From an uncultured Actinomyces sp. (GTDB lineage: Bacteria; Actinomycetota; Actinomycetes; Actinomycetales; Actinomycetaceae), in NCBI GenBank assembly GCA_902373545.1, contig CABKMZ010000003.1, positions 1 to 64,000 on the forward strand: a DNA stretch of 64,000 nt. Direction: 5' to 3'. A program made the position numbers and the translations under genes. The notes under the pieces are model-generated. The model ran no database searches and was not told where the DNA came from. It saw nothing but the letters and a program-made list of their open reading frames with translations. Numbering within the stretch: position 1 is the first letter of the stretch; every line of letters begins with the position of its first letter. Below are positions 1 through 64,000 of the stretch, in pieces.

Positions 1-5
1 CAAAA

Positions 6-440
6 GTCGCACGTAATTTGGGTACCCTAACTTTTCATAGGTATCGAGAAAACCGCAGAATTTCAACGATGTGATTTCAATGTTTGAAATACGCGCGAGG
101 GAATTACGTGCGACATTTCTGAGGAACCACAGCGTAAGGAATCACAGCGTAAGGCGCCACAAAGGCATCTCAAAGGAACCACAGCGTAAGGCACTACACA
201 GGGTCCCAAGCGGAAGACAGCTCAAGCCGACAAAACGCCCAGGCAGCCGCACCGTCACTGGACTTGACCATCGCGTCAGGGACCACTTACCGCTGACGAC
301 CAAAACGCCGACGGATCCCTCCTGAACAAAAGTCGCACGTAATTTGGGTACCCTCACTTTTCTTAGGCATCGAGAAAACCGCAGAATTCCAACGATGTGA
401 TTTCAATGTTTGAAATACACGTGAGGGAATTACGTGCGAC
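6..440 (-). repeat. Array A: two copies of a 109-bp inverted-repeat element (326-bp period)
   Basis: Copies lie at 6-114 and 332-440. Each is bounded by GTCGCACGTAATT and its exact inverse AATTACGTGCGAC. Read on the minus strand, the element shares with arrays B and C the order: terminal repeat, TTTCAA-3 nt-TTGAAA stem, then TCGTTGxAATT. Array A is therefore inverted relative to them. The flanks match between the two copies, so element plus spacer was duplicated as a unit. The first spacer carries short direct repeats of CACAGCGTAAGG from about 128. The window edge may cut further copies. No transposase is nearby. Confidence 0.85.
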
Positions 441-991
441 ATTTCTGAGGAACCATAGCGTAAGGCACCGCACAGGGCCCCAAGCAGAAGACAACTCAAG
501 CCCACAAAACGCCCAGGCCACCTCGCGCGGAATCACGCCACGACGACACGACAGGAAACGGCCTCAACGCCCCCAAACCCGGGATGGGCCGACGTACGCA
601 GTTCCAGGCCCGCGCATCGGCGCGCAGATACGACAAAGCACGCCGAACCGAATGCGCCTGTCGGCGCGAAGGCCGCTCGTAGCGGCAGAGTTTGGAGCCC
701 GGGGCATACCGGTCCGGCGTGCCCCACAACTCTACGGCCACCCGCCCCACGGCCGCACTCCGGGGCGGCGTGGATCAACCCACACAGGGCATGTGCCACA
801 GCGCAACCCGCAACAACGAGGCCCGAACCACCTCTCTTGGCCACGGGAACCGCAGCGCTGATCGGGGCGCCACGTTCCGACGAGACGAGAGCACCTGTCT
901 CGTGACAATCCCAGCCCTGCGCCTCGGGAAGTTGCCCGCGCGGGCGGCCACGGCCTCGTCGAGGACTGACATGTGGGACCATGGAAGCGTG
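441..991. other. Intergenic stretch without a supported gene
   Basis: About 550 bases follow the second array A copy. The first part repeats the array A spacer; the rest is GC-rich. Open frames here on both strands have arginine/proline-rich compositions typical of high-GC shadow frames. One CCACGGCCTCGT motif lies at 948-959. No convincing gene, promoter or RNA is seen. Confidence 0.6.
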
Positions 992-1915
992 ATGACTTCT
1001 CCACAACCGCCCACGCGCTCCCGAACCGCCACTAACCGCGGAGTGCGCCGCGAGACCTTGGCCTCCAAACGAGTGCCCGCCGGCGTCGGCACATTCACCG
1101 TCATCGCGCTGGCGGCGCTGACGATCACGGCGTGGTGGCTGCCCGGCTCGCGCTGGACGGTCGGACCGGTCGTCGCGGCCGCGTCCTTCCTGCTGGCGCT
1201 CGGCTGGCCGACTTTGGCGCGCCTGCACATGCCGTGGCTCGCGCAGGCGGTCCTGGCGCTCGGTGGGGCGCTGACCCCCGTGGGCGTCGCCTACTGGAAG
1301 AACCTTGACATCGCGATTCCCCTGACCGGCATCACGCTGGTCTTGCTGGTCGCTGCGACCATCCTCGACGCGCCTGCGCCGCGCGACCACTCGGTGGGCC
1401 ACACGACCGAACACTGGGGGTCGACCTCGCTGACCGCCGCGCTCGCCTCCTCGGTGACCGCCCTCCTCATCGTCACGTCCGGCTCGATGTGGGTGTCCCT
1501 GACAGTCCACACGCGTTGGTCGGTCGTCGTGCCCATGGCCGCCCTGGTCGCCATCGTCGCCGCCGCGTCGGCGCGCAGCGGGCGCAGCGCCACCGCGGGC
1601 GTCGTCTTCTCCGTCATTTTCGGCCTGTTCGCGGGCCTCATCGCGTCGTCGATTGCCTGGCTGCTCGGTCACACGTCGGATCTGCTGCCCGTCGTCTTTC
1701 CCTCCATCGCCAAGCCTTTCGGCGACTTCGCCGCGTTCCTGACCCTGGGCGGCGTGACCGGCTTCGGCGTGGGCTTCGCCGTGTCCGTCGTGGACGCGCT
1801 GCTCGGCGAGCGCGCCTCCTCCGCCCAGCTCGCCTCCGTCCTGGGCCGCGGCGCCGCCAAATTCCTGGTCGCCGCCCTCCCCGTCTACGCCATGACGCGC
1901 ATCGGCGGCATCTGA
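992..1915 (+). CDS. Polytopic membrane protein of unknown function
   Basis: A 307-residue protein with about eight to nine hydrophobic segments separated by short loops and almost no soluble domain. The N-terminus is basic (about 25 residues before the first segment). The chosen ATG at 992 has GGAAG at 983-987 upstream; a GTG at 989 is equally possible. The open frame runs further upstream but that part lacks membrane character. I recognise no transporter signature or catalytic motif, so no function is assigned. It stands alone between array A and the GC-rich repeat block. Confidence 0.7.
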   Translation: MTSPQPPTRSRTATNRGVRRETLASKRVPAGVGTFTVIALAALTITAWWLPGSRWTVGPVVAAASFLLALGWPTLARLHMPWLAQAVLALGGALTPVGVAYWKNLDIAIPLTGITLVLLVAATILDAPAPRDHSVGHTTEHWGSTSLTAALASSVTALLIVTSGSMWVSLTVHTRWSVVVPMAALVAIVAAASARSGRSATAGVVFSVIFGLFAGLIASSIAWLLGHTSDLLPVVFPSIAKPFGDFAAFLTLGGVTGFGVGFAVSVVDALLGERASSAQLASVLGRGAAKFLVAALPVYAMTRIGGI

Positions 1916-2081
1916 GGGCCGCTCTCGTCCTCCATCGACGAGGCCATGGCCGCTTCGCCGTCCCCGTTTCCCCAAGTGGGGGGCGGGCTGGGGAGCCGGT
2001 GAGCGGGCCGTGCCTGAGAGTGCGCCGGGCATCGGAATGCAGTTTGGCCGTGGGGGCCGCGAGCGACCTCGGACCTGCAAG

Positions 2082-2525
2082 GCGGCGCCGGCTGGGGTGG
2101 GGGAGCGCCAGGTGCGGCGGGCCCCGGAAGGTGGCGCCGGCCTCGTGCCAGGCCGTGCCCCGAGACTCCGCTGTGCCCCGGAAGGCGGCGTCGGCTGGGG
2201 TGGGGGAGCGCCAGGTGCGGCGGGCCCCGGAAGGTGGCGCCGGCCTCGTGCCAGGCCGTGCCCCGAGACTCCGCTGTGCCCCGGAAGGCGGCGTCGGCTG
2301 GGGTGGGGGAGCGCCAGGTGCGGCGGGCCCCGGAAGGTGGCGCCGGCCTCGTGCCAGGCCGTGCCCCGAGACTCCGCCGGGCCCCGGAAGGCGGCCCCGT
2401 CCTCGTGCCAGGCCGTGCCCCGAGACTCCGCCGGGCCCCGGAAAGCGGCCCCGTCCTCGTGCTAGGTCGTGCCCCGAGACTCCGCTGTGCCCCGGAAGGC
2501 GCCCCGGCCTCGTGCGTGTTCGCTC
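2082..2525. repeat. GC-rich tandem repeat block, 103-bp then 54-bp periods
   Basis: The string CCTCGTGCCAGGCCGTGCC or a near variant starts at 2141, 2244, 2347, 2401 and 2455, with a degenerate copy at 2508. The first two intervals are 103 bp and the later ones 54, 54 and 53 bp. The short unit is a deletion derivative of the long one, lacking the CTGGGGTGGGGGAGCGCCAG part that occurs at 2092, 2195 and 2298. Several frames stay open through the block because of composition, but none resembles a protein family. The rest of the gap between 1916 and 2578 shows nothing else except an ACGAGGCCATGG motif at 1938. Confidence 0.85.
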
Positions 2526-2566
2526 CTGGCCGCGCCTGCCGCGCGGTGCGCGCCCACCCCACGCGT

Positions 2567-2572
2567 TAGGCT
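2567..2572 (+). promoter_or_regulatory. -10 box TAGGCT, probably leaderless
   Basis: TAGGCT ends 6 nt before the ATG at 2579, so transcription would begin at or next to the start codon. The intervening GGAG could alternatively act as a short ribosome site. No clear -35 box is seen. Confidence 0.5.
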
Positions 2573-2578
2573 GGAGCC

Positions 2579-3241
2579 ATGATGGAGATACCTGCTGACC
2601 TGCCCGCACTTGTCGCTCCCGTCGCGTGGATGCTCGGAACCTGGGAAGGGTGGGGCATGCACGCCACTCCCGCAGCCCCCGGCCATGAAGAACCCGCCGA
2701 GGATTCCCCCGTCATCGAGGAGATCCGCGGCGACGTCGTCGGCGAGCAGATGCGCCTGGTGACCCGCGTGTACGCGGGCGTCGCCTCCGCGCCGATTGAC
2801 CCGACGTGGGACGCCGCGCAGGGCCTGTCCGCAATCAAGAAGGGCGACCTGATCAGCGAAGAGACCGTGTACGTCTCCGTCGCCCCCTCCGACGCGCCGC
2901 TGCCCCCGCCCGGCCAGTACAACCCCCGCGAGTTCACGGCGACCTCCGCCTCCACCGAGGGCCACAGCGCCGTGTGGGACGGCGTGAGCGTCGGCCCGCG
3001 CGTGCAGATGGTCTCCGACGCGATTGCGCTCGGCGTGGGCGCCACCCGCGTCACGCACCTGGGCCGCATGTTCGGCCTGGTCGCAGGCGAACTCATGTGG
3101 ACGCAGGAGCGCACCCTCGACGGCGAGGCCGAAGCCGACGTCGAGATCTCCGGCCGCCTGCACCGCACGGCCCAGGCCTCGACCGAGTCCGGCGAGGTCA
3201 TCGACGGCATCGACGACTCGCAGGGCGGTTTCCTTGTCTGA
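2579..3241 (+). CDS. Nitrobindin-like FABP-family heme beta-barrel protein
   Basis: A 220-residue protein with the family opening motif LGTWEGWG at residues about 19-26, followed by a run of predicted beta strands. Actinobacterial members are nitrobindin-like beta-barrels that can bind heme and act on peroxynitrite or NO; that activity is known of the family, not shown here. It is cytosolic by appearance, with no signal peptide. A second ATG follows at 2582. The last 8 bases overlap the start of ygfZ, so the two are probably translationally coupled. The N-terminal half carries an acidic loop after the GTW motif. Confidence 0.8.
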   Translation: MMEIPADLPALVAPVAWMLGTWEGWGMHATPAAPGHEEPAEDSPVIEEIRGDVVGEQMRLVTRVYAGVASAPIDPTWDAAQGLSAIKKGDLISEETVYVSVAPSDAPLPPPGQYNPREFTATSASTEGHSAVWDGVSVGPRVQMVSDAIALGVGATRVTHLGRMFGLVAGELMWTQERTLDGEAEADVEISGRLHRTAQASTESGEVIDGIDDSQGGFLV

Positions 3242-4478
3242 GTCCGTGCTCGATTCCGAGTTCGTCGACGAGGCCGTGGCCTCCTTCGGCGCGACCCCGC
3301 ACTTCGGGGATCCGTCGGGGGAGCAGTGGGCCCTCGAGGGCGGCCGCGCGCTGGTGCGCCGTCCGGACCTGGCGGTCATCGCTGTGTCGGGGGCCGATCG
3401 ACTGACGTGGCTGACGTCGCTGGCCTCCCAGATCGTCACCGGCCTCGTGCCCGGCATGAGCCGCGAGCTGCTGATCCTCTCGCCCGAAGGCCGCGTCGAG
3501 CACTGGGCGGGCGCGAGCGACGACGGGGAGGCGCTGCACCTGATCGTGGAACGCGCGGACCTGTCGGGGTTCGTGGCGTTCCTGGACTCGATGCGTTTTG
3601 CGCTGCGCGTTTCTGTTGCCGAGCGCGACGTCGCCGTCTTCTCCTCCGTGCGCGCGGGCGCGAATACGCCCGAGGCCGTGGCCGGCCTGCCCGGACACCT
3701 GTGGACCTGGGAGGACCCGTGGCCCGGCGTGGTGGAAGGCGGGGCCGCGTACTTCCAGGGCGAGCGCCACCCCGGCGCCCGCACCCCGATGATGTTTCAC
3801 GCTGTTTCACGGCAGGATGCGGACGAGTTCGAGGCCGCGTGGCTTGCCGACGGAGCTGCTTCCGGCGCCGCCGAGGCACACGCAGCGCCCTCTTCTGCGC
3901 CCCCCGGCGCGCGCTCCTCGACGCCGTCCCCGGCAGGCGGCAAGCGCCGCCGCGCCGGATACCTCGCGTGGGAGGCCATGCGTATCGCCGCGTGGAAGCC
4001 GCGCCTGGGCCGCGAGACGGACGCGCGAGCGATCCCGCCCGAGGTGGACTGGCTGCGCAGCGCCGTCCACACGTCGAAGGGCTGCTACCGCGGTCAGGAA
4101 ACCATCGCCCGCGTCATCAACCTGGGGCGCCCCCCGCGCCGCCTGACCTACCTACAGTTGGACGGCTCGCGCGGCGACCTGCCCGCTCCCGGCACGCCTA
4201 TCACCGTGGGCGGGCGTCAGGTCGGCGTCATCACCTCCTCGGCGCGCCACGCGGACGAGGGCCCGATCGCCCTCGCGCTCATCGCCCGCGCCGTGCCCGT
4301 GAGCACCGTCTTCGACATCGACGGCGTCGCCGCCGCCCAGGAGGAGATCGTGCCCGTTCACGGCAAGTCCTCCGTGTCCCCGCAGACCCGCCCGGGCGCC
4401 GACCTCTCCCGCGAGGCCGGCCAGCGCGGCGGCTCCACTGGCTTCGGCGGCCTCGGCTCGGCGTTGGGGTCCCGCTGA
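3234..4478 (+). CDS. ygfZ: Folate-binding protein YgfZ/GcvT-like
   Basis: A 414-residue tetrahydrofolate-binding protein of the GcvT/YgfZ superfamily, which assists maintenance of certain iron-sulfur proteins. The diagnostic signature KGCYRGQE begins at residue 282, with the conserved Cys at 284. I chose the TTG start at 3234 because it overlaps the preceding stop codon and gives the expected N-terminus (SESVLDSEF). An Ala/Ser/Pro-rich low-complexity insert lies at about residues 210-240. The stop codon overlaps the dtd start (TGATG), so the nitrobindin-like gene, ygfZ and dtd form one tightly packed operon. Confidence 0.88.
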   Translation: MSESVLDSEFVDEAVASFGATPHFGDPSGEQWALEGGRALVRRPDLAVIAVSGADRLTWLTSLASQIVTGLVPGMSRELLILSPEGRVEHWAGASDDGEALHLIVERADLSGFVAFLDSMRFALRVSVAERDVAVFSSVRAGANTPEAVAGLPGHLWTWEDPWPGVVEGGAAYFQGERHPGARTPMMFHAVSRQDADEFEAAWLADGAASGAAEAHAAPSSAPPGARSSTPSPAGGKRRRAGYLAWEAMRIAAWKPRLGRETDARAIPPEVDWLRSAVHTSKGCYRGQETIARVINLGRPPRRLTYLQLDGSRGDLPAPGTPITVGGRQVGVITSSARHADEGPIALALIARAVPVSTVFDIDGVAAAQEEIVPVHGKSSVSPQTRPGADLSREAGQRGGSTGFGGLGSALGSR

Positions 4479-5023
4479 TGCGCGCCGTTATTCAGCGCGC
4501 CACCTCCGGCGAAGTCCGCGTCGAGGGCCGCGTCGTCGGCCGCCTCGTCTTCGATCCTGTCGACGAGGCCAGGGCTGGCTGTGCGGGGCCTGCCTCGTCG
4601 GGCGGCGTCGTGACCACTCCCGGTGGGCAGAACCCAGCCACTCCGTCGGGGGAGGGGATGTGCGAGGCGCGCCAAGGCCTCGTCGTCCTCCTGGGTGCTC
4701 AGCGCGGCGACGGACCGGCCCAGGTGGCGACCGTCGCGCGCAAGATTGCGGAGCTGCGCATCCTCGACGAGGAACGATCCGCGCTCGACGTGGGCGCACC
4801 GGTCCTCGTGATTTCGCAGTTCACGCTGTACGGGGACACGCGCAAGGGGCGGCGGCCGTCATGGGCGCATGCCGCTCCCGGCGAGGAGGCCGAGCCCCTC
4901 GTCGAGGCCGTCGTGGCCGACCTGCGTTCGCGCGGCCTGCACGTGGAAACCGGCCAATTCGGCGCGATGATGGAGGTGTCGCTGGTCAACGACGGGCCGT
5001 TCACGGTCCTCGTCGAGGCATAG
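4478..5023 (+). CDS. dtd: D-aminoacyl-tRNA deacylase
   Basis: A 181-residue cytosolic enzyme that hydrolyses D-amino acids from mischarged tRNA. It begins MRAVIQRAT, typical of the family, and has both active-site motifs: SQFTL from residue 113 and NDGPFT from residue 171. The usual family length is about 145. The extra length is a Gly/Ser/Pro-rich insert at about residues 28-66, between the first strands and the QGLVVLLG strand. The ATG overlaps the ygfZ stop. Array B begins 13 nt after the stop codon. Confidence 0.9.
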   Translation: MRAVIQRATSGEVRVEGRVVGRLVFDPVDEARAGCAGPASSGGVVTTPGGQNPATPSGEGMCEARQGLVVLLGAQRGDGPAQVATVARKIAELRILDEERSALDVGAPVLVISQFTLYGDTRKGRRPSWAHAAPGEEAEPLVEAVVADLRSRGLHVETGQFGAMMEVSLVNDGPFTVLVEA

Positions 5024-5035
5024 TTCCCCCACAAC

Positions 5036-5655
5036 GTCGCACGTAATTTCCCTGTCAACCTTTCAGGTTTTGAAATACAGTCGTTGCAATTGCAACGTTT
5101 GTGAGGCTAATCGAAAACTGACCGAGGGAAATTACGTGCGACTTTTGGGTGAAGCTCCCAGAGATGTCAGCCGATAGTTCGCGCCCCGGCCTCGTCCCGG
5201 CGCCTCGCGTGTTGGTGAACTGCCCTCTGTTGCGTGTGGCAACGGGTGTGGTTTCCCAAAAATCTCGCACGTAATTTCCCTGTCAACCTTTCAAGTTTTG
5301 AAATACGGTCGTTGCAATTGCAACGTTTGTGGTGCCAGTCGAAAACTGACCAAGGGAAATTACGTGCGACTTTTGGGTGAAGCTCCCAGAGACGCCAGCC
5401 GATAGTTCGCGCCCCGGCCTCGTCCCGGTGTCTCGCGTGCTGGTGAACTGGCCTCTGTTGCGTGTGGCAACGGGTGTGGTTTCCCAAAAATCTCGCACGT
5501 AATTTCCCTGTCAACCTTTCAAGTTTTGAAATACGGTCGTTGCAATTGCAACGTTTGTGGTGCCAGTCGAAAACTGACCAAGGGAAATTACGTGCGACTT
5601 TTGGGTGAAGCTCCCAGAGACGCCAGCCGATAGTTCGCGCCCCGGCCTCGTCCCT
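5036..5655 (+). repeat. Array B: three 107-bp inverted-repeat elements, 228-bp period
   Basis: Elements at 5036-5142, 5264-5370 and 5492-5598 start exactly 228 bp apart. The first is bounded by a perfect 18-bp inverted repeat, GTCGCACGTAATTTCCCT; the next two begin with C instead of G. Inside are a TTTCAA-GTT-TTGAAA stem and the 16-bp palindrome CGTTGCAATTGCAACG (5082-5097 in copy 1). Spacers are 121 bp, nearly identical, and the third is truncated. The inverted repeats extend imperfectly outward through CCCAAAA on both sides. The elements are visibly more AT-rich than the flanking genes. Confidence 0.92.
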
Positions 5656-5697
5656 GCGCCGAGGGCGAAAGTGCGCGCGCGGGTCCGCGTCGACCCG

Positions 5698-5703
5698 TAG
5701 GCT
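5698..5703 (+). promoter_or_regulatory. Possible clpC -10 box TAGGCT
   Basis: TAGGCT lies 69 nt before the clpC ATG, just after array B. The spacing implies a leader of about 60 nt with a Shine-Dalgarno site. No good -35 and no obvious ClgR operator were found, so this is tentative. Confidence 0.35.
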
Positions 5704-5772
5704 GTAACTAGTCAACTGGGACGGGTGTACGCCGAGCTCGGCGGGTCAGCTGCCCCTGAAACAAGGAGAGAC

Positions 5773-8241
5773 ATGTTCGAACGCTTTACCGACCGTGCGC
5801 GTCGTGTCGTCGTGCTCGCGCAGGACGAGGCCCGCGGTCTTAAGCACAACTACATCGGCACGGAGCACCTGCTGCTCGGCCTGATCTCTGAGGGTGAGGG
5901 CGTGGCCGCGAAGGCTCTGGAGACGATGGGTATCAAGGGCGAGGCCGTGCGCGCCTCGGTCATTGAGATCATCGGCGAGGGCGAAAAGCCGGTTGAGGGC
6001 CACATTCCTTTCACGCCGCGTGCCAAGCGCGTCTTCGAGCTGAGCCTGCGCGAGGCCCTGCAGCTCGGCCACAACTACATCGGCACCGAGCACCTGCTGC
6101 TTGGCCTCCTTAAGGAGGGCGAGGGCGTGGCTGCCCAGGTGCTCACGAAGCAGGGCGCTGACCTGGCGCAGGTGCGTCAGACCGTCATCCAGATGCTCAG
6201 CGGCTACCAGCGTGGCGACGACGAGGGCCGCGAGTCGGTGGGCGCGGGCGTGGGTGGCTCGGGCGGTCCCGAGCGTTCCAACTCTGCCATCCTCGAGCAG
6301 TTCGGCCGCAACCTGACCCAGGCCGCGCGCGAGAACAAGCTGGACCCTGTCATCGGGCGCCGCGTCGAGATGGAGCGCGTCATGCAGGTCCTGTCGCGCC
6401 GCACGAAGAACAACCCGGTCCTGATCGGTGAGCCCGGCGTTGGTAAGACCGCGGTCGTGGAGGGCCTTGCCCAGGCGATCGTGCACGGCGACGTGCCGGA
6501 GACCATCAAGGACAAGCAGATCTACAGCCTCGACATGGGCTCGCTGGTCGCTGGCTCGCGCTACCGCGGCGACTTCGAGGAGCGCCTGAAGAAGGTCCTC
6601 AAGGAGATCCGTACGCGCGGCGACATTATCCTGTTCATCGACGAGATCCACACCCTCGTGGGTGCGGGCGCCGCCGAGGGATCGATCGACGCCGCCCAGA
6701 TGCTCAAGCCGATGCTGGCGCGCGGCGAGCTCCAGACGATCGGCGCCACCACGAACGACGAGTACCGCAAGTACATCGAGAAGGACGCGGCCCTGGAGCG
6801 CCGCTTCCAGCCGGTGAAGGTCGAGGAGCCCAGCGTCGATGAGACGGTGGAGATCCTCAAGGGCCTGCGCGACCGTTATGAGGCGCACCACCGCGTCATC
6901 ATCACGGACGACGCGATCCAGGCGGCCGCCGAGCTGGCCGACCGCTACATCTCGGATCGTTTCCTCCCCGACAAGGCGATCGACCTGGTCGACGAGGCCG
7001 GGGCGCGCCTGCGCATCCGCCGCATGACTGCGCCGCCGGAGCTGCGCGAGCTGGATGAGAAGATCGCCGAGGTGCGCCGCAACAAGGAGGCGGCCATCGA
7101 CGATCAGGACTTCGAGAAGGCCGCGTCGCTGCGTGACGAGGAGTCGAAGCTGGCTGAGCAGCGCAAGGCGAAGGAAGAGGCCTGGAAGGGCGGCGAGTCC
7201 GACGAGATCGCCGAGGTTGGGGATCAGGAGATCGCCGAGGTCCTGGCCATGTCCACGGGCATCCCGGTCGTGCGCCTGACCCAGACTGAGACGGCGAAGC
7301 TGCTCAAGATGGAAGACGAGCTGCACAAGCGTGTCATCGGCCAGGACGAGGCCGTGAAGGCTCTCGCCCAGTCGATCCGTCGTACGCGCTCGGGTCTGAA
7401 GGATCCGAACCGTCCCGGTGGCTCGTTCATCTTCGCCGGCCCGACCGGCGTGGGTAAGACCGAGCTGGCCAAGGCCCTCGCCGAGTTCCTGTTCGGCGAC
7501 GAGGACGCCCTCATCCAGCTGGATATGTCCGAGTTCTCGGAGAAGCACACGGCCTCGCGCCTCTTCGGTGCTCCTCCTGGCTACGTCGGCTACGACGAGG
7601 GCGGCCAGCTCACGGAGAAGGTCCGTCGCAAGCCGTTCTCGGTCGTCCTCTTCGACGAGGTCGAGAAGGCTCACCCGGATATCTTCAACTCGCTGCTCCA
7701 GATCCTGGAAGAGGGTCGCCTGACGGACTCGCAGGGTCGCAAGGTGGACTTCAAGAACACCGTCATTATCATGACGACGAACCTGGGTACTCGCGACATC
7801 AACAAGGGTGTCCTCACGGGCTTCCAGACCGCGGACAACGCGACGCACGACTATGGTCGTATGAAGTCGAAGGTTGCGGAGGAGCTCAAGCAGCACTTCC
7901 GCCCGGAGTTCCTCAACCGTGTCGACGACACGATCGTGTTCCCGCCGCTGACCAAGCCTGAGATTGCGCGCATCGTCGACCTGATGATTGCGAAGCTGGC
8001 TAAGCGTATGGAGGCGCAGGATATGCGCCTGCAGCTGACGGACGCGGCCCGCGAGCTGCTCGCGGACGTGGGCTTCGATCCGGTTCTGGGTGCGCGCCCG
8101 CTGCGTCGCGCGATCCAGCGTGAGATCGAGGATGCGCTGTCCGAACGGATCCTTTTCGGAGAACTGCAACCCGGTCAGGTTGTCACCGTTGGCGTCGCTG
8201 GAGAGGGTAAGGAACGCACGTTCACCTTCAATGGAGAGTGA
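5773..8241 (+). CDS. clpC: ATP-dependent Clp protease ATPase subunit ClpC
   Basis: An 822-residue class I Hsp100 unfoldase that feeds substrates to ClpP in the cytosol. Two N-terminal Clp repeats cover residues about 1-145 (GTEHLLLGL occurs in both). The first AAA module has Walker A GEPGVGKT from residue 219. A middle segment with a UVR-like coiled region follows, and the second AAA module has GPTGVGKTE from residue 556. The open frame starts 48 bp earlier, but ATG 5773 is preferred because AAGGAG lies at 5763-5768 and [17 protein letters not shown] is the conserved actinobacterial ClpC start. clpC is followed by a strong terminator, so it is monocistronic. Confidence 0.97.
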
Positions 8242-8283
8242 TTTACTCGCCAATTGTCGAGGGATGACAAACCCTCAGCTGTG

Positions 8284-8320
8284 AGAGAGCGGCCCGTCGC
8301 ACAACGACGGGCCGCTCTCT
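8284..8320 (+). terminator. Terminator hairpin after clpC
   Basis: A perfect 16-bp stem (8284-8299 with 8305-8320) around a 5-nt loop, CACAA, starts 42 nt past the clpC stop codon. There is no long T-tract, as is common for actinobacterial terminators. Confidence 0.85.
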
Positions 8321-8322
8321 AG

Positions 8323-8351
8323 TTGTCAAGTAACGCTCACTCTGATAGATT
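8323..8351 (+). promoter_or_regulatory. Promoter of the first FN3/kinase module
   Basis: TTGTCA at 8323-8328 and TAGATT at 8346-8351 are separated by exactly 17 bp, a good sigma-70-like pair. The predicted leader is about 70 nt, with a GAGAGAGGG ribosome site before the ATG at 8428. It begins directly after the clpC terminator. Confidence 0.6.
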
Positions 8352-8427
8352 TTCATTAACTATGGGCGCCTTGCGAAGTCGTGTCACACTATTTGCGAGG
8401 CATTGTCGATTGATCGAGAGAGGGTCT

Positions 8428-11400
8428 ATGAACACTCGTGCGCGCCGAAAGCTGACCAGCGCGAGACGACGCCTACCGGCGCTCGTCCTCGTGCTTGTCG
8501 TCGTTGCGCTCTGTGTCGCGGGTGTCATCTATAAGGGTGCCGAAGTCACGCAAGTGAACGTCAACGATGGCGGAATTTGGGTGACAAATAAGTCCAAACA
8601 GCTCGTTGGGCACCTGGACTACGAGGCGCGCATCCTTGACGGCGCGCTGCGCACCGAGGCTACCAACTTCGACGTCGGGCAGGCCGCCGAAACCGTCACT
8701 GTGTCCGATCTAACCTCGCTTACTGTTGCCCCGGTCAATGTTACTCAGGTCGCTCTGGGATCCCCCACGGCGCTGCCCAGTGGCTCGGTTGCGATGCAGG
8801 GCGGAGACGTCCTCGGTGTCCTGAATGCGGCGGATGGCACACTGTGGACCACCTCCGCGCTTAGCCCGAGCCCGACGAACCTATCTGACAATGCCGCCGT
8901 GGCCTCGAACATGGGCGCGAGCGCGTTTGTCACCGGTATGGACGGGACGGTCTACGCACTGTCCGGATCCGGTTCCCTAACGACTGTTAAGCGACAGGGT
9001 GCCGTCGATCAAGCGAAGACCTCACGGATCGACGGCATCCCCGAGGGTGCCCAGCTGTCCTTGACGGTTGTCGGCGACCAGGTCGTCGCCCTCGACTCCT
9101 CCTCCAACACCCTCTTCCTGCCCGGCGGCAGGACGCTCAACCTCAGCGCCGCAGGCGTGGAGGAGGGCGGCGTCCTCCAGCAGGCCGGTCCCAAGGCCGA
9201 TTCCGTGCTCCTGGCCACGGCCTCGTCCCTCGTGAAGGTTCCCCTGAAGGGCTCCGCCCCCGCGATCACCCCCGCGGCCGAGGGCGCCCCCAGCGGCACG
9301 CCCGCCCAGCCCGTTCGTCACGAGGGCTGCTCCTACGGCGCGTGGATGGGCTCGGGCGCGTACGTGCGCTCGTGCGACGACCCCGCCAACAACAAGCAGA
9401 TGGTCGTTGACACGCTGACGAGCGCCCGCGAGGTCGTCTTCCGCACGAACCGCAAGGCCATCGTCCTCAACGACGTCGCCCAGGGCAGCGTGTGGCTGCC
9501 CGACGCGAACATGGTCCTCATGGACAACTGGGAAGAGGTCGAGAACCAGCTCGAGCAGTCCGAGGATCAGAAGGACAACCCCGAGCTCACCAACGAAATC
9601 GCCGACCCCGAGCAGCGCGAGGAGAACACGCCGCCCGAGGCCGTGGATGACGAATTCGGTATCCGCCCGGGACGCTCGACGATCCTGCCCGTCCTGGACA
9701 ACGACTCCGACATTGACGGCGACGTGCTGACGGCGAAGCCGACGACCCAGCCCGGGTGGGGGGTCGTGTCCGTCGCGCGTTCGGGCCGCGCCCTACAGAT
9801 TTCGGATGTGAGCGCGGATCAAACGGGTTCGACGTCCTTCTCCTACGATGCCTCGGACGGGAGTGCGACCGCCTCCGCCCGGGTGCAGGTGACGATCCAT
9901 CCCTACGGGCAGAACGAGGCCCCCGCGCAGCTGCGCGCGTCCTCGGTCAAGATCGGCGCCGGCGCGCAGATTCAGTACCAGGCGCTATCCGACTGGCGCG
10001 ACCCCGACGGTGACCCGATCTACTTGAAGAACGCGGAGGCCCCCGAGGGCCTGAGCGTGTCCTTCATGGAGGATGGTTCGCTGACGATTAACGAGGAGGG
10101 CGGCGCGGCCGGCCCGAAGACCGTCGTTCTGACCGTCGCTGACGATCAGGGCGGCGAGACGCGCGGCGAGCTCATCGTCAACGTCCAGGAGGCGGGCAAC
10201 CTGCCGCCCACGGCGAACGGCGACCTGTTCCAGGCTCACCCGGGCCAAAACGTCACGCTTGACCCGCTCAAGAACGACACGGACCCCAACGGCGACCCGC
10301 TGACGCTGGCCGCGGTGTCCGGCGCGCCCTCGGGCGCCTCGATCACGCCGGATCTGGAGCGCGGGACCATCGATTTCATGGCCTCGTCGCCGGGCTCGTA
10401 CTCCTTTGCCTACACGGTGTCCGATGGCACCGCGACGACGCTGGGCATCGTGCGCGTCGAGGTCATCGAGCCGAACGCCGCGCCTCCCGTCGCCGAGAAC
10501 GACACGGCCGTCCTGCCGCAGGGAGGGTCCGTGCTGGTCGCGCCGCTGACCAACGACTTCGACCCGATGGGTGGCGTCCTGGCGATCACGTCGATTGACT
10601 CCACGGCCGTCCCCGGCCTCGAGGTTGCGCTTATCGACCGCCACCTCCTGCGCGTGACCGCGCCCTCCGGCCTGGACAAGACCGTCTCCTTCTCCTACAC
10701 GATCTCCAACGGTCAGGGCAGCGCGAGCGCCGAGGTGACCGTTATTCCCGGCGCCTCGGATCGCACCGACCTGCCGCCGATCCTCAAGCCGGACCGCGCG
10801 AAGGTCCGCGTGGGCGACGTGGGCACGGTCTCCGTCCTGGCGAACGACCGTTCCCCGGCTGGCCTGAACCTTCAGGTGGAGTCGACCCTCGAATACGACC
10901 GAACCAACGCGCTGGGCACGCCTTTCGTGACGGGTAACCAGGTCCGTCTCGAGGCCGGAAACACTCCCGGCGTGATGGAGGTCACCTACTCGGTCATCGA
11001 TTCGGCCGGCAACCGGGCCTCGAGCACGGTTACCTTCGAGATCCTGGCCGCCTCGGACTCCAACCAGGCGCCGCGCCCGCGCGACATCACCGCCTGGGCC
11101 ACGGCCGGCCAGAGCGTGCGCATCCCCGTCCCGCTCGACGGCATCGACCCGGACGGCGATTCGGTGGTCCTGCGCAGCCTCGAAACCTCGCCGCAGAAGG
11201 GCAGCGCGACCGCGCATGCCACGTGGATCGAGTACACGCCTAACGCTGCGGCGTCCGGGACCGATACCTTCACCTACACGGTCGAGGACCGCCAGGGCGC
11301 CCGTGCCTCGGGCCACATCCGAGTGGCCGTGACCGCGGCTCCTTCGCTCAACCAGAATCCGGTGGCCGTGCCCGACACGGTCCTGACGCGCCCCGACCGC

Positions 11401-14400
11401 ATGGTGACCGTCAACGTCCTGTCGAATGACCTTGACCCGGACGGTGATTCGCTGACCCTTGAGAAGGACAGCCTGGAGACGGCCACGCCCGCGCTGGATC
11501 CCCAGGTGCGTTCGGGCACGACCGTGCAGGTGCACACGCCCGCGCAGGCCGGTACCTACCTCGTGTCCTACACGGTGAGCGACGGGCGCGGCGGGGTCGC
11601 GCGCGGCACCCTGACGGTCTACGTCCAGGATGACGCGCCCCTCAAGGCCCCCATCGCCCGCGATGATTTCGTGGGCTACGACGAGTTGCCGTCCGACGGT
11701 TCCGCCGTGGTCGTTAACGTCTTGGATAACGACGAGGACCCCGACGGCAGCGTCGACGAGCTGACCGTCAGCACCTCCGATGCTGGCGTGACCGTCAGCG
11801 GTTCCACCCTGCTTATCCCCGTCAGCGACGCGACGCGCCTGGTCGTCTACACGATCAAGGATCGCGACGACCTGACGAACTCGGCTGTCGTGCGCGTGCC
11901 CGGTCGTGATTCGACCGCGCCCTTCCTGAGCTCGGCGAACCTGCCGATCGAGATGGACGCGGGTACTTCGCGCACGATCAACCTGTCGGATTACGTCATC
12001 ACGCGCGCCGGGCGCACCCCGCGCCTCGTGGAGGGCTCGACCCCGGTTGGTCAGGATGGCCTCGACTCGGTCGTCGCCGACTCCGACACGCAGCTGACCC
12101 TGACCGCGAACGCCGCGTTCGGCGGAAACTCCGCGTTCCTCATCCAGGTCGCGGACGGCGATTCTTCCGACTCGGGCGCCCTGTCCGCCTCCCTGTCGCT
12201 GCCCGTGCGCATCAAGCCCACGGTGAACCAGCCGCCGACCTTCACCCCGACGCCCATCCGCGTCGAGGCCGGGGCCGAGGCCGTGGTGCAGAACCTTGCG
12301 CTCGCCGTGCGCGATCCCGAGGGCGTGGACACCTCCACCTTCACCTACTCGATGGACTCCGCGCCGAGCGGTATCTCGGCGTCCCTGTCCGGCGCATCGC
12401 TGTCGGTGTCGGCCGCCGAGGGCACCGCGCAGGGCCCGGCCGGTTCAATCGCCGTGAGCGTCACCGACGAGGAGGGCAACACCGTCAGCGCGCAGATCCC
12501 CGTCGAGGTCGTCGCGTCGGTCAAGCCTCCCATCCAGGTTCCCGCCTACACGCTCAACGGCAAGGTGGGCGACACGGTGAGCATCGACGTGGCCTCCGCT
12601 GCGACCAACCCCTTCCCGGAGGCGCCGCTCACCCTTGAGGGCGCGACCCTGTCGTCGGGCGAGGCGACCGTCACCTCGGCGGGCACGACCGTGTCCATCA
12701 CGCCCACCGCGACCGGGACGATCACGGTCGGCTTCAAGGTCAATGACAAGATGGCTGATCCCTCGCGTGCCGTCCAGAGCACGATCACGGTCACGGTCAC
12801 GGATAAGCCGGCCGTTCCGACGGGCGTGGGGGCCGAGGCCGTGGGCCTGACGGGCGCTCGCGTGTCCTTCAACGCGCCCACAGCGAACGGCTCGCCCATC
12901 ACGGGATACCGCGTCTACGACCAGAATGGACGCCTGGTCGCCACGTGTGCGAGCACCGTGTGCGAGGTGACCGGCCTGACCACCGGCGAGTCGTACTCCT
13001 TCACGGTCAGCGCGGTCAACGCTGAGGGAGAATCTGGGAAGTCGGCGGCCTCCAACACCATCTCGCTGTCCGGCAGGCCCGATGCTCCCAGCGGCGTCAC
13101 CGCGACCCCCGGAGACGGAAAGATCGCGGTATCGTGGAACGCAGCTGCGGGCAACGGTTCTCCCATCACCAGCTACAGGGTGGTCGGCTCGGTCACCGGT
13201 GGTAGCGCGGTCACGTGTAGCACCGGAGGAGCCACCGCGTGCACGCTCAGTGGTTTGACGAATGGTAAGACGTACACGATCACGGTCACGGCTGTGAACG
13301 CCAGGGGTGAGTCGGATCCCTCGACCCCCGTGTCGGAAACGCCGAAGGCCGAGCGCCGCGGACCCGATCAGCCGGTTATCACGAGCGCCAGCGCGGCCCA
13401 GCAGCGCGACGGTAACGCCGCTCTGGCGACCATCACCTGGTCCCTGGGTAGCTCCGGCAGCGCCGGATGGGGCGAGACGATCGTCTCCGTCAATGGCGTC
13501 ACAAAGAACGTCACGGGCGGAACCAACACCACCCAGATGACCGTTCCCTACGGCGTGGCCCTCACCGTGTACGTGACCGTCAGTAACGCGAACGGTGACA
13601 CGGCGACCTCTCCTGGCTACGTCATTCCGGCGGTCGTCCACGAGGATCCCACTCCTCCCAAGACGATTCCGGTGGCTCCCGATGCGCCCAACGTGCGCAC
13701 GCCCATCAACAATGAGTTGGGCAAGCTGAGCGTCTATGGCGCGAAGGTCAAGGAAGGTAACGGCTTCAAGGCCGCCGACCTGACCCTGTTCTACGCGGAT
13801 AGCGCCAGCGGGTGCACCACGGGCGCGAACCAAGTGGGTCTGGAGGAGTTCAATATCGGTCCTCTCACGCCCGGAACCACGATGACCTACTACTTCTGCC
13901 AGCGTGGCAAGAAGGACGACGGATCCTACGTGTGGGGCCCGACCGTGTCGGCCTCCGGTGTCGTCGGCAACGGCCAGCGCGACGGTGGCGGCGGCAACCA
14001 GCCGGAGCCTCCGCAGCCGGATCCGGGCAATGACACGATCCCGAACTTCACGGTTGATGCCGATCCGCACATCAACAGTGCGACCATCTCGTGGACCCCT
14101 CCTGCAGGCGTTTCCCTCAAGCAGACAACCATCTGGATCGAGGGCCTGGAGGACTCGACGAGGCAGAGGTTCACGGGCCCGATGACGCAGGTCACCATGT
14201 CCCCACTGAAGCCCGTGCACGAGTACACGGTTGTCGTGGATGTGGAAAACAACGCCGGCGCCCACCGGATCGTCAAAAAAACGTTCACGACAGGCGAGTC
14301 GGTGGAGAATATCAATCCTGTCTTCACTGGGAAGACCACGTGCCCGAACGGGCAGGAATGTGGCTCGATGACGCTGACGGCCACGCGCGCCGCGCAGTTC

Positions 14401-14568
14401 CAACCGGGTAAGACACTCGTCTGCACGGTGTCGACCGGACGACCTGCCCAGGACACGGAGTTCCGCTTCTCGCAGGGCACGCCGAGTATACCGGGTATCC
14501 TGACGGAGGCGATTACCGCCCGAGAGCTCAATGCGCGGCAGGTCGTGAAGAGCTGCCGAGGCGAATAA
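8428..14568 (+). CDS. Giant membrane-anchored Ig-like/FN3 repeat protein, copy 1
   Basis: A 2046-residue surface protein. A basic N-terminus and one membrane segment (about residues 15-34) anchor it, with the rest outside. Residues about 40-380 look like a beta-propeller-type domain starting with NDGGIWV and containing GCSYGAW with a second Cys 16 residues after the first. From about residue 404 come at least seven Ig/cadherin-like repeats marked NDxDxDGD, then FN3 domains at about 1460-1640, and a C-terminal domain with four Cys. There is no LPXTG. The open frame extends 105 bp upstream, but ATG 8428 has the GAGAGAGGG ribosome site. It corresponds to the fn3 gene of the bifidobacterial PFNA cluster; its ligand here is unknown. 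Confidence 0.85.
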   Translation: MNTRARRKLTSARRRLPALVLVLVVVALCVAGVIYKGAEVTQVNVNDGGIWVTNKSKQLVGHLDYEARILDGALRTEATNFDVGQAAETVTVSDLTSLTVAPVNVTQVALGSPTALPSGSVAMQGGDVLGVLNAADGTLWTTSALSPSPTNLSDNAAVASNMGASAFVTGMDGTVYALSGSGSLTTVKRQGAVDQAKTSRIDGIPEGAQLSLTVVGDQVVALDSSSNTLFLPGGRTLNLSAAGVEEGGVLQQAGPKADSVLLATASSLVKVPLKGSAPAITPAAEGAPSGTPAQPVRHEGCSYGAWMGSGAYVRSCDDPANNKQMVVDTLTSAREVVFRTNRKAIVLNDVAQGSVWLPDANMVLMDNWEEVENQLEQSEDQKDNPELTNEIADPEQREENTPPEAVDDEFGIRPGRSTILPVLDNDSDIDGDVLTAKPTTQPGWGVVSVARSGRALQISDVSADQTGSTSFSYDASDGSATASARVQVTIHPYGQNEAPAQLRASSVKIGAGAQIQYQALSDWRDPDGDPIYLKNAEAPEGLSVSFMEDGSLTINEEGGAAGPKTVVLTVADDQGGETRGELIVNVQEAGNLPPTANGDLFQAHPGQNVTLDPLKNDTDPNGDPLTLAAVSGAPSGASITPDLERGTIDFMASSPGSYSFAYTVSDGTATTLGIVRVEVIEPNAAPPVAENDTAVLPQGGSVLVAPLTNDFDPMGGVLAITSIDSTAVPGLEVALIDRHLLRVTAPSGLDKTVSFSYTISNGQGSASAEVTVIPGASDRTDLPPILKPDRAKVRVGDVGTVSVLANDRSPAGLNLQVESTLEYDRTNALGTPFVTGNQVRLEAGNTPGVMEVTYSVIDSAGNRASSTVTFEILAASDSNQAPRPRDITAWATAGQSVRIPVPLDGIDPDGDSVVLRSLETSPQKGSATAHATWIEYTPNAAASGTDTFTYTVEDRQGARASGHIRVAVTAAPSLNQNPVAVPDTVLTRPDRMVTVNVLSNDLDPDGDSLTLEKDSLETATPALDPQVRSGTTVQVHTPAQAGTYLVSYTVSDGRGGVARGTLTVYVQDDAPLKAPIARDDFVGYDELPSDGSAVVVNVLDNDEDPDGSVDELTVSTSDAGVTVSGSTLLIPVSDATRLVVYTIKDRDDLTNSAVVRVPGRDSTAPFLSSANLPIEMDAGTSRTINLSDYVITRAGRTPRLVEGSTPVGQDGLDSVVADSDTQLTLTANAAFGGNSAFLIQVADGDSSDSGALSASLSLPVRIKPTVNQPPTFTPTPIRVEAGAEAVVQNLALAVRDPEGVDTSTFTYSMDSAPSGISASLSGASLSVSAAEGTAQGPAGSIAVSVTDEEGNTVSAQIPVEVVASVKPPIQVPAYTLNGKVGDTVSIDVASAATNPFPEAPLTLEGATLSSGEATVTSAGTTVSITPTATGTITVGFKVNDKMADPSRAVQSTITVTVTDKPAVPTGVGAEAVGLTGARVSFNAPTANGSPITGYRVYDQNGRLVATCASTVCEVTGLTTGESYSFTVSAVNAEGESGKSAASNTISLSGRPDAPSGVTATPGDGKIAVSWNAAAGNGSPITSYRVVGSVTGGSAVTCSTGGATACTLSGLTNGKTYTITVTAVNARGESDPSTPVSETPKAERRGPDQPVITSASAAQQRDGNAALATITWSLGSSGSAGWGETIVSVNGVTKNVTGGTNTTQMTVPYGVALTVYVTVSNANGDTATSPGYVIPAVVHEDPTPPKTIPVAPDAPNVRTPINNELGKLSVYGAKVKEGNGFKAADLTLFYADSASGCTTGANQVGLEEFNIGPLTPGTTMTYYFCQRGKKDDGSYVWGPTVSASGVVGNGQRDGGGGNQPEPPQPDPGNDTIPNFTVDADPHINSATISWTPPAGVSLKQTTIWIEGLEDSTRQRFTGPMTQVTMSPLKPVHEYTVVVDVENNAGAHRIVKKTFTTGESVENINPVFTGKTTCPNGQECGSMTLTATRAAQFQPGKTLVCTVSTGRPAQDTEFRFSQGTPSIPGILTEAITARELNARQVVKSCRGE

Positions 14569-14619
14569 AAGACAAGACTTTCATCCACTAAGAGCAACGA
14601 GAGAGACGTAGGAACACTC

Positions 14620-15585
14620 ATGACCCTTTCCATCGAAGACGCAACCAGGTTTGCCCAGGTCTTCAAGGGCCTCGTCGACGGCGTGTCCGTGGCGGTGCTC
14701 GACAAGCGCCAGGCGGTGCGCCTGGCTCTGACCACGATGTTCGCCGGCGGCCACCTCCTGCTCGAAGACGCTCCCGGTACCGGAAAGACGGCGCTGGCGC
14801 GCGCGATCAGCGCGACCATTGACGGCACGCACTCGCGTATCCAGTTCACCCCGGACCTGCTGCCTTCGGATATCACGGGCGTCAACATGTTCAACCAGAA
14901 GACGGGCGAGTGGGTTTTCCACGCCGGCCCGGTCTTCGCGGAGATCGTCCTGGCCGACGAAATCAACCGTGCGTCGCCCAAGACGCAGTCCGCCCTCCTG
15001 GAGGTCATGGAAGAGGCCCAGGTGACGGTCGACGGCGTGCGCCGCCCCGCGCCCCAGCCCTTCATGGTCATCGCGACCCAGAACCCCGTCGAGCAGGCCG
15101 GCACCTACCCGCTGCCCGAGGCCCAGCTGGACCGCTTCCTCATGAAGACCTCGATCGGCTACCCCTCGCGCGCCGCCATGATCGACGTGCTGGACGGCTC
15201 GGCCGCGCCCGACCGCTCCAAGAACCTGCGTCCCCTCGTGTCCGGCCAGGACATCGTCGCCTGGTCGGCCCTGGCCTCGGCGAACCACACGGACCGCGCG
15301 GTCCTGGACTACGTGGCCGCGCTGGCCGAGGCCACCCGCGACGACGAGTCCTCGCTGCTGGGCGTGTCCACCCGTGGCGCGATCGGCATGGTCCGCTGCG
15401 CCCGCGTGTGGGCGGCCGCGCAGGGCCGTAACTTCGTCCTGCCCGACGACATCAAGGCCCTGGCGGTGCCCGTGTGGGCACACCGCGTGATCGTCGACCC
15501 CGATGCTGCGTTCTCCGGCGCGACCGCCGAGGGCGTCATTCAGCGTGCCCTGACGTCGGTGCCCGCCCCGGCGGTGGGCGCGTAA
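14620..15585 (+). CDS. MoxR-family AAA ATPase
   Basis: A 321-residue cytosolic AAA+ ATPase of the MoxR group. Walker A is APGTGKT with Lys56; Walker B is LADEIN with Asp113 and Glu114; a lid domain forms the C-terminal third. MoxR proteins are thought to act as chaperones for proteins encoded beside them, and DUF58 plus transglutaminase-fold neighbours are the standard partners. It lies 51 nt after the giant FN3 gene and 20 nt before the DUF58 gene, in one operon. The second copy of the module has no equivalent, so this ATPase may serve both. Confidence 0.92.
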   Translation: MTLSIEDATRFAQVFKGLVDGVSVAVLDKRQAVRLALTTMFAGGHLLLEDAPGTGKTALARAISATIDGTHSRIQFTPDLLPSDITGVNMFNQKTGEWVFHAGPVFAEIVLADEINRASPKTQSALLEVMEEAQVTVDGVRRPAPQPFMVIATQNPVEQAGTYPLPEAQLDRFLMKTSIGYPSRAAMIDVLDGSAAPDRSKNLRPLVSGQDIVAWSALASANHTDRAVLDYVAALAEATRDDESSLLGVSTRGAIGMVRCARVWAAAQGRNFVLPDDIKALAVPVWAHRVIVDPDAAFSGATAEGVIQRALTSVPAPAVGA

Positions 15586-15605
15586 CGCGCCGACCGGACG
15601 ACGTG

Positions 15606-16832
15606 ATGGAAGGGAAGCGTTCACAGGCAACAACGTTGGTCTCGCCGCGCAAGGCGCAGGCCTCCCGGCCGCACCCACTGAAGTCTTTTGTTGGACTGGT
15701 CACGCCCACGGGGTGGGCGCTGATCCTCCTCATCACGGTGTCCCTGATCGTGGCGGCCACCATGGGGTGGGTCGAGGCCTTGGCGTGCGCGCTCGCCGGC
15801 TCCGTTGCTCTGGTGCTGGCCGCCACGCGCGTCGCCTGGAAGTCCCCGCACGTCGTCTCGATCCGCGTGCCCAACGAGCGCATCGTCGCAGGCCAGACGG
15901 CAGTCGGCGAGATCTCGGTGCGTAACGAGCGCGCCCGCTCCGTGCGTGCGGGCATCATCGAGCTGCCGATCGGCACGGGCACGGGCGAGTTCGTCGTGCC
16001 CCCGCTGGGCGCCCACGAGAAGTGGGAGGAAATGTTCCTCATCTCCTCGCGTCACCGCGGCCTCATCAGCATCGGCCCAGCGCGCGCCGTGCGCTCCGAT
16101 GCCCTGGGCCTTTTGCGCCGCGTGCGCGCCTGGGACGAGCCCGTCATCCTGCACGTCCACCCTCGCACCGTGCGCGTCCCCTTCGACGCGACCGGCTTCC
16201 AGCTGGATGTCGAGGGCGTCTCCACCGGCAAGCTGTCCAGCTCGGACGTGTCCTTCCACGCGCTGCGCGACTACGAGCCAGGCGACGACCGCCGCACCGT
16301 TCACTGGCAGTCCACCGCCCGCCTCGGCAAGCTCATCGTGCGCCAGTACGAGGAGACCCACCGGTCCCACCACGTCATCGTCCTGGACACCTCCCGCGAC
16401 GCCTGGGATCACGACTCTTTTGAGACCGCCGTGTCGGTTGCGGGCTCGCTCGGCCTGGCGAACCTGCGCGAGTCGCGCCCGGTGTCCGTGACGACGACCG
16501 AGTCGTGGCTGCCCTCCTCGGTCGCCATGCGTCTGCTGGATTCCCTCTCCGAGGTCTCCTTCTCGTCCTTCGGCGACCTGGCCCTTCGCGTGCGCGAGGC
16601 CGTGGCTCAGCGCCCCGGCGTCTCTGCCCTGACGCTGATCGTCGGTCCGCAGACGAGCGACGCGGACGCCGCCCACCTGGCTCGCCTGGCGCCCATCGAC
16701 GTGCCCGTGTCCATCATCCGTATCGGCGCGGACAATGTGCGCGCCCGCCGAGACCTCGGCCGAGGAGTCCTCCTCGACTGTGCAACCCTGGATGACCTGC
16801 CGCGCATTATCGTCGCCGGGGGTCTGGCATGA
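15606..16832 (+). CDS. DUF58 domain membrane protein, copy 1
   Basis: A 408-residue protein with two adjacent hydrophobic segments at about residues 35-75, followed by a beta-rich region and the DUF58 core. The core signature DYEPGDDRR...HWQSTAR is clear, at about residues 220-240, just before a VWA-like fold. DUF58 proteins are encoded with MoxR and transglutaminase-fold proteins; their biochemical role is unsettled. ATG 15606 is used; GTG 15603 is in frame directly before it. Its stop overlaps the next start (ATGA), indicating translational coupling. It is clearly paralogous to the gene at 27245-28510. Confidence 0.85.
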   Translation: MEGKRSQATTLVSPRKAQASRPHPLKSFVGLVTPTGWALILLITVSLIVAATMGWVEALACALAGSVALVLAATRVAWKSPHVVSIRVPNERIVAGQTAVGEISVRNERARSVRAGIIELPIGTGTGEFVVPPLGAHEKWEEMFLISSRHRGLISIGPARAVRSDALGLLRRVRAWDEPVILHVHPRTVRVPFDATGFQLDVEGVSTGKLSSSDVSFHALRDYEPGDDRRTVHWQSTARLGKLIVRQYEETHRSHHVIVLDTSRDAWDHDSFETAVSVAGSLGLANLRESRPVSVTTTESWLPSSVAMRLLDSLSEVSFSSFGDLALRVREAVAQRPGVSALTLIVGPQTSDADAAHLARLAPIDVPVSIIRIGADNVRARRDLGRGVLLDCATLDDLPRIIVAGGLA

Positions 16833-19507
16833 GCAGCAATACGAACACCAAGCCCCGCGCTCAGCGCATCGACTCTCAGGACGAGGCCACCTCCGGCCCG
16901 CCCGTCAAGACTGACCGCCACTCGGTGCAGGAGCCCACGCAGCCGGGCACGCAGAGGGACCCCGGGCCGCGAGCTGACACGTACATGCCCAGGCTCAAGA
17001 CGACGCGCAACCGCCTGCTGACGATCACGCAGCGCTTCGCGTCCTTCCGCACGCGCATGCCGATGTGGTCGCTGGCGGTCCTCGCGGTCCTCTTCGTCGG
17101 ACCGGTCGCCGCCTTTGAGCCCGTCTTCGGCGGGGGAGTGGGCGCTATCGCCGCCGGCGCTGGCGTCGCGTGCGGCCTCGCGATCGCTTTCGCGTCGACC
17201 AAGTGGCGCTGGGACGCGATCACGACGGCCCTGGCCGTCCTGGCCACATACTTCCTGCTGGGCAGCGCCGCCGCCCTGCGCTCCGAAGCCCTCTTTGGCG
17301 TTCTGCCCACCGGCAAGACCCTCCAGGTCATGGTCCTGGGCTCCTTCCGCGCGTGGAAGGACCTGCTGACGCTGACCGCGCCCGTGTCCGCATACTCGGG
17401 CCCGGCCCTCGTGCCGTGGATGTGTGGCCTCCTGTTCGCGTCGGCGGCCGGATTGATCACGGCCCGCGCCGGTCGCGCCCTCCTGGGCTCCGTTCCGGTC
17501 ATCGTGATGGGCGCGATCGCCCTGTTCTTTGGCCTGTCCGGCCAGCCGCTGCCCGTGTGGTCGATCCTGATCTGGTGGGGCGTTCTGGCTGCCTGGTGGG
17601 CCGTGGCCGCCCAGTATCAGCGCATCACGCTGGGTCAGGACGTGCTCGTGGGCCGTTCCGGGACGCGCGGCACCGAGAACACACTCGGGCGCAGCTCCCG
17701 CTCCACCGTCTACGTGGGCACGCGCGTCGTCGGCGCTCTCCTCATGCTCGCGATCTCCGTGGGCATCGCCCTGCCCGCCGCCTCCTTCCTGGGTCGCTCG
17801 AGCACGCGCGTGGTCGGCCGCGACCTGGTCGAGCCGCCCCTGGACATTCAGGCCTACCCCTCGCCCATGGCCTCGTTCCGCCACTACACGACGGACCTGA
17901 AGGACGAGACGCTCATCACCGTCTCCGACCTGCCCGAGGGCCAGCGCGTGCGCATCGCCGCGATGGACGTCTACGACGGCACAACCTTCGGCATGTCCGA
18001 TACCCGAGGCGACGGCCACTCCGGCTACATCCCCGTCGAGACGACCATCCCCGGCCGCGCGGCCGGCGACGCGGTTGCGACCGTGTCGACGACCGGCATG
18101 TCCGGCCCGTGGGTGCCCGTCCTGGGAACCCCCTCGCAGCTCACCTTCAGCGGCGCGAACGCGGGCGCGCAGAAGGACGGCCTTTTCGTCGACACATGGG
18201 CCAACGCCGCGCTGACGACCGGGCCCACCGCGACGATGTCCTACGACGTGCGGACCACGTTCGCGCCCGCCGTGCGCGACGAGGACCTGTCCGCGCTGGC
18301 CGTCATGCCCAACACGTCGAAGGACACGCACGTGCCCGACGGCGTCGTCACCATGGCCTCGGACCTGACGCAGAACGCCTCGACCTCCCTGGGCGCGGCC
18401 CGCGCGATCGAGCACCACCTGTCGACCCACGGCTACTACCTCAATGAGAACACGCAGTTCTCGCGTCCCGGCGTGCGCGCCGACCGACTCGAGCGCATGC
18501 TCTCCGGCGACGAGAACCTGATCGGCGACGACCAGCAATACACGGCCCTCATGGCGCTGATGCTCCACCAGCTGGGCATCAACGCGCGCGTCGTCATGGG
18601 CGCCTACCCCGAGGGCGGCTCCCAGGGGGGCGCCGCCTCCCTGCGTGGCTCCGACATCCGCGCGTGGGTCGAGGTCGAGTTCGAGGGCGGCGTGTGGGCC
18701 GTTTTCGATCCCACGCCCCCGCGCGACCACACGCCCCAGACGCAGGTCCCCGAGCCTCGCAGCGTGCCGCGCCCGCAGGTCCTCCAGCCGCCGGAGCCCC
18801 CGGAAGCTCCGGCCGAGCTGCCGCCGACGACACGGGACCAAAACGCCGACCCCGTCAAGCCGCCCACCGATGGCTTCCCCTGGGGTGTCGTCGCAGGCGT
18901 CGCGGGCGGGTTGCTGCTGTTGCTCGTGCCCCCGCTGACGATCCTGGCCTACAAGGCCGCGCGCCGGCGCCACCGCCGCCGCTCCGCCGCCGCCAACGCG
19001 CTGATCGGCTCGTGGGATGAGGTCGTGGACCTGGCCGCCGACTCCGGCCTGTCCATCGAGGTTGGACGCACGCGCCAGGAGACCGCCTGGTCGCTGGCCT
19101 CGCAGTGGAACCTCGGCGAACACCCGGGCGACCCCTTCACCCTGGTGACGGGCGAAGTGCGCCACGGCGACGACGGATCGATCGACTCGGTTGAGTTCGA
19201 CGAGGCCTCGGCCACCAAGGGCCGTTACGTGATCGATGGGTGGAGCCGTTTCGGAGACGACGTGCCGACCCCGGTCGTCATCGCCCGCTACGCGGACGTC
19301 GCGGATTTCGCCTATCACGGTGCCTCGCGCGACCGCGCCCGCGACGCGTGGATGCAGGTGAACGACCTGCGCTCCCAGGTGGGCAAGAACGCCGGTTTCT
19401 TCCCGCGTATTCGCCACGCGTTGTCCCTGCGCTCGCTGCGTATGCGCCGTAAACTGCGTCTGAGCGCAGCGGTTGCGCGCACGATGCAGGAGGGCGGCGA
19501 GAAGTGA
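16829..19507 (+). CDS. Transglutaminase-fold membrane protein, copy 1 (catalytic Cys and His replaced)
   Basis: An 892-residue protein of the TgpA type: a hydrophilic N-terminus, about six membrane segments (residues about 75-340), an extracytoplasmic transglutaminase-like core, a Pro-rich linker, another membrane segment at about 690-712 and a cytosolic tail. The core aligns without gaps to the family pattern GxCE-F-A...LR-LGIPARVV, but the Cys position is Asp568 and the HAWVEV position is Arg611 (DIRAWVEV). The later DPTP is kept. It is therefore probably not a working transamidase or protease. It corresponds to tgm of the PFNA cluster. It overlaps both the DUF58 gene and the kinase gene by 4 bp. 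Confidence 0.85.
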   Translation: MSSNTNTKPRAQRIDSQDEATSGPPVKTDRHSVQEPTQPGTQRDPGPRADTYMPRLKTTRNRLLTITQRFASFRTRMPMWSLAVLAVLFVGPVAAFEPVFGGGVGAIAAGAGVACGLAIAFASTKWRWDAITTALAVLATYFLLGSAAALRSEALFGVLPTGKTLQVMVLGSFRAWKDLLTLTAPVSAYSGPALVPWMCGLLFASAAGLITARAGRALLGSVPVIVMGAIALFFGLSGQPLPVWSILIWWGVLAAWWAVAAQYQRITLGQDVLVGRSGTRGTENTLGRSSRSTVYVGTRVVGALLMLAISVGIALPAASFLGRSSTRVVGRDLVEPPLDIQAYPSPMASFRHYTTDLKDETLITVSDLPEGQRVRIAAMDVYDGTTFGMSDTRGDGHSGYIPVETTIPGRAAGDAVATVSTTGMSGPWVPVLGTPSQLTFSGANAGAQKDGLFVDTWANAALTTGPTATMSYDVRTTFAPAVRDEDLSALAVMPNTSKDTHVPDGVVTMASDLTQNASTSLGAARAIEHHLSTHGYYLNENTQFSRPGVRADRLERMLSGDENLIGDDQQYTALMALMLHQLGINARVVMGAYPEGGSQGGAASLRGSDIRAWVEVEFEGGVWAVFDPTPPRDHTPQTQVPEPRSVPRPQVLQPPEPPEAPAELPPTTRDQNADPVKPPTDGFPWGVVAGVAGGLLLLLVPPLTILAYKAARRRHRRRSAAANALIGSWDEVVDLAADSGLSIEVGRTRQETAWSLASQWNLGEHPGDPFTLVTGEVRHGDDGSIDSVEFDEASATKGRYVIDGWSRFGDDVPTPVVIARYADVADFAYHGASRDRARDAWMQVNDLRSQVGKNAGFFPRIRHALSLRSLRMRRKLRLSAAVARTMQEGGEK

Positions 19508-21036
19508 GTCCAGCGGTCGCGGGCATGCGTGGCCCCCAGATCCCAGGTTTCCGATGGGTGCGCCCTCTGGGGCAGGGCGGTTTCGCCGACGTATTCTTGT
19601 ACCGACAGGAGCTGCCCAGCCGTGACGTGGCGATCAAGGTCGTGCGCGCGCAGGGCGACGAGCGTGGCACCCTCGAGCTGCACCGCGAGGCCGACGCGAT
19701 GACGCTGCTGGCCGGGCACCCCTCGGTTGTCGAGCTGCACGGCGTGGGCACCACCGCGGATGGGCGCGCCTACCTGGTCATGGAGTACTGTCCGGTCGCG
19801 GATCTGCTCACGCAGGTGCGCGCCCGGCCGATGTCCCTGGAGACGGCGCTGGAGACGATGATCAAGGTCTGCGGCGTCGTGGAGATGTTCCACCGCCAGG
19901 GCTACGTGCATCGCGACATCAAGCCGTCGAACATCATGCTGGACGCCTACGGCAAGCCTGTTCTCGCAGACTTTGGCGTGGCCTCGAGGATAGGCAAGTT
20001 GGAGGTTGGCGCCTTCGACGGTTTCTCGGTGCTGTGGGCGCCCCCGGAGCAGCAGGACGTCAATTCCCCTGCGGCACCGACGCAGGACGTGTGGGCGTTG
20101 GCCTCGACGATGTGGACGTTTATTACGGGCCGCAGCCCCTTTGAGGACCCGATTGGTGACAACTCGGCGGCGTCGATCGCCAACCGTGTCCAGCGTGGGC
20201 GTATGCGCGGCCTGGGGCGCGCGGATGCCCCGCCGGAGCTGGAGCGCGTGCTGCGCGCGGCGATGGCGATTAACCCGGATGAACGCACCCCCACGGCTAT
20301 GGCGTTTGGCCAGGGCCTCCAGCGCGTCCAGAAGGAGCTGGGCTACGCGCGCACCGAGATGGAGATCAAGGAGAAGCGTTCCAAGAGCACCGCCGCTCCC
20401 TCCGGCGACCAGAAGACGCGCCTGCGTGGCGCCCCCGTCATCGACCCGGATAAGACGCGCATGCGCTCGTCGTTCTACTCCTTCGAGGGTGGGGCGGGCT
20501 CGGGTGGCGTCGAGGCCGTGGCTGATTCCTGGAAGATCGATCGCTCCGCCCAGGCGGCCGAGGCCTCGGCTGGGCGCGTGGTCGACGATCCGTCCGCCTC
20601 CAAGCGGGGCATGAGCCCCGTGGCGGCCGTGGGGTTGGCGCTGCTGGCTGCGGTGATTGCCGCCGGCCTGGTGGTGGGCATCTTGCGCGGCGAGGGCACC
20701 TTCACGCGCATCACCCCCGAGTCCGAGTCGACGACTGCGTCGGCGGGCGCGGGTGACCCATTGGGATCGGCGCCGCCGGAAGTGACGCAGCTGACGGGCG
20801 TGTATGCGGGCGGAACTGTGACGTGGACGTGGACGCTGCCCGATGGCCTAGCCAAGGCAGATGTGACCTACTCCTATGAAGCGACGAATCCGTCGGACAC
20901 GACGCGCGGCAGCGTCGAGGAGGCGACGGTGAGTGTGGATGCGGTCGCCGGCGAAAACTGCATGGAAATCTCTACGGTCTCACGTTCGTCCGGGCGCATG
21001 TCTGATCCCATGCGGGCGTGCGTGACCGTTCCCTGA
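19504..21036 (+). CDS. Membrane Ser/Thr protein kinase with short ectodomain, copy 1
   Basis: A 510-residue Hanks-type kinase. It has Gly loop GQGGFADV, ATP-site Lys45 (VAIK), catalytic loop HRDIKPSN with Asp138, DFG at 156-158 and APPEQ, so all core residues are present. After a charged juxtamembrane region there is one membrane segment at about 373-396 and an extracellular domain of roughly 110 residues. The ectodomain lacks PASTA repeats; it has a WTW strand and two Cys near the C-terminus, resembling one FN3 domain. The GTG start overlaps the previous stop (GTGA). It corresponds to pkb2 of the PFNA cluster. Confidence 0.92.
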   Translation: MSPAVAGMRGPQIPGFRWVRPLGQGGFADVFLYRQELPSRDVAIKVVRAQGDERGTLELHREADAMTLLAGHPSVVELHGVGTTADGRAYLVMEYCPVADLLTQVRARPMSLETALETMIKVCGVVEMFHRQGYVHRDIKPSNIMLDAYGKPVLADFGVASRIGKLEVGAFDGFSVLWAPPEQQDVNSPAAPTQDVWALASTMWTFITGRSPFEDPIGDNSAASIANRVQRGRMRGLGRADAPPELERVLRAAMAINPDERTPTAMAFGQGLQRVQKELGYARTEMEIKEKRSKSTAAPSGDQKTRLRGAPVIDPDKTRMRSSFYSFEGGAGSGGVEAVADSWKIDRSAQAAEASAGRVVDDPSASKRGMSPVAAVGLALLAAVIAAGLVVGILRGEGTFTRITPESESTTASAGAGDPLGSAPPEVTQLTGVYAGGTVTWTWTLPDGLAKADVTYSYEATNPSDTTRGSVEEATVSVDAVAGENCMEISTVSRSSGRMSDPMRACVTVP

Positions 21037-21096
21037 CCAACCGGGTGGATCTTTCCGGCGCGTAGCACGTCACGCTTTCAGCCTATGCTTATGCGG

Positions 21097-21102
21097 TAGG
21101 CT
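21097..21102 (+). promoter_or_regulatory. Possible -10 box TAGGCT for the second module
   Basis: TAGGCT lies in the 89-nt gap between kinase 1 and the second giant FN3 gene, 23 nt before the earliest GTG start at 21126. It would let module 2 be transcribed separately from module 1. No convincing -35 is seen. Confidence 0.4.
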
Positions 21103-21125
21103 GGTCGAAAACCTGTACCTCCAAG

Positions 21126-24100
21126 GTGTTAGTTGTCGGGAAAGTGGTGAGCGTCGTGGCGAAAAGTGACCGCATGATGCACCTGTTGCGTCGGGCGACG
21201 CGTCGCTTCCCTGCCATCACCGTTGTGCTCCTGACGGCCGTCCTTGTTCTTGTCGCCTTCCTGCATCGGGGCATCGAGGTCACCGAACTCGACGTGGACG
21301 ACGGCGGCATCTGGGTCGCGAAGGGCGCGGACCTGTCGCTGGGCCACCTCAACTACGACGCGCTGACCTTCGACGGATTCGTGTCGACCCCCAGCGCCCA
21401 GGTCGCCCTCGGGCAGGACGGGCGCACCGTGACAATCGGCGACGAGACAACCCATTCCGTGGCCTCCGTCGATGTCGCCGCCATGAAGCTGGGCGGAGCA
21501 AGCACCGTTCCAGAGGGCTCGCGCGTCGTTCAGGGCGCCTCGACGATCGCAGTCCTGGACTCACTGGCCGGCTACCTGTGGGTGGGAGAGGCCAATCGTC
21601 CCGACGCCATCAAGTACGAGGACACCTCGGCCATCGCCGACGGCCTAGCCGGCGGCATCGTGACCGTCTCAACCGGCGGCACTGTCTTCGCCTACGCGCC
21701 GCAGTACGCCACGCTCACCACGGTCACCCGTGCGGGCTCGACGTGGTCCACCACCAAGGCGACCCTCAGCGGCATGTCGGTGGGCGACGACCTGTCTATC
21801 ACCGCCGTGGGTGATAAACCCGTCATCTACGACGCGACGACCAACACGCTCGTCCTGCCGGGCGGGCGCACCCGCGCCCTCGACGCCGACGGTCTTGCAC
21901 CCGGCGCGGTCCTCCAGATGCCCGGGCCGGCCTCGTCCTCCGTGCTCCTGGCGACACCGGACTCCCTGGTGAGCGTCCCCCTCAACGGCTCCGCCCCCAC
22001 GGTGACCCCCGCGCAGGAGGGCACCTCCATCTCGGGTACCCCGGCCCCGCCCGCCTTCCACCAGGGCTGCGCGTACGGCGCCTGGTCCTCCTCGGGCGCG
22101 GCGCTGCGTCAATGCGAGTCCGGCCTGACCCGCTACACGAGCGTCGAGCGCCTGGCCGCCTCCAAGCACCCCCTCTTCCGCGTCAACCGCACCCGCATCG
22201 TCCTCAACGACATCGAGGACGGGACCGTGTGGCTGCCCGAACGCGACATGATCATGATCGACACCTGGGACGAGGACAACCCCGACGAGTCCCAGTCCTC
22301 CTCCGAGGATCAAAACCCCGACCTGCTCGAAGAGATCAGCGACCCCAAGCGCGACCAGAAGAACACGCCGCCCACCGCCGTCGACGACGAGTTCGGCGTG
22401 CGGCCCGGCAAATCAACGCTCCTGCCCGTCCTCCAAAACGACTCCGACTCCGACGGCGACGTGCTCACCGCCGAGCCGATGTCCCAGCCTTCCTTCGGCT
22501 CCGTCGTCGTCACGCGCGGCGGACGCGCCCTACAGATCACAGGCGTCGCCGACGACGCGGAAGGCTCCAGCTCCTTCACCTACTCCGCGTCCGACGGCCT
22601 GGCCTCGGCGACCGCGAACGTCTCCCTGCGCGTCCACCCCTGGAGCGAAAACGCCGGGCCCAAGCGCGTCCACGACGCCAGCGTCAAACTCGGCGCGGGC
22701 GCCCAAATCGAATACAACGTGCTGGCCGATTGGATCGACCCCGACGGTGACCAGATCTTCCTCGAGCGCGCCGAGGGCTCCGAGGGACTGTCGGTCCAGT
22801 TCTCCGAGGACGGGACCGTCTCGATCCACGACCTCGGCGGCGGCCCCGGGCCTCGTCAGGTCACCCTGTCCGTGTCCGACGGCTGGATCACCACTGAGGG
22901 CGAGCTCACCGTCCTCGTGCAGGAAAACGGCAACATCGCGCCCATCGCGAACGCGGACTTCTACGTCACGCGCGTCTCCGAACCCCTCATCGTCGCGCCC
23001 CTGGCCAACGACACCGACCCCAACGGGGACGTGCTCGCGCTGACCAAGGTGTCGACCGCGCCCGCCTCGACGACCCTCGTGCCCGACCTGGATCTGGGCA
23101 CCGTGACTTTCACGGCCTCGCAGGTGGGCTCCTACGAGTTCACCTACACCGTCAGTGACGGGCCCGAGGCCGTCGTCGGCGTCGTGCGCGTCGACGTCGT
23201 ATCGGGCGACGAGCATGCGGCCCCCGTCGCCGAGGACGATATCGCCATCCTGCCCTCCGGCGGCTCCGCCCTGGTCGCGCCCCTGGCCAACGACACCGAC
23301 CCCTCCGGCGGCGTCCTCGTCGTCCAGTCCATCGAGGTCGACTCAGACTCGGGCATCGAGGTCGCCCTCATCGACCGCCACCTCCTGCGGGTGACGGCCC
23401 CGGCAGGCCTCGACGACGTCGCGCGATTCACCTACACCGTCTCGAACGGCTCCGGCTCGGCCACGGCCTCGGTCGCGGTCATCCCGACGCTCGCCAAGGA
23501 CGACCGCGCCCCCCTCGAACTACAAAACGACTCCGCGAAGGTGCGCGTGGGCGACATCGCCTCGATCCCGGTCCTGGCGAACGACCACTCCCCGTCGGGC
23601 CTGGCGATGAGCGTCTCCTCGACCCTGTCGGGCACGGTCGACTCCGTCTACGGCCACGCCTTCGTCACCGGAAACCTGGTGCGCTTCGAGGCCTTGGACA
23701 CGACCGGCCGCGTCGACGTGACCTACACGGTCACGGACTCGGCCGGCAATACGGCCAGCGCCGTCGCGAGCTTCAACGTGATCGGCGCCGACCAGGCGAA
23801 CTCCGCGCCCCAGCCCAAGGCGCTGACGGCCTGGGCCAGCGCCGGGCAGACCATGCGCATCCCCGTGCCCCTCAACGGCATCGACCCCGACGGTGACTCG
23901 GTGACCCTGGTTGGTATCGACCAGCCGCCGACAATGGGCACGGCCACGCTGGGCACCGAATGGATCGAATACACGCCCGGCGAGAACGCGTCCGGCACGG
24001 ACGTCTTCACCTACACGGTCGAGGACCGCCTGGGCCGCCAGGCCAAGGCCCGCGTGCGCGTGGGCGTCGCCCCGCCCTCCGAACTCAACCACAACCCCGT

Positions 24101-27100
24101 GGCCCTGCCCGACGTCATCAAGGCCAGGCCCTCGCGCACGGTCGAGGTCAACGTCCTGTCCAACGACGTCGACCCCGACGGCGACACGTTGAAGCTACGC
24201 GAGGGATCCCTGGAATCCTCCAACGACCAGGTCAGCGCCACCGTCGTGTCCCCGACGTCCGTGTCCATCACGACCCCCGCGCAGACCAACCCCTTCGTCG
24301 TCACCTACGTCGTCGAGGACGGACGAGGTGGCTCCGCGACCGGTCAGCTGACCGTCAACGTCGAGACCGACGCGCCCCTCATGGCGCCGATCGCTCGCGA
24401 CGACGTGGTCTCCCTGTCCGACGTGCCGCGCGACGGCGCCCCGGTCACGGTGAACGTGCTGGCAAACGACGAGGACCCCGACGGCTCCCTCGCCGACCTG
24501 TCGATCGCGTCGAACGCCGACGGAGTCAGCGTGGACAACACGGCCCACACGGTGACGGTGACCCCCGAGACGGACCGGCGCCTCGTCGTCTACTCGATCA
24601 CGGATCAGGACGGCCTGTCCTCCTCGGCCGTCGTCTCGGTGCCCGGCGCGCAACGCAAGGTCCCCGCCGTTAACCCCTCGCGCATCCCGATCCGCCTCAA
24701 GGCGGGTGAGACGAAGACGCTGACGCTGGACGACTACGTGCTGGTCAAGCGCGACGCGCACGCCTACATCCGCGACACGTCGACCGTGCGCGGGGGCGCC
24801 GGCCTGACGAACCTGAACGCGGACGAAAGCTCGATCTCCTTCACGGTCGAAGCCAGCTACGTGGGTAAGACCTACATCAACGTGGAGGTTTTCGACGGGC
24901 GTGAGGGCGACGACTCCGCGACCTCCGCGTCGCTGACGCTGCCGATCCAGGTCGAGGCCACCCAGAACCACCCGCCGACGATCACGCCGACGGTCATCCG
25001 CGTCGCATCGGGCGAAGAGACGACCGTGGACCTGCCGCTCATGGTCAGCGACCCCGATACCCCAGACCCGGCCTCGTTCACCTACCGGGTGTCCGACATC
25101 CCCTCGGGAATCACCGTCGCCCAGTCCTCCGATACACAGCTGCGTGTCAGCGCAGCGGCCGGTACGAAGTCCGGTACGGCGGGCTCGCTGACGCTGAGCG
25201 TCGACGACGGATCGGGGGCCGCGGTCAGCGCGAAGGTGCCGATCGAGGTCGTCGCCTCGACGCGCCCGCTCATCCAGACCTCGCTCGCGCAGATCATCGC
25301 CGACGCCGGGTCCACCGTGAACGTCGACCTGACGCAGTACACGACCAACCCGTTCCCGGATACGCCGATCACGATCCAGCGCGCCACCGTCGAGGTCGGC
25401 GAGGGCACCGTGGACCCCCAGGGCACGGTCCTGGCCGTGAGTCCGCGCGCGGGCTTCCACGGGAACATGGTGATCGTCTACCGGGTCATGGACAAGACAC
25501 TGGAGTCCTCGCGTACCGTCGAGGGGCGAGTCTCGGTGACCGTGCGCGACCGTCCCAACGCCCCTGAGAACGTTCATGCCACCGCGACGGGTCCGGGACG
25601 CGCCTCCGTGTCCTTCACACCCGGCGCCGACAACGGCGCGCGCATCACCGAATACCTGGTGACGAGCTCGCATGGGGGCACCACGAAGTGCGAGCAGACC
25701 GTGTGCGACGTGAGCGGTCTGACCAACGGCGAGCGGCACTCCTTCACGGTCGTCGCGCGCAACGCGGTGGGCGACTCCGACGCGTCCGCCCCCTCCAGCG
25801 AGGTCCTCGTTGACGTGACGCCGGAGCGCATGAGCACGCCGTCGTTGTCCCCCGGTGATGGGTCACTGGACGTGACGTGGAGTGCGCCCAACAACGAGGG
25901 CTCCCCGATTACCTCCTACGAGATCACGCTCAACGGCAGCGACGGCTCTACCCGCCAGGAGAGCGCGGGGGCCGGCCTGACGAAGACGACGGTGAGCAAC
26001 CTTGAGAACGGTGTCACCTACTATGTGTCGATCGTTGCGCGCAACAATGCCGAGAAGCAGGCCGAGTGGTCGGAGAAGGCCACCGGCACGCCGCACGGTA
26101 AACCCGACACGCCCAGCAACGTGGGCCTTGAGCACGTGGGGTCCTCGCGTGACGGATCCACCGGTTCCGTCGTGATCTCCTGGTCTCTGGGCAAGTCCGG
26201 TGGCAGCGACTGGGGGCCGACGACCGTGACCGTGGACAACAAGCCCAAGACGGTTGACGGTGGCACCACCTCCGTTCAGTTCGACGGGGTTTCGGCCAGC
26301 TCCTCGCTGACCGTCAACGTCGACGTATCGAACGCGGAGGGCGACCACGCCTCCTCGGGAGACAAGTCGTTCTCGCTGCTCACCGTCCCCATGCCGATCA
26401 GCGCCCCGAGGCTGGAGGGCACCGGCTATGCCGGTCAGCTGCGGGTCTCGGGCCTCAGTAAGGCCGCGGGGAACGGATTCTCCAGCTCCGAGCTGACCCT
26501 GCGCTACGCCTCGACGTCCGACGGCTGTTCCTCCGGCTCGGAGATCAGCGACGGCGCGGTGATCGAGGGCAGCGGCATCTCGGCGCGCACCTACTACTTC
26601 TGCCAGGTCGGGACCGCGACCTCGGGCACCCCGGTGTCCTCGAGCCCCGTGTCCGCGCAGGGTCAGCCGACTGCTCCTCCGAACGTGTCGGGCGTGACGA
26701 TCGCGAAGGCGGGTCCGGGAGCAGTGACGGTCAACGTCGCCGTCGCCGAGGCCTACCCGGCCATCACGTCGATGACGGTGACCGTGGGCGGAAAGACGGT
26801 CACGATGACGGGACGCACGAGCGAGACAGTGACGGGCCTGACCGAGGGTGCCTCGGTGAGTGCCCACGTCGTGGCCAAGAACAGCGAGGGCGAGGCCTCG
26901 GCTGACTCGACCTCGACGACGACCGAGCTGAGTGTGTCCCCGACGTGGGTCGAGACCTGCTCGCCGGACGTGGCCACCCAGGTGCCTGGCGGGCAGACGT
27001 GCCACACGTTCTCCCTGTCCGCGCCCGGTTACGTCTCCGACGTGTCGGTGCCGCACGTGTGTCAGGTTTCCTCCGACGTGGACCCCGCGCGTCAATACAG

Positions 27101-27209
27101 CGTCGTCGTGGATGGTCCCAGCGTTGAGTCGGGAGTCGCGACGTTGGCGGGCTCCCAGATCGCCATGAGGGGCAAGGTCGTGGTGCACAGCTGCGAGCCG
27201 CGCCGATAG
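21126..27209 (+). CDS. Giant membrane-anchored Ig-like/FN3 repeat protein, copy 2
   Basis: A 2027-residue paralog of the protein at 8428 with the same order: basic N-terminus, membrane segment (about 29-46), propeller-like domain with DDGGIWV and GCAYGAW, a series of NDxDxDGD Ig/cadherin-like repeats, FN3 domains, and a C-terminal module with four Cys at matching places. The start is uncertain. GTG 21126 gives the longest form, but GTG 21156 has GGTGAG just upstream and gives an N-terminus of similar length to copy 1. The gene is followed after 35 nt directly by DUF58; no MoxR gene intervenes. Confidence 0.83.
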   Translation: MLVVGKVVSVVAKSDRMMHLLRRATRRFPAITVVLLTAVLVLVAFLHRGIEVTELDVDDGGIWVAKGADLSLGHLNYDALTFDGFVSTPSAQVALGQDGRTVTIGDETTHSVASVDVAAMKLGGASTVPEGSRVVQGASTIAVLDSLAGYLWVGEANRPDAIKYEDTSAIADGLAGGIVTVSTGGTVFAYAPQYATLTTVTRAGSTWSTTKATLSGMSVGDDLSITAVGDKPVIYDATTNTLVLPGGRTRALDADGLAPGAVLQMPGPASSSVLLATPDSLVSVPLNGSAPTVTPAQEGTSISGTPAPPAFHQGCAYGAWSSSGAALRQCESGLTRYTSVERLAASKHPLFRVNRTRIVLNDIEDGTVWLPERDMIMIDTWDEDNPDESQSSSEDQNPDLLEEISDPKRDQKNTPPTAVDDEFGVRPGKSTLLPVLQNDSDSDGDVLTAEPMSQPSFGSVVVTRGGRALQITGVADDAEGSSSFTYSASDGLASATANVSLRVHPWSENAGPKRVHDASVKLGAGAQIEYNVLADWIDPDGDQIFLERAEGSEGLSVQFSEDGTVSIHDLGGGPGPRQVTLSVSDGWITTEGELTVLVQENGNIAPIANADFYVTRVSEPLIVAPLANDTDPNGDVLALTKVSTAPASTTLVPDLDLGTVTFTASQVGSYEFTYTVSDGPEAVVGVVRVDVVSGDEHAAPVAEDDIAILPSGGSALVAPLANDTDPSGGVLVVQSIEVDSDSGIEVALIDRHLLRVTAPAGLDDVARFTYTVSNGSGSATASVAVIPTLAKDDRAPLELQNDSAKVRVGDIASIPVLANDHSPSGLAMSVSSTLSGTVDSVYGHAFVTGNLVRFEALDTTGRVDVTYTVTDSAGNTASAVASFNVIGADQANSAPQPKALTAWASAGQTMRIPVPLNGIDPDGDSVTLVGIDQPPTMGTATLGTEWIEYTPGENASGTDVFTYTVEDRLGRQAKARVRVGVAPPSELNHNPVALPDVIKARPSRTVEVNVLSNDVDPDGDTLKLREGSLESSNDQVSATVVSPTSVSITTPAQTNPFVVTYVVEDGRGGSATGQLTVNVETDAPLMAPIARDDVVSLSDVPRDGAPVTVNVLANDEDPDGSLADLSIASNADGVSVDNTAHTVTVTPETDRRLVVYSITDQDGLSSSAVVSVPGAQRKVPAVNPSRIPIRLKAGETKTLTLDDYVLVKRDAHAYIRDTSTVRGGAGLTNLNADESSISFTVEASYVGKTYINVEVFDGREGDDSATSASLTLPIQVEATQNHPPTITPTVIRVASGEETTVDLPLMVSDPDTPDPASFTYRVSDIPSGITVAQSSDTQLRVSAAAGTKSGTAGSLTLSVDDGSGAAVSAKVPIEVVASTRPLIQTSLAQIIADAGSTVNVDLTQYTTNPFPDTPITIQRATVEVGEGTVDPQGTVLAVSPRAGFHGNMVIVYRVMDKTLESSRTVEGRVSVTVRDRPNAPENVHATATGPGRASVSFTPGADNGARITEYLVTSSHGGTTKCEQTVCDVSGLTNGERHSFTVVARNAVGDSDASAPSSEVLVDVTPERMSTPSLSPGDGSLDVTWSAPNNEGSPITSYEITLNGSDGSTRQESAGAGLTKTTVSNLENGVTYYVSIVARNNAEKQAEWSEKATGTPHGKPDTPSNVGLEHVGSSRDGSTGSVVISWSLGKSGGSDWGPTTVTVDNKPKTVDGGTTSVQFDGVSASSSLTVNVDVSNAEGDHASSGDKSFSLLTVPMPISAPRLEGTGYAGQLRVSGLSKAAGNGFSSSELTLRYASTSDGCSSGSEISDGAVIEGSGISARTYYFCQVGTATSGTPVSSSPVSAQGQPTAPPNVSGVTIAKAGPGAVTVNVAVAEAYPAITSMTVTVGGKTVTMTGRTSETVTGLTEGASVSAHVVAKNSEGEASADSTSTTTELSVSPTWVETCSPDVATQVPGGQTCHTFSLSAPGYVSDVSVPHVCQVSSDVDPARQYSVVVDGPSVESGVATLAGSQIAMRGKVVVHSCEPRR

Positions 27210-27244
27210 TAGTCACGCCGAGGAGAAACGATGGGAGGAACGTC

Positions 27245-28510
27245 ATGGAGCGCATGAATGCCGGTTTCGGCCAGACTCAGCGACCGCTTGCGGCGCGCGT
27301 CGTGGACTCGGCACGCACGTTCGTGGCCGCGCGCCTGCGGGCGATCCCGGGGATACGTCACGTCATGGACGCGTGCTCGGTCGTCACGTCCTTCGGCTGG
27401 CTTGTGATTGGCGCGGCGATCGCTGGTTTCGTCGGAGCGATCCTCGCGGGCTGGGCGGAGGCTTTTGCGCTCTTCGTCGCCTGCCTGTCCCTGCTGATCA
27501 TCGCCATCATCCTCGTGGCGGCACCCTCCCCGTACCGCGTCTTTTTGCGCCTGGCTCAGGAGCGCGTGGTCGCCGGACAGACGGCGCTGGGTGAAATCCG
27601 GGTCGTCAATGACACAGCGCGCCGCGGCGGCTCGGAGGTCATCGAGTTGCCGATCGGCACGGGCGTCGCGGAGTTCGTGATCCCGGGCGTTTCCTCGCAC
27701 GAGACGTGGGACGAGTTCTTCTCCGTGCTGACCCGCCGCCGCGGCGTCATCGAGATCGGCCCGGCGCGCACCGTGCGCTCGGACGGCCTGGGCCTTTTGC
27801 GCCGCGTGCGCTCGTGGGACAACCCGGTGACCCTCTACGTTCATCCGCGTACCGTGCGCATTCCCTTCGAGGCGACGGGCTTCCAGGTCGACGTCGAGGG
27901 CGTGGTGACCGCGAAGCTGTCCAGCTCGGACGTGTCCTTCCACGCGCTGCGCGACTACGAACCAGGCGACGACAGGCGTGCCGTTCACTGGCAGTCCACG
28001 GCGCGCCTGGGCAAGCTCATCGTGCGCCAGTACGAGGAGACCCACCGCTCTCACCACCTCATCGTGCTCGACACGTCGCGCTCGTCGTGGGACCGCGACT
28101 CCTTCGAGGACGGGGTGTCGGTCGCCGCATCGCTGGCCCTGGCTGGAATCTCGGCGTCGCGCACGGTGTCGTTCGCTGCTGGCAAGACGTGGGTGCCCGC
28201 CACGAATGCGGGTGCCATGCTTGACGCTCTGTCGTCCCTGCCGATGAGCGGGCGCGACGACATTACTGCCCTGGCTCGCCGCGCCTACGCAGCCCGTCCG
28301 GCGGCCTCGTACGTGAGTATTGTCGCGCCTCCGTCGGTCAGCGACGCGGAGGCCGCGCACCTCGCCCAGGTCACCCCCAGGGACGTGACCGTGCAGGTGC
28401 TGCGCATCAACCCGAAGCGGCGTCCGCGTCGGCGTCGCCTGGAGGGCGGCGTGCTCTACGATTGCCCGTCGCTGCGCGATCTGGCGCACCTGGTGGGTGA
28501 TATCCGGTGA
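27245..28510 (+). CDS. DUF58 domain membrane protein, copy 2
   Basis: A 421-residue paralog of the DUF58 protein at 15606. It has two hydrophobic segments at about residues 48-95, the same central beta region (LPIGTGVAEFVIPG against LPIGTGTGEFVVPP in copy 1) and the signature DYEPGDDRR...HWQSTAR. The start ATG 27245 follows a strong GGGAGGAA site. Its stop overlaps the GTG start of the transglutaminase-fold gene. The C-terminal half is better conserved with copy 1 than the N-terminus, as expected if the DUF58/VWA-like part contacts a common partner. Confidence 0.84.
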   Translation: MERMNAGFGQTQRPLAARVVDSARTFVAARLRAIPGIRHVMDACSVVTSFGWLVIGAAIAGFVGAILAGWAEAFALFVACLSLLIIAIILVAAPSPYRVFLRLAQERVVAGQTALGEIRVVNDTARRGGSEVIELPIGTGVAEFVIPGVSSHETWDEFFSVLTRRRGVIEIGPARTVRSDGLGLLRRVRSWDNPVTLYVHPRTVRIPFEATGFQVDVEGVVTAKLSSSDVSFHALRDYEPGDDRRAVHWQSTARLGKLIVRQYEETHRSHHLIVLDTSRSSWDRDSFEDGVSVAASLALAGISASRTVSFAAGKTWVPATNAGAMLDALSSLPMSGRDDITALARRAYAARPAASYVSIVAPPSVSDAEAAHLAQVTPRDVTVQVLRINPKRRPRRRRLEGGVLYDCPSLRDLAHLVGDIR

Positions 28511-31077
28511 CTGCGAATGATCTGCGTCGGGCCAGGCCCTCGCTGCCGCTGCCGTCTTTCCTGGTGCTCGCTGTGCTTTTCACCGGGCCGGTCCTCACGC
28601 ACGAGGCCGTGTTCGGGTCCTGGGTCGGCCTCACTGCGGCCGGCGCGGGCGTTGTCGTGGGCCTGCTGATTGCCGCTGCCTCGACCCGCTGGTCGTGGGA
28701 CACGCTCTCCACGCTGGCGGCCGTCCTCCTCGCCTATTTCCTCGTGGGTGGGCCGGTCGCCTTGCCTGCGACGGTGCGCTGGCGTGTCGTGCCGACGACG
28801 GATACGCTGCTGACGCTCGTGCGCGGTGCGGTCAGCTCCTGGAAAGATCTGCTGACGCTGACGCCGCCCGCCTCCTCCTATGTGGGACCCGCTCTGGTTC
28901 CCTGGATAACCGGCCTTTTGTGCGCGCTCGGCGCCGGCCTCGTCTCGGTGCGCTGGGGGCGCCCGCTCCTGGGTATCCTCCCGGTTGCGCTCATGGGCAT
29001 CGTCGGCTTGGCTTTCGGTCCCTCGGGCCTCGTGCCGCCCGTGTGGCCGTTCATGGTGTGGTGTGCGGGTGCGTTCCTGTGGCTGACGTGGGCCTCGGCG
29101 CATCAGCGCCTCTCCCTGGGCCTGGACGTGTCCGTCAATCGACGAGGCCATGGCGAGGCTAGTGCGTCGACCGTGTCGGCGCGCGGCGCATCCCGTCAGG
29201 CCGTGTTCCGTTCTCGGCGCCTGTTGGCCGCGTCGCTGATGATCGTCCTCGCGGTGGGCGTGGCGCTGCCGGTGACGGACGCGTGGGGACCGAGCGGGCG
29301 ACGCATCGTGGCGCGCGAGCTGGTGGAGCCGCCGTTTAACGTGCGCCAGTACCCGTCGCCGCTGTCGGCGTTCCGCCACTACAAGAAGGACCTGGGCGAG
29401 CAGACCGTCATGACGGTCAGTGGCTTGCCCGCGCGCACGCGTATCCGTCTGGCGGCGTTGGACGTGTACGACGGGACGACCTTCACGATGAGTGCGCCGA
29501 AGAGCCAGATTTCGGTGCTGACCGCGGCGGCGGAGGACGGGAAGACACAATCCGTCAACGTGCGTAACGGCTACGTGGCGGTGGGCTCCACGATCCCGCG
29601 CACCCCTTCCGGTCTGAGCGACGGGGAGTTCACTGCGACAATCGAGACCGCGGGCATCGTCGGCCCGTGGGTTCCCGTGGCCGGTGATGTTCGTGAGGTG
29701 ACGTTCGGCGGGGAGAACGCGCGCACGCAGCAGGAGGGCCTGCGCTTTGACATGTGGGCGAACGCCGCCCTGACGACGGGTATTCCCGCGCAGCCGCAGG
29801 CGGTCACGGTGCGTGCCGACGCGCCCGTCGTCCCCACGGACTCCCAGTTCGCGGGGGCTACCCCCGTGAAGTTCCATTCGGACACGAAAGAGCCCTACCC
29901 CAGCGGCCTCGACAGCTTCATGGCCTCCATCGTGGGATCCTCCTCGACGCCCATTGAAAAGGCGCGTGCCATCGAACGCTACCTGCACAACGAGGGCTTC
30001 TACCTGACCGAGAATACCGACCAGTCGCGCCCCGGCCACAACCTCAACCGCCTGTCATCGATGGTCTCTGGCACCGGGGAGCTGATCGGCGACGACGAGC
30101 AGTACGCCGCGCTCATGGCCCTCATGCTCCACCAGCTCGGGTGGAACGCGCGGGTCGTCATCGGCGCCTACCCGGAGGGTGAGCCGACCGAGAGCATGAC
30201 GCTCCTCGGCTCGGACATGCACGTGTGGGTGGAGATGGAGTTCGAGGGCATCGGTTGGGCCGTGTTCGACCCGACACCCGACAAGGATCGGGTGCCGGAG
30301 TCTGAGTCGCACACGAAGAAGAACTCGCCGCGTCCTCAGGTGCTCCAGCCGCCAGAGCCACCCGAGGAACCCGTCGAGCTGCCCCCGGTCAGCCGCGACC
30401 AGGACGTGGCCGCCAAGGAACCGCCGCCCGCGGGCGTCCCCTGGCTCCTCATCGGCACCACGGCCGGCTCGCTGATCCTGCTGATTCTTCCCTTCGTGCT
30501 CATCGTGGCGCTCAAGGCCAGGCGAACCCGCGTGCGTCGCAAGGCCTCGCCCGGCGTCGCCCTCGTGGGCTCCTGGGATGAGGTCGTCGACATGGCACTT
30601 GACGCCGGCGTGCGCGTGCGCGCCGACCAGACGCGTCAGGAAACCGCCTGGGCGTTGGCCTCGTTCTGGAAGCTGCGCGAGGGGCAGGACGCCGAGTCTG
30701 CGGGCGACCAACCTGAGGGCGCCCAGGCCTCGGGAAGCGACCTGATCCCGGGCTGGACGATGTTCCGTGAGAGCGTGCCGATGACGGTGGCGATCGCCAG
30801 GCGCGCGGACGTCGCTGATTTCGCCGCCGAGGCCGGGCAACGGGCCGAGGCCGAGTCGGCGTGGGCGGACGTGGATCACCTCAAGCGCTCGCTGGCGTCG
30901 TCCGCGAGCCTGTGGGTGCGCCTGAGGCGTCGCTTCTCGCTGCGTTCGCTGGCGCGCAAGTGGCGCCTGAAGCCGACCGGAAGCCAGGAGAGACGAGGCC
31001 CGGCCGAGCAGCTGGATGACGGGGAGGACGCGGGTGGCCCCCAGTGGCGCCCATCGAGCGTGAGGAGTAAGTCGTGA
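28507..31077 (+). CDS. Transglutaminase-fold membrane protein, copy 2 (catalytic Cys replaced)
   Basis: An 856-residue paralog of the protein at 16829, lacking most of its hydrophilic N-terminal extension. There are about six membrane segments in the first 270 residues, then the transglutaminase-like core, a Pro-rich linker, a further membrane segment at about 645-670 and a cytosolic tail. The catalytic Cys position is Asp530 (GDDEQYAAL), while His572 (DMHVWVEM) and DPTP are present. So two triad positions survive here and one in copy 1. The GTG start overlaps the DUF58 stop, and the stop overlaps the kinase start. Confidence 0.85.
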   Translation: MTANDLRRARPSLPLPSFLVLAVLFTGPVLTHEAVFGSWVGLTAAGAGVVVGLLIAAASTRWSWDTLSTLAAVLLAYFLVGGPVALPATVRWRVVPTTDTLLTLVRGAVSSWKDLLTLTPPASSYVGPALVPWITGLLCALGAGLVSVRWGRPLLGILPVALMGIVGLAFGPSGLVPPVWPFMVWCAGAFLWLTWASAHQRLSLGLDVSVNRRGHGEASASTVSARGASRQAVFRSRRLLAASLMIVLAVGVALPVTDAWGPSGRRIVARELVEPPFNVRQYPSPLSAFRHYKKDLGEQTVMTVSGLPARTRIRLAALDVYDGTTFTMSAPKSQISVLTAAAEDGKTQSVNVRNGYVAVGSTIPRTPSGLSDGEFTATIETAGIVGPWVPVAGDVREVTFGGENARTQQEGLRFDMWANAALTTGIPAQPQAVTVRADAPVVPTDSQFAGATPVKFHSDTKEPYPSGLDSFMASIVGSSSTPIEKARAIERYLHNEGFYLTENTDQSRPGHNLNRLSSMVSGTGELIGDDEQYAALMALMLHQLGWNARVVIGAYPEGEPTESMTLLGSDMHVWVEMEFEGIGWAVFDPTPDKDRVPESESHTKKNSPRPQVLQPPEPPEEPVELPPVSRDQDVAAKEPPPAGVPWLLIGTTAGSLILLILPFVLIVALKARRTRVRRKASPGVALVGSWDEVVDMALDAGVRVRADQTRQETAWALASFWKLREGQDAESAGDQPEGAQASGSDLIPGWTMFRESVPMTVAIARRADVADFAAEAGQRAEAESAWADVDHLKRSLASSASLWVRLRRRFSLRSLARKWRLKPTGSQERRGPAEQLDDGEDAGGPQWRPSSVRSKS

Positions 31078-32639
31078 CGCGTGCAGGAGTGGTGGGAACC
31101 GGCCCGCGCATCGAGGGATTCCGGTGGATTCGTGCGCTCGGGTCGGGCGGTTTCGCGGACGTTCACCTGTATCACCAGCAGGTTCCGTCGCGTGACGTCG
31201 CCATCAAGATTGCGCGCTCGAATGTGGAGGGCGGAAACGAGGCGATTCGCCACGAGGCCGACGCGATGGCCCGCGTGTCCAGCCACCCGACCATCGTGAA
31301 TCTGCACGGCGTGGGTGCGCTGGATGACGGGCGCGAATTCCTCATCATGGAGTACTGCCCGGTGACGAACATCGCCGATCAGGTGCGTGCTCACCCGATG
31401 GACGTGCCCGCGGCGCTGGATTTGATCATCCGCATTTCCTCGGGCGTGGAGATGCTGCATCGGATGGGCTACGTGCACCGCGACATTAAGCCGGGCAACA
31501 TCATGCTGGACTCCTACCAGTCGCCTGTCCTCACCGACTTTGGCGTGAGCGCGCGCATCGGCGAGGGCAGGGACGGCGGCCTGGAGGGCTTCTCCGTCAT
31601 GTGGGCGCCGCCCGAGCAGCACGACGGAAGCGCCCCCGCGGACCCGTCGCAGGACGTGTGGGCACTGGGGGCCTCGCTGTGGACCCTGCTCGTGGGGCGC
31701 AGCCCCTTCGAAGACCCGATCGGGGATAACTCGACGGTCGCGGTCGCGATGCGCGTGCGTTCCGGGCGCCTGCGCTCCATCGGGCGCGCCGACGCCCCCG
31801 AGGAACTGGACCTGGTACTTCGGGCTGCGATGAACGTGGACCCCGCGCGCCGCCTGCGCACCGCGCTGGCCTTCGCCCAGTCGCTCCAGGGTATCCAGAC
31901 GCTCATGGGTCTTCCCGAGACGCCCATTGAGGTGCGCGAGGAGGCTCCCATTCCTCGTCCGACGGAACCCAGCGTTGCCGGGCACAGCGGCTACCCCGTT
32001 CCGGCGACGCCCGATGAGCAGGGCACGAAACTGCGCGTCACATCGGCCGCGCAGGAGAATACCGTCCGGGCGGGCGGGGGCTTTGACTTCTCCGAGTCGG
32101 GCGTCGTCCCGGTCGCGGACTCGTGGCACCACCCGCGCAACCAGTCGACGGGGCGAGCAGCGGCGACGTCCTTCGAGGGGGAGGAGGAACGCAAGGGGCG
32201 CTCCGTGCCGTTCCTGGCCGTCGTGACGCTCGCGGTGATCGCAGCGGTCGCGGCCGCCGGCCTCGTCGTCGCGATGCTGACCGGTGGGGGCCAGTCGGTT
32301 CGTATCGATCCCGTTGACTCCCCGAGCGCCAACGGGGATGATCCCGCAGACCTGACGGTCCCGCCGACTGCGCCGAGCGGCCTGAACGGGCGTCTGGAGG
32401 GCGAATCCATCGTGTGGACGTGGACCGCGCCGCCCGATCCGAACTACGCAAGCGAGGACCTGGCGTTCCAATATCGCCTCGATCGCCCGGGCGAGGCACC
32501 GATGGCCGCATCAAGCCCCGTCGCTTCCGTCACCCTGCCCGCCGCGCACGGAGGGGACAACTGCCTGACCGTGCGAACCGTCGTGTCGGCCTCCGGCCTA
32601 CAGTCTCAGCCTGTAAGCATCTGCGTCGCCGTCGAGTAA
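31074..32639 (+). CDS. Membrane Ser/Thr protein kinase with short ectodomain, copy 2
   Basis: A 521-residue Hanks-type kinase with all core motifs: GSGGFADV, VAIK, HRDIKPGN, DFG and APPEQ. A linker with low-complexity charged stretches leads to one membrane segment at about residues 382-403 and a C-terminal ectodomain of about 110 residues with a WTWTAP strand and two Cys (GDNC and SICV) placed as in copy 1. The GTG start overlaps the preceding stop. It ends 29 bp before the convergent mycosin gene; no terminator hairpin was noted between them. Confidence 0.92.
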   Translation: MTRAGVVGTGPRIEGFRWIRALGSGGFADVHLYHQQVPSRDVAIKIARSNVEGGNEAIRHEADAMARVSSHPTIVNLHGVGALDDGREFLIMEYCPVTNIADQVRAHPMDVPAALDLIIRISSGVEMLHRMGYVHRDIKPGNIMLDSYQSPVLTDFGVSARIGEGRDGGLEGFSVMWAPPEQHDGSAPADPSQDVWALGASLWTLLVGRSPFEDPIGDNSTVAVAMRVRSGRLRSIGRADAPEELDLVLRAAMNVDPARRLRTALAFAQSLQGIQTLMGLPETPIEVREEAPIPRPTEPSVAGHSGYPVPATPDEQGTKLRVTSAAQENTVRAGGGFDFSESGVVPVADSWHHPRNQSTGRAAATSFEGEEERKGRSVPFLAVVTLAVIAAVAAAGLVVAMLTGGGQSVRIDPVDSPSANGDDPADLTVPPTAPSGLNGRLEGESIVWTWTAPPDPNYASEDLAFQYRLDRPGEAPMAASSPVASVTLPAAHGGDNCLTVRTVVSASGLQSQPVSICVAVE

Positions 32640-32668
32640 CGGGTCGAGCAGGCCTTGGCCGGCCCGCG

Positions 32669-34039
32669 TCAGCGCGTCGAGCCGCCCGGCTTGCGCAGCC
32701 AGGACAGAACGACGAGGCTCCCCAGGAAGGTCGCGCTGCCCAGCGCGATGCCGATGACGGTGAGGTTGGCGCGCGTGCGCGCCTGAGCCCCCGAGGCGTG
32801 CTCGGTGACCGGCAGCGTGGGCGCGGTGTCTGCGCCGCTCGTGCCGGTCAAGGGGTTGATGGGGCCGTCGATGCGGGCGTTGGCGGCCACCGTAATGGCA
32901 GCGTAGGGGTTGATCATGCCCCAGCCGACGGTGCTCGTCGAGCTGGCCGGGCTCACGCGCCGAGCCGTGGCCTCAAGCCGCCACTTCCACATGGCGGGCG
33001 TCTCGTCGGGGTGGGCGGAGGCCACCAGGGCGGCTGCCCCCGCGGCGTACGCGGCCGCGAAGGAGGACGAACCGGTCGCGACGTTGTTGGCCTCGCCGGT
33101 CAGGCAGTCCCCGCCGGGCACGGCCGTGGTCAGCGACGAGATCGAGGGAGCCGCGATATTGACGTGAACGCCCGAAACCTGCCCGCCGTCGGGCACGCCG
33201 CCCGTCGCGCTGGTCACGGCCAGGGCCTGCGGGTGCGCGGCCGGGTAGCGCGGAACGGTGTCGGTCCCGTACTGCTGAACGATCTGGGAGTCCGCGTTGC
33301 CCGCCGATGCGACCACGAGGGACCCCTGAGCGGTTGCCGACGCCACGGCCTCGTCGAGGCGAGCGTCCTGCGTGGGCTGGGACTGCGGGACGACGATGAT
33401 CTGAGCGCCCTGGCTGGCCGCCCACTCGATGCCTTTCGCAGTCGTCGCCGCATCCAGGCCGGTGGGTCCCTTCTGCGGGTCTTCGTTGAAAGTGTCGTAG
33501 ACGCGCACCGGCAGCAGGGCGACGCGCGGCGCGACGCCTTCGAGTGCCGACTGCTCGGGCAGGAGCCGGGAGGCGATGATGCCCGCGACCTGGGTGCCGT
33601 GACCGTAGTTGTCGGTGCGGCCATCTCCGCCGGTGCTGACGAGGTCCAGGCCGGGCAAAACGATGGAGCCCGAGGGGAAACGGGAGGAATCCTCGCCGCG
33701 GTCGGTTGCGGCGCCCACGGGGGAGAAATGCTTACTGGCCGGGCTGATACCCGAGTCGACGATGGCGACGGTCACGTTGTCGCCCTTCGTGATGGCCCAC
33801 GCGCGATCGAGATCGAGGCGTTTGTCCGCCGTCTGCGCGTAGGTGGCGATGTAGTCGGTGCTGGTCAGGCAGCCGCCGGAGGCAGCATCGGCCGCACGCA
33901 CCCGCACCTCTGCGCGCGCGGGGGCTGGACCGCTCAGTACCAGGCTGGCACCCGCGAGGAGGCAGGCACCCGCGCGCAGCGTTCGCGTCGCCCGCGCGTC
34001 CAGGAGCCGGGGCTTCCTGCGGGGCCGTGCGCGGCTCAT
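32669..34039 (-). CDS. mycP: Mycosin, type VII secretion subtilisin-like protease
   Basis: A 456-residue membrane-anchored serine protease. It has a signal peptide (about residues 1-43), a peptidase S8 domain with Asp95 (VDSGIS), His147 (GHGT) and Ser326 (SSSFAA), an SAGN oxyanion motif, and a C-terminal membrane segment at about 428-448 before a short basic tail. This is the standard mycosin plan; mycosins associate with the ESX membrane complex and face outward. The ATG overlaps the eccB stop codon, so it is the last gene of eccD-eccB-mycP. The serine motif is SSSFAA rather than the more usual GTSFAA. Confidence 0.93.
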   Translation of the reverse strand: MSRARPRRKPRLLDARATRTLRAGACLLAGASLVLSGPAPARAEVRVRAADAASGGCLTSTDYIATYAQTADKRLDLDRAWAITKGDNVTVAIVDSGISPASKHFSPVGAATDRGEDSSRFPSGSIVLPGLDLVSTGGDGRTDNYGHGTQVAGIIASRLLPEQSALEGVAPRVALLPVRVYDTFNEDPQKGPTGLDAATTAKGIEWAASQGAQIIVVPQSQPTQDARLDEAVASATAQGSLVVASAGNADSQIVQQYGTDTVPRYPAAHPQALAVTSATGGVPDGGQVSGVHVNIAAPSISSLTTAVPGGDCLTGEANNVATGSSSFAAAYAAGAAALVASAHPDETPAMWKWRLEATARRVSPASSTSTVGWGMINPYAAITVAANARIDGPINPLTGTSGADTAPTLPVTEHASGAQARTRANLTVIGIALGSATFLGSLVVLSWLRKPGGSTR

Positions 34040-35538
34040 GAGCTGCCCCCACCGGCGACCTCCCGGCGGGCGGCTCGGTTCGACAGCTCAACGCCGGTCG
34101 GGATCAGCTCCAGCCATTGCTCGGGGACCCGTTGGATGAAATCCGCGTTCCAGCCAAGCCGTCGGAGGGTATCGTTTTGGTCCTCGCCGAGGGAGTGGCG
34201 CTGGCCCAGGTCGGAGACAAAGGTCAGCGGAGCCTCGGTCTGCCCGTTGCTGGATCCTTGCGCGAGCGTGCCGAAACCGGAGGCCACCAGGGCGGCCCCG
34301 GGCGAGAAGGAGGTCGGGACGTCGGCCGTGGGGTCCAGGTTCCACGAGGCCCGACGAGCACTGTCCTGCGACATCACGGTCAGGGTCGCGTGGGCCGACC
34401 CGGAAGGCTGCTTGCTGTCAGCGTTGCCCTGAGCGCGCTCCAGGGTCGCGCAGGGAACCTGGTCGCGCACGCGAATGACCTTGGGGTCGTCGCTGTCGGC
34501 TGCCGTCGAGTCTGAGTCGAAGGGATACAGGCCCTCCAGCTGCGACCACGCGTCGGGGAAGGGCGAGGGCTCCACGTCGGTCTTGGCGACCGTAAAGGAC
34601 TGCGCGAACGCGCTGGGCTGGAGGGTCAAAGCGCCCTCGATCGTGCCGTTGGGCGCAGCGGTCGTGCCCTCGTACAGGGCGGCGGCCAGCGGCGACAGCG
34701 GGTAGGCGTGCCCGGTGGCCACCAGCACGTAGTAGGTGGTGCTACCCGTATCCTTCACGGCGATGACGCTGCCCTGGCGCAGTGAGGCGTTGTTCTGGGG
34801 GGACGAGGCCATGGCGCCACCCGGTTCTGCCACACCCCATGTGGTCAGGTCGGGACCGTCGTCGAAGAGAGACACCCAGTTGGGGTCCACGGAGATGGGG
34901 GAGGTGCCGATGCGCAGGCGCGCGACGATGTCGCTGGCGCTGCCGGGGATACGGAACTTGGATGATCCTGCGACGATGAAGGAGTCGGAACTCCCGGAGG
35001 GTGTGACGTGGGCGCTGCGGGCGCTGTGTAGGCCGTTGCTCGACAGGAGCGAGGAGTTGCCGATCCACGTGAAGGTGTGTTCGGAGATGGCGCAGCTGGT
35101 CCAGTCGGCGGTCATGTGGTCGGCGCTGGAGGGCACGTCCTCGGGCGCGTCGGGGATGCCGAGCGCCTGCCCCTGGCTGTATTTGCTCAGGTCGGAGGTG
35201 GAGATTTTCATCGTGCCGGTCGAAGAATCGCCGAGGAGGCGCGCGGAGGTCCGGTTGGTGATCGGGTGCCACTGTCCGTCTTGGAGGTAGTAGCGGGCGC
35301 CGGAGCTGGAGACGATCGCCAGGCCGAAGGATTGTGAAGAGTCGGCGGTCGAGTAGAGGAATCGCAGGCCGACGCTGACCAGCAGCATGACGAGTGCGAG
35401 TGAGACGCCGACGATGAAGGGGCGGGTCGGGGCTTGCGGCTCGACCTCTTTGCCGTCGGGCGAGCCCGCGACGAAGGAGGTGATCAGGCGACGCCTGTTG
35501 TAGCGCTGGGCTTCGAGGATGTCCTTATTTGATGCCAT
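34036..35538 (-). CDS. eccB: Type VII secretion protein EccB
   Basis: A 500-residue core component of the ESX inner-membrane complex. The short cytosolic N-terminus has the family pattern (AQRYNRRRLITSFVAG), followed by one membrane segment at about residues 40-62 and a large extracytoplasmic domain rich in Ser/Thr. The open frame extends 660 bp upstream inside eccD, but ATG 35538 is the correct start: it overlaps the eccD stop (TAATG) and gives the family N-terminus. Two Cys (TSCAIS and VPCATL) could form the periplasmic disulfide known in EccB proteins. The stop overlaps the mycosin start. Confidence 0.9.
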   Translation of the reverse strand: MASNKDILEAQRYNRRRLITSFVAGSPDGKEVEPQAPTRPFIVGVSLALVMLLVSVGLRFLYSTADSSQSFGLAIVSSSGARYYLQDGQWHPITNRTSARLLGDSSTGTMKISTSDLSKYSQGQALGIPDAPEDVPSSADHMTADWTSCAISEHTFTWIGNSSLLSSNGLHSARSAHVTPSGSSDSFIVAGSSKFRIPGSASDIVARLRIGTSPISVDPNWVSLFDDGPDLTTWGVAEPGGAMASSPQNNASLRQGSVIAVKDTGSTTYYVLVATGHAYPLSPLAAALYEGTTAAPNGTIEGALTLQPSAFAQSFTVAKTDVEPSPFPDAWSQLEGLYPFDSDSTAADSDDPKVIRVRDQVPCATLERAQGNADSKQPSGSAHATLTVMSQDSARRASWNLDPTADVPTSFSPGAALVASGFGTLAQGSSNGQTEAPLTFVSDLGQRHSLGEDQNDTLRRLGWNADFIQRVPEQWLELIPTGVELSNRAARREVAGGGSS

Positions 35539-36893
35539 TACATTCCCCACATGTAGAGGGCGAAGGGCGGGATGGCGACGATGATGAGGGTGGCGAAGGT
35601 ATCGGCGGTGCGCGAGAGCCACGGCCGAACCTTCGGGGTCACGACGTTCATGGCAAGCACGAGAAGGCTTCCGGCCAGGGAAGTGACGAGCACGAGCAGC
35701 GCGGTCGTGGGCGCCAGGAGCGCGGCTGTGAAGGCTGCCCACGAGAGGATGGCCATGCCGGAGATGACGCCGATGAGGACTTCGATGCGCGAGCGGATCG
35801 AGCGGGTTGAGAGCATGAGGGCCGTGCCGATAAGCGCGCAGAGGATGACGCCTTCCATGGACGAGGCCAGGATCGGGGCCAGGATGATCAGGCTCAGGCA
35901 GGTGCCGAGCCGGATAGACACGGACAGGGCGACACCCATCGAGACGGATTTGCCGATCTGGCGGGGGTCGATGTGGGCGGTTGCGGAGGGGCCGGTTACG
36001 CGCACGGGGACCGAGGCCATGGCGAGCCACGGGATAGCCAGGCAGATCAGGAGAAGGAGCGCGCTGAGCAGTGCTGTCACGCGGGCGGCGCTCATGCCGA
36101 GGGCCCCCGAAAAGAGGCTGAAGGAACTCAACGTGACACCGACGATGGCGGGGCACAGGCCGCTTGCACGCAGCTTCCCAGGAAGGACGAGGTGACACAG
36201 GGCGCCGATGGTGAGGGCGGCTCCCGCGGCAAGGGCGCCGGAGGTGGTCCAGGGGCCGGCCGGTAGGGCGCCGGCGCTCGCGCAGGCGAGGAGGACGGGG
36301 GCGCAGCCAGCCAGGACGGCGACGGAGGAGTGCTCGAGCCTGCGCGAGACGACGGCAGCGGTGCCGGTGAGGAGGAGGGCACCGACGATGCCGATAATCG
36401 GATAGGCGATGAGACGGACCCCGTCGAAGGAGGAATCAGCGCCCAGGAGTGACGTCCCATGGGTCGAAGCGGAGACGAGGAGGGCGCTGGCCAGGCCGAC
36501 GAAGACAGCGGATGCGTAGACCGAGAGCTGTAGGGAGTCGAGGGGGGTCCACGGGTCGACGGTGGTTTCGACGGCACTTCCAACGGCCTCGACGAGGTCG
36601 TCAAAGCGCTGGTCTTCTCGGCCCTGCCCGGCGCGCTCGAGCGTCAGGGCTGCCCCTGCGCGCACGCCCTGGTCGCGCAGACACAGGGACTGGTCGAGGA
36701 CCTGTCCTGAGGATGTTGAGACGGTGAACCCGGCGGACGCGCCGTACACGTCCATGCGTCCGAGGCTGCGCAAAATCGTGGGAATAAGCTCCGCCAGCGG
36801 AGACAACTGAGGAACCGACAGATCGACCGTTTGTTCATCAAAGGTGACTGTCAGTGGAGTGAGTGCAGCGGCGGTATGCGTGCTCTGGGCCAT
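35538..36893 (-). CDS. eccD: Type VII secretion integral membrane protein EccD
   Basis: A 451-residue protein with a ubiquitin-like N-terminal domain (about residues 10-90, YukD-like) and about eleven membrane segments, the defining EccD plan. EccD forms the membrane vestibule of the ESX complex. The start at 36893 is preceded by GGAGGA. It is the first gene of eccD-eccB-mycP and diverges from the WXG100 gene pair across a 203-bp gap. No EccC ATPase or EccE is encoded anywhere in the window. Confidence 0.9.
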   Translation of the reverse strand: MAQSTHTAAALTPLTVTFDEQTVDLSVPQLSPLAELIPTILRSLGRMDVYGASAGFTVSTSSGQVLDQSLCLRDQGVRAGAALTLERAGQGREDQRFDDLVEAVGSAVETTVDPWTPLDSLQLSVYASAVFVGLASALLVSASTHGTSLLGADSSFDGVRLIAYPIIGIVGALLLTGTAAVVSRRLEHSSVAVLAGCAPVLLACASAGALPAGPWTTSGALAAGAALTIGALCHLVLPGKLRASGLCPAIVGVTLSSFSLFSGALGMSAARVTALLSALLLLICLAIPWLAMASVPVRVTGPSATAHIDPRQIGKSVSMGVALSVSIRLGTCLSLIILAPILASSMEGVILCALIGTALMLSTRSIRSRIEVLIGVISGMAILSWAAFTAALLAPTTALLVLVTSLAGSLLVLAMNVVTPKVRPWLSRTADTFATLIIVAIPPFALYMWGM

Positions 36894-37028
36894 CGTCTCC
36901 TCCGGGTTGTTGTGTTCCTAGTCTGCCCGTTTGTGGTGTCTGGGGCAAGCTGTCATACCTCTGCAAGACGGTCGAACTTTGTCAAAAACCTGTCTCAAGT
37001 TCATGGACTTTTGCACGTATGTGTGGTT

Positions 37029-37034
37029 AGACTG
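37029..37034 (+). promoter_or_regulatory. Possible -10 box TAGACT for the WXG100 operon
   Basis: TAGACT lies 62 nt before the first WXG100 start, in the divergent gap with eccD. A weak TGGACT sits 19 bp upstream. The GGGAGGAA ribosome site lies just before the start codon. Confidence 0.4.
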
Positions 37035-37096
37035 GGCTTGTCAGAAGGGCGGTTCCGCCGTTGGAGCGCTCTTTCACAGATGATCTGGGAGGAATA

Positions 37097-37408
37097 ATGA
37101 CCGATCAGAAGGCTCTTGATGGTGCGCTACTCAAGGGAGCGACAACCATCGAGCAGTCGCAGAGCGACATTGAATCGACGCTGAAGAACCTGGAATCGAA
37201 GCTGTCGGGTATCGGCAGTTCGTGGCAGGGCGAAGCGGCTGTCGCATTCCAGAACGTCATGGCGGAGTGGCAGACCGAGGCCGGCAAGGTTACGTCGGCT
37301 CTCACCGAGCTGCACACCGCGCTGCGTTCGTCCGACTCTGCGTCGCAGGCTAACGAGGCCGAGCAGTCGGCCGCGCTGAACAAGTACAAAGTCCGCTACG
37401 GTCTGTAG
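37097..37408 (+). CDS. WXG100-family (ESAT-6-like) protein 1
   Basis: A 103-residue all-helical protein without a signal peptide. The WXG turn is W43-Q-G, between two amphipathic helices, which is the WXG100 plan. These proteins form helical hairpin dimers secreted by type VII systems. The frame is open further upstream, but ATG 37097 has a strong GGGAGGAA site and puts the WXG motif at the usual place. A second WXG100 gene follows after 25 nt, so the pair probably forms a heterodimer. Confidence 0.92.
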   Translation: MTDQKALDGALLKGATTIEQSQSDIESTLKNLESKLSGIGSSWQGEAAVAFQNVMAEWQTEAGKVTSALTELHTALRSSDSASQANEAEQSAALNKYKVRYGL

Positions 37409-37433
37409 TCGAGACTAGGAAAGGGATACTGTC

Positions 37434-37724
37434 ATGGCTGACATTCTTTACAACTACGGCCAGATCGATCAGGCTGTCGCCGACATGCGGGCCGGTGTCA
37501 ACAAACTGAATACGAAGCTGGAGGACATGGACTCCGAGCTCAAGCAGCTGCAGAGTTCGTGGGATGGCCAGGCGAAGCGCGCCTACGACGCGTCCAAGGC
37601 AAAATGGACCGAGGGTATGGACGGCATCGTCGAAATCCTCACCGGTGTCGCCGCTGCGGTTGCGGAAGCCCGCCAGTCTGCTCAGGCTACCGATGCTCGT
37701 AACGCTGATGGCTTCGGCTCCTGA
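37434..37724 (+). CDS. WXG100-family (ESAT-6-like) protein 2
   Basis: A 96-residue helical protein with the WXG turn at W43-D-G (SSWDGQAKRAY). The length and motif position match protein 1, as expected of a co-expressed EsxA/EsxB-type pair. A GAAAGGG site precedes the ATG. The tail is Ala/Asp-rich and I do not see a clear YxxxD/E export signal. A strong hairpin 13 nt after the stop closes the transcript, so these small proteins are likely made at higher level than the Gly-rich gene beyond it. Confidence 0.93.
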   Translation: MADILYNYGQIDQAVADMRAGVNKLNTKLEDMDSELKQLQSSWDGQAKRAYDASKAKWTEGMDGIVEILTGVAAAVAEARQSAQATDARNADGFGS

Positions 37725-37736
37725 TTCCGCCTGATT

Positions 37737-37774
37737 GCCGCGGGGAGGGGACCGAGGGGTCCCCTCCCCGCGGC
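37737..37774 (+). terminator. Terminator hairpin after the WXG100 pair
   Basis: A perfect 17-bp stem (37737-37753 with 37758-37774) closes a 4-nt loop. It separates the WXG100 pair from the Gly-rich gene at 37840. Confidence 0.85.
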
Positions 37775-37839
37775 GATTGTCTATCGGGGGCCGGTGCTCC
37801 CATTGTTTGTGTATTGCTGACTGCAAGTGAGGTTGCGTC

Positions 37840-39387
37840 GTGGTTGAATCGCCGAAGTATGAGCGCTTGAAGGCAGTCATCGGATTGACTGCGAGGCCCC
37901 TGGCATCCGAGGACTATGAGGAAGATGGGCGTGCGAGTACGGCTCGTACGGAGGTTGAGGACGCGAAGGGAACCTCCGAAGACTTTGTGGTTGACCTGAG
38001 CGTCGGCGAGTCGCAGACCAAGACTGGTGCAGACAGTTGGCTATCGTCGTTCATCGAATCCGCGAAAACACACCAAGGAAAGATCACGACGGCTAAGGCA
38101 CACCATCTGGCGGTCCGTGAGTCGATGTCGACTGCGGTGACCGACGGTGAGCAGTTGAGTCCTGTCTTGCTGAGCGAGTCGGATGTTGCAGCCAGTCAGC
38201 AAAATCCGCCCCTGAGGCTTACGAGCGCCGATGGTAAGACGGTCGAGTACACGGAACCCACGGCTTACTTGACGGCTCTGGAACAGCAGAAGAACGACAA
38301 GCGGGAAGCTGAAGCGCAGACGATTCTCGATAAGCTCAATCAGGAAGCCGATTCACACGTCAGCGAATTCCAACATCAAAAGGACGACTACGTTCCTGAC
38401 GCGTGGAAGCCGCGGGGCGAAGGCGATGCGGGATCAGCCCCCAGCCCGAGTCCGGCGTCTTCTGGTGGGAGTCGTGGTCTTGTTCCGACGGTTCGTAGTG
38501 ACACGGGTGCGGGTGGTGGTGAGTGGACGTCTCCTGCTCCGGGGGAGCTTGGGAGTGCGTCGAATCCGATTAGTGATCCGGCTGATTTGGCTCGTTATGA
38601 TTTGACGACGACGCCGGTGAATCAGCGGATGACGCCGAATGGTCCTGTGGGTGGGCATATGCCTGCTGATGTGCTGAATGTGAATGATCCGGCGTGGCGT
38701 GCTGTTCCTTCTGCCGCGGGTGGTGGTGCGCGTATTGCTGGTGGTGTGTTGGTGGCTGGTTCTGCTGCTGGTGCTGCTGGTGCGGCGTTGTCTTATGGTG
38801 GTGGTTTTGCTGGGATTGGTGGGCTTGCTTCGGGTGCGTCTGGTTCTGCGTTGCGTGCTGTTGCTCCTGCCGGTGGTGTGTTGCGTCCTTCTGCGCTTCC
38901 TGGTGGGGGTGTAGCTGGGGCTGTTGGTGGTGCTGGCCGCGGCGGTGGTGTTGGTGTGGTTGGTCGTGGTGGTGTGGCGCCGGTGGGTTCTGGCGGTGCT
39001 GGTTCTGCTGGTGGTCGTGGTGCGACTGGTGGTGTCGCTGGTCGTGGTGGTGTGAGCGCTGCGGGTCGTGGCGCTTCCGGTGCTGGTGCGGTTGGTCGTG
39101 GTGGTGTGGCGCCGGTGGGTTCTGGCGCCTCTGGTACTGCTGGCGGTCGTGGCGGTGTCGCTGGCCGTGGCGGTGTCGCTGGTGGTCGTGGTGCTTCCGG
39201 TGCTGGTGCGGTTGGTCGTGGCGGTGTTGGGGATCGTCGTGAGAAGAAGGGGCAGGTGCGGCGTCGTGCGTATGATGTGGTGCGTGTGGATGCCTTGGAG
39301 GAGCGTGGTGCTCAGATGATGGGTGGTGCTGCTGGTAGTGCTGATCAGCTCAAGCCGATTGCTCGTGATGCTGATGCTGACTGGTGA
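37840..39387 (+). CDS. Gly-rich repeat protein, candidate type VII substrate
   Basis: A 515-residue protein without a signal peptide. Residues 1-200 are hydrophilic and largely helical; 200-280 are Ser/Pro/Gly-rich; 290-345 form a hydrophobic Ala/Gly stretch; about 345-465 are repeats of GRGGVAPVGSG and GRGASGAGAV type; the tail is charged and ends in Trp. The repeat half uses GGT and GCT codons heavily, unlike neighbouring genes, which prefer GGC and GCC. The GTG start has AAGTGAGG upstream. Position next to the WXG100 pair and the helix-plus-Gly-rich plan recall large ESX substrates, but I recognise no named family. Confidence 0.6.
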   Translation: MVESPKYERLKAVIGLTARPLASEDYEEDGRASTARTEVEDAKGTSEDFVVDLSVGESQTKTGADSWLSSFIESAKTHQGKITTAKAHHLAVRESMSTAVTDGEQLSPVLLSESDVAASQQNPPLRLTSADGKTVEYTEPTAYLTALEQQKNDKREAEAQTILDKLNQEADSHVSEFQHQKDDYVPDAWKPRGEGDAGSAPSPSPASSGGSRGLVPTVRSDTGAGGGEWTSPAPGELGSASNPISDPADLARYDLTTTPVNQRMTPNGPVGGHMPADVLNVNDPAWRAVPSAAGGGARIAGGVLVAGSAAGAAGAALSYGGGFAGIGGLASGASGSALRAVAPAGGVLRPSALPGGGVAGAVGGAGRGGGVGVVGRGGVAPVGSGGAGSAGGRGATGGVAGRGGVSAAGRGASGAGAVGRGGVAPVGSGASGTAGGRGGVAGRGGVAGGRGASGAGAVGRGGVGDRREKKGQVRRRAYDVVRVDALEERGAQMMGGAAGSADQLKPIARDADADW

Positions 39388-39408
39388 GTGGTGGTTGGTT
39401 CAGTGATG

Positions 39409-39443
39409 GCGGGGGCCGCACCCTTGATGGGTGCGGCCCCCGC
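39409..39443. terminator. Terminator between convergent genes
   Basis: A perfect 15-bp GC stem (39409-39423 with 39429-39443) with loop TTGAT, followed by TTGTT. It lies between the Gly-rich gene and the convergent secreted-protein gene and could serve both strands. Confidence 0.85.
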
Positions 39444-39454
39444 TTGTTGGTGTG

Positions 39455-40393
39455 TTAGCTTGTGCGGCGCCGTGCCCAGGTGATTCCCACCGCGGCGGCT
39501 AGGAGGAGGAGTGCGGCTCCCACGCCCACGGCGATGATGAGGCCGCGCGAAGAGGTAGACGAGGACTCGGAAGTGGCGTCCGCGCTGGTGTCCGAGGCTG
39601 GCTCGTCGGCCTGTGTGGGGGTGATGGTGAAGGGGTTGGCGGGCACTGTCAGGTCGGTGAAGGGCCCGACGGTCGCGTGGTCTCCGTCGTAAAATGCTTG
39701 TTCGGCTGTGCCTGTCATGAGGGGGTCGTCGGTGGTGGGGATCGTCGCCCCTTCTTCGGTGTTCCACTTGCAGGTGGTCATGTGGACGTTGCCCGATAGG
39801 GGGGCGTCGAGTTTGGTGTAGGAGGGGTCGGCATTGCATTGGGTGTTCACGATCGCCGAGAACCTGTATTCAAAATCCGTGAAGTGCACGGTTTCGAAGG
39901 ATGAGGCGATCTGGTGGAGGTAGACCATGGGGGCGCGCGCCGTGATCGTTCCGTCCTCATCGAGGGAGTAGAAGGCGTGGCGCGCATCGTTGGCATAATG
40001 GGCCGTGAGGACGCAGATACCCATGTCGTAGTCGACTGTGCTGTGGTAGTTGGGGGCGCTTCCCGACCAGAACGTGTTCGCCAGCATCGTGCACTCATCG
40101 AGCGTGATCTTTGGACTGGGATACTTGCTGCGCAGCCTGATTTGCAGTTCGCTGACGTGGACTCGCTCTCCCACTCCCATGTCATTGCTGGCACTAGGCG
40201 CAAGGCTCGCCGCCATCTTGATCTCGTGGCCCGGCAAGAGCGGCAGCTCAGGAGCTTGGCTGACGGGGCTCGGGGGCACAGGAACGGGAGTGTCCGCGGC
40301 ATCACTGGGCGAGGAAACCCCAACCACACAACACGCGGCCGCAGCCACGCACGCCAGCGCGCGTCTCATGTGTGTGCGTCGCGTTGTCGCCAT
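39455..40393 (-). CDS. Secreted, C-terminally anchored protein, paralog 1
   Basis: A 312-residue protein with a signal peptide (about residues 1-33, with cleavage plausible near SDA-ADT), a Pro-rich spacer, an extracellular domain with several Cys, a Ser/Thr/Ala-rich stalk, and a C-terminal membrane segment (about 286-306) ending ARRRTS. AGGAGGATCA precedes the ATG. It is nearly identical to the gene just upstream (40428-41360), from the signal peptide's hydrophobic core to the end. I recognise no family. It shares an operon with a WXG-like helical protein beside the ESX genes, so a role at the same envelope machinery is plausible. Confidence 0.72.
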   Translation of the reverse strand: MATTRRTHMRRALACVAAAACCVVGVSSPSDAADTPVPVPPSPVSQAPELPLLPGHEIKMAASLAPSASNDMGVGERVHVSELQIRLRSKYPSPKITLDECTMLANTFWSGSAPNYHSTVDYDMGICVLTAHYANDARHAFYSLDEDGTITARAPMVYLHQIASSFETVHFTDFEYRFSAIVNTQCNADPSYTKLDAPLSGNVHMTTCKWNTEEGATIPTTDDPLMTGTAEQAFYDGDHATVGPFTDLTVPANPFTITPTQADEPASDTSADATSESSSTSSRGLIIAVGVGAALLLLAAAVGITWARRRTS

Positions 40394-40427
40394 TGATCCT
40401 CCTGTTGTGGTCAGCTCAAGGGATGGG

Positions 40428-41360
40428 TCAGCTTGTGCGGCGCCGCGCCCAGGTGATTCCCACCGCGGCGGCCAGGAGGAGGAGCGCGGCGCCCACGCCC
40501 ACTGCGATGACGAGGCCGCGCGAAGAAGCAGACGAGGACTCGGAAGCGGCGTCCGCGCTGGTGCCCGAGGCGGGCTCGTCGGCCTGTGTGGGGGTGATGG
40601 TGAAGGGGTTGGCGGGCACTGTCAGGTCAGTGAAGGGCCCGACGGTCGCGTGGTCTCCGTCGTAAAATGCTTGTTCGGCGGTGCCTGTCATGAGGGGGTC
40701 GTCGGTGGTGGGGATGGTGGCGCCCTTTTCGGTGTTCCACGTGCAGGTGGTCAAGTGGACGTTGCCCGATAGGGGGGCGTCGAGTTTGGTGTAGGAGGGG
40801 TCGGCGTTGCATTGGGTGTTCACGATCGCCGAGAACCAGTAGTCGAATCGTGTGAAGTGTACGGTTTCGAAGGATGAGGCGATCTGGTGGAGGTAGACCA
40901 TGGGGGCGCGCGCCGTGATCGTTCCGTCCTCATCGAGGGAGTAGAAGGCGTGGCGCGCATCGTTGGCATAATGGGCCGTGAGGACGCAGATACCCATGTC
41001 GTAGTCGACTGTGCTGTGGTAGTTGGGGGCGCTTCCCGACCAGAACGTGTTCGCCAGCATCGTGCACTCATCGAGCGTGATCTTTGGACTGGGATACTTG
41101 CTGCGCAGCCTGATTTGCAGTTCGCTGACGTGGACTCGCTCTCCCACTCCCATGTCATTGCTGGCACTAGGCGCAAGGCTCGCCGCCATCTTGATCTCGT
41201 GGCCCGGCAAGAGCGGCAGCTCAGGAGCTTGGCTGACGGGGCTCGGGGGCACAGGAACGGGAGTGTCCGCGGCATCACTGGGCGAGGAAACCCCAACCAC
41301 ACAACACGCAGCCGCAGCCACGCACGCCAGCGCGCGAAACAGGGCGGTCCTTGTCATCAT
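40428..41360 (-). CDS. Secreted, C-terminally anchored protein, paralog 2
   Basis: A 310-residue near copy of paralog 1. Protein differences cluster in the first ten residues, in a short central segment (TRFDYWF against TDFEYRF) and at scattered positions in the stalk. I set the start at ATG 41360 (MMTRTALF) because a GAGGAGGAG site lies just upstream; the open frame reaches 41396. It lies 34 bp upstream of paralog 1, with an offset of 973 bp between matching points. This is a recent tandem duplication, probably kept uniform by recombination. Confidence 0.72.
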   Translation of the reverse strand: MMTRTALFRALACVAAAACCVVGVSSPSDAADTPVPVPPSPVSQAPELPLLPGHEIKMAASLAPSASNDMGVGERVHVSELQIRLRSKYPSPKITLDECTMLANTFWSGSAPNYHSTVDYDMGICVLTAHYANDARHAFYSLDEDGTITARAPMVYLHQIASSFETVHFTRFDYWFSAIVNTQCNADPSYTKLDAPLSGNVHLTTCTWNTEKGATIPTTDDPLMTGTAEQAFYDGDHATVGPFTDLTVPANPFTITPTQADEPASGTSADAASESSSASSRGLVIAVGVGAALLLLAAAVGITWARRRTS

Positions 41361-41407
41361 CTCTCCTCCTCGATGTCGGCGGCAACCCTCATCCACGGTG
41401 ACCCTCT

Positions 41408-41860
41408 TTAGAGCATGGGCATGTTTCTGTGCGCGGAGATGTCATCTCCTGGGTTGTCTTTCCAGTGCTTCTTCATCGCCTCTGACTCATAGACCGAGTC
41501 GATTTTACTAATCTCAGCATCGAGACCAGCGATCGCCGCGTCTAGCTCACTCGCCGAGACCATGTCCGTATTCGAGATCTTCTCGAGGGCTACACTCAGG
41601 TTGTCGGCGACGCTCTGGGCGTTTTTCGCCATTTGCAGCAGGGCAGTGTGCTCGGCGTCGAGGTACTTCTTGTACGTGCTGCCAAAGGCTGCGGGGCCGG
41701 GCAGCGTGCCCCACTTGGCCTCGGTTTGGTGCTCCGACGCCCGCATGATATCCTCCGCGGCGCTGTTGAGCTGGTCGACGATACCGTCCCCTTCGCGTGT
41801 AATGAGGTCGATCCAGCCTTTCCACTGCGCCCGCGTAATCTCGAGGCGGTTGTCCTCCAT
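41408..41860 (-). CDS. WXG-like helical protein of the type VII locus
   Basis: A 150-residue, mostly helical protein without a signal peptide. A helix with RAQWKGW near the N-terminus and a turn KWGTLPGPAAFG at about residues 50-61 divide it into a helical hairpin resembling WXG100/ESX-type proteins but longer. The C-terminus is charged. The ATG is preceded by AAGGAGA. It is first in a minus-strand operon with two secreted paralogs, next to the ESX genes. Membership of the ESX/WXG superfamily is an inference from shape and position; I do not recognise the exact family. Confidence 0.55.
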   Translation of the reverse strand: MEDNRLEITRAQWKGWIDLITREGDGIVDQLNSAAEDIMRASEHQTEAKWGTLPGPAAFGSTYKKYLDAEHTALLQMAKNAQSVADNLSVALEKISNTDMVSASELDAAIAGLDAEISKIDSVYESEAMKKHWKDNPGDDISAHRNMPML

Positions 41861-41970
41861 GACCTGTCTCCTTCGAACAGCCTGACTGCTACCCGAGTTA
41901 GCCTAGCAGACGGTAAAACTGGGGTGCGGTGGTGTCTAACAGTGTGGGACACCCCGTTTGGCAGGCGGCA

Positions 41971-43536
41971 TCAGCCGATGATGGGCTGCTCCTCGGGCAT
42001 ACGGATGACGCGGGAACGCTCGCGCAGGGCCAGAGCGGCCGCCACCGTCATCGAACCGGTACGACCGGCAAACATGAGCGCAATCAGCACATACTTCGCG
42101 GCCACCGGCAGATTGGGTGTCACGCCCGTGGACAGGCCGACGGTGGCGAACGCGGAGACAGTCTCGAACAGGATGATGTCCAGCGAGTGATCCGTCATGG
42201 TCAACAGCAGGACCACGGAGATAGCGACCATCGCCAGGCCCAGCAGGGACACGGCAACCGCCAGGCGTACCGTCGAGGTGGGGATACGACGTCCGAAGGT
42301 CTCGATATCGCGGTCACCCCGGGCCTCGGCGATGACGGCGAGGACCAGCACCGCGAAGGTTGTGACCTTCACGCCGCCCGCCGTGGACGCCGAGCCGCCG
42401 CCGATCATCATGAGGATGTCCTGAACGAAGTGTGTCTGTGAGTGCATCGCCCCCACGTTTAACGCCGAAAGACCCGAAGAGCGCGAGTTCACGCCCGCGA
42501 GCATCGCGTTGAGGATCTTCGAGGGCGTGTCCACGGACCCCAGCGTCGCCGGGTTGTGCCATTCGGTGAGGGCCAGGGCGAGTGCGCCGATGAACGCAAG
42601 GATCAGGTAGGTGGACAGCGTCAGCTTCGTGTGCAGGCGCCAGCGTCGTGGCGCGCGCAGATTCTTCGCAACATCCATGATGACGGGGAAGCCGATAGCC
42701 CCCACCGTCGTGCCCAGGATGATGGGGACCAGCATCCACCAGTCGGTCACGTGCGGCTCAAGTCCGCCGGGCAGAATCACGAAGCCGGCGTTGTTGAACA
42801 CGGAGATGGCCATGAACACGGCGTCCCACACGGCGTGCGCGGGGTCGATGCCCATGGTGAGGAAACGCGGCAGGAACATGACCGCCAGGAGCGCCTGCAT
42901 GGTCAGCGAGGTCGCGATGACTGCCTTGAGCAGCGTGGAAATCTGGCCCATCGCTCCCGTCCCGGTCTCCTGGGTGGCGAGCATGCGCTGGGTGAGTCCC
43001 AGGTGTCGGGACACCGCGAAGCCGAGGATCGACGCCAGCGTCATGACGCCCAGGCCGCCGACGACGATGCCCGCCGCGATGACAGCCTGCCCGAAGGGGG
43101 ACCAATACGATGCTGTGTCCACCGTCGTGAGACCTGTCACGCAGACGGCTGATACGGCGGTAAAGAGCACGTCGACGAAGGGAGCGGACTCGTCAGAGGC
43201 GGAAGCGATCGGCAGCATGAGCAGCGCCGTGATGACGCCGATAATCAGCGCAAACGTGCTCAGGGCCAGTCGCGCCGGCGAGTACCGGGCCTGCCGGGAC
43301 AGCCACGCGCGCACGCGCTGCCCGTACGAGGTGGGCACCTGGGGGTGAGGGCCGCGGGGGCCGCCGGGGACCTGTCGGACGACGGGGGAGGGCTGGGGGC
43401 TGAGGGTTTCCTCTGAAATGGCGCGGGACGAGGCCGTGGCTCGTCCTCTCATCATGGACCGTGTGGCGCCGGGATTGGTGCGCAGCCGAGGGGTCTCAAC
43501 CCGAGGCTTGCGTCCCTTGCGTGCCGGTCTCATCAT
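41971..43536 (-). CDS. TrkH/KtrB-type potassium uptake protein
   Basis: A 521-residue membrane channel subunit. A basic, Pro-rich N-terminal extension of about 80 residues precedes four repeats of the MPM fold. Filter-region motifs include SAVCVTGLTTVD, NNAGF, SRSSGLSAL and FATVGLSTG, which is the usual set of Gly-containing filter loops. TrkH/KtrB proteins move K+ (sometimes with Na+) and need a cytosolic RCK partner such as TrkA/KtrA; none is in the window. AAGGAGAA precedes the paired ATG codons at 43536 and 43533. Confidence 0.9.
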   Translation of the reverse strand: MMRPARKGRKPRVETPRLRTNPGATRSMMRGRATASSRAISEETLSPQPSPVVRQVPGGPRGPHPQVPTSYGQRVRAWLSRQARYSPARLALSTFALIIGVITALLMLPIASASDESAPFVDVLFTAVSAVCVTGLTTVDTASYWSPFGQAVIAAGIVVGGLGVMTLASILGFAVSRHLGLTQRMLATQETGTGAMGQISTLLKAVIATSLTMQALLAVMFLPRFLTMGIDPAHAVWDAVFMAISVFNNAGFVILPGGLEPHVTDWWMLVPIILGTTVGAIGFPVIMDVAKNLRAPRRWRLHTKLTLSTYLILAFIGALALALTEWHNPATLGSVDTPSKILNAMLAGVNSRSSGLSALNVGAMHSQTHFVQDILMMIGGGSASTAGGVKVTTFAVLVLAVIAEARGDRDIETFGRRIPTSTVRLAVAVSLLGLAMVAISVVLLLTMTDHSLDIILFETVSAFATVGLSTGVTPNLPVAAKYVLIALMFAGRTGSMTVAAALALRERSRVIRMPEEQPIIG

Positions 43537-43673
43537 TTCTCCTTAACGACTCTGCAACAAAAGTGGATAAAGTTGCAGTTTCCATGCGGTTGGGCAGTAG
43601 TATATTTCGTGAGGCTACGTAAGCGGTGAACGAACGGGTTTAACGCGCCTCGCGAGCATCCTGGGAGTCATTA

Positions 43674-43892
43674 ATGGAACAGCAGTCGGCGCCGCGCTTT
43701 ATGACCGTCACGGAAGTGGCGGACATCATGCGCGTCTCTAAGATGACTGTGTACCGATTGATTCACAGCGGTGAAATGCCCGCGATTCGCGTCGGAAAGA
43801 GCTTCCGAGTGCCCGAGGCCGCGGTCGCCCAGATGATCCAGGCCGGTATGGCGGATCACTCCGGTGGCCAGGCTCGCGTCATTGGCGGGTAG
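43674..43892 (+). CDS. BldC-like MerR-type helix-turn-helix regulator
   Basis: A 72-residue DNA-binding protein with one winged helix-turn-helix of the excisionase/MerR class (FMTVTEVADIMRVSKMTVYR, then GEMPAIRVGKSFRV, residues about 9-48). Size and motif agree with actinobacterial BldC-type regulators, which bind direct repeats cooperatively. A TATATT box at 43601-43606 may be its -10. It is followed after 84 bp by the bS22-like gene, a frequent actinobacterial arrangement. No phage or integration genes are nearby, so a true excisionase is unlikely. Confidence 0.85.
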   Translation: MEQQSAPRFMTVTEVADIMRVSKMTVYRLIHSGEMPAIRVGKSFRVPEAAVAQMIQAGMADHSGGQARVIGG

Positions 43893-43976
43893 TATAGGCA
43901 CGATGTGCCCGCTCCGGGCACCCATCATCAACCAGCGGTAGTACCTCTGCCGCCCACACTACGAGGGAGGAACCCC

Positions 43977-44075
43977 ATGGGCTCCGTCATCAAGAAGCGC
44001 CGCAAGCGCATGGCGAAGAAGAAGCACCGCAAGCTCCTGCGCAAGACGCGTCACCAGCGTCGCAACAAGAAGTGA
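43977..44075 (+). CDS. Small Lys/Arg-rich ribosomal protein (bS22-like, AURKAIP1/COX24 domain)
   Basis: A 32-residue protein beginning MGSVIKKRRKRM and consisting largely of Lys, Arg and His. This matches the very short actinobacterial ribosomal protein found in mycobacterial ribosome structures as bS22, which carries the AURKAIP1/COX24 domain. A strong GGGAGGAA site (43965-43972) precedes the ATG, and a terminator follows 7 nt after the stop. It is easily missed because of its length. Confidence 0.88.
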   Translation: MGSVIKKRRKRMAKKKHRKLLRKTRHQRRNKK

Positions 44076-44082
44076 GCGAGCG

Positions 44083-44107
44083 GAGGCCCGACCATTGGTC
44101 GGGCCTC
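44083..44107 (+). terminator. Terminator after the bS22-like gene
   Basis: An 11-bp GC-rich perfect stem (44083-44093 with 44097-44107) with loop ATT, placed 7 nt past the stop codon. Confidence 0.8.
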
Positions 44108-44177
44108 TCGTGTATGTCGGGCCGGCCGCCGGTAGGTGAGGGTGCAGATGACCAGCTGCGCCGAGGCCTGTAGACCC

Positions 44178-44183
44178 TATACT
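44178..44183 (+). promoter_or_regulatory. -10 box TATACT, probably leaderless
   Basis: TATACT ends 8 nt before the ATG at 44192, and no Shine-Dalgarno site lies between. Transcription would start at or just before the codon. Confidence 0.6.
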
Positions 44184-44191
44184 TGGGCGTT

Positions 44192-44860
44192 ATGGACCGC
44201 ACCATTATTCACGTCATGCGCCACGGCGAAGTGGACAACCCCAACGGTGTTCTCTACGGGCGGCTGCCCGGATTTGGGCTCACGGAGCTGGGGCATCAGA
44301 TGGCCGCTCGCGCGGCCGACTACCTTCAGGAATCGGGTGCGGACATCGCTCGCGTCATTTCCTCGCCGCTCCTGCGTGCCCAGTTGACGGCCGCGCCGAC
44401 GGCCGCCGCCTACGGCCTGAGTATTGCCACCGATCCGCGCCTCATCGAGTCGGACAACGTCTTCGAGGGCCTTCCCGTCAACTCGAATCGCGCGATGCTG
44501 GCCAACCCCAAGTACTTCAAGTACTACTGCAACCCGCTGCGCCCCTCGTGGGGTGAGCCCTACCGTGACGTCGCCTCCCGCATGAGGGCGGCCCTGTCCT
44601 CGGCCCTGCGCGAGGCGCGCGGACGCGAAGCCCTGGTCGTCTCCCACCAGAACCCGATCGTCACGCTCACGCGTTTCGTCGACGGCCTGCCCTTGGCGCA
44701 CTCACCCAAGTCGCGCCACTGCTCGCTGGCCTCGATCACGTCGTTCATCTTCTCGGGCTCGACGCTCGTGGGCACCTCCTACGCGGAACCCGCGGCCGAC
44801 CTCGTCGCCCTGGCGCGCGACATGACGCCGGGAGACTCTGCCGCCGACCTGCGCCGCTGA
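44192..44860 (+). CDS. Histidine phosphatase superfamily protein
   Basis: A 222-residue cytosolic enzyme of the phosphoglycerate-mutase-like superfamily. The RHGE motif is at residues 10-13 with catalytic His11; SSPLLRAQLTA supplies the second Arg, and SHQNPI near residue 152 supplies the second active-site His. The substrate cannot be told from sequence. A TTG 9 nt earlier is in frame, but ATG 44192 fits both the motif position and the leaderless promoter. It is convergent with the PLDc_N-like gene across a shared terminator. Confidence 0.88.
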   Translation: MDRTIIHVMRHGEVDNPNGVLYGRLPGFGLTELGHQMAARAADYLQESGADIARVISSPLLRAQLTAAPTAAAYGLSIATDPRLIESDNVFEGLPVNSNRAMLANPKYFKYYCNPLRPSWGEPYRDVASRMRAALSSALREARGREALVVSHQNPIVTLTRFVDGLPLAHSPKSRHCSLASITSFIFSGSTLVGTSYAEPAADLVALARDMTPGDSAADLRR

Positions 44861-44888
44861 GGGCGCGCGGCGGACAATACCGCAGCGA

Positions 44889-44926
44889 GTGAAGCGGGCG
44901 ACCCGATCAAGGGTCGCCCGCTTCAC
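44889..44926. terminator. Bidirectional terminator
   Basis: A perfect 16-bp stem (44889-44904 with 44911-44926) with loop GATCAA lies between the convergent phosphatase and PLDc_N-like genes. Confidence 0.85.
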
Positions 44927-44940
44927 GTCACGCTCCTGCC

Positions 44941-45345
44941 TCAGGAGGCCTCTCCGTCCGACGTCTCATCGGAGTCGGTGCCGCGCTTGTCGTGCTTGCG
45001 CTGCCCCTCCTCGCGGCGTTCCTCCTCGCGGCGTTCCTCCTCGCGGCGCTTGCGCTGGATGTCGCGTTCGAGGCGGAAGAGAAACTCGGGGTCGTCGTCC
45101 GGCGCGGACGGGCGCGCGGGCTTGCTCGGAGGCGCCTGCTGGGCCTTCTCGGCGCGCTGGACCCAGCGCAGCACCAGCCACACGATCGGGCCGATCGCGG
45201 CGATAGTCGCCGTGAACAAAATGATCAGCAGCCAGATCGGCTTCGGCAGCTTGCCGGGCATCTCGTCTTCGGGGGTGCGATGCCAATCTGCGGCCGCGTA
45301 GATGGTGAGCGCAATCATGGCGACGAAAAGGACAATCCTGAGCAT
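44941..45345 (-). CDS. PLDc_N (phospholipase D nuclease N-terminal-like) membrane protein
   Basis: A 134-residue protein with a short hydrophobic N-terminal segment (about residues 3-20), a loop with DWHRTPEDEMPGKLPKPIW, a second segment (about 38-62), then a charged cytosolic tail. This two-segment plan with the Pro-Lys-Pro-Trp turn is the PLDc_N domain often found alone in actinobacteria; its function is not known. The tail contains EERRE repeats encoded by a 15-bp tandem repeat around 45008-45052, a possible slippage site. A leaderless-type -10 box precedes the ATG. Confidence 0.78.
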   Translation of the reverse strand: MLRIVLFVAMIALTIYAAADWHRTPEDEMPGKLPKPIWLLIILFTATIAAIGPIVWLVLRWVQRAEKAQQAPPSKPARPSAPDDDPEFLFRLERDIQRKRREEERREEERREEGQRKHDKRGTDSDETSDGEAS

Positions 45346-45351
45346 ATGCCT

Positions 45352-45357
45352 AGTTTA
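45352..45357 (-). promoter_or_regulatory. -10 box TAAACT (minus strand), probably leaderless
   Basis: On the minus strand TAAACT ends 6 nt before the ATG at 45345, and the gap AGGCAT contains no good ribosome site. Confidence 0.6.
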
Positions 45358-45411
45358 GGGGCGTGCACTGCCTCACGTCGCCTCGTTCACTCCCGGGGCA
45401 AACCTGCCCGC

Positions 45412-46317
45412 TCAGCCCTCCGTGATCTGCGGCAGCGCCGCGTACGAGGAGGCGGCTCCCGGCGTCAGGACCGCCGTGGCTCCTGCCCGCATCCCGGCGG
45501 CCACGGCCTCGGCGAAGGGCATGCCGAGCGCCAGCGCCGCCGCCAGCGCACCCACGCACGCGTCGCCCGCACCCGTCGTATCCGTCACCTCGCCGAGCGT
45601 CACAGCGGGGCAGTGGCCGACCTCGGCCCCGGACACCCACGCCGCCCCCTGCGCGCCCAGCGTCACGACGATGTGGCGCGGCCCCATGCCACGCAGCGCG
45701 CGAGCGATCCCGATCGCCTCGGTCGGCGTCGCAGGGGCGGGCAGGCCCAGGGTCAGCCCAGCCTCCGTCTCGTTGACCACCAGGATGTCGACGCGCGACA
45801 GCGTTGCCGGGTCGGTTGCGCGCGCGGGCGCCAGGTTGAGCAGGACCCGCGCGCCAAAGGAATGAGCCCACTCGATGGCCGCCGCGTTGGCCGCGGGGGG
45901 AATCTCGGCCTGGAGGACGACGATGTCGGAGGGGGCGGGGAACAACGAGGCCTTGGCGGGCTCGGTGGTCACAGCCGCGTTCGCCCCCGCGTCCAGGATG
46001 ATCGTGTTCTCGCCGGAGGCGGCCACGGTGATCAGCGCCGTCCCCGATGGGCCATCAACCGCGCGCAGGTGGGTGACGTCCACCCCGTGCGAGGCGAGCT
46101 CATCGCGTAGTCGCTGGCCCGACGGGTCGGATCCAACCGCGCCCACGAACAGCGTCGTTACTCCCGAGTGCGCGGCCGCCGCCGCCTGATTCGCCCCCTT
46201 CCCGCCCAAGCCGTAGGTGAGGGAAGAACCCGACAGAGTCTCGCCGGGGGAGGGGAAACGGTCGACCGTGACCGTAACATCTTGGTTAATGGAACCGACA
46301 ACAATGACGCGTGCCAT
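45412..46317 (-). CDS. rbsK: Ribokinase (PfkB family)
   Basis: A 301-residue cytosolic sugar kinase. It has the PfkB family features: VVGSINQDV at the N-terminus, GGKGANQA at about residues 38-45, NLAPA at about 160, NETE, and the catalytic DTTGAGDACVGALA near 245-258, whose second Asp is the base. The substrate is most likely ribose, judging from overall resemblance to RbsK. AGGAGATT precedes the ATG by two bases. No ribose transporter or regulator is adjacent. Confidence 0.88.
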   Translation of the reverse strand: MARVIVVGSINQDVTVTVDRFPSPGETLSGSSLTYGLGGKGANQAAAAAHSGVTTLFVGAVGSDPSGQRLRDELASHGVDVTHLRAVDGPSGTALITVAASGENTIILDAGANAAVTTEPAKASLFPAPSDIVVLQAEIPPAANAAAIEWAHSFGARVLLNLAPARATDPATLSRVDILVVNETEAGLTLGLPAPATPTEAIGIARALRGMGPRHIVVTLGAQGAAWVSGAEVGHCPAVTLGEVTDTTGAGDACVGALAAALALGMPFAEAVAAGMRAGATAVLTPGAASSYAALPQITEG

Positions 46318-46428
46318 GGAATCTCCTATGTGAGGGAGGCTCTATTGTGTCACGTCACACGCGGAACGCAAATATCCCTCGGGGTCGATTGAGGCGTCAT
46401 TTCAACGATTAAGTGTTGCTTAAGTTCT

Positions 46429-47913
46429 ATGCCAGTTTCCTGCAATACTACTAAAGAGACGCTTTGTGGTGAACTATCCGCCGTGCGCAATCTCCGATAC
46501 CTCGTTTCGACCCGCCCGGCAGCCCCATCCTGCCGCCCCATCACCATCCCCTCCCAGGTGATCCAGGCAGGGGCCACGGCCTCGTCCCCCACGCGCACAA
46601 CCGCACCTTCTGCGGCTGGGACAGACAGCCTCGCGCGCGTCCTCCTGCCCCTCCTGGGCATCTACGCTCTCGGCACAGTCTCCCTCCAAGGCTTCAACCT
46701 GGTCTACCTGCGCGTCGCCGCCGACATCGGTGCCGGCGAAGCCTCCGGCCTCATCACCGCAATCCCCGGCATCGTCCTGGGCGTCGCCTGCTTCCTATAC
46801 GGAACCCTCGGCGACTTCATCCCCCTGCGCCGCATCGTCGACGTCGGCGTCGTCCTCATCGTCGCCGGATCCCTCCTCGGCTTCGCATTCTCCTCGTCCC
46901 TGACCGGCATCATCATCGCCCGAGCCCTCCAAACCCTCGGCTACCAGGCCTCCGCCTCCGCCTACATGATCCTGGCCACCGGCATCGCCGACCCCAAGCG
47001 CCGCGGCCTCTACGTCGGCCTCATGTGCGCCGCCTTCCAGGGCGGAACCGCCATCGGCATGCTCTCAGGCGGCCTCCTCGCCGACATCAACTGGGCGATC
47101 CTGCTGCTCATCCCCCTCGGCGGCCTCGCCGTCCTGCCCATCATGGGACGCCGCGTCCCCGCCCGCGCCCACACCGGACGCATCGACGTCGTCGGCCTCG
47201 CGATCTTCTCCTCGCTGGCCCTCCTGCTCACCCTGGTCGCCTCCAACCCGCGCTGGTGGCTCATCGGCGGCCTCATCATCGGCGGCGCCCTCTTCTGGCG
47301 CTACATCGGCCGCGCCCGCGCCCCCTTCATCACCCGCTCCTTCTTCACCAACGTGCCCTGGGCGCGCTCCGTCAGCCTCATCGTCATCATCTACTGCATG
47401 AACTTCACGGTCGCTCCCCTCATGAACGGCATCGGCGCCGCCCACTACGGGCTCACCCCCGCCCAGGTCTCCGTGCGCCTCCTGCCCGCCTACTGCGTCG
47501 CGCTGACCACCGCCATGAGCTCCGGCGCCGTCATGGCCCGCATCGGGCGCGGCGCTACCGTGCGCGGCTGCGTCGCCCTCATCCTGTCCGGCACCGCGCT
47601 CCTCGCCCTCTTCATGAGCTCCGGCCCGTGGGTCATCACCGCCGCCATGTGCCTCATCTACGCCGGCTTCGGCGCGCTCTTCACCCCCATCTACGACACC
47701 GTCTTCGCCACCGTCGCACCCGGCCAGAACGGTCGCGCCGTCGCCATGAACGACCTCGCCATGCAGGGCAGCGCCGCCATCGGAATCGGCGTGTTCACTC
47801 CCTGGCTGGCCTCCGGATCCTTCGAATCCATCGCCGTCGTCTGCGTCGGAGCTGCAGCCATCGGCATCCTCGGCGATTGGGCCCACGAGGCCCTCTATCG
47901 CCGCGGGCGCTGA
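46429..47913 (+). CDS. Major facilitator superfamily transporter
   Basis: A 494-residue membrane protein, with twelve or more hydrophobic segments from about residue 70 on. The loop between segments 2 and 3 reads GTLGDFIPLRR, the MFS motif A region, and segment 5 carries a Gly-rich GGTAIGMLSGG stretch like drug/H+ antiporters of the DHA2 type. The substrate is unknown. The first 66 residues are low-complexity and hydrophilic, so a later start such as GTG 46483 is possible; ATG 46429 is the longest choice. It is convergent with menA. Confidence 0.82.
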   Translation: MPVSCNTTKETLCGELSAVRNLRYLVSTRPAAPSCRPITIPSQVIQAGATASSPTRTTAPSAAGTDSLARVLLPLLGIYALGTVSLQGFNLVYLRVAADIGAGEASGLITAIPGIVLGVACFLYGTLGDFIPLRRIVDVGVVLIVAGSLLGFAFSSSLTGIIIARALQTLGYQASASAYMILATGIADPKRRGLYVGLMCAAFQGGTAIGMLSGGLLADINWAILLLIPLGGLAVLPIMGRRVPARAHTGRIDVVGLAIFSSLALLLTLVASNPRWWLIGGLIIGGALFWRYIGRARAPFITRSFFTNVPWARSVSLIVIIYCMNFTVAPLMNGIGAAHYGLTPAQVSVRLLPAYCVALTTAMSSGAVMARIGRGATVRGCVALILSGTALLALFMSSGPWVITAAMCLIYAGFGALFTPIYDTVFATVAPGQNGRAVAMNDLAMQGSAAIGIGVFTPWLASGSFESIAVVCVGAAAIGILGDWAHEALYRRGR

Positions 47914-48000
47914 CCCGCTCGCTCACCCGCGTGGCTACCCCGGCCTCGTGAAAGTGCTGACTAGCGCGCCGACCCGCGTCAACCCGCCCCGGCCTCGTTC

Positions 48001-48894
48001 TTAGGACAGGAACAGCGCCAGCGCAGCCAACAGCGCCCATGCCAGGGTGAAGAAACCCGTATTGCGCAGGACAGTGATGAGCGCTCGGCCCGAGGCGCCG
48101 GTCAGCACCGGCAGGCTCACTCCGGCCGCCCACGCGGCCGCTCCCACGCCCAGCGCGCAGGTCGCCAGCGGATGCAAACCGACCGCAGCGCCGAGGGCCA
48201 GGATCATCGCGACCGGAAGCCACGCGCATGCCGCAAACACCCAGCGCGACGCCCGATCGCCCAGGCGCACGGCCGCCGTCATCTTGCCGGACTCGCGGTC
48301 CGTCGGAATGTCTCGAATGTTATTGGCCATCAGCAGCGCCACCGACAGCAGGCCCAGCGCCGACGCGCTCATCCACAGCCACCACGGAGCCGACTGCACC
48401 TGCGTCCATGTCGTTCCCACGCACGCCAGCAAGCCGAAGAATACGAAGACCATCAGTTCGGACAGGCCGATGCCCATGTAGGCGTAGGGGTGCTTGCCGC
48501 CCGTGTAGAACCACGCGGCCACGACCGCCGCAGCGCCCGCAGCGATCAGCCACCATGTGCCCGACACGGCAACCAGGGCGAGGCCCGCCACGCCGGCCAC
48601 CGCGAACGACCCCAGCGCGGCTGCCAGGACCGTTGTCGGCTTGGCCAGGCCCCCGCCCGTCAGGCGTGCGGGCCCCTTGCGGTTGTCATCCGTGCCGCGA
48701 ATCCCATCCGAATAGTCGTTCGCGTAATTGACTCCCACCTGTAGGGCCAACGCCACCACGAGCGCCAGGAGAGCCCGCAGCGCGTCAAACCCGCCCAGGT
48801 AATGCGCGGCCGCCGACCCGACAATCACGGGTGCGGCGGCGGCGGGCAAGGTGCGCAAGCGAGCGCCTTCAATCCAATCCGTCACGGTAGCCAT
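48001..48894 (-). CDS. menA: 1,4-dihydroxy-2-naphthoate polyprenyltransferase
   Basis: A 297-residue membrane enzyme that attaches the polyprenyl chain to DHNA, making demethylmenaquinone. The UbiA-family motif NYANDYSDGIRGTDD supplies the Mg-prenyl-diphosphate-binding Asp residues at about 70-84, and about eight to nine membrane segments follow. The open frame reaches 48999, but ATG 48894 (MATVTDWIEGARLRTLP) matches the family start and sits 7 nt after a TACACT box. It lies 43 bp downstream of menE on the same strand, with its own promoter in the gap. Confidence 0.92.
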   Translation of the reverse strand: MATVTDWIEGARLRTLPAAAAPVIVGSAAAHYLGGFDALRALLALVVALALQVGVNYANDYSDGIRGTDDNRKGPARLTGGGLAKPTTVLAAALGSFAVAGVAGLALVAVSGTWWLIAAGAAAVVAAWFYTGGKHPYAYMGIGLSELMVFVFFGLLACVGTTWTQVQSAPWWLWMSASALGLLSVALLMANNIRDIPTDRESGKMTAAVRLGDRASRWVFAACAWLPVAMILALGAAVGLHPLATCALGVGAAAWAAGVSLPVLTGASGRALITVLRNTGFFTLAWALLAALALFLS

Positions 48895-48901
48895 GGCTAC
48901 C

Positions 48902-48907
48902 AGTGTA
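48902..48907 (-). promoter_or_regulatory. -10 box TACACT of menA (minus strand), probably leaderless
   Basis: TACACT ends 7 nt before the menA ATG. It lies in the 43-bp gap after menE, so menA can be transcribed alone. Confidence 0.55.
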
Positions 48908-48937
48908 GTTGGAGGCGGCGCTCGCCCGTCAGTCGGG

Positions 48938-50260
48938 TTAGCGCACCCAGTCCCTCTCGGTGCCTTCGACGGCAGTCGCGGCTGCGACGGCGGCACCACG
49001 GTCGATCTTGTCGAAGCCCAGGTACGGCAGCTCCGTCACCGCGACCACGCGGCGCGGCGCCTGCGCGCGACCGATGTGCGCGGCGGCGTGCTCGCGCACG
49101 GCCGAGCCCAGCTCGGCCATTTCCAGGGAGTCCGACGGCATCTGGTGGGGAACCACCAGGGCGGTGACGATCTGTCCCCACTTCTCATCCGGCGTGCCCA
49201 GGATCCAAGCATCCGAAATGCCCTCGTAGGAACGCAAGGCGCGGCGCAGGGGACCCGGCGCGATCGACAGACCGCCCGAAATGATGACGTCGTCCGCGCG
49301 CCCGCTCACCTCGACCTTGCCCGACGCGCGGATGACGCCCATGTCGCCGGACACCATCCAGCGCTGGCCGCCCTCCTCGAAGAAAGGGCTGTCCGCGTCC
49401 AGGTAGCGCGTCATCAGCGTCGGGCCGTTAAACGCCAGGCGGGTACGCCCGTCCCAGTCGACCGCGCGCACCGTGATGCCGGGCATCGGCTCGCCGTCGT
49501 AGACGCAGCCGCCCGCCGTCTCCGTCATGCCGTAGGTGACGCGCACCTTCAAGCCCGCGTTCAGGGCGCGCTCGAGCAGGTGATTGCTGATCGCCGCGCC
49601 GCCCACGAGAATCGCGGACAGGGAGCGCAGGGCCTCCAGGACCTCCTCGTCAGCGTCGAGGCACTGCACGAGCTGCGTGGGCACCAGCGACAGGTAACCG
49701 GGCATGTCATCCTGCGTGACGCCCTTAATGGCGGGCAGCAGATCGCGCGGATGAAAGCCGTTCGTTGTATCCACGACCTGCGGGTTCGTGCCCGCGACCG
49801 CCGCGCGCAGCAGGATCATCGCGCCCGCGATGTGATGGGTGGGCAGCGCGAGGATCCAGCGGCCGGGGCCGTCCAGCGCCAGCTCGGTCGCCTTCACCGA
49901 GGACATGAGCGCGTCTGTGGACAGACCGACCAAGCGCGGCTTGCCCGCGCTGGAACCGGACGTCGAGAGGACCAGGTCCACGCCGTCAAAGAAATGCGGG
50001 TCGTTCTTGATGTGATTGGCGAGGCCGGGGTAGTCCTCCTCGGGGAAAGCCTGCTCGGGGGTCGCAGCGGAACCGCGCAGCGTGGCGGGAGGAACCTTGG
50101 CGGGGTCGCGCACAAAGACGACCGTGTGGGGCGCGGGGTGGTTCGGGTCTGCGGCGCGCTCCTCGTAGAGTTCAACCAGCTTGTGGATCGATGCGTTAGC
50201 AAGCGCGGCGGCACCGATCGATGTACCGCCAGGTACGACAAGAATTCGCGGCGCAGCCAT
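48938..50260 (-). CDS. menE: o-Succinylbenzoate-CoA ligase
   Basis: A 440-residue acyl-CoA synthetase of the ANL superfamily. The ATP loop is STSGSSAGKPR at about residues 99-109, the A5 motif YGMTET at about 247-252, the A7 segment MVSGDMG, and a late Lys in YLGFDKIDR near residue 420. Neighbouring menA and the overall compact size point to OSB-CoA formation in menaquinone synthesis. GGGAGG precedes the ATG at 50260. It diverges from the L,D-transpeptidase gene across 207 bp. Confidence 0.9.
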   Translation of the reverse strand: MAAPRILVVPGGTSIGAAALANASIHKLVELYEERAADPNHPAPHTVVFVRDPAKVPPATLRGSAATPEQAFPEEDYPGLANHIKNDPHFFDGVDLVLSTSGSSAGKPRLVGLSTDALMSSVKATELALDGPGRWILALPTHHIAGAMILLRAAVAGTNPQVVDTTNGFHPRDLLPAIKGVTQDDMPGYLSLVPTQLVQCLDADEEVLEALRSLSAILVGGAAISNHLLERALNAGLKVRVTYGMTETAGGCVYDGEPMPGITVRAVDWDGRTRLAFNGPTLMTRYLDADSPFFEEGGQRWMVSGDMGVIRASGKVEVSGRADDVIISGGLSIAPGPLRRALRSYEGISDAWILGTPDEKWGQIVTALVVPHQMPSDSLEMAELGSAVREHAAAHIGRAQAPRRVVAVTELPYLGFDKIDRGAAVAAATAVEGTERDWVR

Positions 50261-50453
50261 GATGAGCCTCCCATAGTTCTATAGCGAGCGCATATATGAC
50301 AAGGATAGGTGCTTGCGTACGCCCAGGTGGCAGGCCGCTTCGCGGCAATAATCACGTTTGGGGGCTAAAAACTGAACAATTCTGCCATTTTCATGTGGCA
50401 GACGACGCAACTGAAAATTCAACCGTCTACTTCCACAAGCGTGCATGAGGCGA

Positions 50454-50459
50454 TAGGAT
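50454..50459 (+). promoter_or_regulatory. -10 box TAGGAT, probably leaderless
   Basis: TAGGAT ends 8 nt before the ATG at 50468, with no clear ribosome site between. Confidence 0.5.
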
Positions 50460-50467
50460 GAACGGCG

Positions 50468-51910
50468 ATGCTCAAGAATCTTTCCACTAAAACCAGATGG
50501 GCGATCGGCGCGGCGTGCGTCCTCGTCTTCCTTGTCGTCTGCGCCGTCATCGTGTATGCGGCCAACTACTCTGGCCGCGCGCTGCCGGGCACGACCGTCG
50601 CCGGGACCTCTGTCGAGGGCATGACCCGCGACCAGGTCGTCTCCACCGTCACCGCACGAGCCGACGCCACCAACGTGACCCTCATGGTCGAAGGGAAAGC
50701 CACCACGGCCTCGCTCAACGAAGCTGGCATCTCCCTTGACGCCGAGGCGACCGCGGACGAGGCCATGAAAGGCTCGACGTCCCTGTTCTCCTTCGTCGGT
50801 GCACTCTTTACCAACCGCACCGTCGAACCCGTCACCACCGTCTCTGAGGACTCGATCAAGAAGCTCGCCGCGACCGCGAACTCCACCCTGACCTCGGAAA
50901 TGAAGGACGCGCAGGTCATCATCGCGCCCGACGAAGAATCCTTCACCTTCACGCCCGCGCAGAACGGCAACGGCATCGCGCCCGACGAGGTCGCCGCCGC
51001 CGTCAAGGAGGCCGGTGCGACCCTGACCTCGGTCACCAAGGACGTCTCCGTCTCTCAGATGGAGCCCAGCATCACCACCGCCGATGCCGAGCGGGCCGCC
51101 GACAAGGCCAACGAGCTGCTCGACACGCAGATCGAAATCTCCGACGGCATCGACACCTTCTACGCCGAGCGCTCCGACAAGGTCCAGTGGTTCGAATTCC
51201 TCACCAAGGATGACGGTACCCTCGACGAGCCCTCCATCAGCACCGTCAAGGTCGCCGACTGGGTCAACGCCCTGGCGTCCACCACCGACGTCAAGCCTGA
51301 GAATCGCGTCGAAAACGTGGACTCCTCCGGCAACGTGCTGACCACCGCCCGCGAAGGCAAGAAGGGCCTGAAGACTAACAACGCCGAAGAGATCACGAAG
51401 GGCGTCGTTGCCGCGATGAGCGACGGCAAGGCGTACGAGGGCCTGTTCCACTATGACGACGTCGAGCCCGGCTCCGAGACCAAGCAGGTCGCCGAAGGCA
51501 CCGAAAACCTGGTCTACCAGGCAGCCGAAGGTGAGAAGTGGGTCGACATCAACCTTTCTGATGCCTCCGTCACCGCTTATGTTGGCGGCAAGGTTGCGGG
51601 CGGTCCGTTCTACATGGTGCCCGGCGCCCCCGACACGCCCACCGTCACTGGCACGTTCCACGTGTACCTCAAGTACGACGTGCAGACCATGCGCGGCGAG
51701 AACGCCGACGGTAGCAAGTACGAGACCGAAGGTGTCCCGTGGGTCACCTACTTCACCGGCTCCTACGCGATGCACGGTGCCCCCTGGCGTTCATCCTTCG
51801 GGTGGAGCGGCTATGGCGGCTCCCACGGCTGCGTGAATATGCCCGTCGACGCCGCCAAGTTCATCTATGACTGGACCGACATGGGCGATACGGTGGTCGT
51901 GCACTACTGA
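50468..51910 (+). CDS. L,D-transpeptidase (YkuD domain)
   Basis: A 480-residue peptidoglycan cross-linking enzyme. One N-terminal membrane segment (residues about 11-33) anchors it, followed by two repeats of a PG_binding_4-type domain (to about 330) and a C-terminal YkuD domain. The catalytic motif is SHGCVNMP with Cys455 and His453; a supporting His is in YAMHGAP. It acts outside the membrane on peptide stems. No lipobox is seen. A terminator follows, and array C starts about 170 bp downstream of the stop. Confidence 0.93.
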   Translation: MLKNLSTKTRWAIGAACVLVFLVVCAVIVYAANYSGRALPGTTVAGTSVEGMTRDQVVSTVTARADATNVTLMVEGKATTASLNEAGISLDAEATADEAMKGSTSLFSFVGALFTNRTVEPVTTVSEDSIKKLAATANSTLTSEMKDAQVIIAPDEESFTFTPAQNGNGIAPDEVAAAVKEAGATLTSVTKDVSVSQMEPSITTADAERAADKANELLDTQIEISDGIDTFYAERSDKVQWFEFLTKDDGTLDEPSISTVKVADWVNALASTTDVKPENRVENVDSSGNVLTTAREGKKGLKTNNAEEITKGVVAAMSDGKAYEGLFHYDDVEPGSETKQVAEGTENLVYQAAEGEKWVDINLSDASVTAYVGGKVAGGPFYMVPGAPDTPTVTGTFHVYLKYDVQTMRGENADGSKYETEGVPWVTYFTGSYAMHGAPWRSSFGWSGYGGSHGCVNMPVDAAKFIYDWTDMGDTVVVHY

Positions 51911-51932
51911 TGGCCGACACTGAGCATTGGGG

Positions 51933-51962
51933 GCGGGCCGGAACCGAAGGGTTCCGGCCCGC
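51933..51962 (+). terminator. Terminator after the L,D-transpeptidase gene
   Basis: A perfect 13-bp stem (51933-51945 with 51950-51962) with loop GAAG, 22 nt past the stop codon. Confidence 0.8.
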
Positions 51963-52031
51963 TCTCTGTTACCGCGCGAGGGGCGCGGGTGCGTGGCAGT
52001 GAGGGCTGCGGGTACTGCGGGCGCCGACCGT

Positions 52032-52627
52032 GGGTGGCGTGTGCTGTGTCGGACATGCTGGCATGGTTCCCCAACAATGTCGCACGTAATTTCCATGTCA
52101 ACCTTTCAAGCATTGAAATTGCGTTGTTGGAATTGCAACGTTTGTGGCGGATGTTGAAGATTCAAGGAAGGGAATTACGTGCGAGATTTATGGGGAGCGA
52201 GTGGGGGAGGGGCTCGCGCAGGTTGTGAAGAACTTGGCGCGGGGTGTGCGGGTGGTGTGTGCTGTGTCGGACATGCTGGAGTGGTTCCCCAACAATGTCG
52301 CACGTAATTTCCATGTCAACCTTTCAAGTATTGAAATTGCGTTGTTGGAATTGCAACGTTTGTGGCGGATGTTGAAGATTCAAGGAAGGGAATTACGTGC
52401 GAGATTTATGGGGAGCGAGTGGGGGAGGGGCTCGCGCAGGTTGTGAAGAACTTGGCGCGGGGTGTGCGGGTGGTGTGTGCTGTGTCGGACATGCTGGAGT
52501 GGTTCCCCAACAATGTCGCACGTAATTTCCATGTCAACCTTTCAAGTATTGAAATTGCGTTGTTGGAATTGCAACGTTTGTGGCGGATGTTGAAGATTCA
52601 AGGAAGGGAATTACGTGCGAGATTTAT
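52032..52627 (+). repeat. Array C: three 107-bp inverted-repeat elements, 218-bp period
   Basis: Elements at 52079-52185, 52297-52403 and 52515-52621 are spaced exactly 218 bp. Terminal repeats are TCGCACGTAATT and AATTACGTGCGA. The internal stem is TTTCAA-GTA-TTGAAA (GCA loop in the first copy), followed by AATTGCAACGTTTGTGG shared with array B. The 111-bp spacers are nearly identical to each other and unlike array B spacers, except for the bases next to the element (GTGGTTCCCCAACAAT against GTGGTTTCCCAAAAAT). The array fills the gap between the L,D-transpeptidase and glucosidase genes. Confidence 0.92.
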
Positions 52628-52650
52628 TGGCAGCGGTTCGAGTGGGTGAC

Positions 52651-52687
52651 TGGTGGCTGGTGGCTGATGGCTGATGGCTGACGGCTG
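52651..52687 (+). repeat. Heptamer microsatellite TGGCTGR
   Basis: About five consecutive 7-bp units (TGGCTGG, TGGCTGA and one CGGCTGG) lie 60-100 bp before the glucosidase start. They may change in number by slippage. Confidence 0.7.
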
Positions 52688-52749
52688 GTAGTAAGCTGCT
52701 AGTGACACGCGGCTAGCGGCTGCGTTCCCCGACTCTTGGCAGGTGTTCC

Positions 52750-54483
52750 ATGTTTTTCCGCGACGATGCTCTGAACCCCGCGGGCAACGGCCTCGGCCCC
52801 GACGAGTGGTGGAAGGGCGCCGTCGTCTACCAGATCTACCCGCGCTCCTTCAAGGATTCCAACGGCGACGGCTTCGGTGACCTCGAAGGCATCCGACAGA
52901 AGCTGGACTACCTGAAGAACCTGGGCGTGGACGTCCTGTGGCTGTCGCCGATCTACGCCTCCCCGCAGGCCGACAACGGCTACGACATCGCGGACTACTA
53001 CGACATCGACCCCATGTTCGGGACGCTCGAGGACTTCGACCGCCTGCTCGCGGACGTCCACGAGCGGGGCATGCGCCTCGTCATGGACCTGGTCGTCAAC
53101 CACTCTTCCGACGAGAACCCGTGGTTCGTTGAGTCGCGCTCCTCGCGGGATAATCCCAAGCGCGACTGGTACATCTGGCGTGACCCCCGCCCCGGGCACG
53201 TCGGCGGCGAGGCCGGGGCTGAGCCTAACAACTGGGGGTCCTTCTTCTCGGGCTCGGCTTGGGCCTGGGACGAGGCCACGGGCCAGTATTACCTGCATCT
53301 TTTCGACAAGAAGCAGCCCGACCTGAACTGGGATAACCCCGAGGTCCGCGCCGCCGTCTACGAGATGATGAACTGGTGGCTCGACCGCGGCGTCGACGGC
53401 TTCCGCATGGACGTCATCAACCTGATTTCGAAGGACCCGGCCCTGCCCGACGGCATCGTCTACCCGGGGCGCGCGTGGGGCGAGGGCTACCCGCACTTCT
53501 CCGAAGGCCCGCACCTGCACGACTACCTGGCCGAGATGCGCCGCGAGGTCTTCGCCGGGCGCGCCGGAACCATGACGGTCGGTGAGTGTCCCGGCGTGTG
53601 CCGCGACAACGTCCTGCTCTTCACGGACCCGGCCAGGCGTGAGCTCGACATGGTGTTCCAATTCGACCACGTCGACCTCGGCCTCGAGGCGGGGAAGTTC
53701 CATCCGCGCCCGCTGCGTCCCGGCGAGCTCGCCGACTGCCTGAGCGCGTGGCAGGAGGCCCAGGGAAGCGTTGGCTGGAACAGCCTGTACCTGGACAATC
53801 ACGATCAGCCGCGCGCCGTCAGCCGCTTCGGCGATGAGGCGCACCGCTACGCCTCGGCGACCGCCTTGGCCACCGCGCTGCACATGCTGCGTGGCACCCC
53901 CTACGTCTACCAGGGCGAGGAGCTCGGCATGACCAACGGGGTCTTCCATGGCCTCGACGATTTTCGTGATGTTGAGGCGCTGCGCTACTACCGCGAGGCC
54001 GTGGCGGCGGGGGAGGACCCCGAGTCGGTCCTGGCCGGGATGCGCGCCACCGGCCGCGACAACGCGCGCACGCCCGTCCAGTGGGACGTGAGCGAGCACG
54101 CCGGCTTCACCGACGGCACCCCGTGGATCGGCGTCACCCCGAACTACACGGAGATCAACGCCGCCACCCAGGTGGGTGACCCGTCCTCCGTGTACGCCTA
54201 CTATCGGGCGCTCGCGGACGTGCGCCACGGCCTGCCCGTCATCGCGGCGGGCTCGTTCGAGCGCATCGTTACGCCCTCACCCGCAGTCTTCGCCTACCGG
54301 CGCACCCTCGACGAGGCCGTGGCCACGATCCTGGTCAATCTGTCCTCTCAGCCCGCCTCCCTGGGCGAGGTCGCGCGCGGGGTGAGTGGCGAGCTCATCC
54401 TGTCCAACCGGGACCTGTCCGAGGCCGAGCGAGAGGCTCCTGGCGTTCTGGAGCCCTGGGAGGCGCGTGTCTACCTCGCGTGA
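52750..54483 (+). CDS. GH13 alpha-glucosidase (oligo-1,6-glucosidase-like)
   Basis: A 577-residue cytosolic glycoside hydrolase of family 13. The four conserved regions are present: DLVVNHSSDE near 116-125; GFRMDV with nucleophile Asp221; VGEC with acid/base Glu279; and DNHDQ with Asp352. The N-terminus WWKGAVVYQIYPRSFKDSNGDG is typical of oligo-1,6-glucosidase and alpha-glucosidase members, acting on short alpha-glucans or sucrose-like sugars. The ribosome site before ATG 52750 is weak (GGCAGGTG). No sugar transporter is adjacent; it is convergent with the gene at 54534. Confidence 0.92.
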   Translation: MFFRDDALNPAGNGLGPDEWWKGAVVYQIYPRSFKDSNGDGFGDLEGIRQKLDYLKNLGVDVLWLSPIYASPQADNGYDIADYYDIDPMFGTLEDFDRLLADVHERGMRLVMDLVVNHSSDENPWFVESRSSRDNPKRDWYIWRDPRPGHVGGEAGAEPNNWGSFFSGSAWAWDEATGQYYLHLFDKKQPDLNWDNPEVRAAVYEMMNWWLDRGVDGFRMDVINLISKDPALPDGIVYPGRAWGEGYPHFSEGPHLHDYLAEMRREVFAGRAGTMTVGECPGVCRDNVLLFTDPARRELDMVFQFDHVDLGLEAGKFHPRPLRPGELADCLSAWQEAQGSVGWNSLYLDNHDQPRAVSRFGDEAHRYASATALATALHMLRGTPYVYQGEELGMTNGVFHGLDDFRDVEALRYYREAVAAGEDPESVLAGMRATGRDNARTPVQWDVSEHAGFTDGTPWIGVTPNYTEINAATQVGDPSSVYAYYRALADVRHGLPVIAAGSFERIVTPSPAVFAYRRTLDEAVATILVNLSSQPASLGEVARGVSGELILSNRDLSEAEREAPGVLEPWEARVYLA

Positions 54484-54533
54484 GGGGCGCGTGGCCCCTG
54501 AGTGCTGGCGTATGTTCGTGTACACATCATGAA

Positions 54534-55694
54534 TCATTTATCCAGAGTGCACTCCAGCGTGGGCGTGGCGCCGTCGTAAGCGAAGTCGATGCGGCATTCG
54601 TAGGAGGCCGCTTGGGGGAGTTTCTTGCCGGCGTTGGGGTCGGTGGGGCCTGTCCCTACTATGAGGGTGAAGCTCCATACCGTCGAGAACGCCGGTGACA
54701 TTGATGGGCCTGTCCCTACTTTGCGGGCGAAGCGCTTATTCTCCAGTGGACCAATGAAGGGTGGATCGTTTACCAGGTCCAGTGGTTCAGTGGAGAATGC
54801 GAGGGCTCCGCAGGTGCGTTGTCGCGCGGGGTCTGGCGTGCCGGTGCGGCAAGATGCCGCGAAGGCTTCACTTTCGGTTTGGATCCATTGGGTGAGCTTC
54901 TCGCTCGGCTCGATCGTGAAAGCTCGCGTCGCGAAGTTCGTGCGGATTTCCCCTGCACCATCGGCCAGGGGGTGCTCGTAGTTGATCGTCCAGTAGTCGG
55001 GGTTCTTGGGGGTGGCTTCCATGCGGTAGCTGCCGGGAAAAAGGTAGTACCAACCCTGGGGGTTACTGACCATCACGTCGCCGACGCGAATGCTGCGTAG
55101 GCCGTCCGTGTCGATCAACGTGGTCATCGAATCATACGAAGAGGCGTCGATCTTCCACATGCCGAGCTGACCGTTCCTCCTCGTGGTCTCATCGAAATGC
55201 ATGTTGAAGTGGTGGGCGTCACTTCTGCTGGCGTTGAAGAGAACCGTGCCCTCGATCTCCGACGGGTTGTTGGGGGCTGTGTGCCCCTCGAAGGAGACTT
55301 TCGAGGGGGCGTGCGCGTGTGCGGCATCCGTTAGGAAGTCGCGCGAGTCTTCGCCGTCGAAGAGGGGCGCTTGTTCTGGAAAGTATCTCTGGGCCTCGTC
55401 GTATTTCCCGTCTTTGACGAGGTCCATGTAGCGGTTCCACGCATCCAAGGCGGTCAGGTCGGACAGGTACACGTAGTTCGACCAGTATCCCCCTCCTGCG
55501 ATGACGGCCACGAGGCCCACGCACGAGGCCGTGGCGATCCAGCGCTTGCGCCGCGTATTGGTGGCCGGTCGCTGCCTCGATTGGCCACCCACTGGTAGGT
55601 TCTGTGGTGCTGAACTCCAATTGCCTGATGTGGAAACTCTGAAAGGGGTAGTAAGGTTTATGGAAATGGGAGTATTGGTGGCTCGTCGTGTCAC
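54534..55694 (-). CDS. N-terminally anchored extracytoplasmic protein, family A copy 1
   Basis: A 386-residue protein of unrecognised family. A basic N-terminus leads to RRKRWIATASCVGLVA and one membrane segment (about residues 50-70), then GYWSNYVYLSD and an extracytoplasmic domain with five Cys in its C-terminal half. The same RRKRWIATASCVGLVA...GYWSNYVY block occurs in the gene at 58628. A 60-bp imperfect direct repeat in the gene (54645 and 54705) duplicates VGTGP and adds about 20 residues not seen in the paralog. The GTG start at 55694 lacks a good ribosome site, so the start is uncertain. Confidence 0.65.
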   Translation of the reverse strand: MTRRATNTPISINLTTPFRVSTSGNWSSAPQNLPVGGQSRQRPATNTRRKRWIATASCVGLVAVIAGGGYWSNYVYLSDLTALDAWNRYMDLVKDGKYDEAQRYFPEQAPLFDGEDSRDFLTDAAHAHAPSKVSFEGHTAPNNPSEIEGTVLFNASRSDAHHFNMHFDETTRRNGQLGMWKIDASSYDSMTTLIDTDGLRSIRVGDVMVSNPQGWYYLFPGSYRMEATPKNPDYWTINYEHPLADGAGEIRTNFATRAFTIEPSEKLTQWIQTESEAFAASCRTGTPDPARQRTCGALAFSTEPLDLVNDPPFIGPLENKRFARKVGTGPSMSPAFSTVWSFTLIVGTGPTDPNAGKKLPQAASYECRIDFAYDGATPTLECTLDK

Positions 55695-55747
55695 AATTTG
55701 TGCCTATTATGCGGTATTCGAAATAAAAAACATGATATCTGTTTGCC

Positions 55748-57142
55748 CTAATGGCGTGGTGGGAAATTTGGAGAAGTCGTGGTGTACTTTTCGAGTGATG
55801 TGCGAATCTTATAGATGCTGTTGGTTGAATCTGTTTCTGTTGCCTTCATATCTTGCTCAAAGTCGCCTAGCCCGCGAGCGATCCCGTCGCAGGATTCTGC
55901 AAGTCGCTCGATGCAGTCTTGGATGAGATAGATTGTGTCGCGAAGCCCTGACCATGCGCCTAAACCGCCAAAGCCGATCGAACTAGAGCGGGCGAAAGCG
56001 GTAGAATAGTGAATAGAATAAGCTTTTGTCTTCACGTCGCGTAGTGTGAGAGCGGTCTGGGGTAGATGGTCTGTGTAAACGCGTTTGAGTTGTGGCCAAT
56101 CGAAATTAATTGGATTGGAATATGGGATTACTCGGTGATCCTGCTGGTCGATACGTAGTTGTCCTTGTTCTTCGCAAAGACTTAATTGCAATGAAATCGT
56201 TTTGAAACGATCGTTAATTTTCCTCTCTGCTGCCGTAAGGTTCTCGTTAATCTTCTTGAGTCCCTTGCCGAGTTTTGAGATGATAGCTGATGGGGTGATA
56301 ATTGCGTAATAGCTTAGCCAGTCTATTTCCTCGTCTACCGTGAGCCAGCCGCTCACCATGTCGATCGAATTGCTGATTTCTTCAAGGTCGCCTTGCATGA
56401 TCTTCTCGATCTTCGCGTCAATTTTGAGTGCGGTGGATGCAATTTTCATCGCAGCGACAATTCGATACTTTGTGTAGTCGTTGCAGGCTTCAGTAGCTAC
56501 TGTGATAGCATCTCGTATCTCGCGTCGCGCCGTGAGGATGGCGTGTCTGTTGGTTGAGATCAGTGAAGTGAGTGCAAATGTGGCCTCTTGGAGAATTGAG
56601 AGTGCTGGCTGTATTTTGCCAACCATGTCGATTGAGACGCGGTCGAGGGTGCTTGAGTGTTGGTCTTTTAGTGTGCTTTTTGTTGCTTCGATCCATCCGG
56701 CGACTGTTTCGAAGTTGTCTTCCTCGCGGGGACTCAGCGCCCGCGCCCATGAATCGCATTTCGAGCATGTATCGTGCATTGAGCTTCCTGATGGGAGATC
56801 GCGATAGCGTTTGACTGTTTGGTCGACTTCTGCGCGAAGGGCGTTAAATGTCTCGATATAGTCACCTCCCATGCATTCGGGTTCTAGTTTTACGCCTCCG
56901 CCTTCGCCGGTCGCCGATGGGCGTGAAACATCAGAAATTTTCGCGCTGTGGGGGCCGCAGTTGAAATCGAGGAAGATGTATCGATCGCCGACTGCGGAAT
57001 ATTTCAAGGCGGTCATATAGGCGTCGCAGTAGGCGCGATTGAGTTTCTGGACAAGCTTGTCGAACTCGACGGTGTGGTCTTTAGTGCTTTCATCTGCGTC
57101 GCGTGAGTCGTCGTAGGGGAGAAACGGGTTGTAGGCGCTCAT
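55748..57142 (-). CDS. Helical protein of unknown function with AT-richer DNA
   Basis: A 464-residue protein, mostly helical, without signal peptide or clear membrane segment. Its DNA is clearly more AT-rich than all neighbours, with many A/T third positions. Near the C-terminus GAWSGL at about residue 397 is followed by a long amphipathic helix, resembling the WXG turn of type VII proteins. A short CSKC motif occurs near residue 130. AAGGAG precedes ATG 57142. The composition suggests recent transfer. I do not recognise a family; a type VII substrate or toxin-type role is possible but unsupported. Confidence 0.6.
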   Translation of the reverse strand: MSAYNPFLPYDDSRDADESTKDHTVEFDKLVQKLNRAYCDAYMTALKYSAVGDRYIFLDFNCGPHSAKISDVSRPSATGEGGGVKLEPECMGGDYIETFNALRAEVDQTVKRYRDLPSGSSMHDTCSKCDSWARALSPREEDNFETVAGWIEATKSTLKDQHSSTLDRVSIDMVGKIQPALSILQEATFALTSLISTNRHAILTARREIRDAITVATEACNDYTKYRIVAAMKIASTALKIDAKIEKIMQGDLEEISNSIDMVSGWLTVDEEIDWLSYYAIITPSAIISKLGKGLKKINENLTAAERKINDRFKTISLQLSLCEEQGQLRIDQQDHRVIPYSNPINFDWPQLKRVYTDHLPQTALTLRDVKTKAYSIHYSTAFARSSSIGFGGLGAWSGLRDTIYLIQDCIERLAESCDGIARGLGDFEQDMKATETDSTNSIYKIRTSLEKYTTTSPNFPPRH

Positions 57143-57340
57143 GAATGCTCCTTTGAATCTAGTGTTTTCAAAAATCTAGCATATGTTCAAATGATCGGTC
57201 AAGGGTGCTTTGGCTGTCGGAAGGTGCCGAGGGAGTGGTGTAGGTGTTCAGCTGTGGTGTGCAGGCTGAGAACTTGGGGAGATCGTTCCTCTGCAGGCTC
57301 TTTGGCCGCGCGGTCTCCGTTGCGATGTAGGAGGGGGCGG

Positions 57341-57346
57341 TAGGAT
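57341..57346 (+). promoter_or_regulatory. Possible -10 box TAGGAT of family B copy 1
   Basis: TAGGAT lies 43 nt before the start at 57389, with TTGCGA 15 bp upstream. The same GGTAGGAT context is found before copy 2. Confidence 0.4.
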
Positions 57347-57388
57347 AGTATCCGGTCAGGTTTTTCGCTCCTACGTGAGAGAGGCGTT

Positions 57389-58552
57389 ATGACGGCGAAG
57401 AAGCTTTATCACCGCCTGTACGCGCGTGTGGTGCGTGTGCGGCTGCGTTGGTCTGTGTCGCCGCCGGTGTTTTTTGCGCGAAAGCGCTACTGGTTGACGA
57501 GCGTTGCGGTCCTCGTCCTCATTGTTGGGGCGGTCGCCTCCGTGTTGGCGTGGCGCTCGCACGTTGAGCGGGTTGAGCGGGAGCTGGATGCTCAGGCGCT
57601 GGCCGGTGCGACCAGCGTGGTGAATGCCTACTGCGATGCGATCCTAAAGGGAAACGTTGATGAGGCGGCGGCGTTGGATGGCCTCGCCGATTCGACGGAC
57701 CCGGAGTGGATGCTCACCGATGCGGGTGCTGATTTGAGGGGTGCAGCTCGAAGGGTCTATCAGGTCAGCCTCTCTGAGGGGACGCTCTCGCCCGACAGGC
57801 TCACAGCGACCTTTAATGTTACGAGTACCCCTTTCGTCAGGACGGTAGCGCCTGAGCATATCGAGATGGTGGCGCGCCGTGAGAGCCTGGATGCGCCGTG
57901 GATGATCGCTACGAGCATGGCGCAGACTGTGACGGTCGAGTTGCCCGCCGCCACGACCGAGGTTCTCTTCAACGGCGCTACCATCGCTTCCTTTAACCCC
58001 GTGGCGGAGTGGCCGGTCAAAGGACGGGTCCTCACGTTGACCCTCTACCCGGGGATGTATGAGATCGGCGCGCGCTCATTCAGTAGCGAAGCGCGCCTGA
58101 GCTCGTTGCCTGGCAAGCTTCAGCAGCTCTATCGATATGACGATGACCGCGCAGTCCGGTCTCAGTTCGACGTTGAGCTGTCGAGTACCGGTGCCGTGAT
58201 GGTAACTCCCTTCACCTTCGACGCTACTGTCTTGGAAAACGAAACAGAGATCGAGCTCGTGAAGATTGTCATGGAGTGTATCGACACGCAGGGAAGCGTA
58301 TCCGATCTGTGTCCCGACATGACCAAGAACGCCCCACCGAGAGTCAAGCAGAGGGACCTTCGTCGGGAAATCGAGTACTACGACATCTCCGTCACCATCA
58401 ACTCTCCGACGACCTTCACGATTAAGAGGCTGCACTTCCCGGACCCGGCGCCCGGCACCGCCGAGTCATACACGGGCAGCGGCACTATGTCCTACGACGA
58501 GAACGGTGACGAAACGATCACCGCGATCACCCTCACCCCGAGCGACACCTGA
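57389..58552 (+). CDS. N-terminally anchored extracytoplasmic protein, family B copy 1
   Basis: A 387-residue protein. A basic N-terminus with an aromatic motif (RLRWSVSPPVFFARKRYW) precedes one membrane segment (about residues 37-56). An NTF2-like helical stretch (SVVNAYCDAILKGNVDEAAAL) and a beta-rich extracytoplasmic region follow, with two Cys around MECIDTQGSVSDLC. The plan recalls membrane-anchored TcaA/DUF4878-like proteins, but I cannot name the family. About 750 bp from just after the start are almost identical to the gene at 59813, while the last third has diverged. GAGAGAGG precedes the ATG. It is convergent with family A copy 2. Confidence 0.7.
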   Translation: MTAKKLYHRLYARVVRVRLRWSVSPPVFFARKRYWLTSVAVLVLIVGAVASVLAWRSHVERVERELDAQALAGATSVVNAYCDAILKGNVDEAAALDGLADSTDPEWMLTDAGADLRGAARRVYQVSLSEGTLSPDRLTATFNVTSTPFVRTVAPEHIEMVARRESLDAPWMIATSMAQTVTVELPAATTEVLFNGATIASFNPVAEWPVKGRVLTLTLYPGMYEIGARSFSSEARLSSLPGKLQQLYRYDDDRAVRSQFDVELSSTGAVMVTPFTFDATVLENETEIELVKIVMECIDTQGSVSDLCPDMTKNAPPRVKQRDLRREIEYYDISVTINSPTTFTIKRLHFPDPAPGTAESYTGSGTMSYDENGDETITAITLTPSDT

Positions 58553-58627
58553 CTCTCCCGCAGATGCCCACTAGCCCACGGTCGGCGCGGCTAGACCCCG
58601 GTCGGCGCGGCGCCGGGGCCGTCAGAA

Positions 58628-59653
58628 CTATCGGCGTCGTTTACCCACCGTGCATGAGGCGTCGGGTGAGTCTGAGGCATCAGGGAAGCTGATGTCACAG
58701 GTAACGTAAACAGTCGAGATGTGGTAGCCCTCTTTGAGGATGGTCTCGCCCATGTCGACGTAGAACCCGAACCAAGTCGGATGCACTTCGAAGCTGATGA
58801 GGTCAACAGGTGGGAGGGCGGGGGCATCAGAGCGCAGTGCCAGGACACCGCATTTCTGCACATCAGCAGGATAGAGGAAAGGCATGGAAGGGCTGAAACT
58901 GGTCCGGCAGTCCATCATGAAAGCCTGGGCTGCCCCGTTGGCCCAATCCTTCAGCTCGTCGCTGGCGACCACCTCGAACGAGGGCGGACCGGCCGTGCGT
59001 AGTTCCCCCACGTTGTCGCCGAGCGGGTAGGTAAAGTCCACTTTCCAGTAGGGTTCGTGATCCGCATGCGCCGCCATGCGATACCGTCCCGCAAAGAGGA
59101 GATGCCGCGCGTCGGGGTCAGAGACGGCCACGTCACCTACGCGCACGTCGCGCATGCCGGAGAAAGAAACGCTTCGAGTCACCCCTCCAAAGTCTGCTTG
59201 CCACATGCCAAGGGAGCCGTTTCTTCTCTCGGTACTCGTCAATGAGAAGGAAAGAGTATCGGGCTCCGAGGAATCGTCGTAGACGAAGGTGGTGTCAAAC
59301 CATTCAGAACTTGTGCTTGAGGCCTGCGTGCTGACGTCACTGACCTGCGGAGCGCCGACGTGGGCGCGATCCGTCAGTAGATCGGTGGAAAACCCGTCCG
59401 TGTGGAACGGGTTGCTCCCGTCCGTGAGTGAAAAAGCCTCCTCGTACTTGCCGTCCGCGATAAGCGAGGCGAAGCGAGCAGCAGCATCCTCCGCGCTCAC
59501 GTCAGACATGTACACGTAGTTCGACCAGTAGCCCACCCCGGACGCGGCGGCCACGAGGCCCACGCACGAGGCCGTGGCGATCCAGCGCTTGCGCCGCGAG
59601 GTGGGGGTGGGCGAGGGGTCTTGCGGTGTGCTCGTCGGTGAGGGCTGGGGCAT
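58628..59653 (-). CDS. N-terminally anchored extracytoplasmic protein, family A copy 2
   Basis: A 341-residue paralog of the protein at 54534. A Pro/Ser/Thr-rich N-terminus of about 20 residues leads to RRKRWIATASCVGLVA, a membrane segment (about residues 22-43), GYWSNYVYMSD, a helical segment (AARFASLIADGKYEEAF) and a beta-rich extracytoplasmic domain with four Cys in its last third. AAGGAA precedes the ATG. Outside the anchor region it resembles copy 1 only loosely. It lies between and opposes the family B genes, suggesting A and B proteins work as pairs. Confidence 0.68.
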   Translation of the reverse strand: MPQPSPTSTPQDPSPTPTSRRKRWIATASCVGLVAAASGVGYWSNYVYMSDVSAEDAAARFASLIADGKYEEAFSLTDGSNPFHTDGFSTDLLTDRAHVGAPQVSDVSTQASSTSSEWFDTTFVYDDSSEPDTLSFSLTSTERRNGSLGMWQADFGGVTRSVSFSGMRDVRVGDVAVSDPDARHLLFAGRYRMAAHADHEPYWKVDFTYPLGDNVGELRTAGPPSFEVVASDELKDWANGAAQAFMMDCRTSFSPSMPFLYPADVQKCGVLALRSDAPALPPVDLISFEVHPTWFGFYVDMGETILKEGYHISTVYVTCDISFPDASDSPDASCTVGKRRR

Positions 59654-59781
59654 GGGGGTTCCTTACGTAGGTGTATAGGAAAGCTACCAAAGGGGAGGGG
59701 CGCGGAACAAGTGGCTGTCGGCGCTCGCAAGGTCTGACTGGCGAGGTGACAGTGGGGGTTTGTCGAGTGCGTGTTGGCCGG

Positions 59782-59787
59782 TAGGAT
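59782..59787 (+). promoter_or_regulatory. Possible -10 box TAGGAT of family B copy 2
   Basis: TAGGAT with TTGTCG 16 bp upstream (59760-59765), in a context matching that before copy 1. Confidence 0.45.
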
Positions 59788-59812
59788 GGCACGTGGTTAG
59801 GTTTTCCTCGCA

Positions 59813-60988
59813 TTGGAGAGAGGTATCGTGAACGGGCGGACTCTGTATCACCGTCTTTATGCTCGCTGGGTGCGGGCTCGGCTGCGTTGGTCTGTGTCGC
59901 CGCCGGTATTTTTTGCGCGAAAGCGCTACTGGTTGACGAGCGTCGCGGTCCTCGTCCTCATTGTTGGGGCGGTCGCCTCCGTGTTGGCGTGGCGCTCGCA
60001 CGTTGAGCGGGTTGAGCGGGAGCTGGATGCTCAGGCGCTGGCCGGTGCGACCAGCGTGGTGAATGCCTACTGCGATGCGATCCTAAAGGGAAACGTTGAT
60101 GAGGCGGCGGCGTTGGATGGCCTCGCCGATTCGACGGACCCGGAGTGGATGCTCACCGATGCGGGTGCTGATTTGAGGGGTGCAGCTCGAAGGGTCTATC
60201 AGGTCAGCCTCTCTGAGGGGACGCTCTCGCCCGACAGGCTCACAGCGACCTTTAATGTTACGAGTACCCCTTTCGTCAGGACGGTAGCGCCTGAGCATAT
60301 CGAGATGGTGGCGCGCCGTGAGAGCCTGGATGCGCCGTGGATGATCGCTACGAGCATGGCGCAGACTGTGACGGTCGAGTTGCCCGCCGCCACGACCGAG
60401 GTTCTCTTCAACGGCGCTACCATCGCTTCCTTTAACCCCGTGGCGGAGTGGCCGGTCAAAGGACGGGTCCTCACGTTGACCCTCTACCCGGGGATGTATG
60501 AGATCGGCGCGCGCTCATTCAGTAGCGAAGCGCGCCTGAGCTCGTTGCCTGGCAAGCTTCAGCAGCTCTATCGAGATGACGAGTATCGCGCAGTCCGGTC
60601 TCAGTTCGACGTTGAGCTGTCGAGTACCGGCGCAACGACGGTGAGGCCCTTCACTTTCGATGCTATTGTCTTGGAAAAGCAAATAGAGTACGAGCTCGCG
60701 GAGATCATCGCGCAGTGTATCGACACGCAGGGAAGCGTATCCGATCTGTGCCCCGACGCGACCAAGAACGCTCCACCGAGAGTCAAGCAGGTTGACCTCA
60801 GTCACGAAGTCAGGTACTACGACATTCGAGTGACCATTGACTCTCCGACGACCTTCACGATTGAGAGGCTGTATGTCCCGAACCCAGCGCCCGACATGGC
60901 CGAGTCATACACGGGCACTGTCACCGTCACCTATGACGATGAGAGGCACCAGACGATTACGGGCATCACGCTCACTGCCCGCGAATAG
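59813..60988 (+). CDS. N-terminally anchored extracytoplasmic protein, family B copy 2
   Basis: A 391-residue near copy of the protein at 57389. From RLRWSVSPPVFFARKRYW to LPGKLQQLYR the two are almost the same in protein and DNA (offset 2439 bp). After that the C-terminal third differs at many positions, although the Cys pair (QCIDTQGSVSDLC) and general layout remain. The track start at 59813 is ATG-like in context, but GTG 59828 (VNGRTLYHRLYAR) follows GAGAGAGG and aligns with copy 1, so it is the more likely start. A terminator follows. Confidence 0.7.
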   Translation: MERGIVNGRTLYHRLYARWVRARLRWSVSPPVFFARKRYWLTSVAVLVLIVGAVASVLAWRSHVERVERELDAQALAGATSVVNAYCDAILKGNVDEAAALDGLADSTDPEWMLTDAGADLRGAARRVYQVSLSEGTLSPDRLTATFNVTSTPFVRTVAPEHIEMVARRESLDAPWMIATSMAQTVTVELPAATTEVLFNGATIASFNPVAEWPVKGRVLTLTLYPGMYEIGARSFSSEARLSSLPGKLQQLYRDDEYRAVRSQFDVELSSTGATTVRPFTFDAIVLEKQIEYELAEIIAQCIDTQGSVSDLCPDATKNAPPRVKQVDLSHEVRYYDIRVTIDSPTTFTIERLYVPNPAPDMAESYTGTVTVTYDDERHQTITGITLTARE

Positions 60989-60999
60989 GGGGAACATCG

Positions 61000-61039
61000 A
61001 GGAGGCCTCGGGGTCGCGTCCGCGATCCCGAGGCCTCCT
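61000..61039. terminator. Bidirectional terminator between family B copy 2 and menB
   Basis: A 19-bp stem with one G-T pair (61000-61018 with 61021-61039). It lies between the convergent genes and may serve both. Confidence 0.85.
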
Positions 61040-61065
61040 GGCACAGTCGCCCGGCGGGCGAGGCC

Positions 61066-62046
61066 TCAGTAGTAGTAGGGGTAGTCCTCCCAGCGGGGCG
61101 CGCGGTGCTCGAGGAAGGCATCGCGGCCTTCCTGCGCCTCGGCCGTCATGTACGCCATGCGCGTGGCCTCGCCGGCGAACACCTGCTGGCCCGCCAGCCC
61201 GTCGTCGGCCAGGTTGAAGGCGAACTTGAGCATGCGGATGGCCTGCGGGGACTTCGTCGCGATGGTCGCGGCCCACTCCAGGGCGGTCTCCTCGAGCTGG
61301 GCGTGGGGGACGGCGCGGTTGATGACGCCCCATCGCTCGGCAGTTTCGGCGTCGTAGCGCTCGGCGAGGAAGAAGATCTCGCGCGCACGCTTGTCGCCCG
61401 CCTGGCGGGCCAGCAGCGCCGACCCGTAGCCGGCGTCAAAAGACCCGACGTTTGCGTCCGTCTGCATGAACGCCGCGTGCTCGATGGAGGCCACCGACAG
61501 GTCCGCCACGACGTTGAGGGAGTGACCGCCGCCCGCCGCCCAGCCGGGAACGGCCGCGATGACGACCTTGGGCATCGTGCGGATGAGTCGCTGGACCTCC
61601 AGGATGTGCAGGCGCCCGGCGCGCGCCGGGTCGATCTGCTCGCGCCGCTGCGCGGTGGCCGCCTCCGGGTCCGCCCCCTCGACCTCGTAGCGGTACCCGT
61701 CACGGCCTCGGACCCTCTGGTCCCCGCCCGAACAGAACGAGTAGCCGCCGTCGCGCGCCGACGGGCCGTTGCCCGTCAGGATGACGGCCGCGACCGACGA
61801 GGTCTGGCGCGCGTGGTCGAGCGCCCGGTACAGCTCGTCGACCGTGCCCGGACGGAAGGCGTTACGAATGTCGGGGCGATCAAAGGCAATGCGCACGACC
61901 GGCATGTCCGCGCCCTCGGGGCGACCGTCGGCCGCGGGGCCGCGCGAAATCCCGCGGTGGTAGGTGATGTCAGCGAAGTCGAATCCCTCGACCTCACGCC
62001 AGCGGGTCGGGTCGAAGGTGTCGGAGACAAAAGGAAGAGCACTCAT
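61066..62046 (-). CDS. menB: 1,4-dihydroxy-2-naphthoyl-CoA synthase
   Basis: A 326-residue crotonase-fold enzyme that cyclises o-succinylbenzoyl-CoA. Family marks include FCSGGDQRVRG (bicarbonate/oxyanion loop), PGWAAGGGHSLNVVADL, DANVGSFDAGYGSALLAR and the C-terminal WEDYPYYY. The N-terminus is longer than in many homologs, with an insert at PVVRIAFDRPD. The open frame reaches 62142, but ATG 62046 (MSALPFVSDTFDP) lies 7 nt after TAGAAT and gives the normal start. It is separated from menC by about 370 bp and is transcribed away from it. Confidence 0.95.
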   Translation of the reverse strand: MSALPFVSDTFDPTRWREVEGFDFADITYHRGISRGPAADGRPEGADMPVVRIAFDRPDIRNAFRPGTVDELYRALDHARQTSSVAAVILTGNGPSARDGGYSFCSGGDQRVRGRDGYRYEVEGADPEAATAQRREQIDPARAGRLHILEVQRLIRTMPKVVIAAVPGWAAGGGHSLNVVADLSVASIEHAAFMQTDANVGSFDAGYGSALLARQAGDKRAREIFFLAERYDAETAERWGVINRAVPHAQLEETALEWAATIATKSPQAIRMLKFAFNLADDGLAGQQVFAGEATRMAYMTAEAQEGRDAFLEHRAPRWEDYPYYY

Positions 62047-62053
62047 GCCTCGG

Positions 62054-62059
62054 ATTCTA
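62054..62059 (-). promoter_or_regulatory. -10 box TAGAAT of menB (minus strand), probably leaderless
   Basis: TAGAAT ends 7 nt before the menB ATG, with no ribosome site in the gap CCGAGGC beyond a weak GAGG. Confidence 0.6.
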
Positions 62060-62358
62060 ATGGACGAGGCCGGGGCGGGCTTCCGGCACCGGGCCGGGTC
62101 TCGCAGTCGGCTGGGGAAGGGGGCGGAGGGCCGCGTGTCCAACCGGGGAGGTCCCCTGCGCGGCTGCGCGTCGCACCTGGTGGCAAGCTAACCGCACGGA
62201 ATGACCGAAAGGCGAGAGGGTGTCTAGATGGTGATAACTAGTCACTTTTCCTGTGAGGTGTGAGATGTCTTTATTTGCCAGGTGTTTGGTAGGTGCTGAG
62301 AGTCTGTCACTTATTTATAGTTAGCGCAAAATGTCTTACAAGTGGTAGCGTGAAGCAG
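62060..62358. other. Divergent menB-menC intergenic region
   Basis: The half near menB is GC-rich. From about 62220 it becomes AT-rich (TTATTTATAG and similar). No gene, repeat or riboswitch-like structure was recognised. The AT-rich part could hold regulator sites for the divergent men genes. Confidence 0.5.
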
Positions 62359-62387
62359 TTGAGCTTGAGGGCAGCATGCGCGACAAT
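62359..62387 (+). promoter_or_regulatory. menC promoter
   Basis: TTGAGC (62359-62364) and GACAAT (62382-62387) are 17 bp apart. A leader of about 20 nt with AAGGAGGGG leads to the ATG at 62414. Confidence 0.55.
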
Positions 62388-62413
62388 ATTACCGATATGT
62401 AAGGAGGGGAGCG

Positions 62414-63472
62414 ATGAACGCTTCGCAGTACGCCACGCTTATGCGTATTCCCATGCGTCAGTTGAGTCGTCAGACGCGCTACGCCCTCGAAGGTGTCGAC
62501 GACATTCTCGTGTACAAGGTAGCGATGACCACACGCTTCCGTGGGGTGACTCGCCGCGAGGGCCTCCTTCTTCACGGCCACGCCGGATGGGGCGAAGCCG
62601 CCCCCTTCTGGAACTATGACGACGCCGAATCCTCGCGCTGGCTGGGCGCCGCCCTCGAGTCCGCGCGCCGCTTCCCGCCCGTGCCCCGGCGCAAGTACGT
62701 GCCCGTCAACGTGACCGTTCCCGTTATCTCCCCCGAAGAGGCCTACGACCGAGTCAAGGCCTCCGGCGGGTGCGCGACCGCGAAAATCAAGGTCGCCGAA
62801 CCCGGCGTGAGCATCTCGCGCGACTGCGCGCGCATCGCCGCCGTCGCCGACGCCCTGCGTGAGACCGTGGGCGGGCAGGCGATGATCCGCCTCGACGCCA
62901 ACGGCGCGTGGGAGGTCGACGAGGCACGCGCCGCCATCCCCGCCATGGCCGAGGCCGCCGGCGTCGTCCCCATCGAATACGTCGAACAGCCCTGCCTGAC
63001 CGTCGACGAACTCGCCGAGGTGCGCCGCAGCGTCGACGTGCCCATCGCCGCCGACGAATCCATCCGCCGCGCCGAAGACCCCCTCGAGGTGGCCCGCAAG
63101 GAAGCCGCCGATGTCGTCATCATCAAGGTCGCGCCCCTCGGAGGCGTGCGCTCCGCCCTGAAGGTCGCCCGCAAGTGCGGCCTCGGCGTCGTCGTCTCCT
63201 CCGCGCTGGAAACGTCCGTGGGCCTGTCCGTCGGCGTCGCCGCTGCCGCCGCCGTGCCCGGCATCCCCCGGGCGGCCGGACTGGCCACGGCCTCGTTGCT
63301 CGTCGCGGACGTCACCACCCCCCTCGTGCCCGAGCGCGGCCGCCTGCCCGTGGGGCGCCTCGAACCCGACCTGGACCTCATCGGGCGCGGCCCGCAGGAC
63401 TCCGACCTCGTGAGCCGCTGGGGAATGCGCCTCGAAGGCATGGCTGAGCACCTGGGGGCGGGATCCCGGTAG
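62414..63472 (+). CDS. menC: o-Succinylbenzoate synthase
   Basis: A 352-residue enolase-superfamily dehydratase of menaquinone synthesis. The barrel motifs are in order: KIKVA with catalytic Lys near 124, DANG with a metal Asp near 160, YVEQP with a metal Glu near 192, AADES with a metal Asp near 216, and IKVAP with the second catalytic Lys near 237. AAGGAGGGG precedes ATG 62414. The N-terminus is about 25 residues longer than the minimal fold. Its TAG stop forms the first three bases of the TAGGCT box in front of menD. Confidence 0.93.
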   Translation: MNASQYATLMRIPMRQLSRQTRYALEGVDDILVYKVAMTTRFRGVTRREGLLLHGHAGWGEAAPFWNYDDAESSRWLGAALESARRFPPVPRRKYVPVNVTVPVISPEEAYDRVKASGGCATAKIKVAEPGVSISRDCARIAAVADALRETVGGQAMIRLDANGAWEVDEARAAIPAMAEAAGVVPIEYVEQPCLTVDELAEVRRSVDVPIAADESIRRAEDPLEVARKEAADVVIIKVAPLGGVRSALKVARKCGLGVVVSSALETSVGLSVGVAAAAAVPGIPRAAGLATASLLVADVTTPLVPERGRLPVGRLEPDLDLIGRGPQDSDLVSRWGMRLEGMAEHLGAGSR

Positions 63473-63475
63473 GCT
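63470..63475 (+). promoter_or_regulatory. -10 box TAGGCT of menD, overlapping the menC stop
   Basis: TAGGCT begins with the menC stop codon and ends 6 nt before the menD ATG (gap GGGCCC), as expected for a leaderless transcript. The gap has no ribosome site. Confidence 0.55.
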
Positions 63476-63481
63476 GGGCCC

Positions 63482-64000
63482 ATGCCCTCCGTCGACACCG
63501 CCCGCGCGATCCTGTCCGCCCTGGATGACCTGGGCCTCACGCACGTCCTGTACTGCCCGGGCTCGCGCAGCGCGCCCTTCGCCTACGCCCTCGAATCCGG
63601 GGCGTTCGGCGGGCATGCCATGCCCGTCCTCGACGAACGCGGCGCCGGTTTTGCGGCCGTGGGCCTAGCCCGCACCGGCGCGCTGCCAGCCGTCATCGTC
63701 ACCTCCGGCACCGCCGTCGCCGAGCTGACCCCCGCCGTCCTCGAGGCCTCCCACGCGCGCCTGCCCCTCCTCGTCATGAGCGCCGATCGGCCCGGCGAGC
63801 TGCGCGGCGTCGGCGCATCCCAAGCCACCTTCCAGTCCGGCCTCTTCGGTGTGCACGCGCGCGCCTGCGTCGACCTGGAACCGCAGGAGCCCTCGCGCGC
63901 GCTCGTCGGCCAGCTCTCGCGCGCCGTCGCTGCCGCCTGCGGGGCGCCCACCGGCACGCCCGGACCCGTCCAGATCAACGTCGCCTTCCGCGATCCGCTC
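63482..64000 (+). CDS. menD: SEPHCHC synthase, 5' part (cut by the window end)
   Basis: The first 173 residues of a thiamine-diphosphate enzyme that joins isochorismate and 2-oxoglutarate in menaquinone synthesis. The N-terminal domain motifs are clear: YCPGSRSAPFAYAL, LDERGAGFAAVGLA (with the cofactor-activating Glu), TSGTAVAELTPAVLEA, SADRPGELRGVGASQ. The frame is open to the last base. It follows menC by 9 nt. No ribosome site lies before the ATG; a leaderless start is likely. Confidence 0.93.
   Translation, partial: MPSVDTARAILSALDDLGLTHVLYCPGSRSAPFAYALESGAFGGHAMPVLDERGAGFAAVGLARTGALPAVIVTSGTAVAELTPAVLEASHARLPLLVMSADRPGELRGVGASQATFQSGLFGVHARACVDLEPQEPSRALVGQLSRAVAAACGAPTGTPGPVQINVAFRDPL

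Follow-up and report, generated by a model that had tools for sequence, protein, structure and literature searches.

A PFNA-like Module, Doubled in an Actinomyces, Adjoins a Type VII Secretion Locus in This Strain and in Relatives

Introduction

The route that type VII substrates take across the wall of actinomycetotal cells is unsettled, and a locus in an uncultured Actinomyces of the Actinomyces/Schaalia group raises the question of whether genes lying beside the secretion genes have a part in it. An earlier note on this DNA, of which a window of 64 kb (the whole stretch analyzed) was available, had pointed to two consecutive modules next to ESX genes and had likened them to the PFNA operon of Bifidobacterium. 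According to the PFNA papers, that operon consists of pkb2, fn3, aaa-atp, duf58 and tgm, with prpC and fha added in some species. Are the modules partners of the secretion apparatus, or only its neighbors?

Organization of the Locus

Both modules and the ESX genes, with their strands and coordinates, were verified from open reading frame calls and Pfam matches. To the left lies a clpC-type ATPase gene (5725..8241, plus strand; Pfam Clp_N/AAA_2/ClpB_D2), and module 1 follows on the same strand. Its first gene, fn3_1 (8323..14568), encodes a giant protein with an N-terminal membrane segment (a single hydrophobic segment, 51-69), a propeller region, Ig-like repeats (Big_9, E=3e-88, eight stretches) and two FN3 domains (fn3, E=7e-32, two stretches). 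Next come a MoxR-type AAA+ ATPase (14620..15585; AAA_3, E=6e-62), duf58_1 (15474..16832 with a mechanical start, the true start probably being at about 15582; DUF58, E=3e-8), tgm_1, which encodes a polytopic membrane protein with a TgpA-like ectodomain (16829..19507; Transglut_core, E=5e-13), and pk_1, a Ser/Thr kinase with one hydrophobic segment, a C-terminal tail and the motifs VAIK, HRDIKPSN and DFG (19504..21036; Pkinase, E=8e-35). Thus, all five PFNA protein kinds are linked in module 1. Module 2, also on the plus strand, has four of the five, the MoxR gene being present in module 1 only. It consists of fn3_2, built like fn3_1 (21126..27209), duf58_2 (27245..28510; DUF58, E=3e-9), tgm_2, built like tgm_1 (28507..31077), and pk_2, another Ser/Thr kinase with one hydrophobic segment, a C-terminal tail and its catalytic motifs (31074..32639; Pkinase, E=9e-36). 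In both modules, the last three genes are chained by 4-bp overlaps, as the earlier note had described: duf58/tgm at 16829-16832 and 28507-28510, and tgm/pk at 19504-19507 and 31074-31077.

The end of pk_2 is separated by 29 bp from the stop codon of mycP, which lies on the minus strand together with eccB and eccD. The mycP product is a mycosin-like subtilase with a C-terminal hydrophobic segment and with Asp, His and Ser motifs recognized by eye (32669..34039; Peptidase_S8, E=5e-26); eccB (34036..35541; Pfam EccB, E=1e-50) and eccD (35538..36893; Pfam EccD, E=5e-15), which has an N-terminal ubiquitin-like YukD domain (E=2e-11), follow. The NCBIfam models match all three below their equivalog cut-offs (TIGR03921, 197.8 bits against 278.75; TIGR03919, 143.9 against 154; TIGR03920, 83.6 against 94.95), and so, we regard the proteins as divergent members of their families. 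Two WXG100 genes on the plus strand (37097..37408, PF06013 E=3e-14; 37434..37724, E=7e-16) follow, and all of these ESX products score above the Pfam cut-offs. Beyond them are a candidate substrate of 515 aa with a Gly/Ala-rich C-terminal half (37840..39387, plus strand; no Pfam family; A. bouchesdurhonensis has a relative of 57% identity in the corresponding position), two exported-looking proteins on the minus strand and a small EspC-like protein (41408..41860, minus strand; T7SS_ESX_EspC, E=3e-5, 25.0 bits, barely above the cut-off of 23.5). The first of the exported-looking proteins (39455..40393) has hydrophobic ends, including a C-terminal segment, and a 44% identical relative in A. bouchesdurhonensis; the second (40428..41396) is near-identical to it in translation, and neither belongs to a Pfam family. 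The order and strands of these genes agree with the earlier description, as do the PFNA-like content, the doubling and the single MoxR gene. Rfam and tRNA scans of the window returned nothing at the thresholds used.

The ESX set resembles T7SSa in its EccB, YukD-bearing EccD, mycosin-like protease and WXG100 pair, and differs from it in the adjoining FN3 module, in the absence of eccC from the window and, in relatives, in additional FHA, EccD-like and PP2C genes. In the two closest genomes, A. bouchesdurhonensis and G169, genes for EccC, an FHA protein, a second EccD-like protein (recognized by eye) and a PP2C phosphatase lie beyond the EspC-like gene, with the full-length EccC about 9 kb and 11 kb from eccB, respectively. 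None of the four had a tblastn match in the 64-kb window (E up to 1) except for one chance PP2C match at E=0.4, and therefore, the apparatus in view is incomplete, a point that the earlier note had not made. This absence could be read as decay, that is, as an ESX remnant that has lost eccC and its arm and whose second module, having become dispensable, diverges. We consider such decay very improbable, because the frames are open, the inspected catalytic motifs are present, and A. bouchesdurhonensis shows similar divergence yet keeps eccC. The species may also carry eccC at another place in its genome: a protein with 86% identity to the A. bouchesdurhonensis EccC represents 849 sequences and the cluster holding the tgm represents 914, sizes near enough to be a weak hint. 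No PP2C gene was seen beside eccC in six of nine relatives scanned (L039-L044). A search for EccE matched in none of four relatives, and the control genomes likewise gave no match.

Linkage of the Module to ESX Genes

The earlier note had named adjacency in this strain only as an outcome that would count against it. The co-occurrence of the two gene sets was surveyed in Actinomycetaceae genomes. A tgm was taken to be of the window kind at 900 bits or more with a profile built from the two window copies and 10 of 120 listed proteins (alignment A1); the lowest accepted score was 921 and the next 608. A protein of this kind is present in 28 of 213 genomes, and 25 of the 28 also have eccB, as against 29 of the 185 genomes that lack it (Fisher p=1e-14, uncorrected for relatedness). 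In all 23 genomes with both genes on one contig, the two are within 28 kb of each other (gaps of 3 to 27 kb, under 4 kb in 12 of the 23); G004 and G008, where module and eccB are on separate contigs, were excluded from this count. The named module loci come from one scan of genome contigs, which gave 19 loci. Four other named genomes (L002, L008, L013 and L019) have a single fn3-moxR-duf58-tgm-pk module opposing mycP-eccB-eccD, with the WXG100 pair behind, and a kinase gene opposes mycP in eight of 42 further eccB neighborhoods, several of which end at contig ends. Adjacency is consequently not a peculiarity of this strain. The linkage may, however, reflect common ancestry in one clade rather than many independent events.

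The dependence is not strict in either direction. The window kind of tgm is missing from 29 of the 54 eccB genomes, which means that ESX loci do not in general include the module, and eccB is missing from three of the 28 genomes with the module, so that neither needs the other.

Proteins built of Ig/FN3 repeats are common adhesins, and the module might therefore be an independent surface operon for adhesion and host sensing, which has ESX as its neighbor by chance in a zone of envelope genes. This is how the Bifidobacterium operon has been understood: the PFNA papers report binding of TNF-alpha by FN3, adhesion, and phosphorylation of the MoxR protein by Pkb2, with the cytokine binding and the phosphorylation reported for B. 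longum. The three genomes that have the module and lack eccB fit such an operon, as does the position of copy 1 at 74-148 kb from eccB in three S. odontolytica-type genomes. However, with gaps that range from 3 to 27 kb, genes that are neighbors by chance would hardly be expected to keep within 28 kb of each other in all 23 genomes that could be assessed; in addition, copy 2 and the ESX genes have both diverged far more than copy 1, and a second type VII-like ATPase adjoins a related module (see below). We regard an independent adhesion operon as unlikely. That a module resembling the Bifidobacterium operon adjoins a type VII locus in several mouth-type Actinomyces relatives suggests instead that it works with secretion machines and not alone.

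Two Copies with Different Histories

The two copies in the window are 46% identical in the FN3 protein, 57% in DUF58, 46% in the transglutaminase-fold protein and 46% in the kinase. A recent tandem duplication in this strain was rejected: copy 1 of tgm shares 70-82% identity with its counterparts in other species, as against 46% with copy 2, and the trees point the same way. They place the split of the copies before the parting of the S. odontolytica, S. georgiae and window lineages, which answers the question, raised with the original observation, of whether the copies or the genus split first.

The copies have since behaved differently. Between the window and HPA0247, the copy 1 genes, MoxR included, are 75-98% identical and the copy 2 genes 44-55%; for example, tgm is 78% identical in copy 1 and 46% in copy 2, MoxR and ClpC are both 98% identical, and eccB is 31% identical. 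Similarly, in A. bouchesdurhonensis, G169 and S. odontolytica-type loci, ClpC next to module 1 is 98-99% identical and MoxR 94-99%. From these comparisons, the doubling is a single old event, after which copy 1 stayed conserved beside clpC and divergence took hold of copy 2 and of the ESX genes.

These patterns could also mean that the copies have two jobs, copy 1 being a housekeeping cell-wall or stress module and only copy 2 having been recruited by ESX, or that copy 2 and ESX entered one lineage together, as a block replacing the earlier genes. Besides the conservation of copy 1 relative to HPA0247, the retention of copy 1 only in S. georgiae and P. hongkongensis is consistent with this explanation. 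However, in S. vaccimaxillae (L013) a lone module sits between clpC and ESX, so that the ancestor probably served both positions, and a block swap does not agree with the trees: the window clade groups with S. odontolytica both in the concatenated copy-2 tree (support 100) and in the ESX tree (91/92). Each copy-2 clade also attaches at the same node when the other is omitted, which counts against a block swap and led us to discard long-branch attraction between the two clades. The grouping in the ESX tree is tentative, as that tree, with all rows included, bears the program's long-branch warning. Taken together, we consider either form of this explanation rather improbable. The ESX genes of S. 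georgiae and P. hongkongensis are also on a long branch (1.52), and so, rapid ESX change does not need a copy 2.

The earlier note had seen in the modules and the ESX genes one envelope system, with two module variants sharing one MoxR. Part of this holds, namely the PFNA-like content, the doubling, the single MoxR and an ESX link that other genomes retain. The copies are not alike, however: six genomes of the S. odontolytica type have one of the copies 74-148 kb away from eccB, the near copy being of the copy-2 type and without MoxR in all six, and the far copy being the clpC-linked copy 1 in the three where it was read (L003, L007 and L015). In addition, the ESX set in the window is without eccC, and many eccB genomes have no such tgm; that modules and ESX genes work as one is a proposal.

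A Predicted Transglutaminase Fold without Cysteine

The third protein of the module had been called a transglutaminase-fold protein, and the fold is supported by structure prediction, in which the tgm_2 ectodomain is modeled like the periplasmic domain of the transglutaminase TgpA of Pseudomonas aeruginosa (6g49). It differs from TgpA at the active site. Two further alignments joined the window copies with 18 of the 19 loci (A2; L003, whose stretch contains stop codons, was omitted) and with 13 of the 19 (A3). No cysteine occurs in any of the 15 ectodomains of A3, which leaves no Cys-His-Asp triad, and the motif GDD[EQ]QY is present at the expected Cys site in all 15, as it is in all 12 sequences of A1, one of which (P0011) contains a Cys at another position of the counted stretch. 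We take the Gly-Asp-Asp site, with Asp at the expected Cys site in tgm_2, to be the position of the TgpA catalytic cysteine; the HMMER alignment begins one residue past it. The His site is replaced by Arg, as in tgm_1, or by Gln in six of the 15. Because the ectodomain has no cysteine, the protein is probably not an enzyme but a pseudo-transglutaminase.

Behind the membrane anchor of the FN3 protein, structure prediction places a beta-propeller (residues 49-382 in fn3_2), which appears in the model as a circular array of four-stranded blades, probably eight. A MoxR-vWA-propeller ternary conflict system was considered and not assigned, the MoxR protein matching bpMoxR at E=2e-11 as against E=6e-62 for AAA_3.

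A Proposed Role for the Module

We would give about an even chance to the explanation that the module is a PFNA-like accessory envelope and signaling assembly of type VII secretion; its role in secretion and every physical contact named in this paragraph are what we infer from the genes and models. The MoxR and DUF58 proteins would load or remodel the polytopic TgpA-fold protein. Outside the membrane, the pseudo-transglutaminase would serve as a binding scaffold that holds the giant membrane-anchored FN3 protein, with the predicted propeller near the membrane and some ten Ig/FN3 domains spanning the cell wall, where they may either guide ESX substrates outward or recognize a target. The kinase, which has an outer domain of its own, would switch the assembly via FHA and PP2C proteins, whose genes are next to eccC in some relatives or form part of the distant-form loci described below. 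Since the old tandem duplication, copy 1 has remained strongly conserved next to clpC, and copy 2 has diverged along with the adjoining ESX genes.

Compared with PFNA at the level of its published description, the module has the same five protein kinds, the MoxR-DUF58-tgm order, a membrane kinase and a large surface protein with two FN3 domains. In contrast to PFNA, it is doubled, adjoins eccB, eccD and mycP, and has no prpC or fha inside; the closest genomes have their FHA and PP2C genes next to eccC.

A Distant Form of the Module and Wider Implications

It is possible, though somewhat doubtful, that the FN3/MoxR/DUF58/pseudo-transglutaminase/kinase set is a general actinobacterial type VII accessory, serving two or more classes of system, among them EccB-type ESX and a T7SSd-like class with an FHA-ATPase, and giving them a path across the wall and a phospho-switch. 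If so, the PFNA operon, which has so far been read as a host-cytokine sensor, would make up the envelope part of a machine for secretion, in which the 'transglutaminase' would be a scaffold lacking the cysteine. The Actinomycetaceae sequences raise the possibility that the Bifidobacterium 'transglutaminase' is not one, and they offer an alternative reading of an operon studied as an immune sensor. The conserved neighbor (the propeller-Ig-FN3 protein, MoxR/DUF58, the TgpA-fold scaffold and the kinase) also provides concrete candidates for wall crossing.

T7SSd, according to Garrett, Higginson and Palmer (2024, PMC11217815), includes a kinase, and also an Ig-like protein of giant size for which a role as conduit or target recognizer has been proposed. 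The likeness extends to a type VII ATPase and a WXG100 protein, whereas the window module accompanies EccB, EccD and MycP, which are outside the five T7SSd core components; the words 'MoxR', 'transglutaminase' and 'fibronectin' do not occur in the main text of that paper. Among 20 loci with a distant form of the module, a non-random pick from the matches listed in the tgm profile search, 11 have an adjoining T7SSd-like FHA-FtsK ATPase gene, and nine have none within the 20 kb read. The FHA-bearing N-terminal part of the ATPase is matched in the same 11 loci, with both FHA and FtsK recognized by Pfam in one (L045). A kinase gene accompanies 10 of the 11, where PP2C, FHA and kinase genes lie between the module and the ATPase, and FN3 matches are found at the edge of several of the distant-form stretches.

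Module and secretion genes in the window and in relatives

The DNA of the window belongs to an Actinomyces/Schaalia relative; among named records, A. bouchesdurhonensis (L001) is the nearest, with 81% identity in tgm_2, the second transglutaminase-fold protein. The two consecutive modules beside type VII secretion (ESX) genes that the earlier note described are real. They run from 8323 to 32639 in the order FN3 giant protein, MoxR (first module only), DUF58, transglutaminase-fold protein (tgm) and kinase, with 46-57% identity between paralogues, and the convergent mycP-eccB-eccD genes lie 29 bp beyond the second kinase. The rest of the cluster extends to 41860 and encodes two WXG100 proteins, a protein of 515 aa rich in Gly and Ala, a near-identical pair of exported-looking proteins and one EspC-like protein; a TrkH gene comes next.

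The module-ESX locus is conserved in one clade. Four further named genomes, those of S. cardiffensis (L002), A. culturomici (L008), S. vaccimaxillae (L013) and Schaalia sp. Q2122 (L019), carry one MoxR-bearing module each, and it faces the mycP-eccB-eccD set and the WXG100 pair in the manner seen in the window. Among 213 Actinomycetaceae genomes, eccB is present in 54 and a tgm of the window's kind (a match of at least 900 bits) in 28; 25 have both, and so the adjacency is not peculiar to the window's strain. The two genes share a contig in 23 of the 25, and in all 23 they lie less than 28 kb apart, inside the 50 kb proposed earlier as a search distance (less than 4 kb in 12, 4.8 kb in one and 10-28 kb in 10). 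Three genomes have the tgm and no eccB (G011, G048 and G177), and 29 of the 54 eccB genomes are without a tgm match of at least 900 bits. The convergent kinase-mycP arrangement was seen in eight of 42 further eccB neighborhoods, several of which are cut by contig ends. In G103 (L075, 4300-12000), clpC adjoins mycP-eccB-eccD and no module match separates them, which would fit a loss of the module.

The earlier note knew of no description of the doubled, ESX-linked form, and none was found in the open-licence literature searched, outside which most subscription papers lie; nor was any link of type VII secretion with the FN3/MoxR/DUF58/transglutaminase/kinase module. "Type VII secretion system" does not occur in the accessible text of four papers on PFNA, the comparable Bifidobacterium operon (PMC8430577, PMC6803598, PMC12607495 and PMC10688814). 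None of the open-licence papers retrieved for MoxR and DUF58 has a type VII secretion term, none retrieved for MoxR, FN3 and WXG100 together has FN3 in its accessible parts, and the one for type VII secretion and Schaalia concerns, as far as its available text goes, the urinary microbiome. Type VII loci are reported in Bifidobacterium (PMC4965825), and Actinotignum schaalii is reported to have eccB and eccC (PMC5720513).

A single, old duplication

Trees of tgm, of FN3 and of four concatenated module genes, a comparison that the earlier note had proposed, place a single duplication later than the branching-off of A. culturomici, S. cardiffensis and S. vaccimaxillae but earlier than the separation of S. 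georgiae/P. hongkongensis, the S. odontolytica group and the window clade from one another. SH-aLRT values are 99-100 at the defining nodes of the concatenated tree, and support for the copy-2 grouping is just 83/82 in the tgm tree; when either copy-2 clade is left out, the other stays at the same node. Ten of the 25 genomes have two copies. Like the window, A. bouchesdurhonensis and G169 have them in tandem; in six S. odontolytica-type genomes the distance of the second copy from eccB is 74-148 kb, and in the three of these that were read it is the clpC-linked copy 1; in the remaining two genomes the copies are split over contigs. S. georgiae and P. hongkongensis have one tgm match of at least 900 bits each, of the copy-1 type. 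Modules from records titled Xylanimonas cellulosilytica (352_XCEL; L004, L005) and Sanguibacter keddieii (250_SKED; L011, L017) are nested in the S. odontolytica group, and these titles are probably wrong.

Identities between the window and HPA0247, an S. odontolytica-type genome, are 98% for clpC and MoxR, 75-84% for the other copy 1 genes, 44-55% for copy 2 and 40/31/36% for mycP/eccB/eccD, and the tree paths are 0.33 for copy 1, 1.73 for copy 2 and, summed, about 3.1 for ESX. Therefore, in the window lineage it is copy 2, and not copy 1, that has diverged like ESX. The corresponding module and ESX paths are 0.48 and 0.39 for the single-module pair S. cardiffensis-S. vaccimaxillae, and 0.09 and 0.22 for S. 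georgiae-P. hongkongensis. However, several points argue against a tight coupling of copy 2 with ESX: the ESX stem of S. georgiae/P. hongkongensis, which are without copy 2, is equally long (1.52); duf58_2 and pk_2 (the copy 2 kinase) score slightly higher against copy 1 of HPA0247 than against its copy 2; and the comparison involves few lineages with long branches and an ESX tree that carries a long-branch warning.

A second linkage to a secretion-type ATPase

A distant, lower-scoring form of the module occurs at separate loci. For example, in A. bouchesdurhonensis its order is FN3, MoxR, tgm, PP2C, FHA and kinase; after one unknown gene come an ATPase bearing FHA and FtsK domains and small genes for which Pfam gave no match. 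This ATPase, including its FHA-bearing N-terminal part, is present in 11 of 20 hand-picked loci and was not seen in the other nine within the 20 kb read; PP2C, FHA and kinase genes lie between module and ATPase in 10 of the 11. Neither eccB nor mycP was seen in the 24 loci scanned. This arrangement resembles T7SSd, whose description includes a kinase together with a giant Ig-like protein, the latter proposed to span the envelope (PMC11217815). Neighborhood, shared divergence and this second linkage suggest that the module probably functions as a unit with secretion.

About 100 residues ahead of the FHA domain of the A. bouchesdurhonensis ATPase (L045, 17472 onward) look ubiquitin-like by eye and have no Pfam match; they are of interest because T7SSd is said to be without a ubiquitin-like portion (PMC11217815). 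Most matched genes of this third, T7SSd-like locus are 93-100% identical between A. bouchesdurhonensis (L045/L046) and G169 (L120), with eccC at 89%, and the locus may possibly have been shared by recent horizontal transfer.

The eccC arm and minor observations

With A. bouchesdurhonensis EccC as a tblastn query, eccC was not found within the 64-kb window. Past the EspC-like gene of A. bouchesdurhonensis, the next gene encodes an FHA protein; it is followed by genes for a multi-spanning protein that resembles EccD by eye and matches no Pfam family, for the 1350-aa EccC and for PP2C, and then by one unknown gene. G169 (L095, L080, L096) has both this order and the tandem double module, which suggests that the arm was lost or moved in the window's strain. 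The protein matches listed for this EccC are 89, 87 and 86% identical; the last represents 849 sequences and the cluster holding the window's tgm 914, figures that hint weakly at an eccC elsewhere in the genome of the window's species. The FHA protein and the 497-aa EccD-like protein (L034, 4184-6924) are oriented divergently from eccC and are matched more weakly in several relatives (L036, L037, L038, L040-L042); to our knowledge, they are not standard ESX parts.

The exported-looking protein (39455-41396) has a hydrophobic segment toward its C terminus and belongs to no Pfam family. With two near-identical copies in the window, one in A. bouchesdurhonensis (L034, 2549-3505) and three matches in G169 (L080, about 15200-17900), its gene is one that multiplies within the ESX cluster.

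An intergenic element of about 125 bp with inverted ends (TCGCACGTAATT...AATTACGTGCGA) occurs at 1-146, 327-472, 5023-5706 and 52032-52685, in arrays of two or three copies with spacings of 326, 228 and 218 bp, one array being immediately upstream of clpC. It resembles a miniature repeat of the mobile or palindromic type and is also present in A. bouchesdurhonensis, G169 and two S. odontolytica-type loci (L007, L015).
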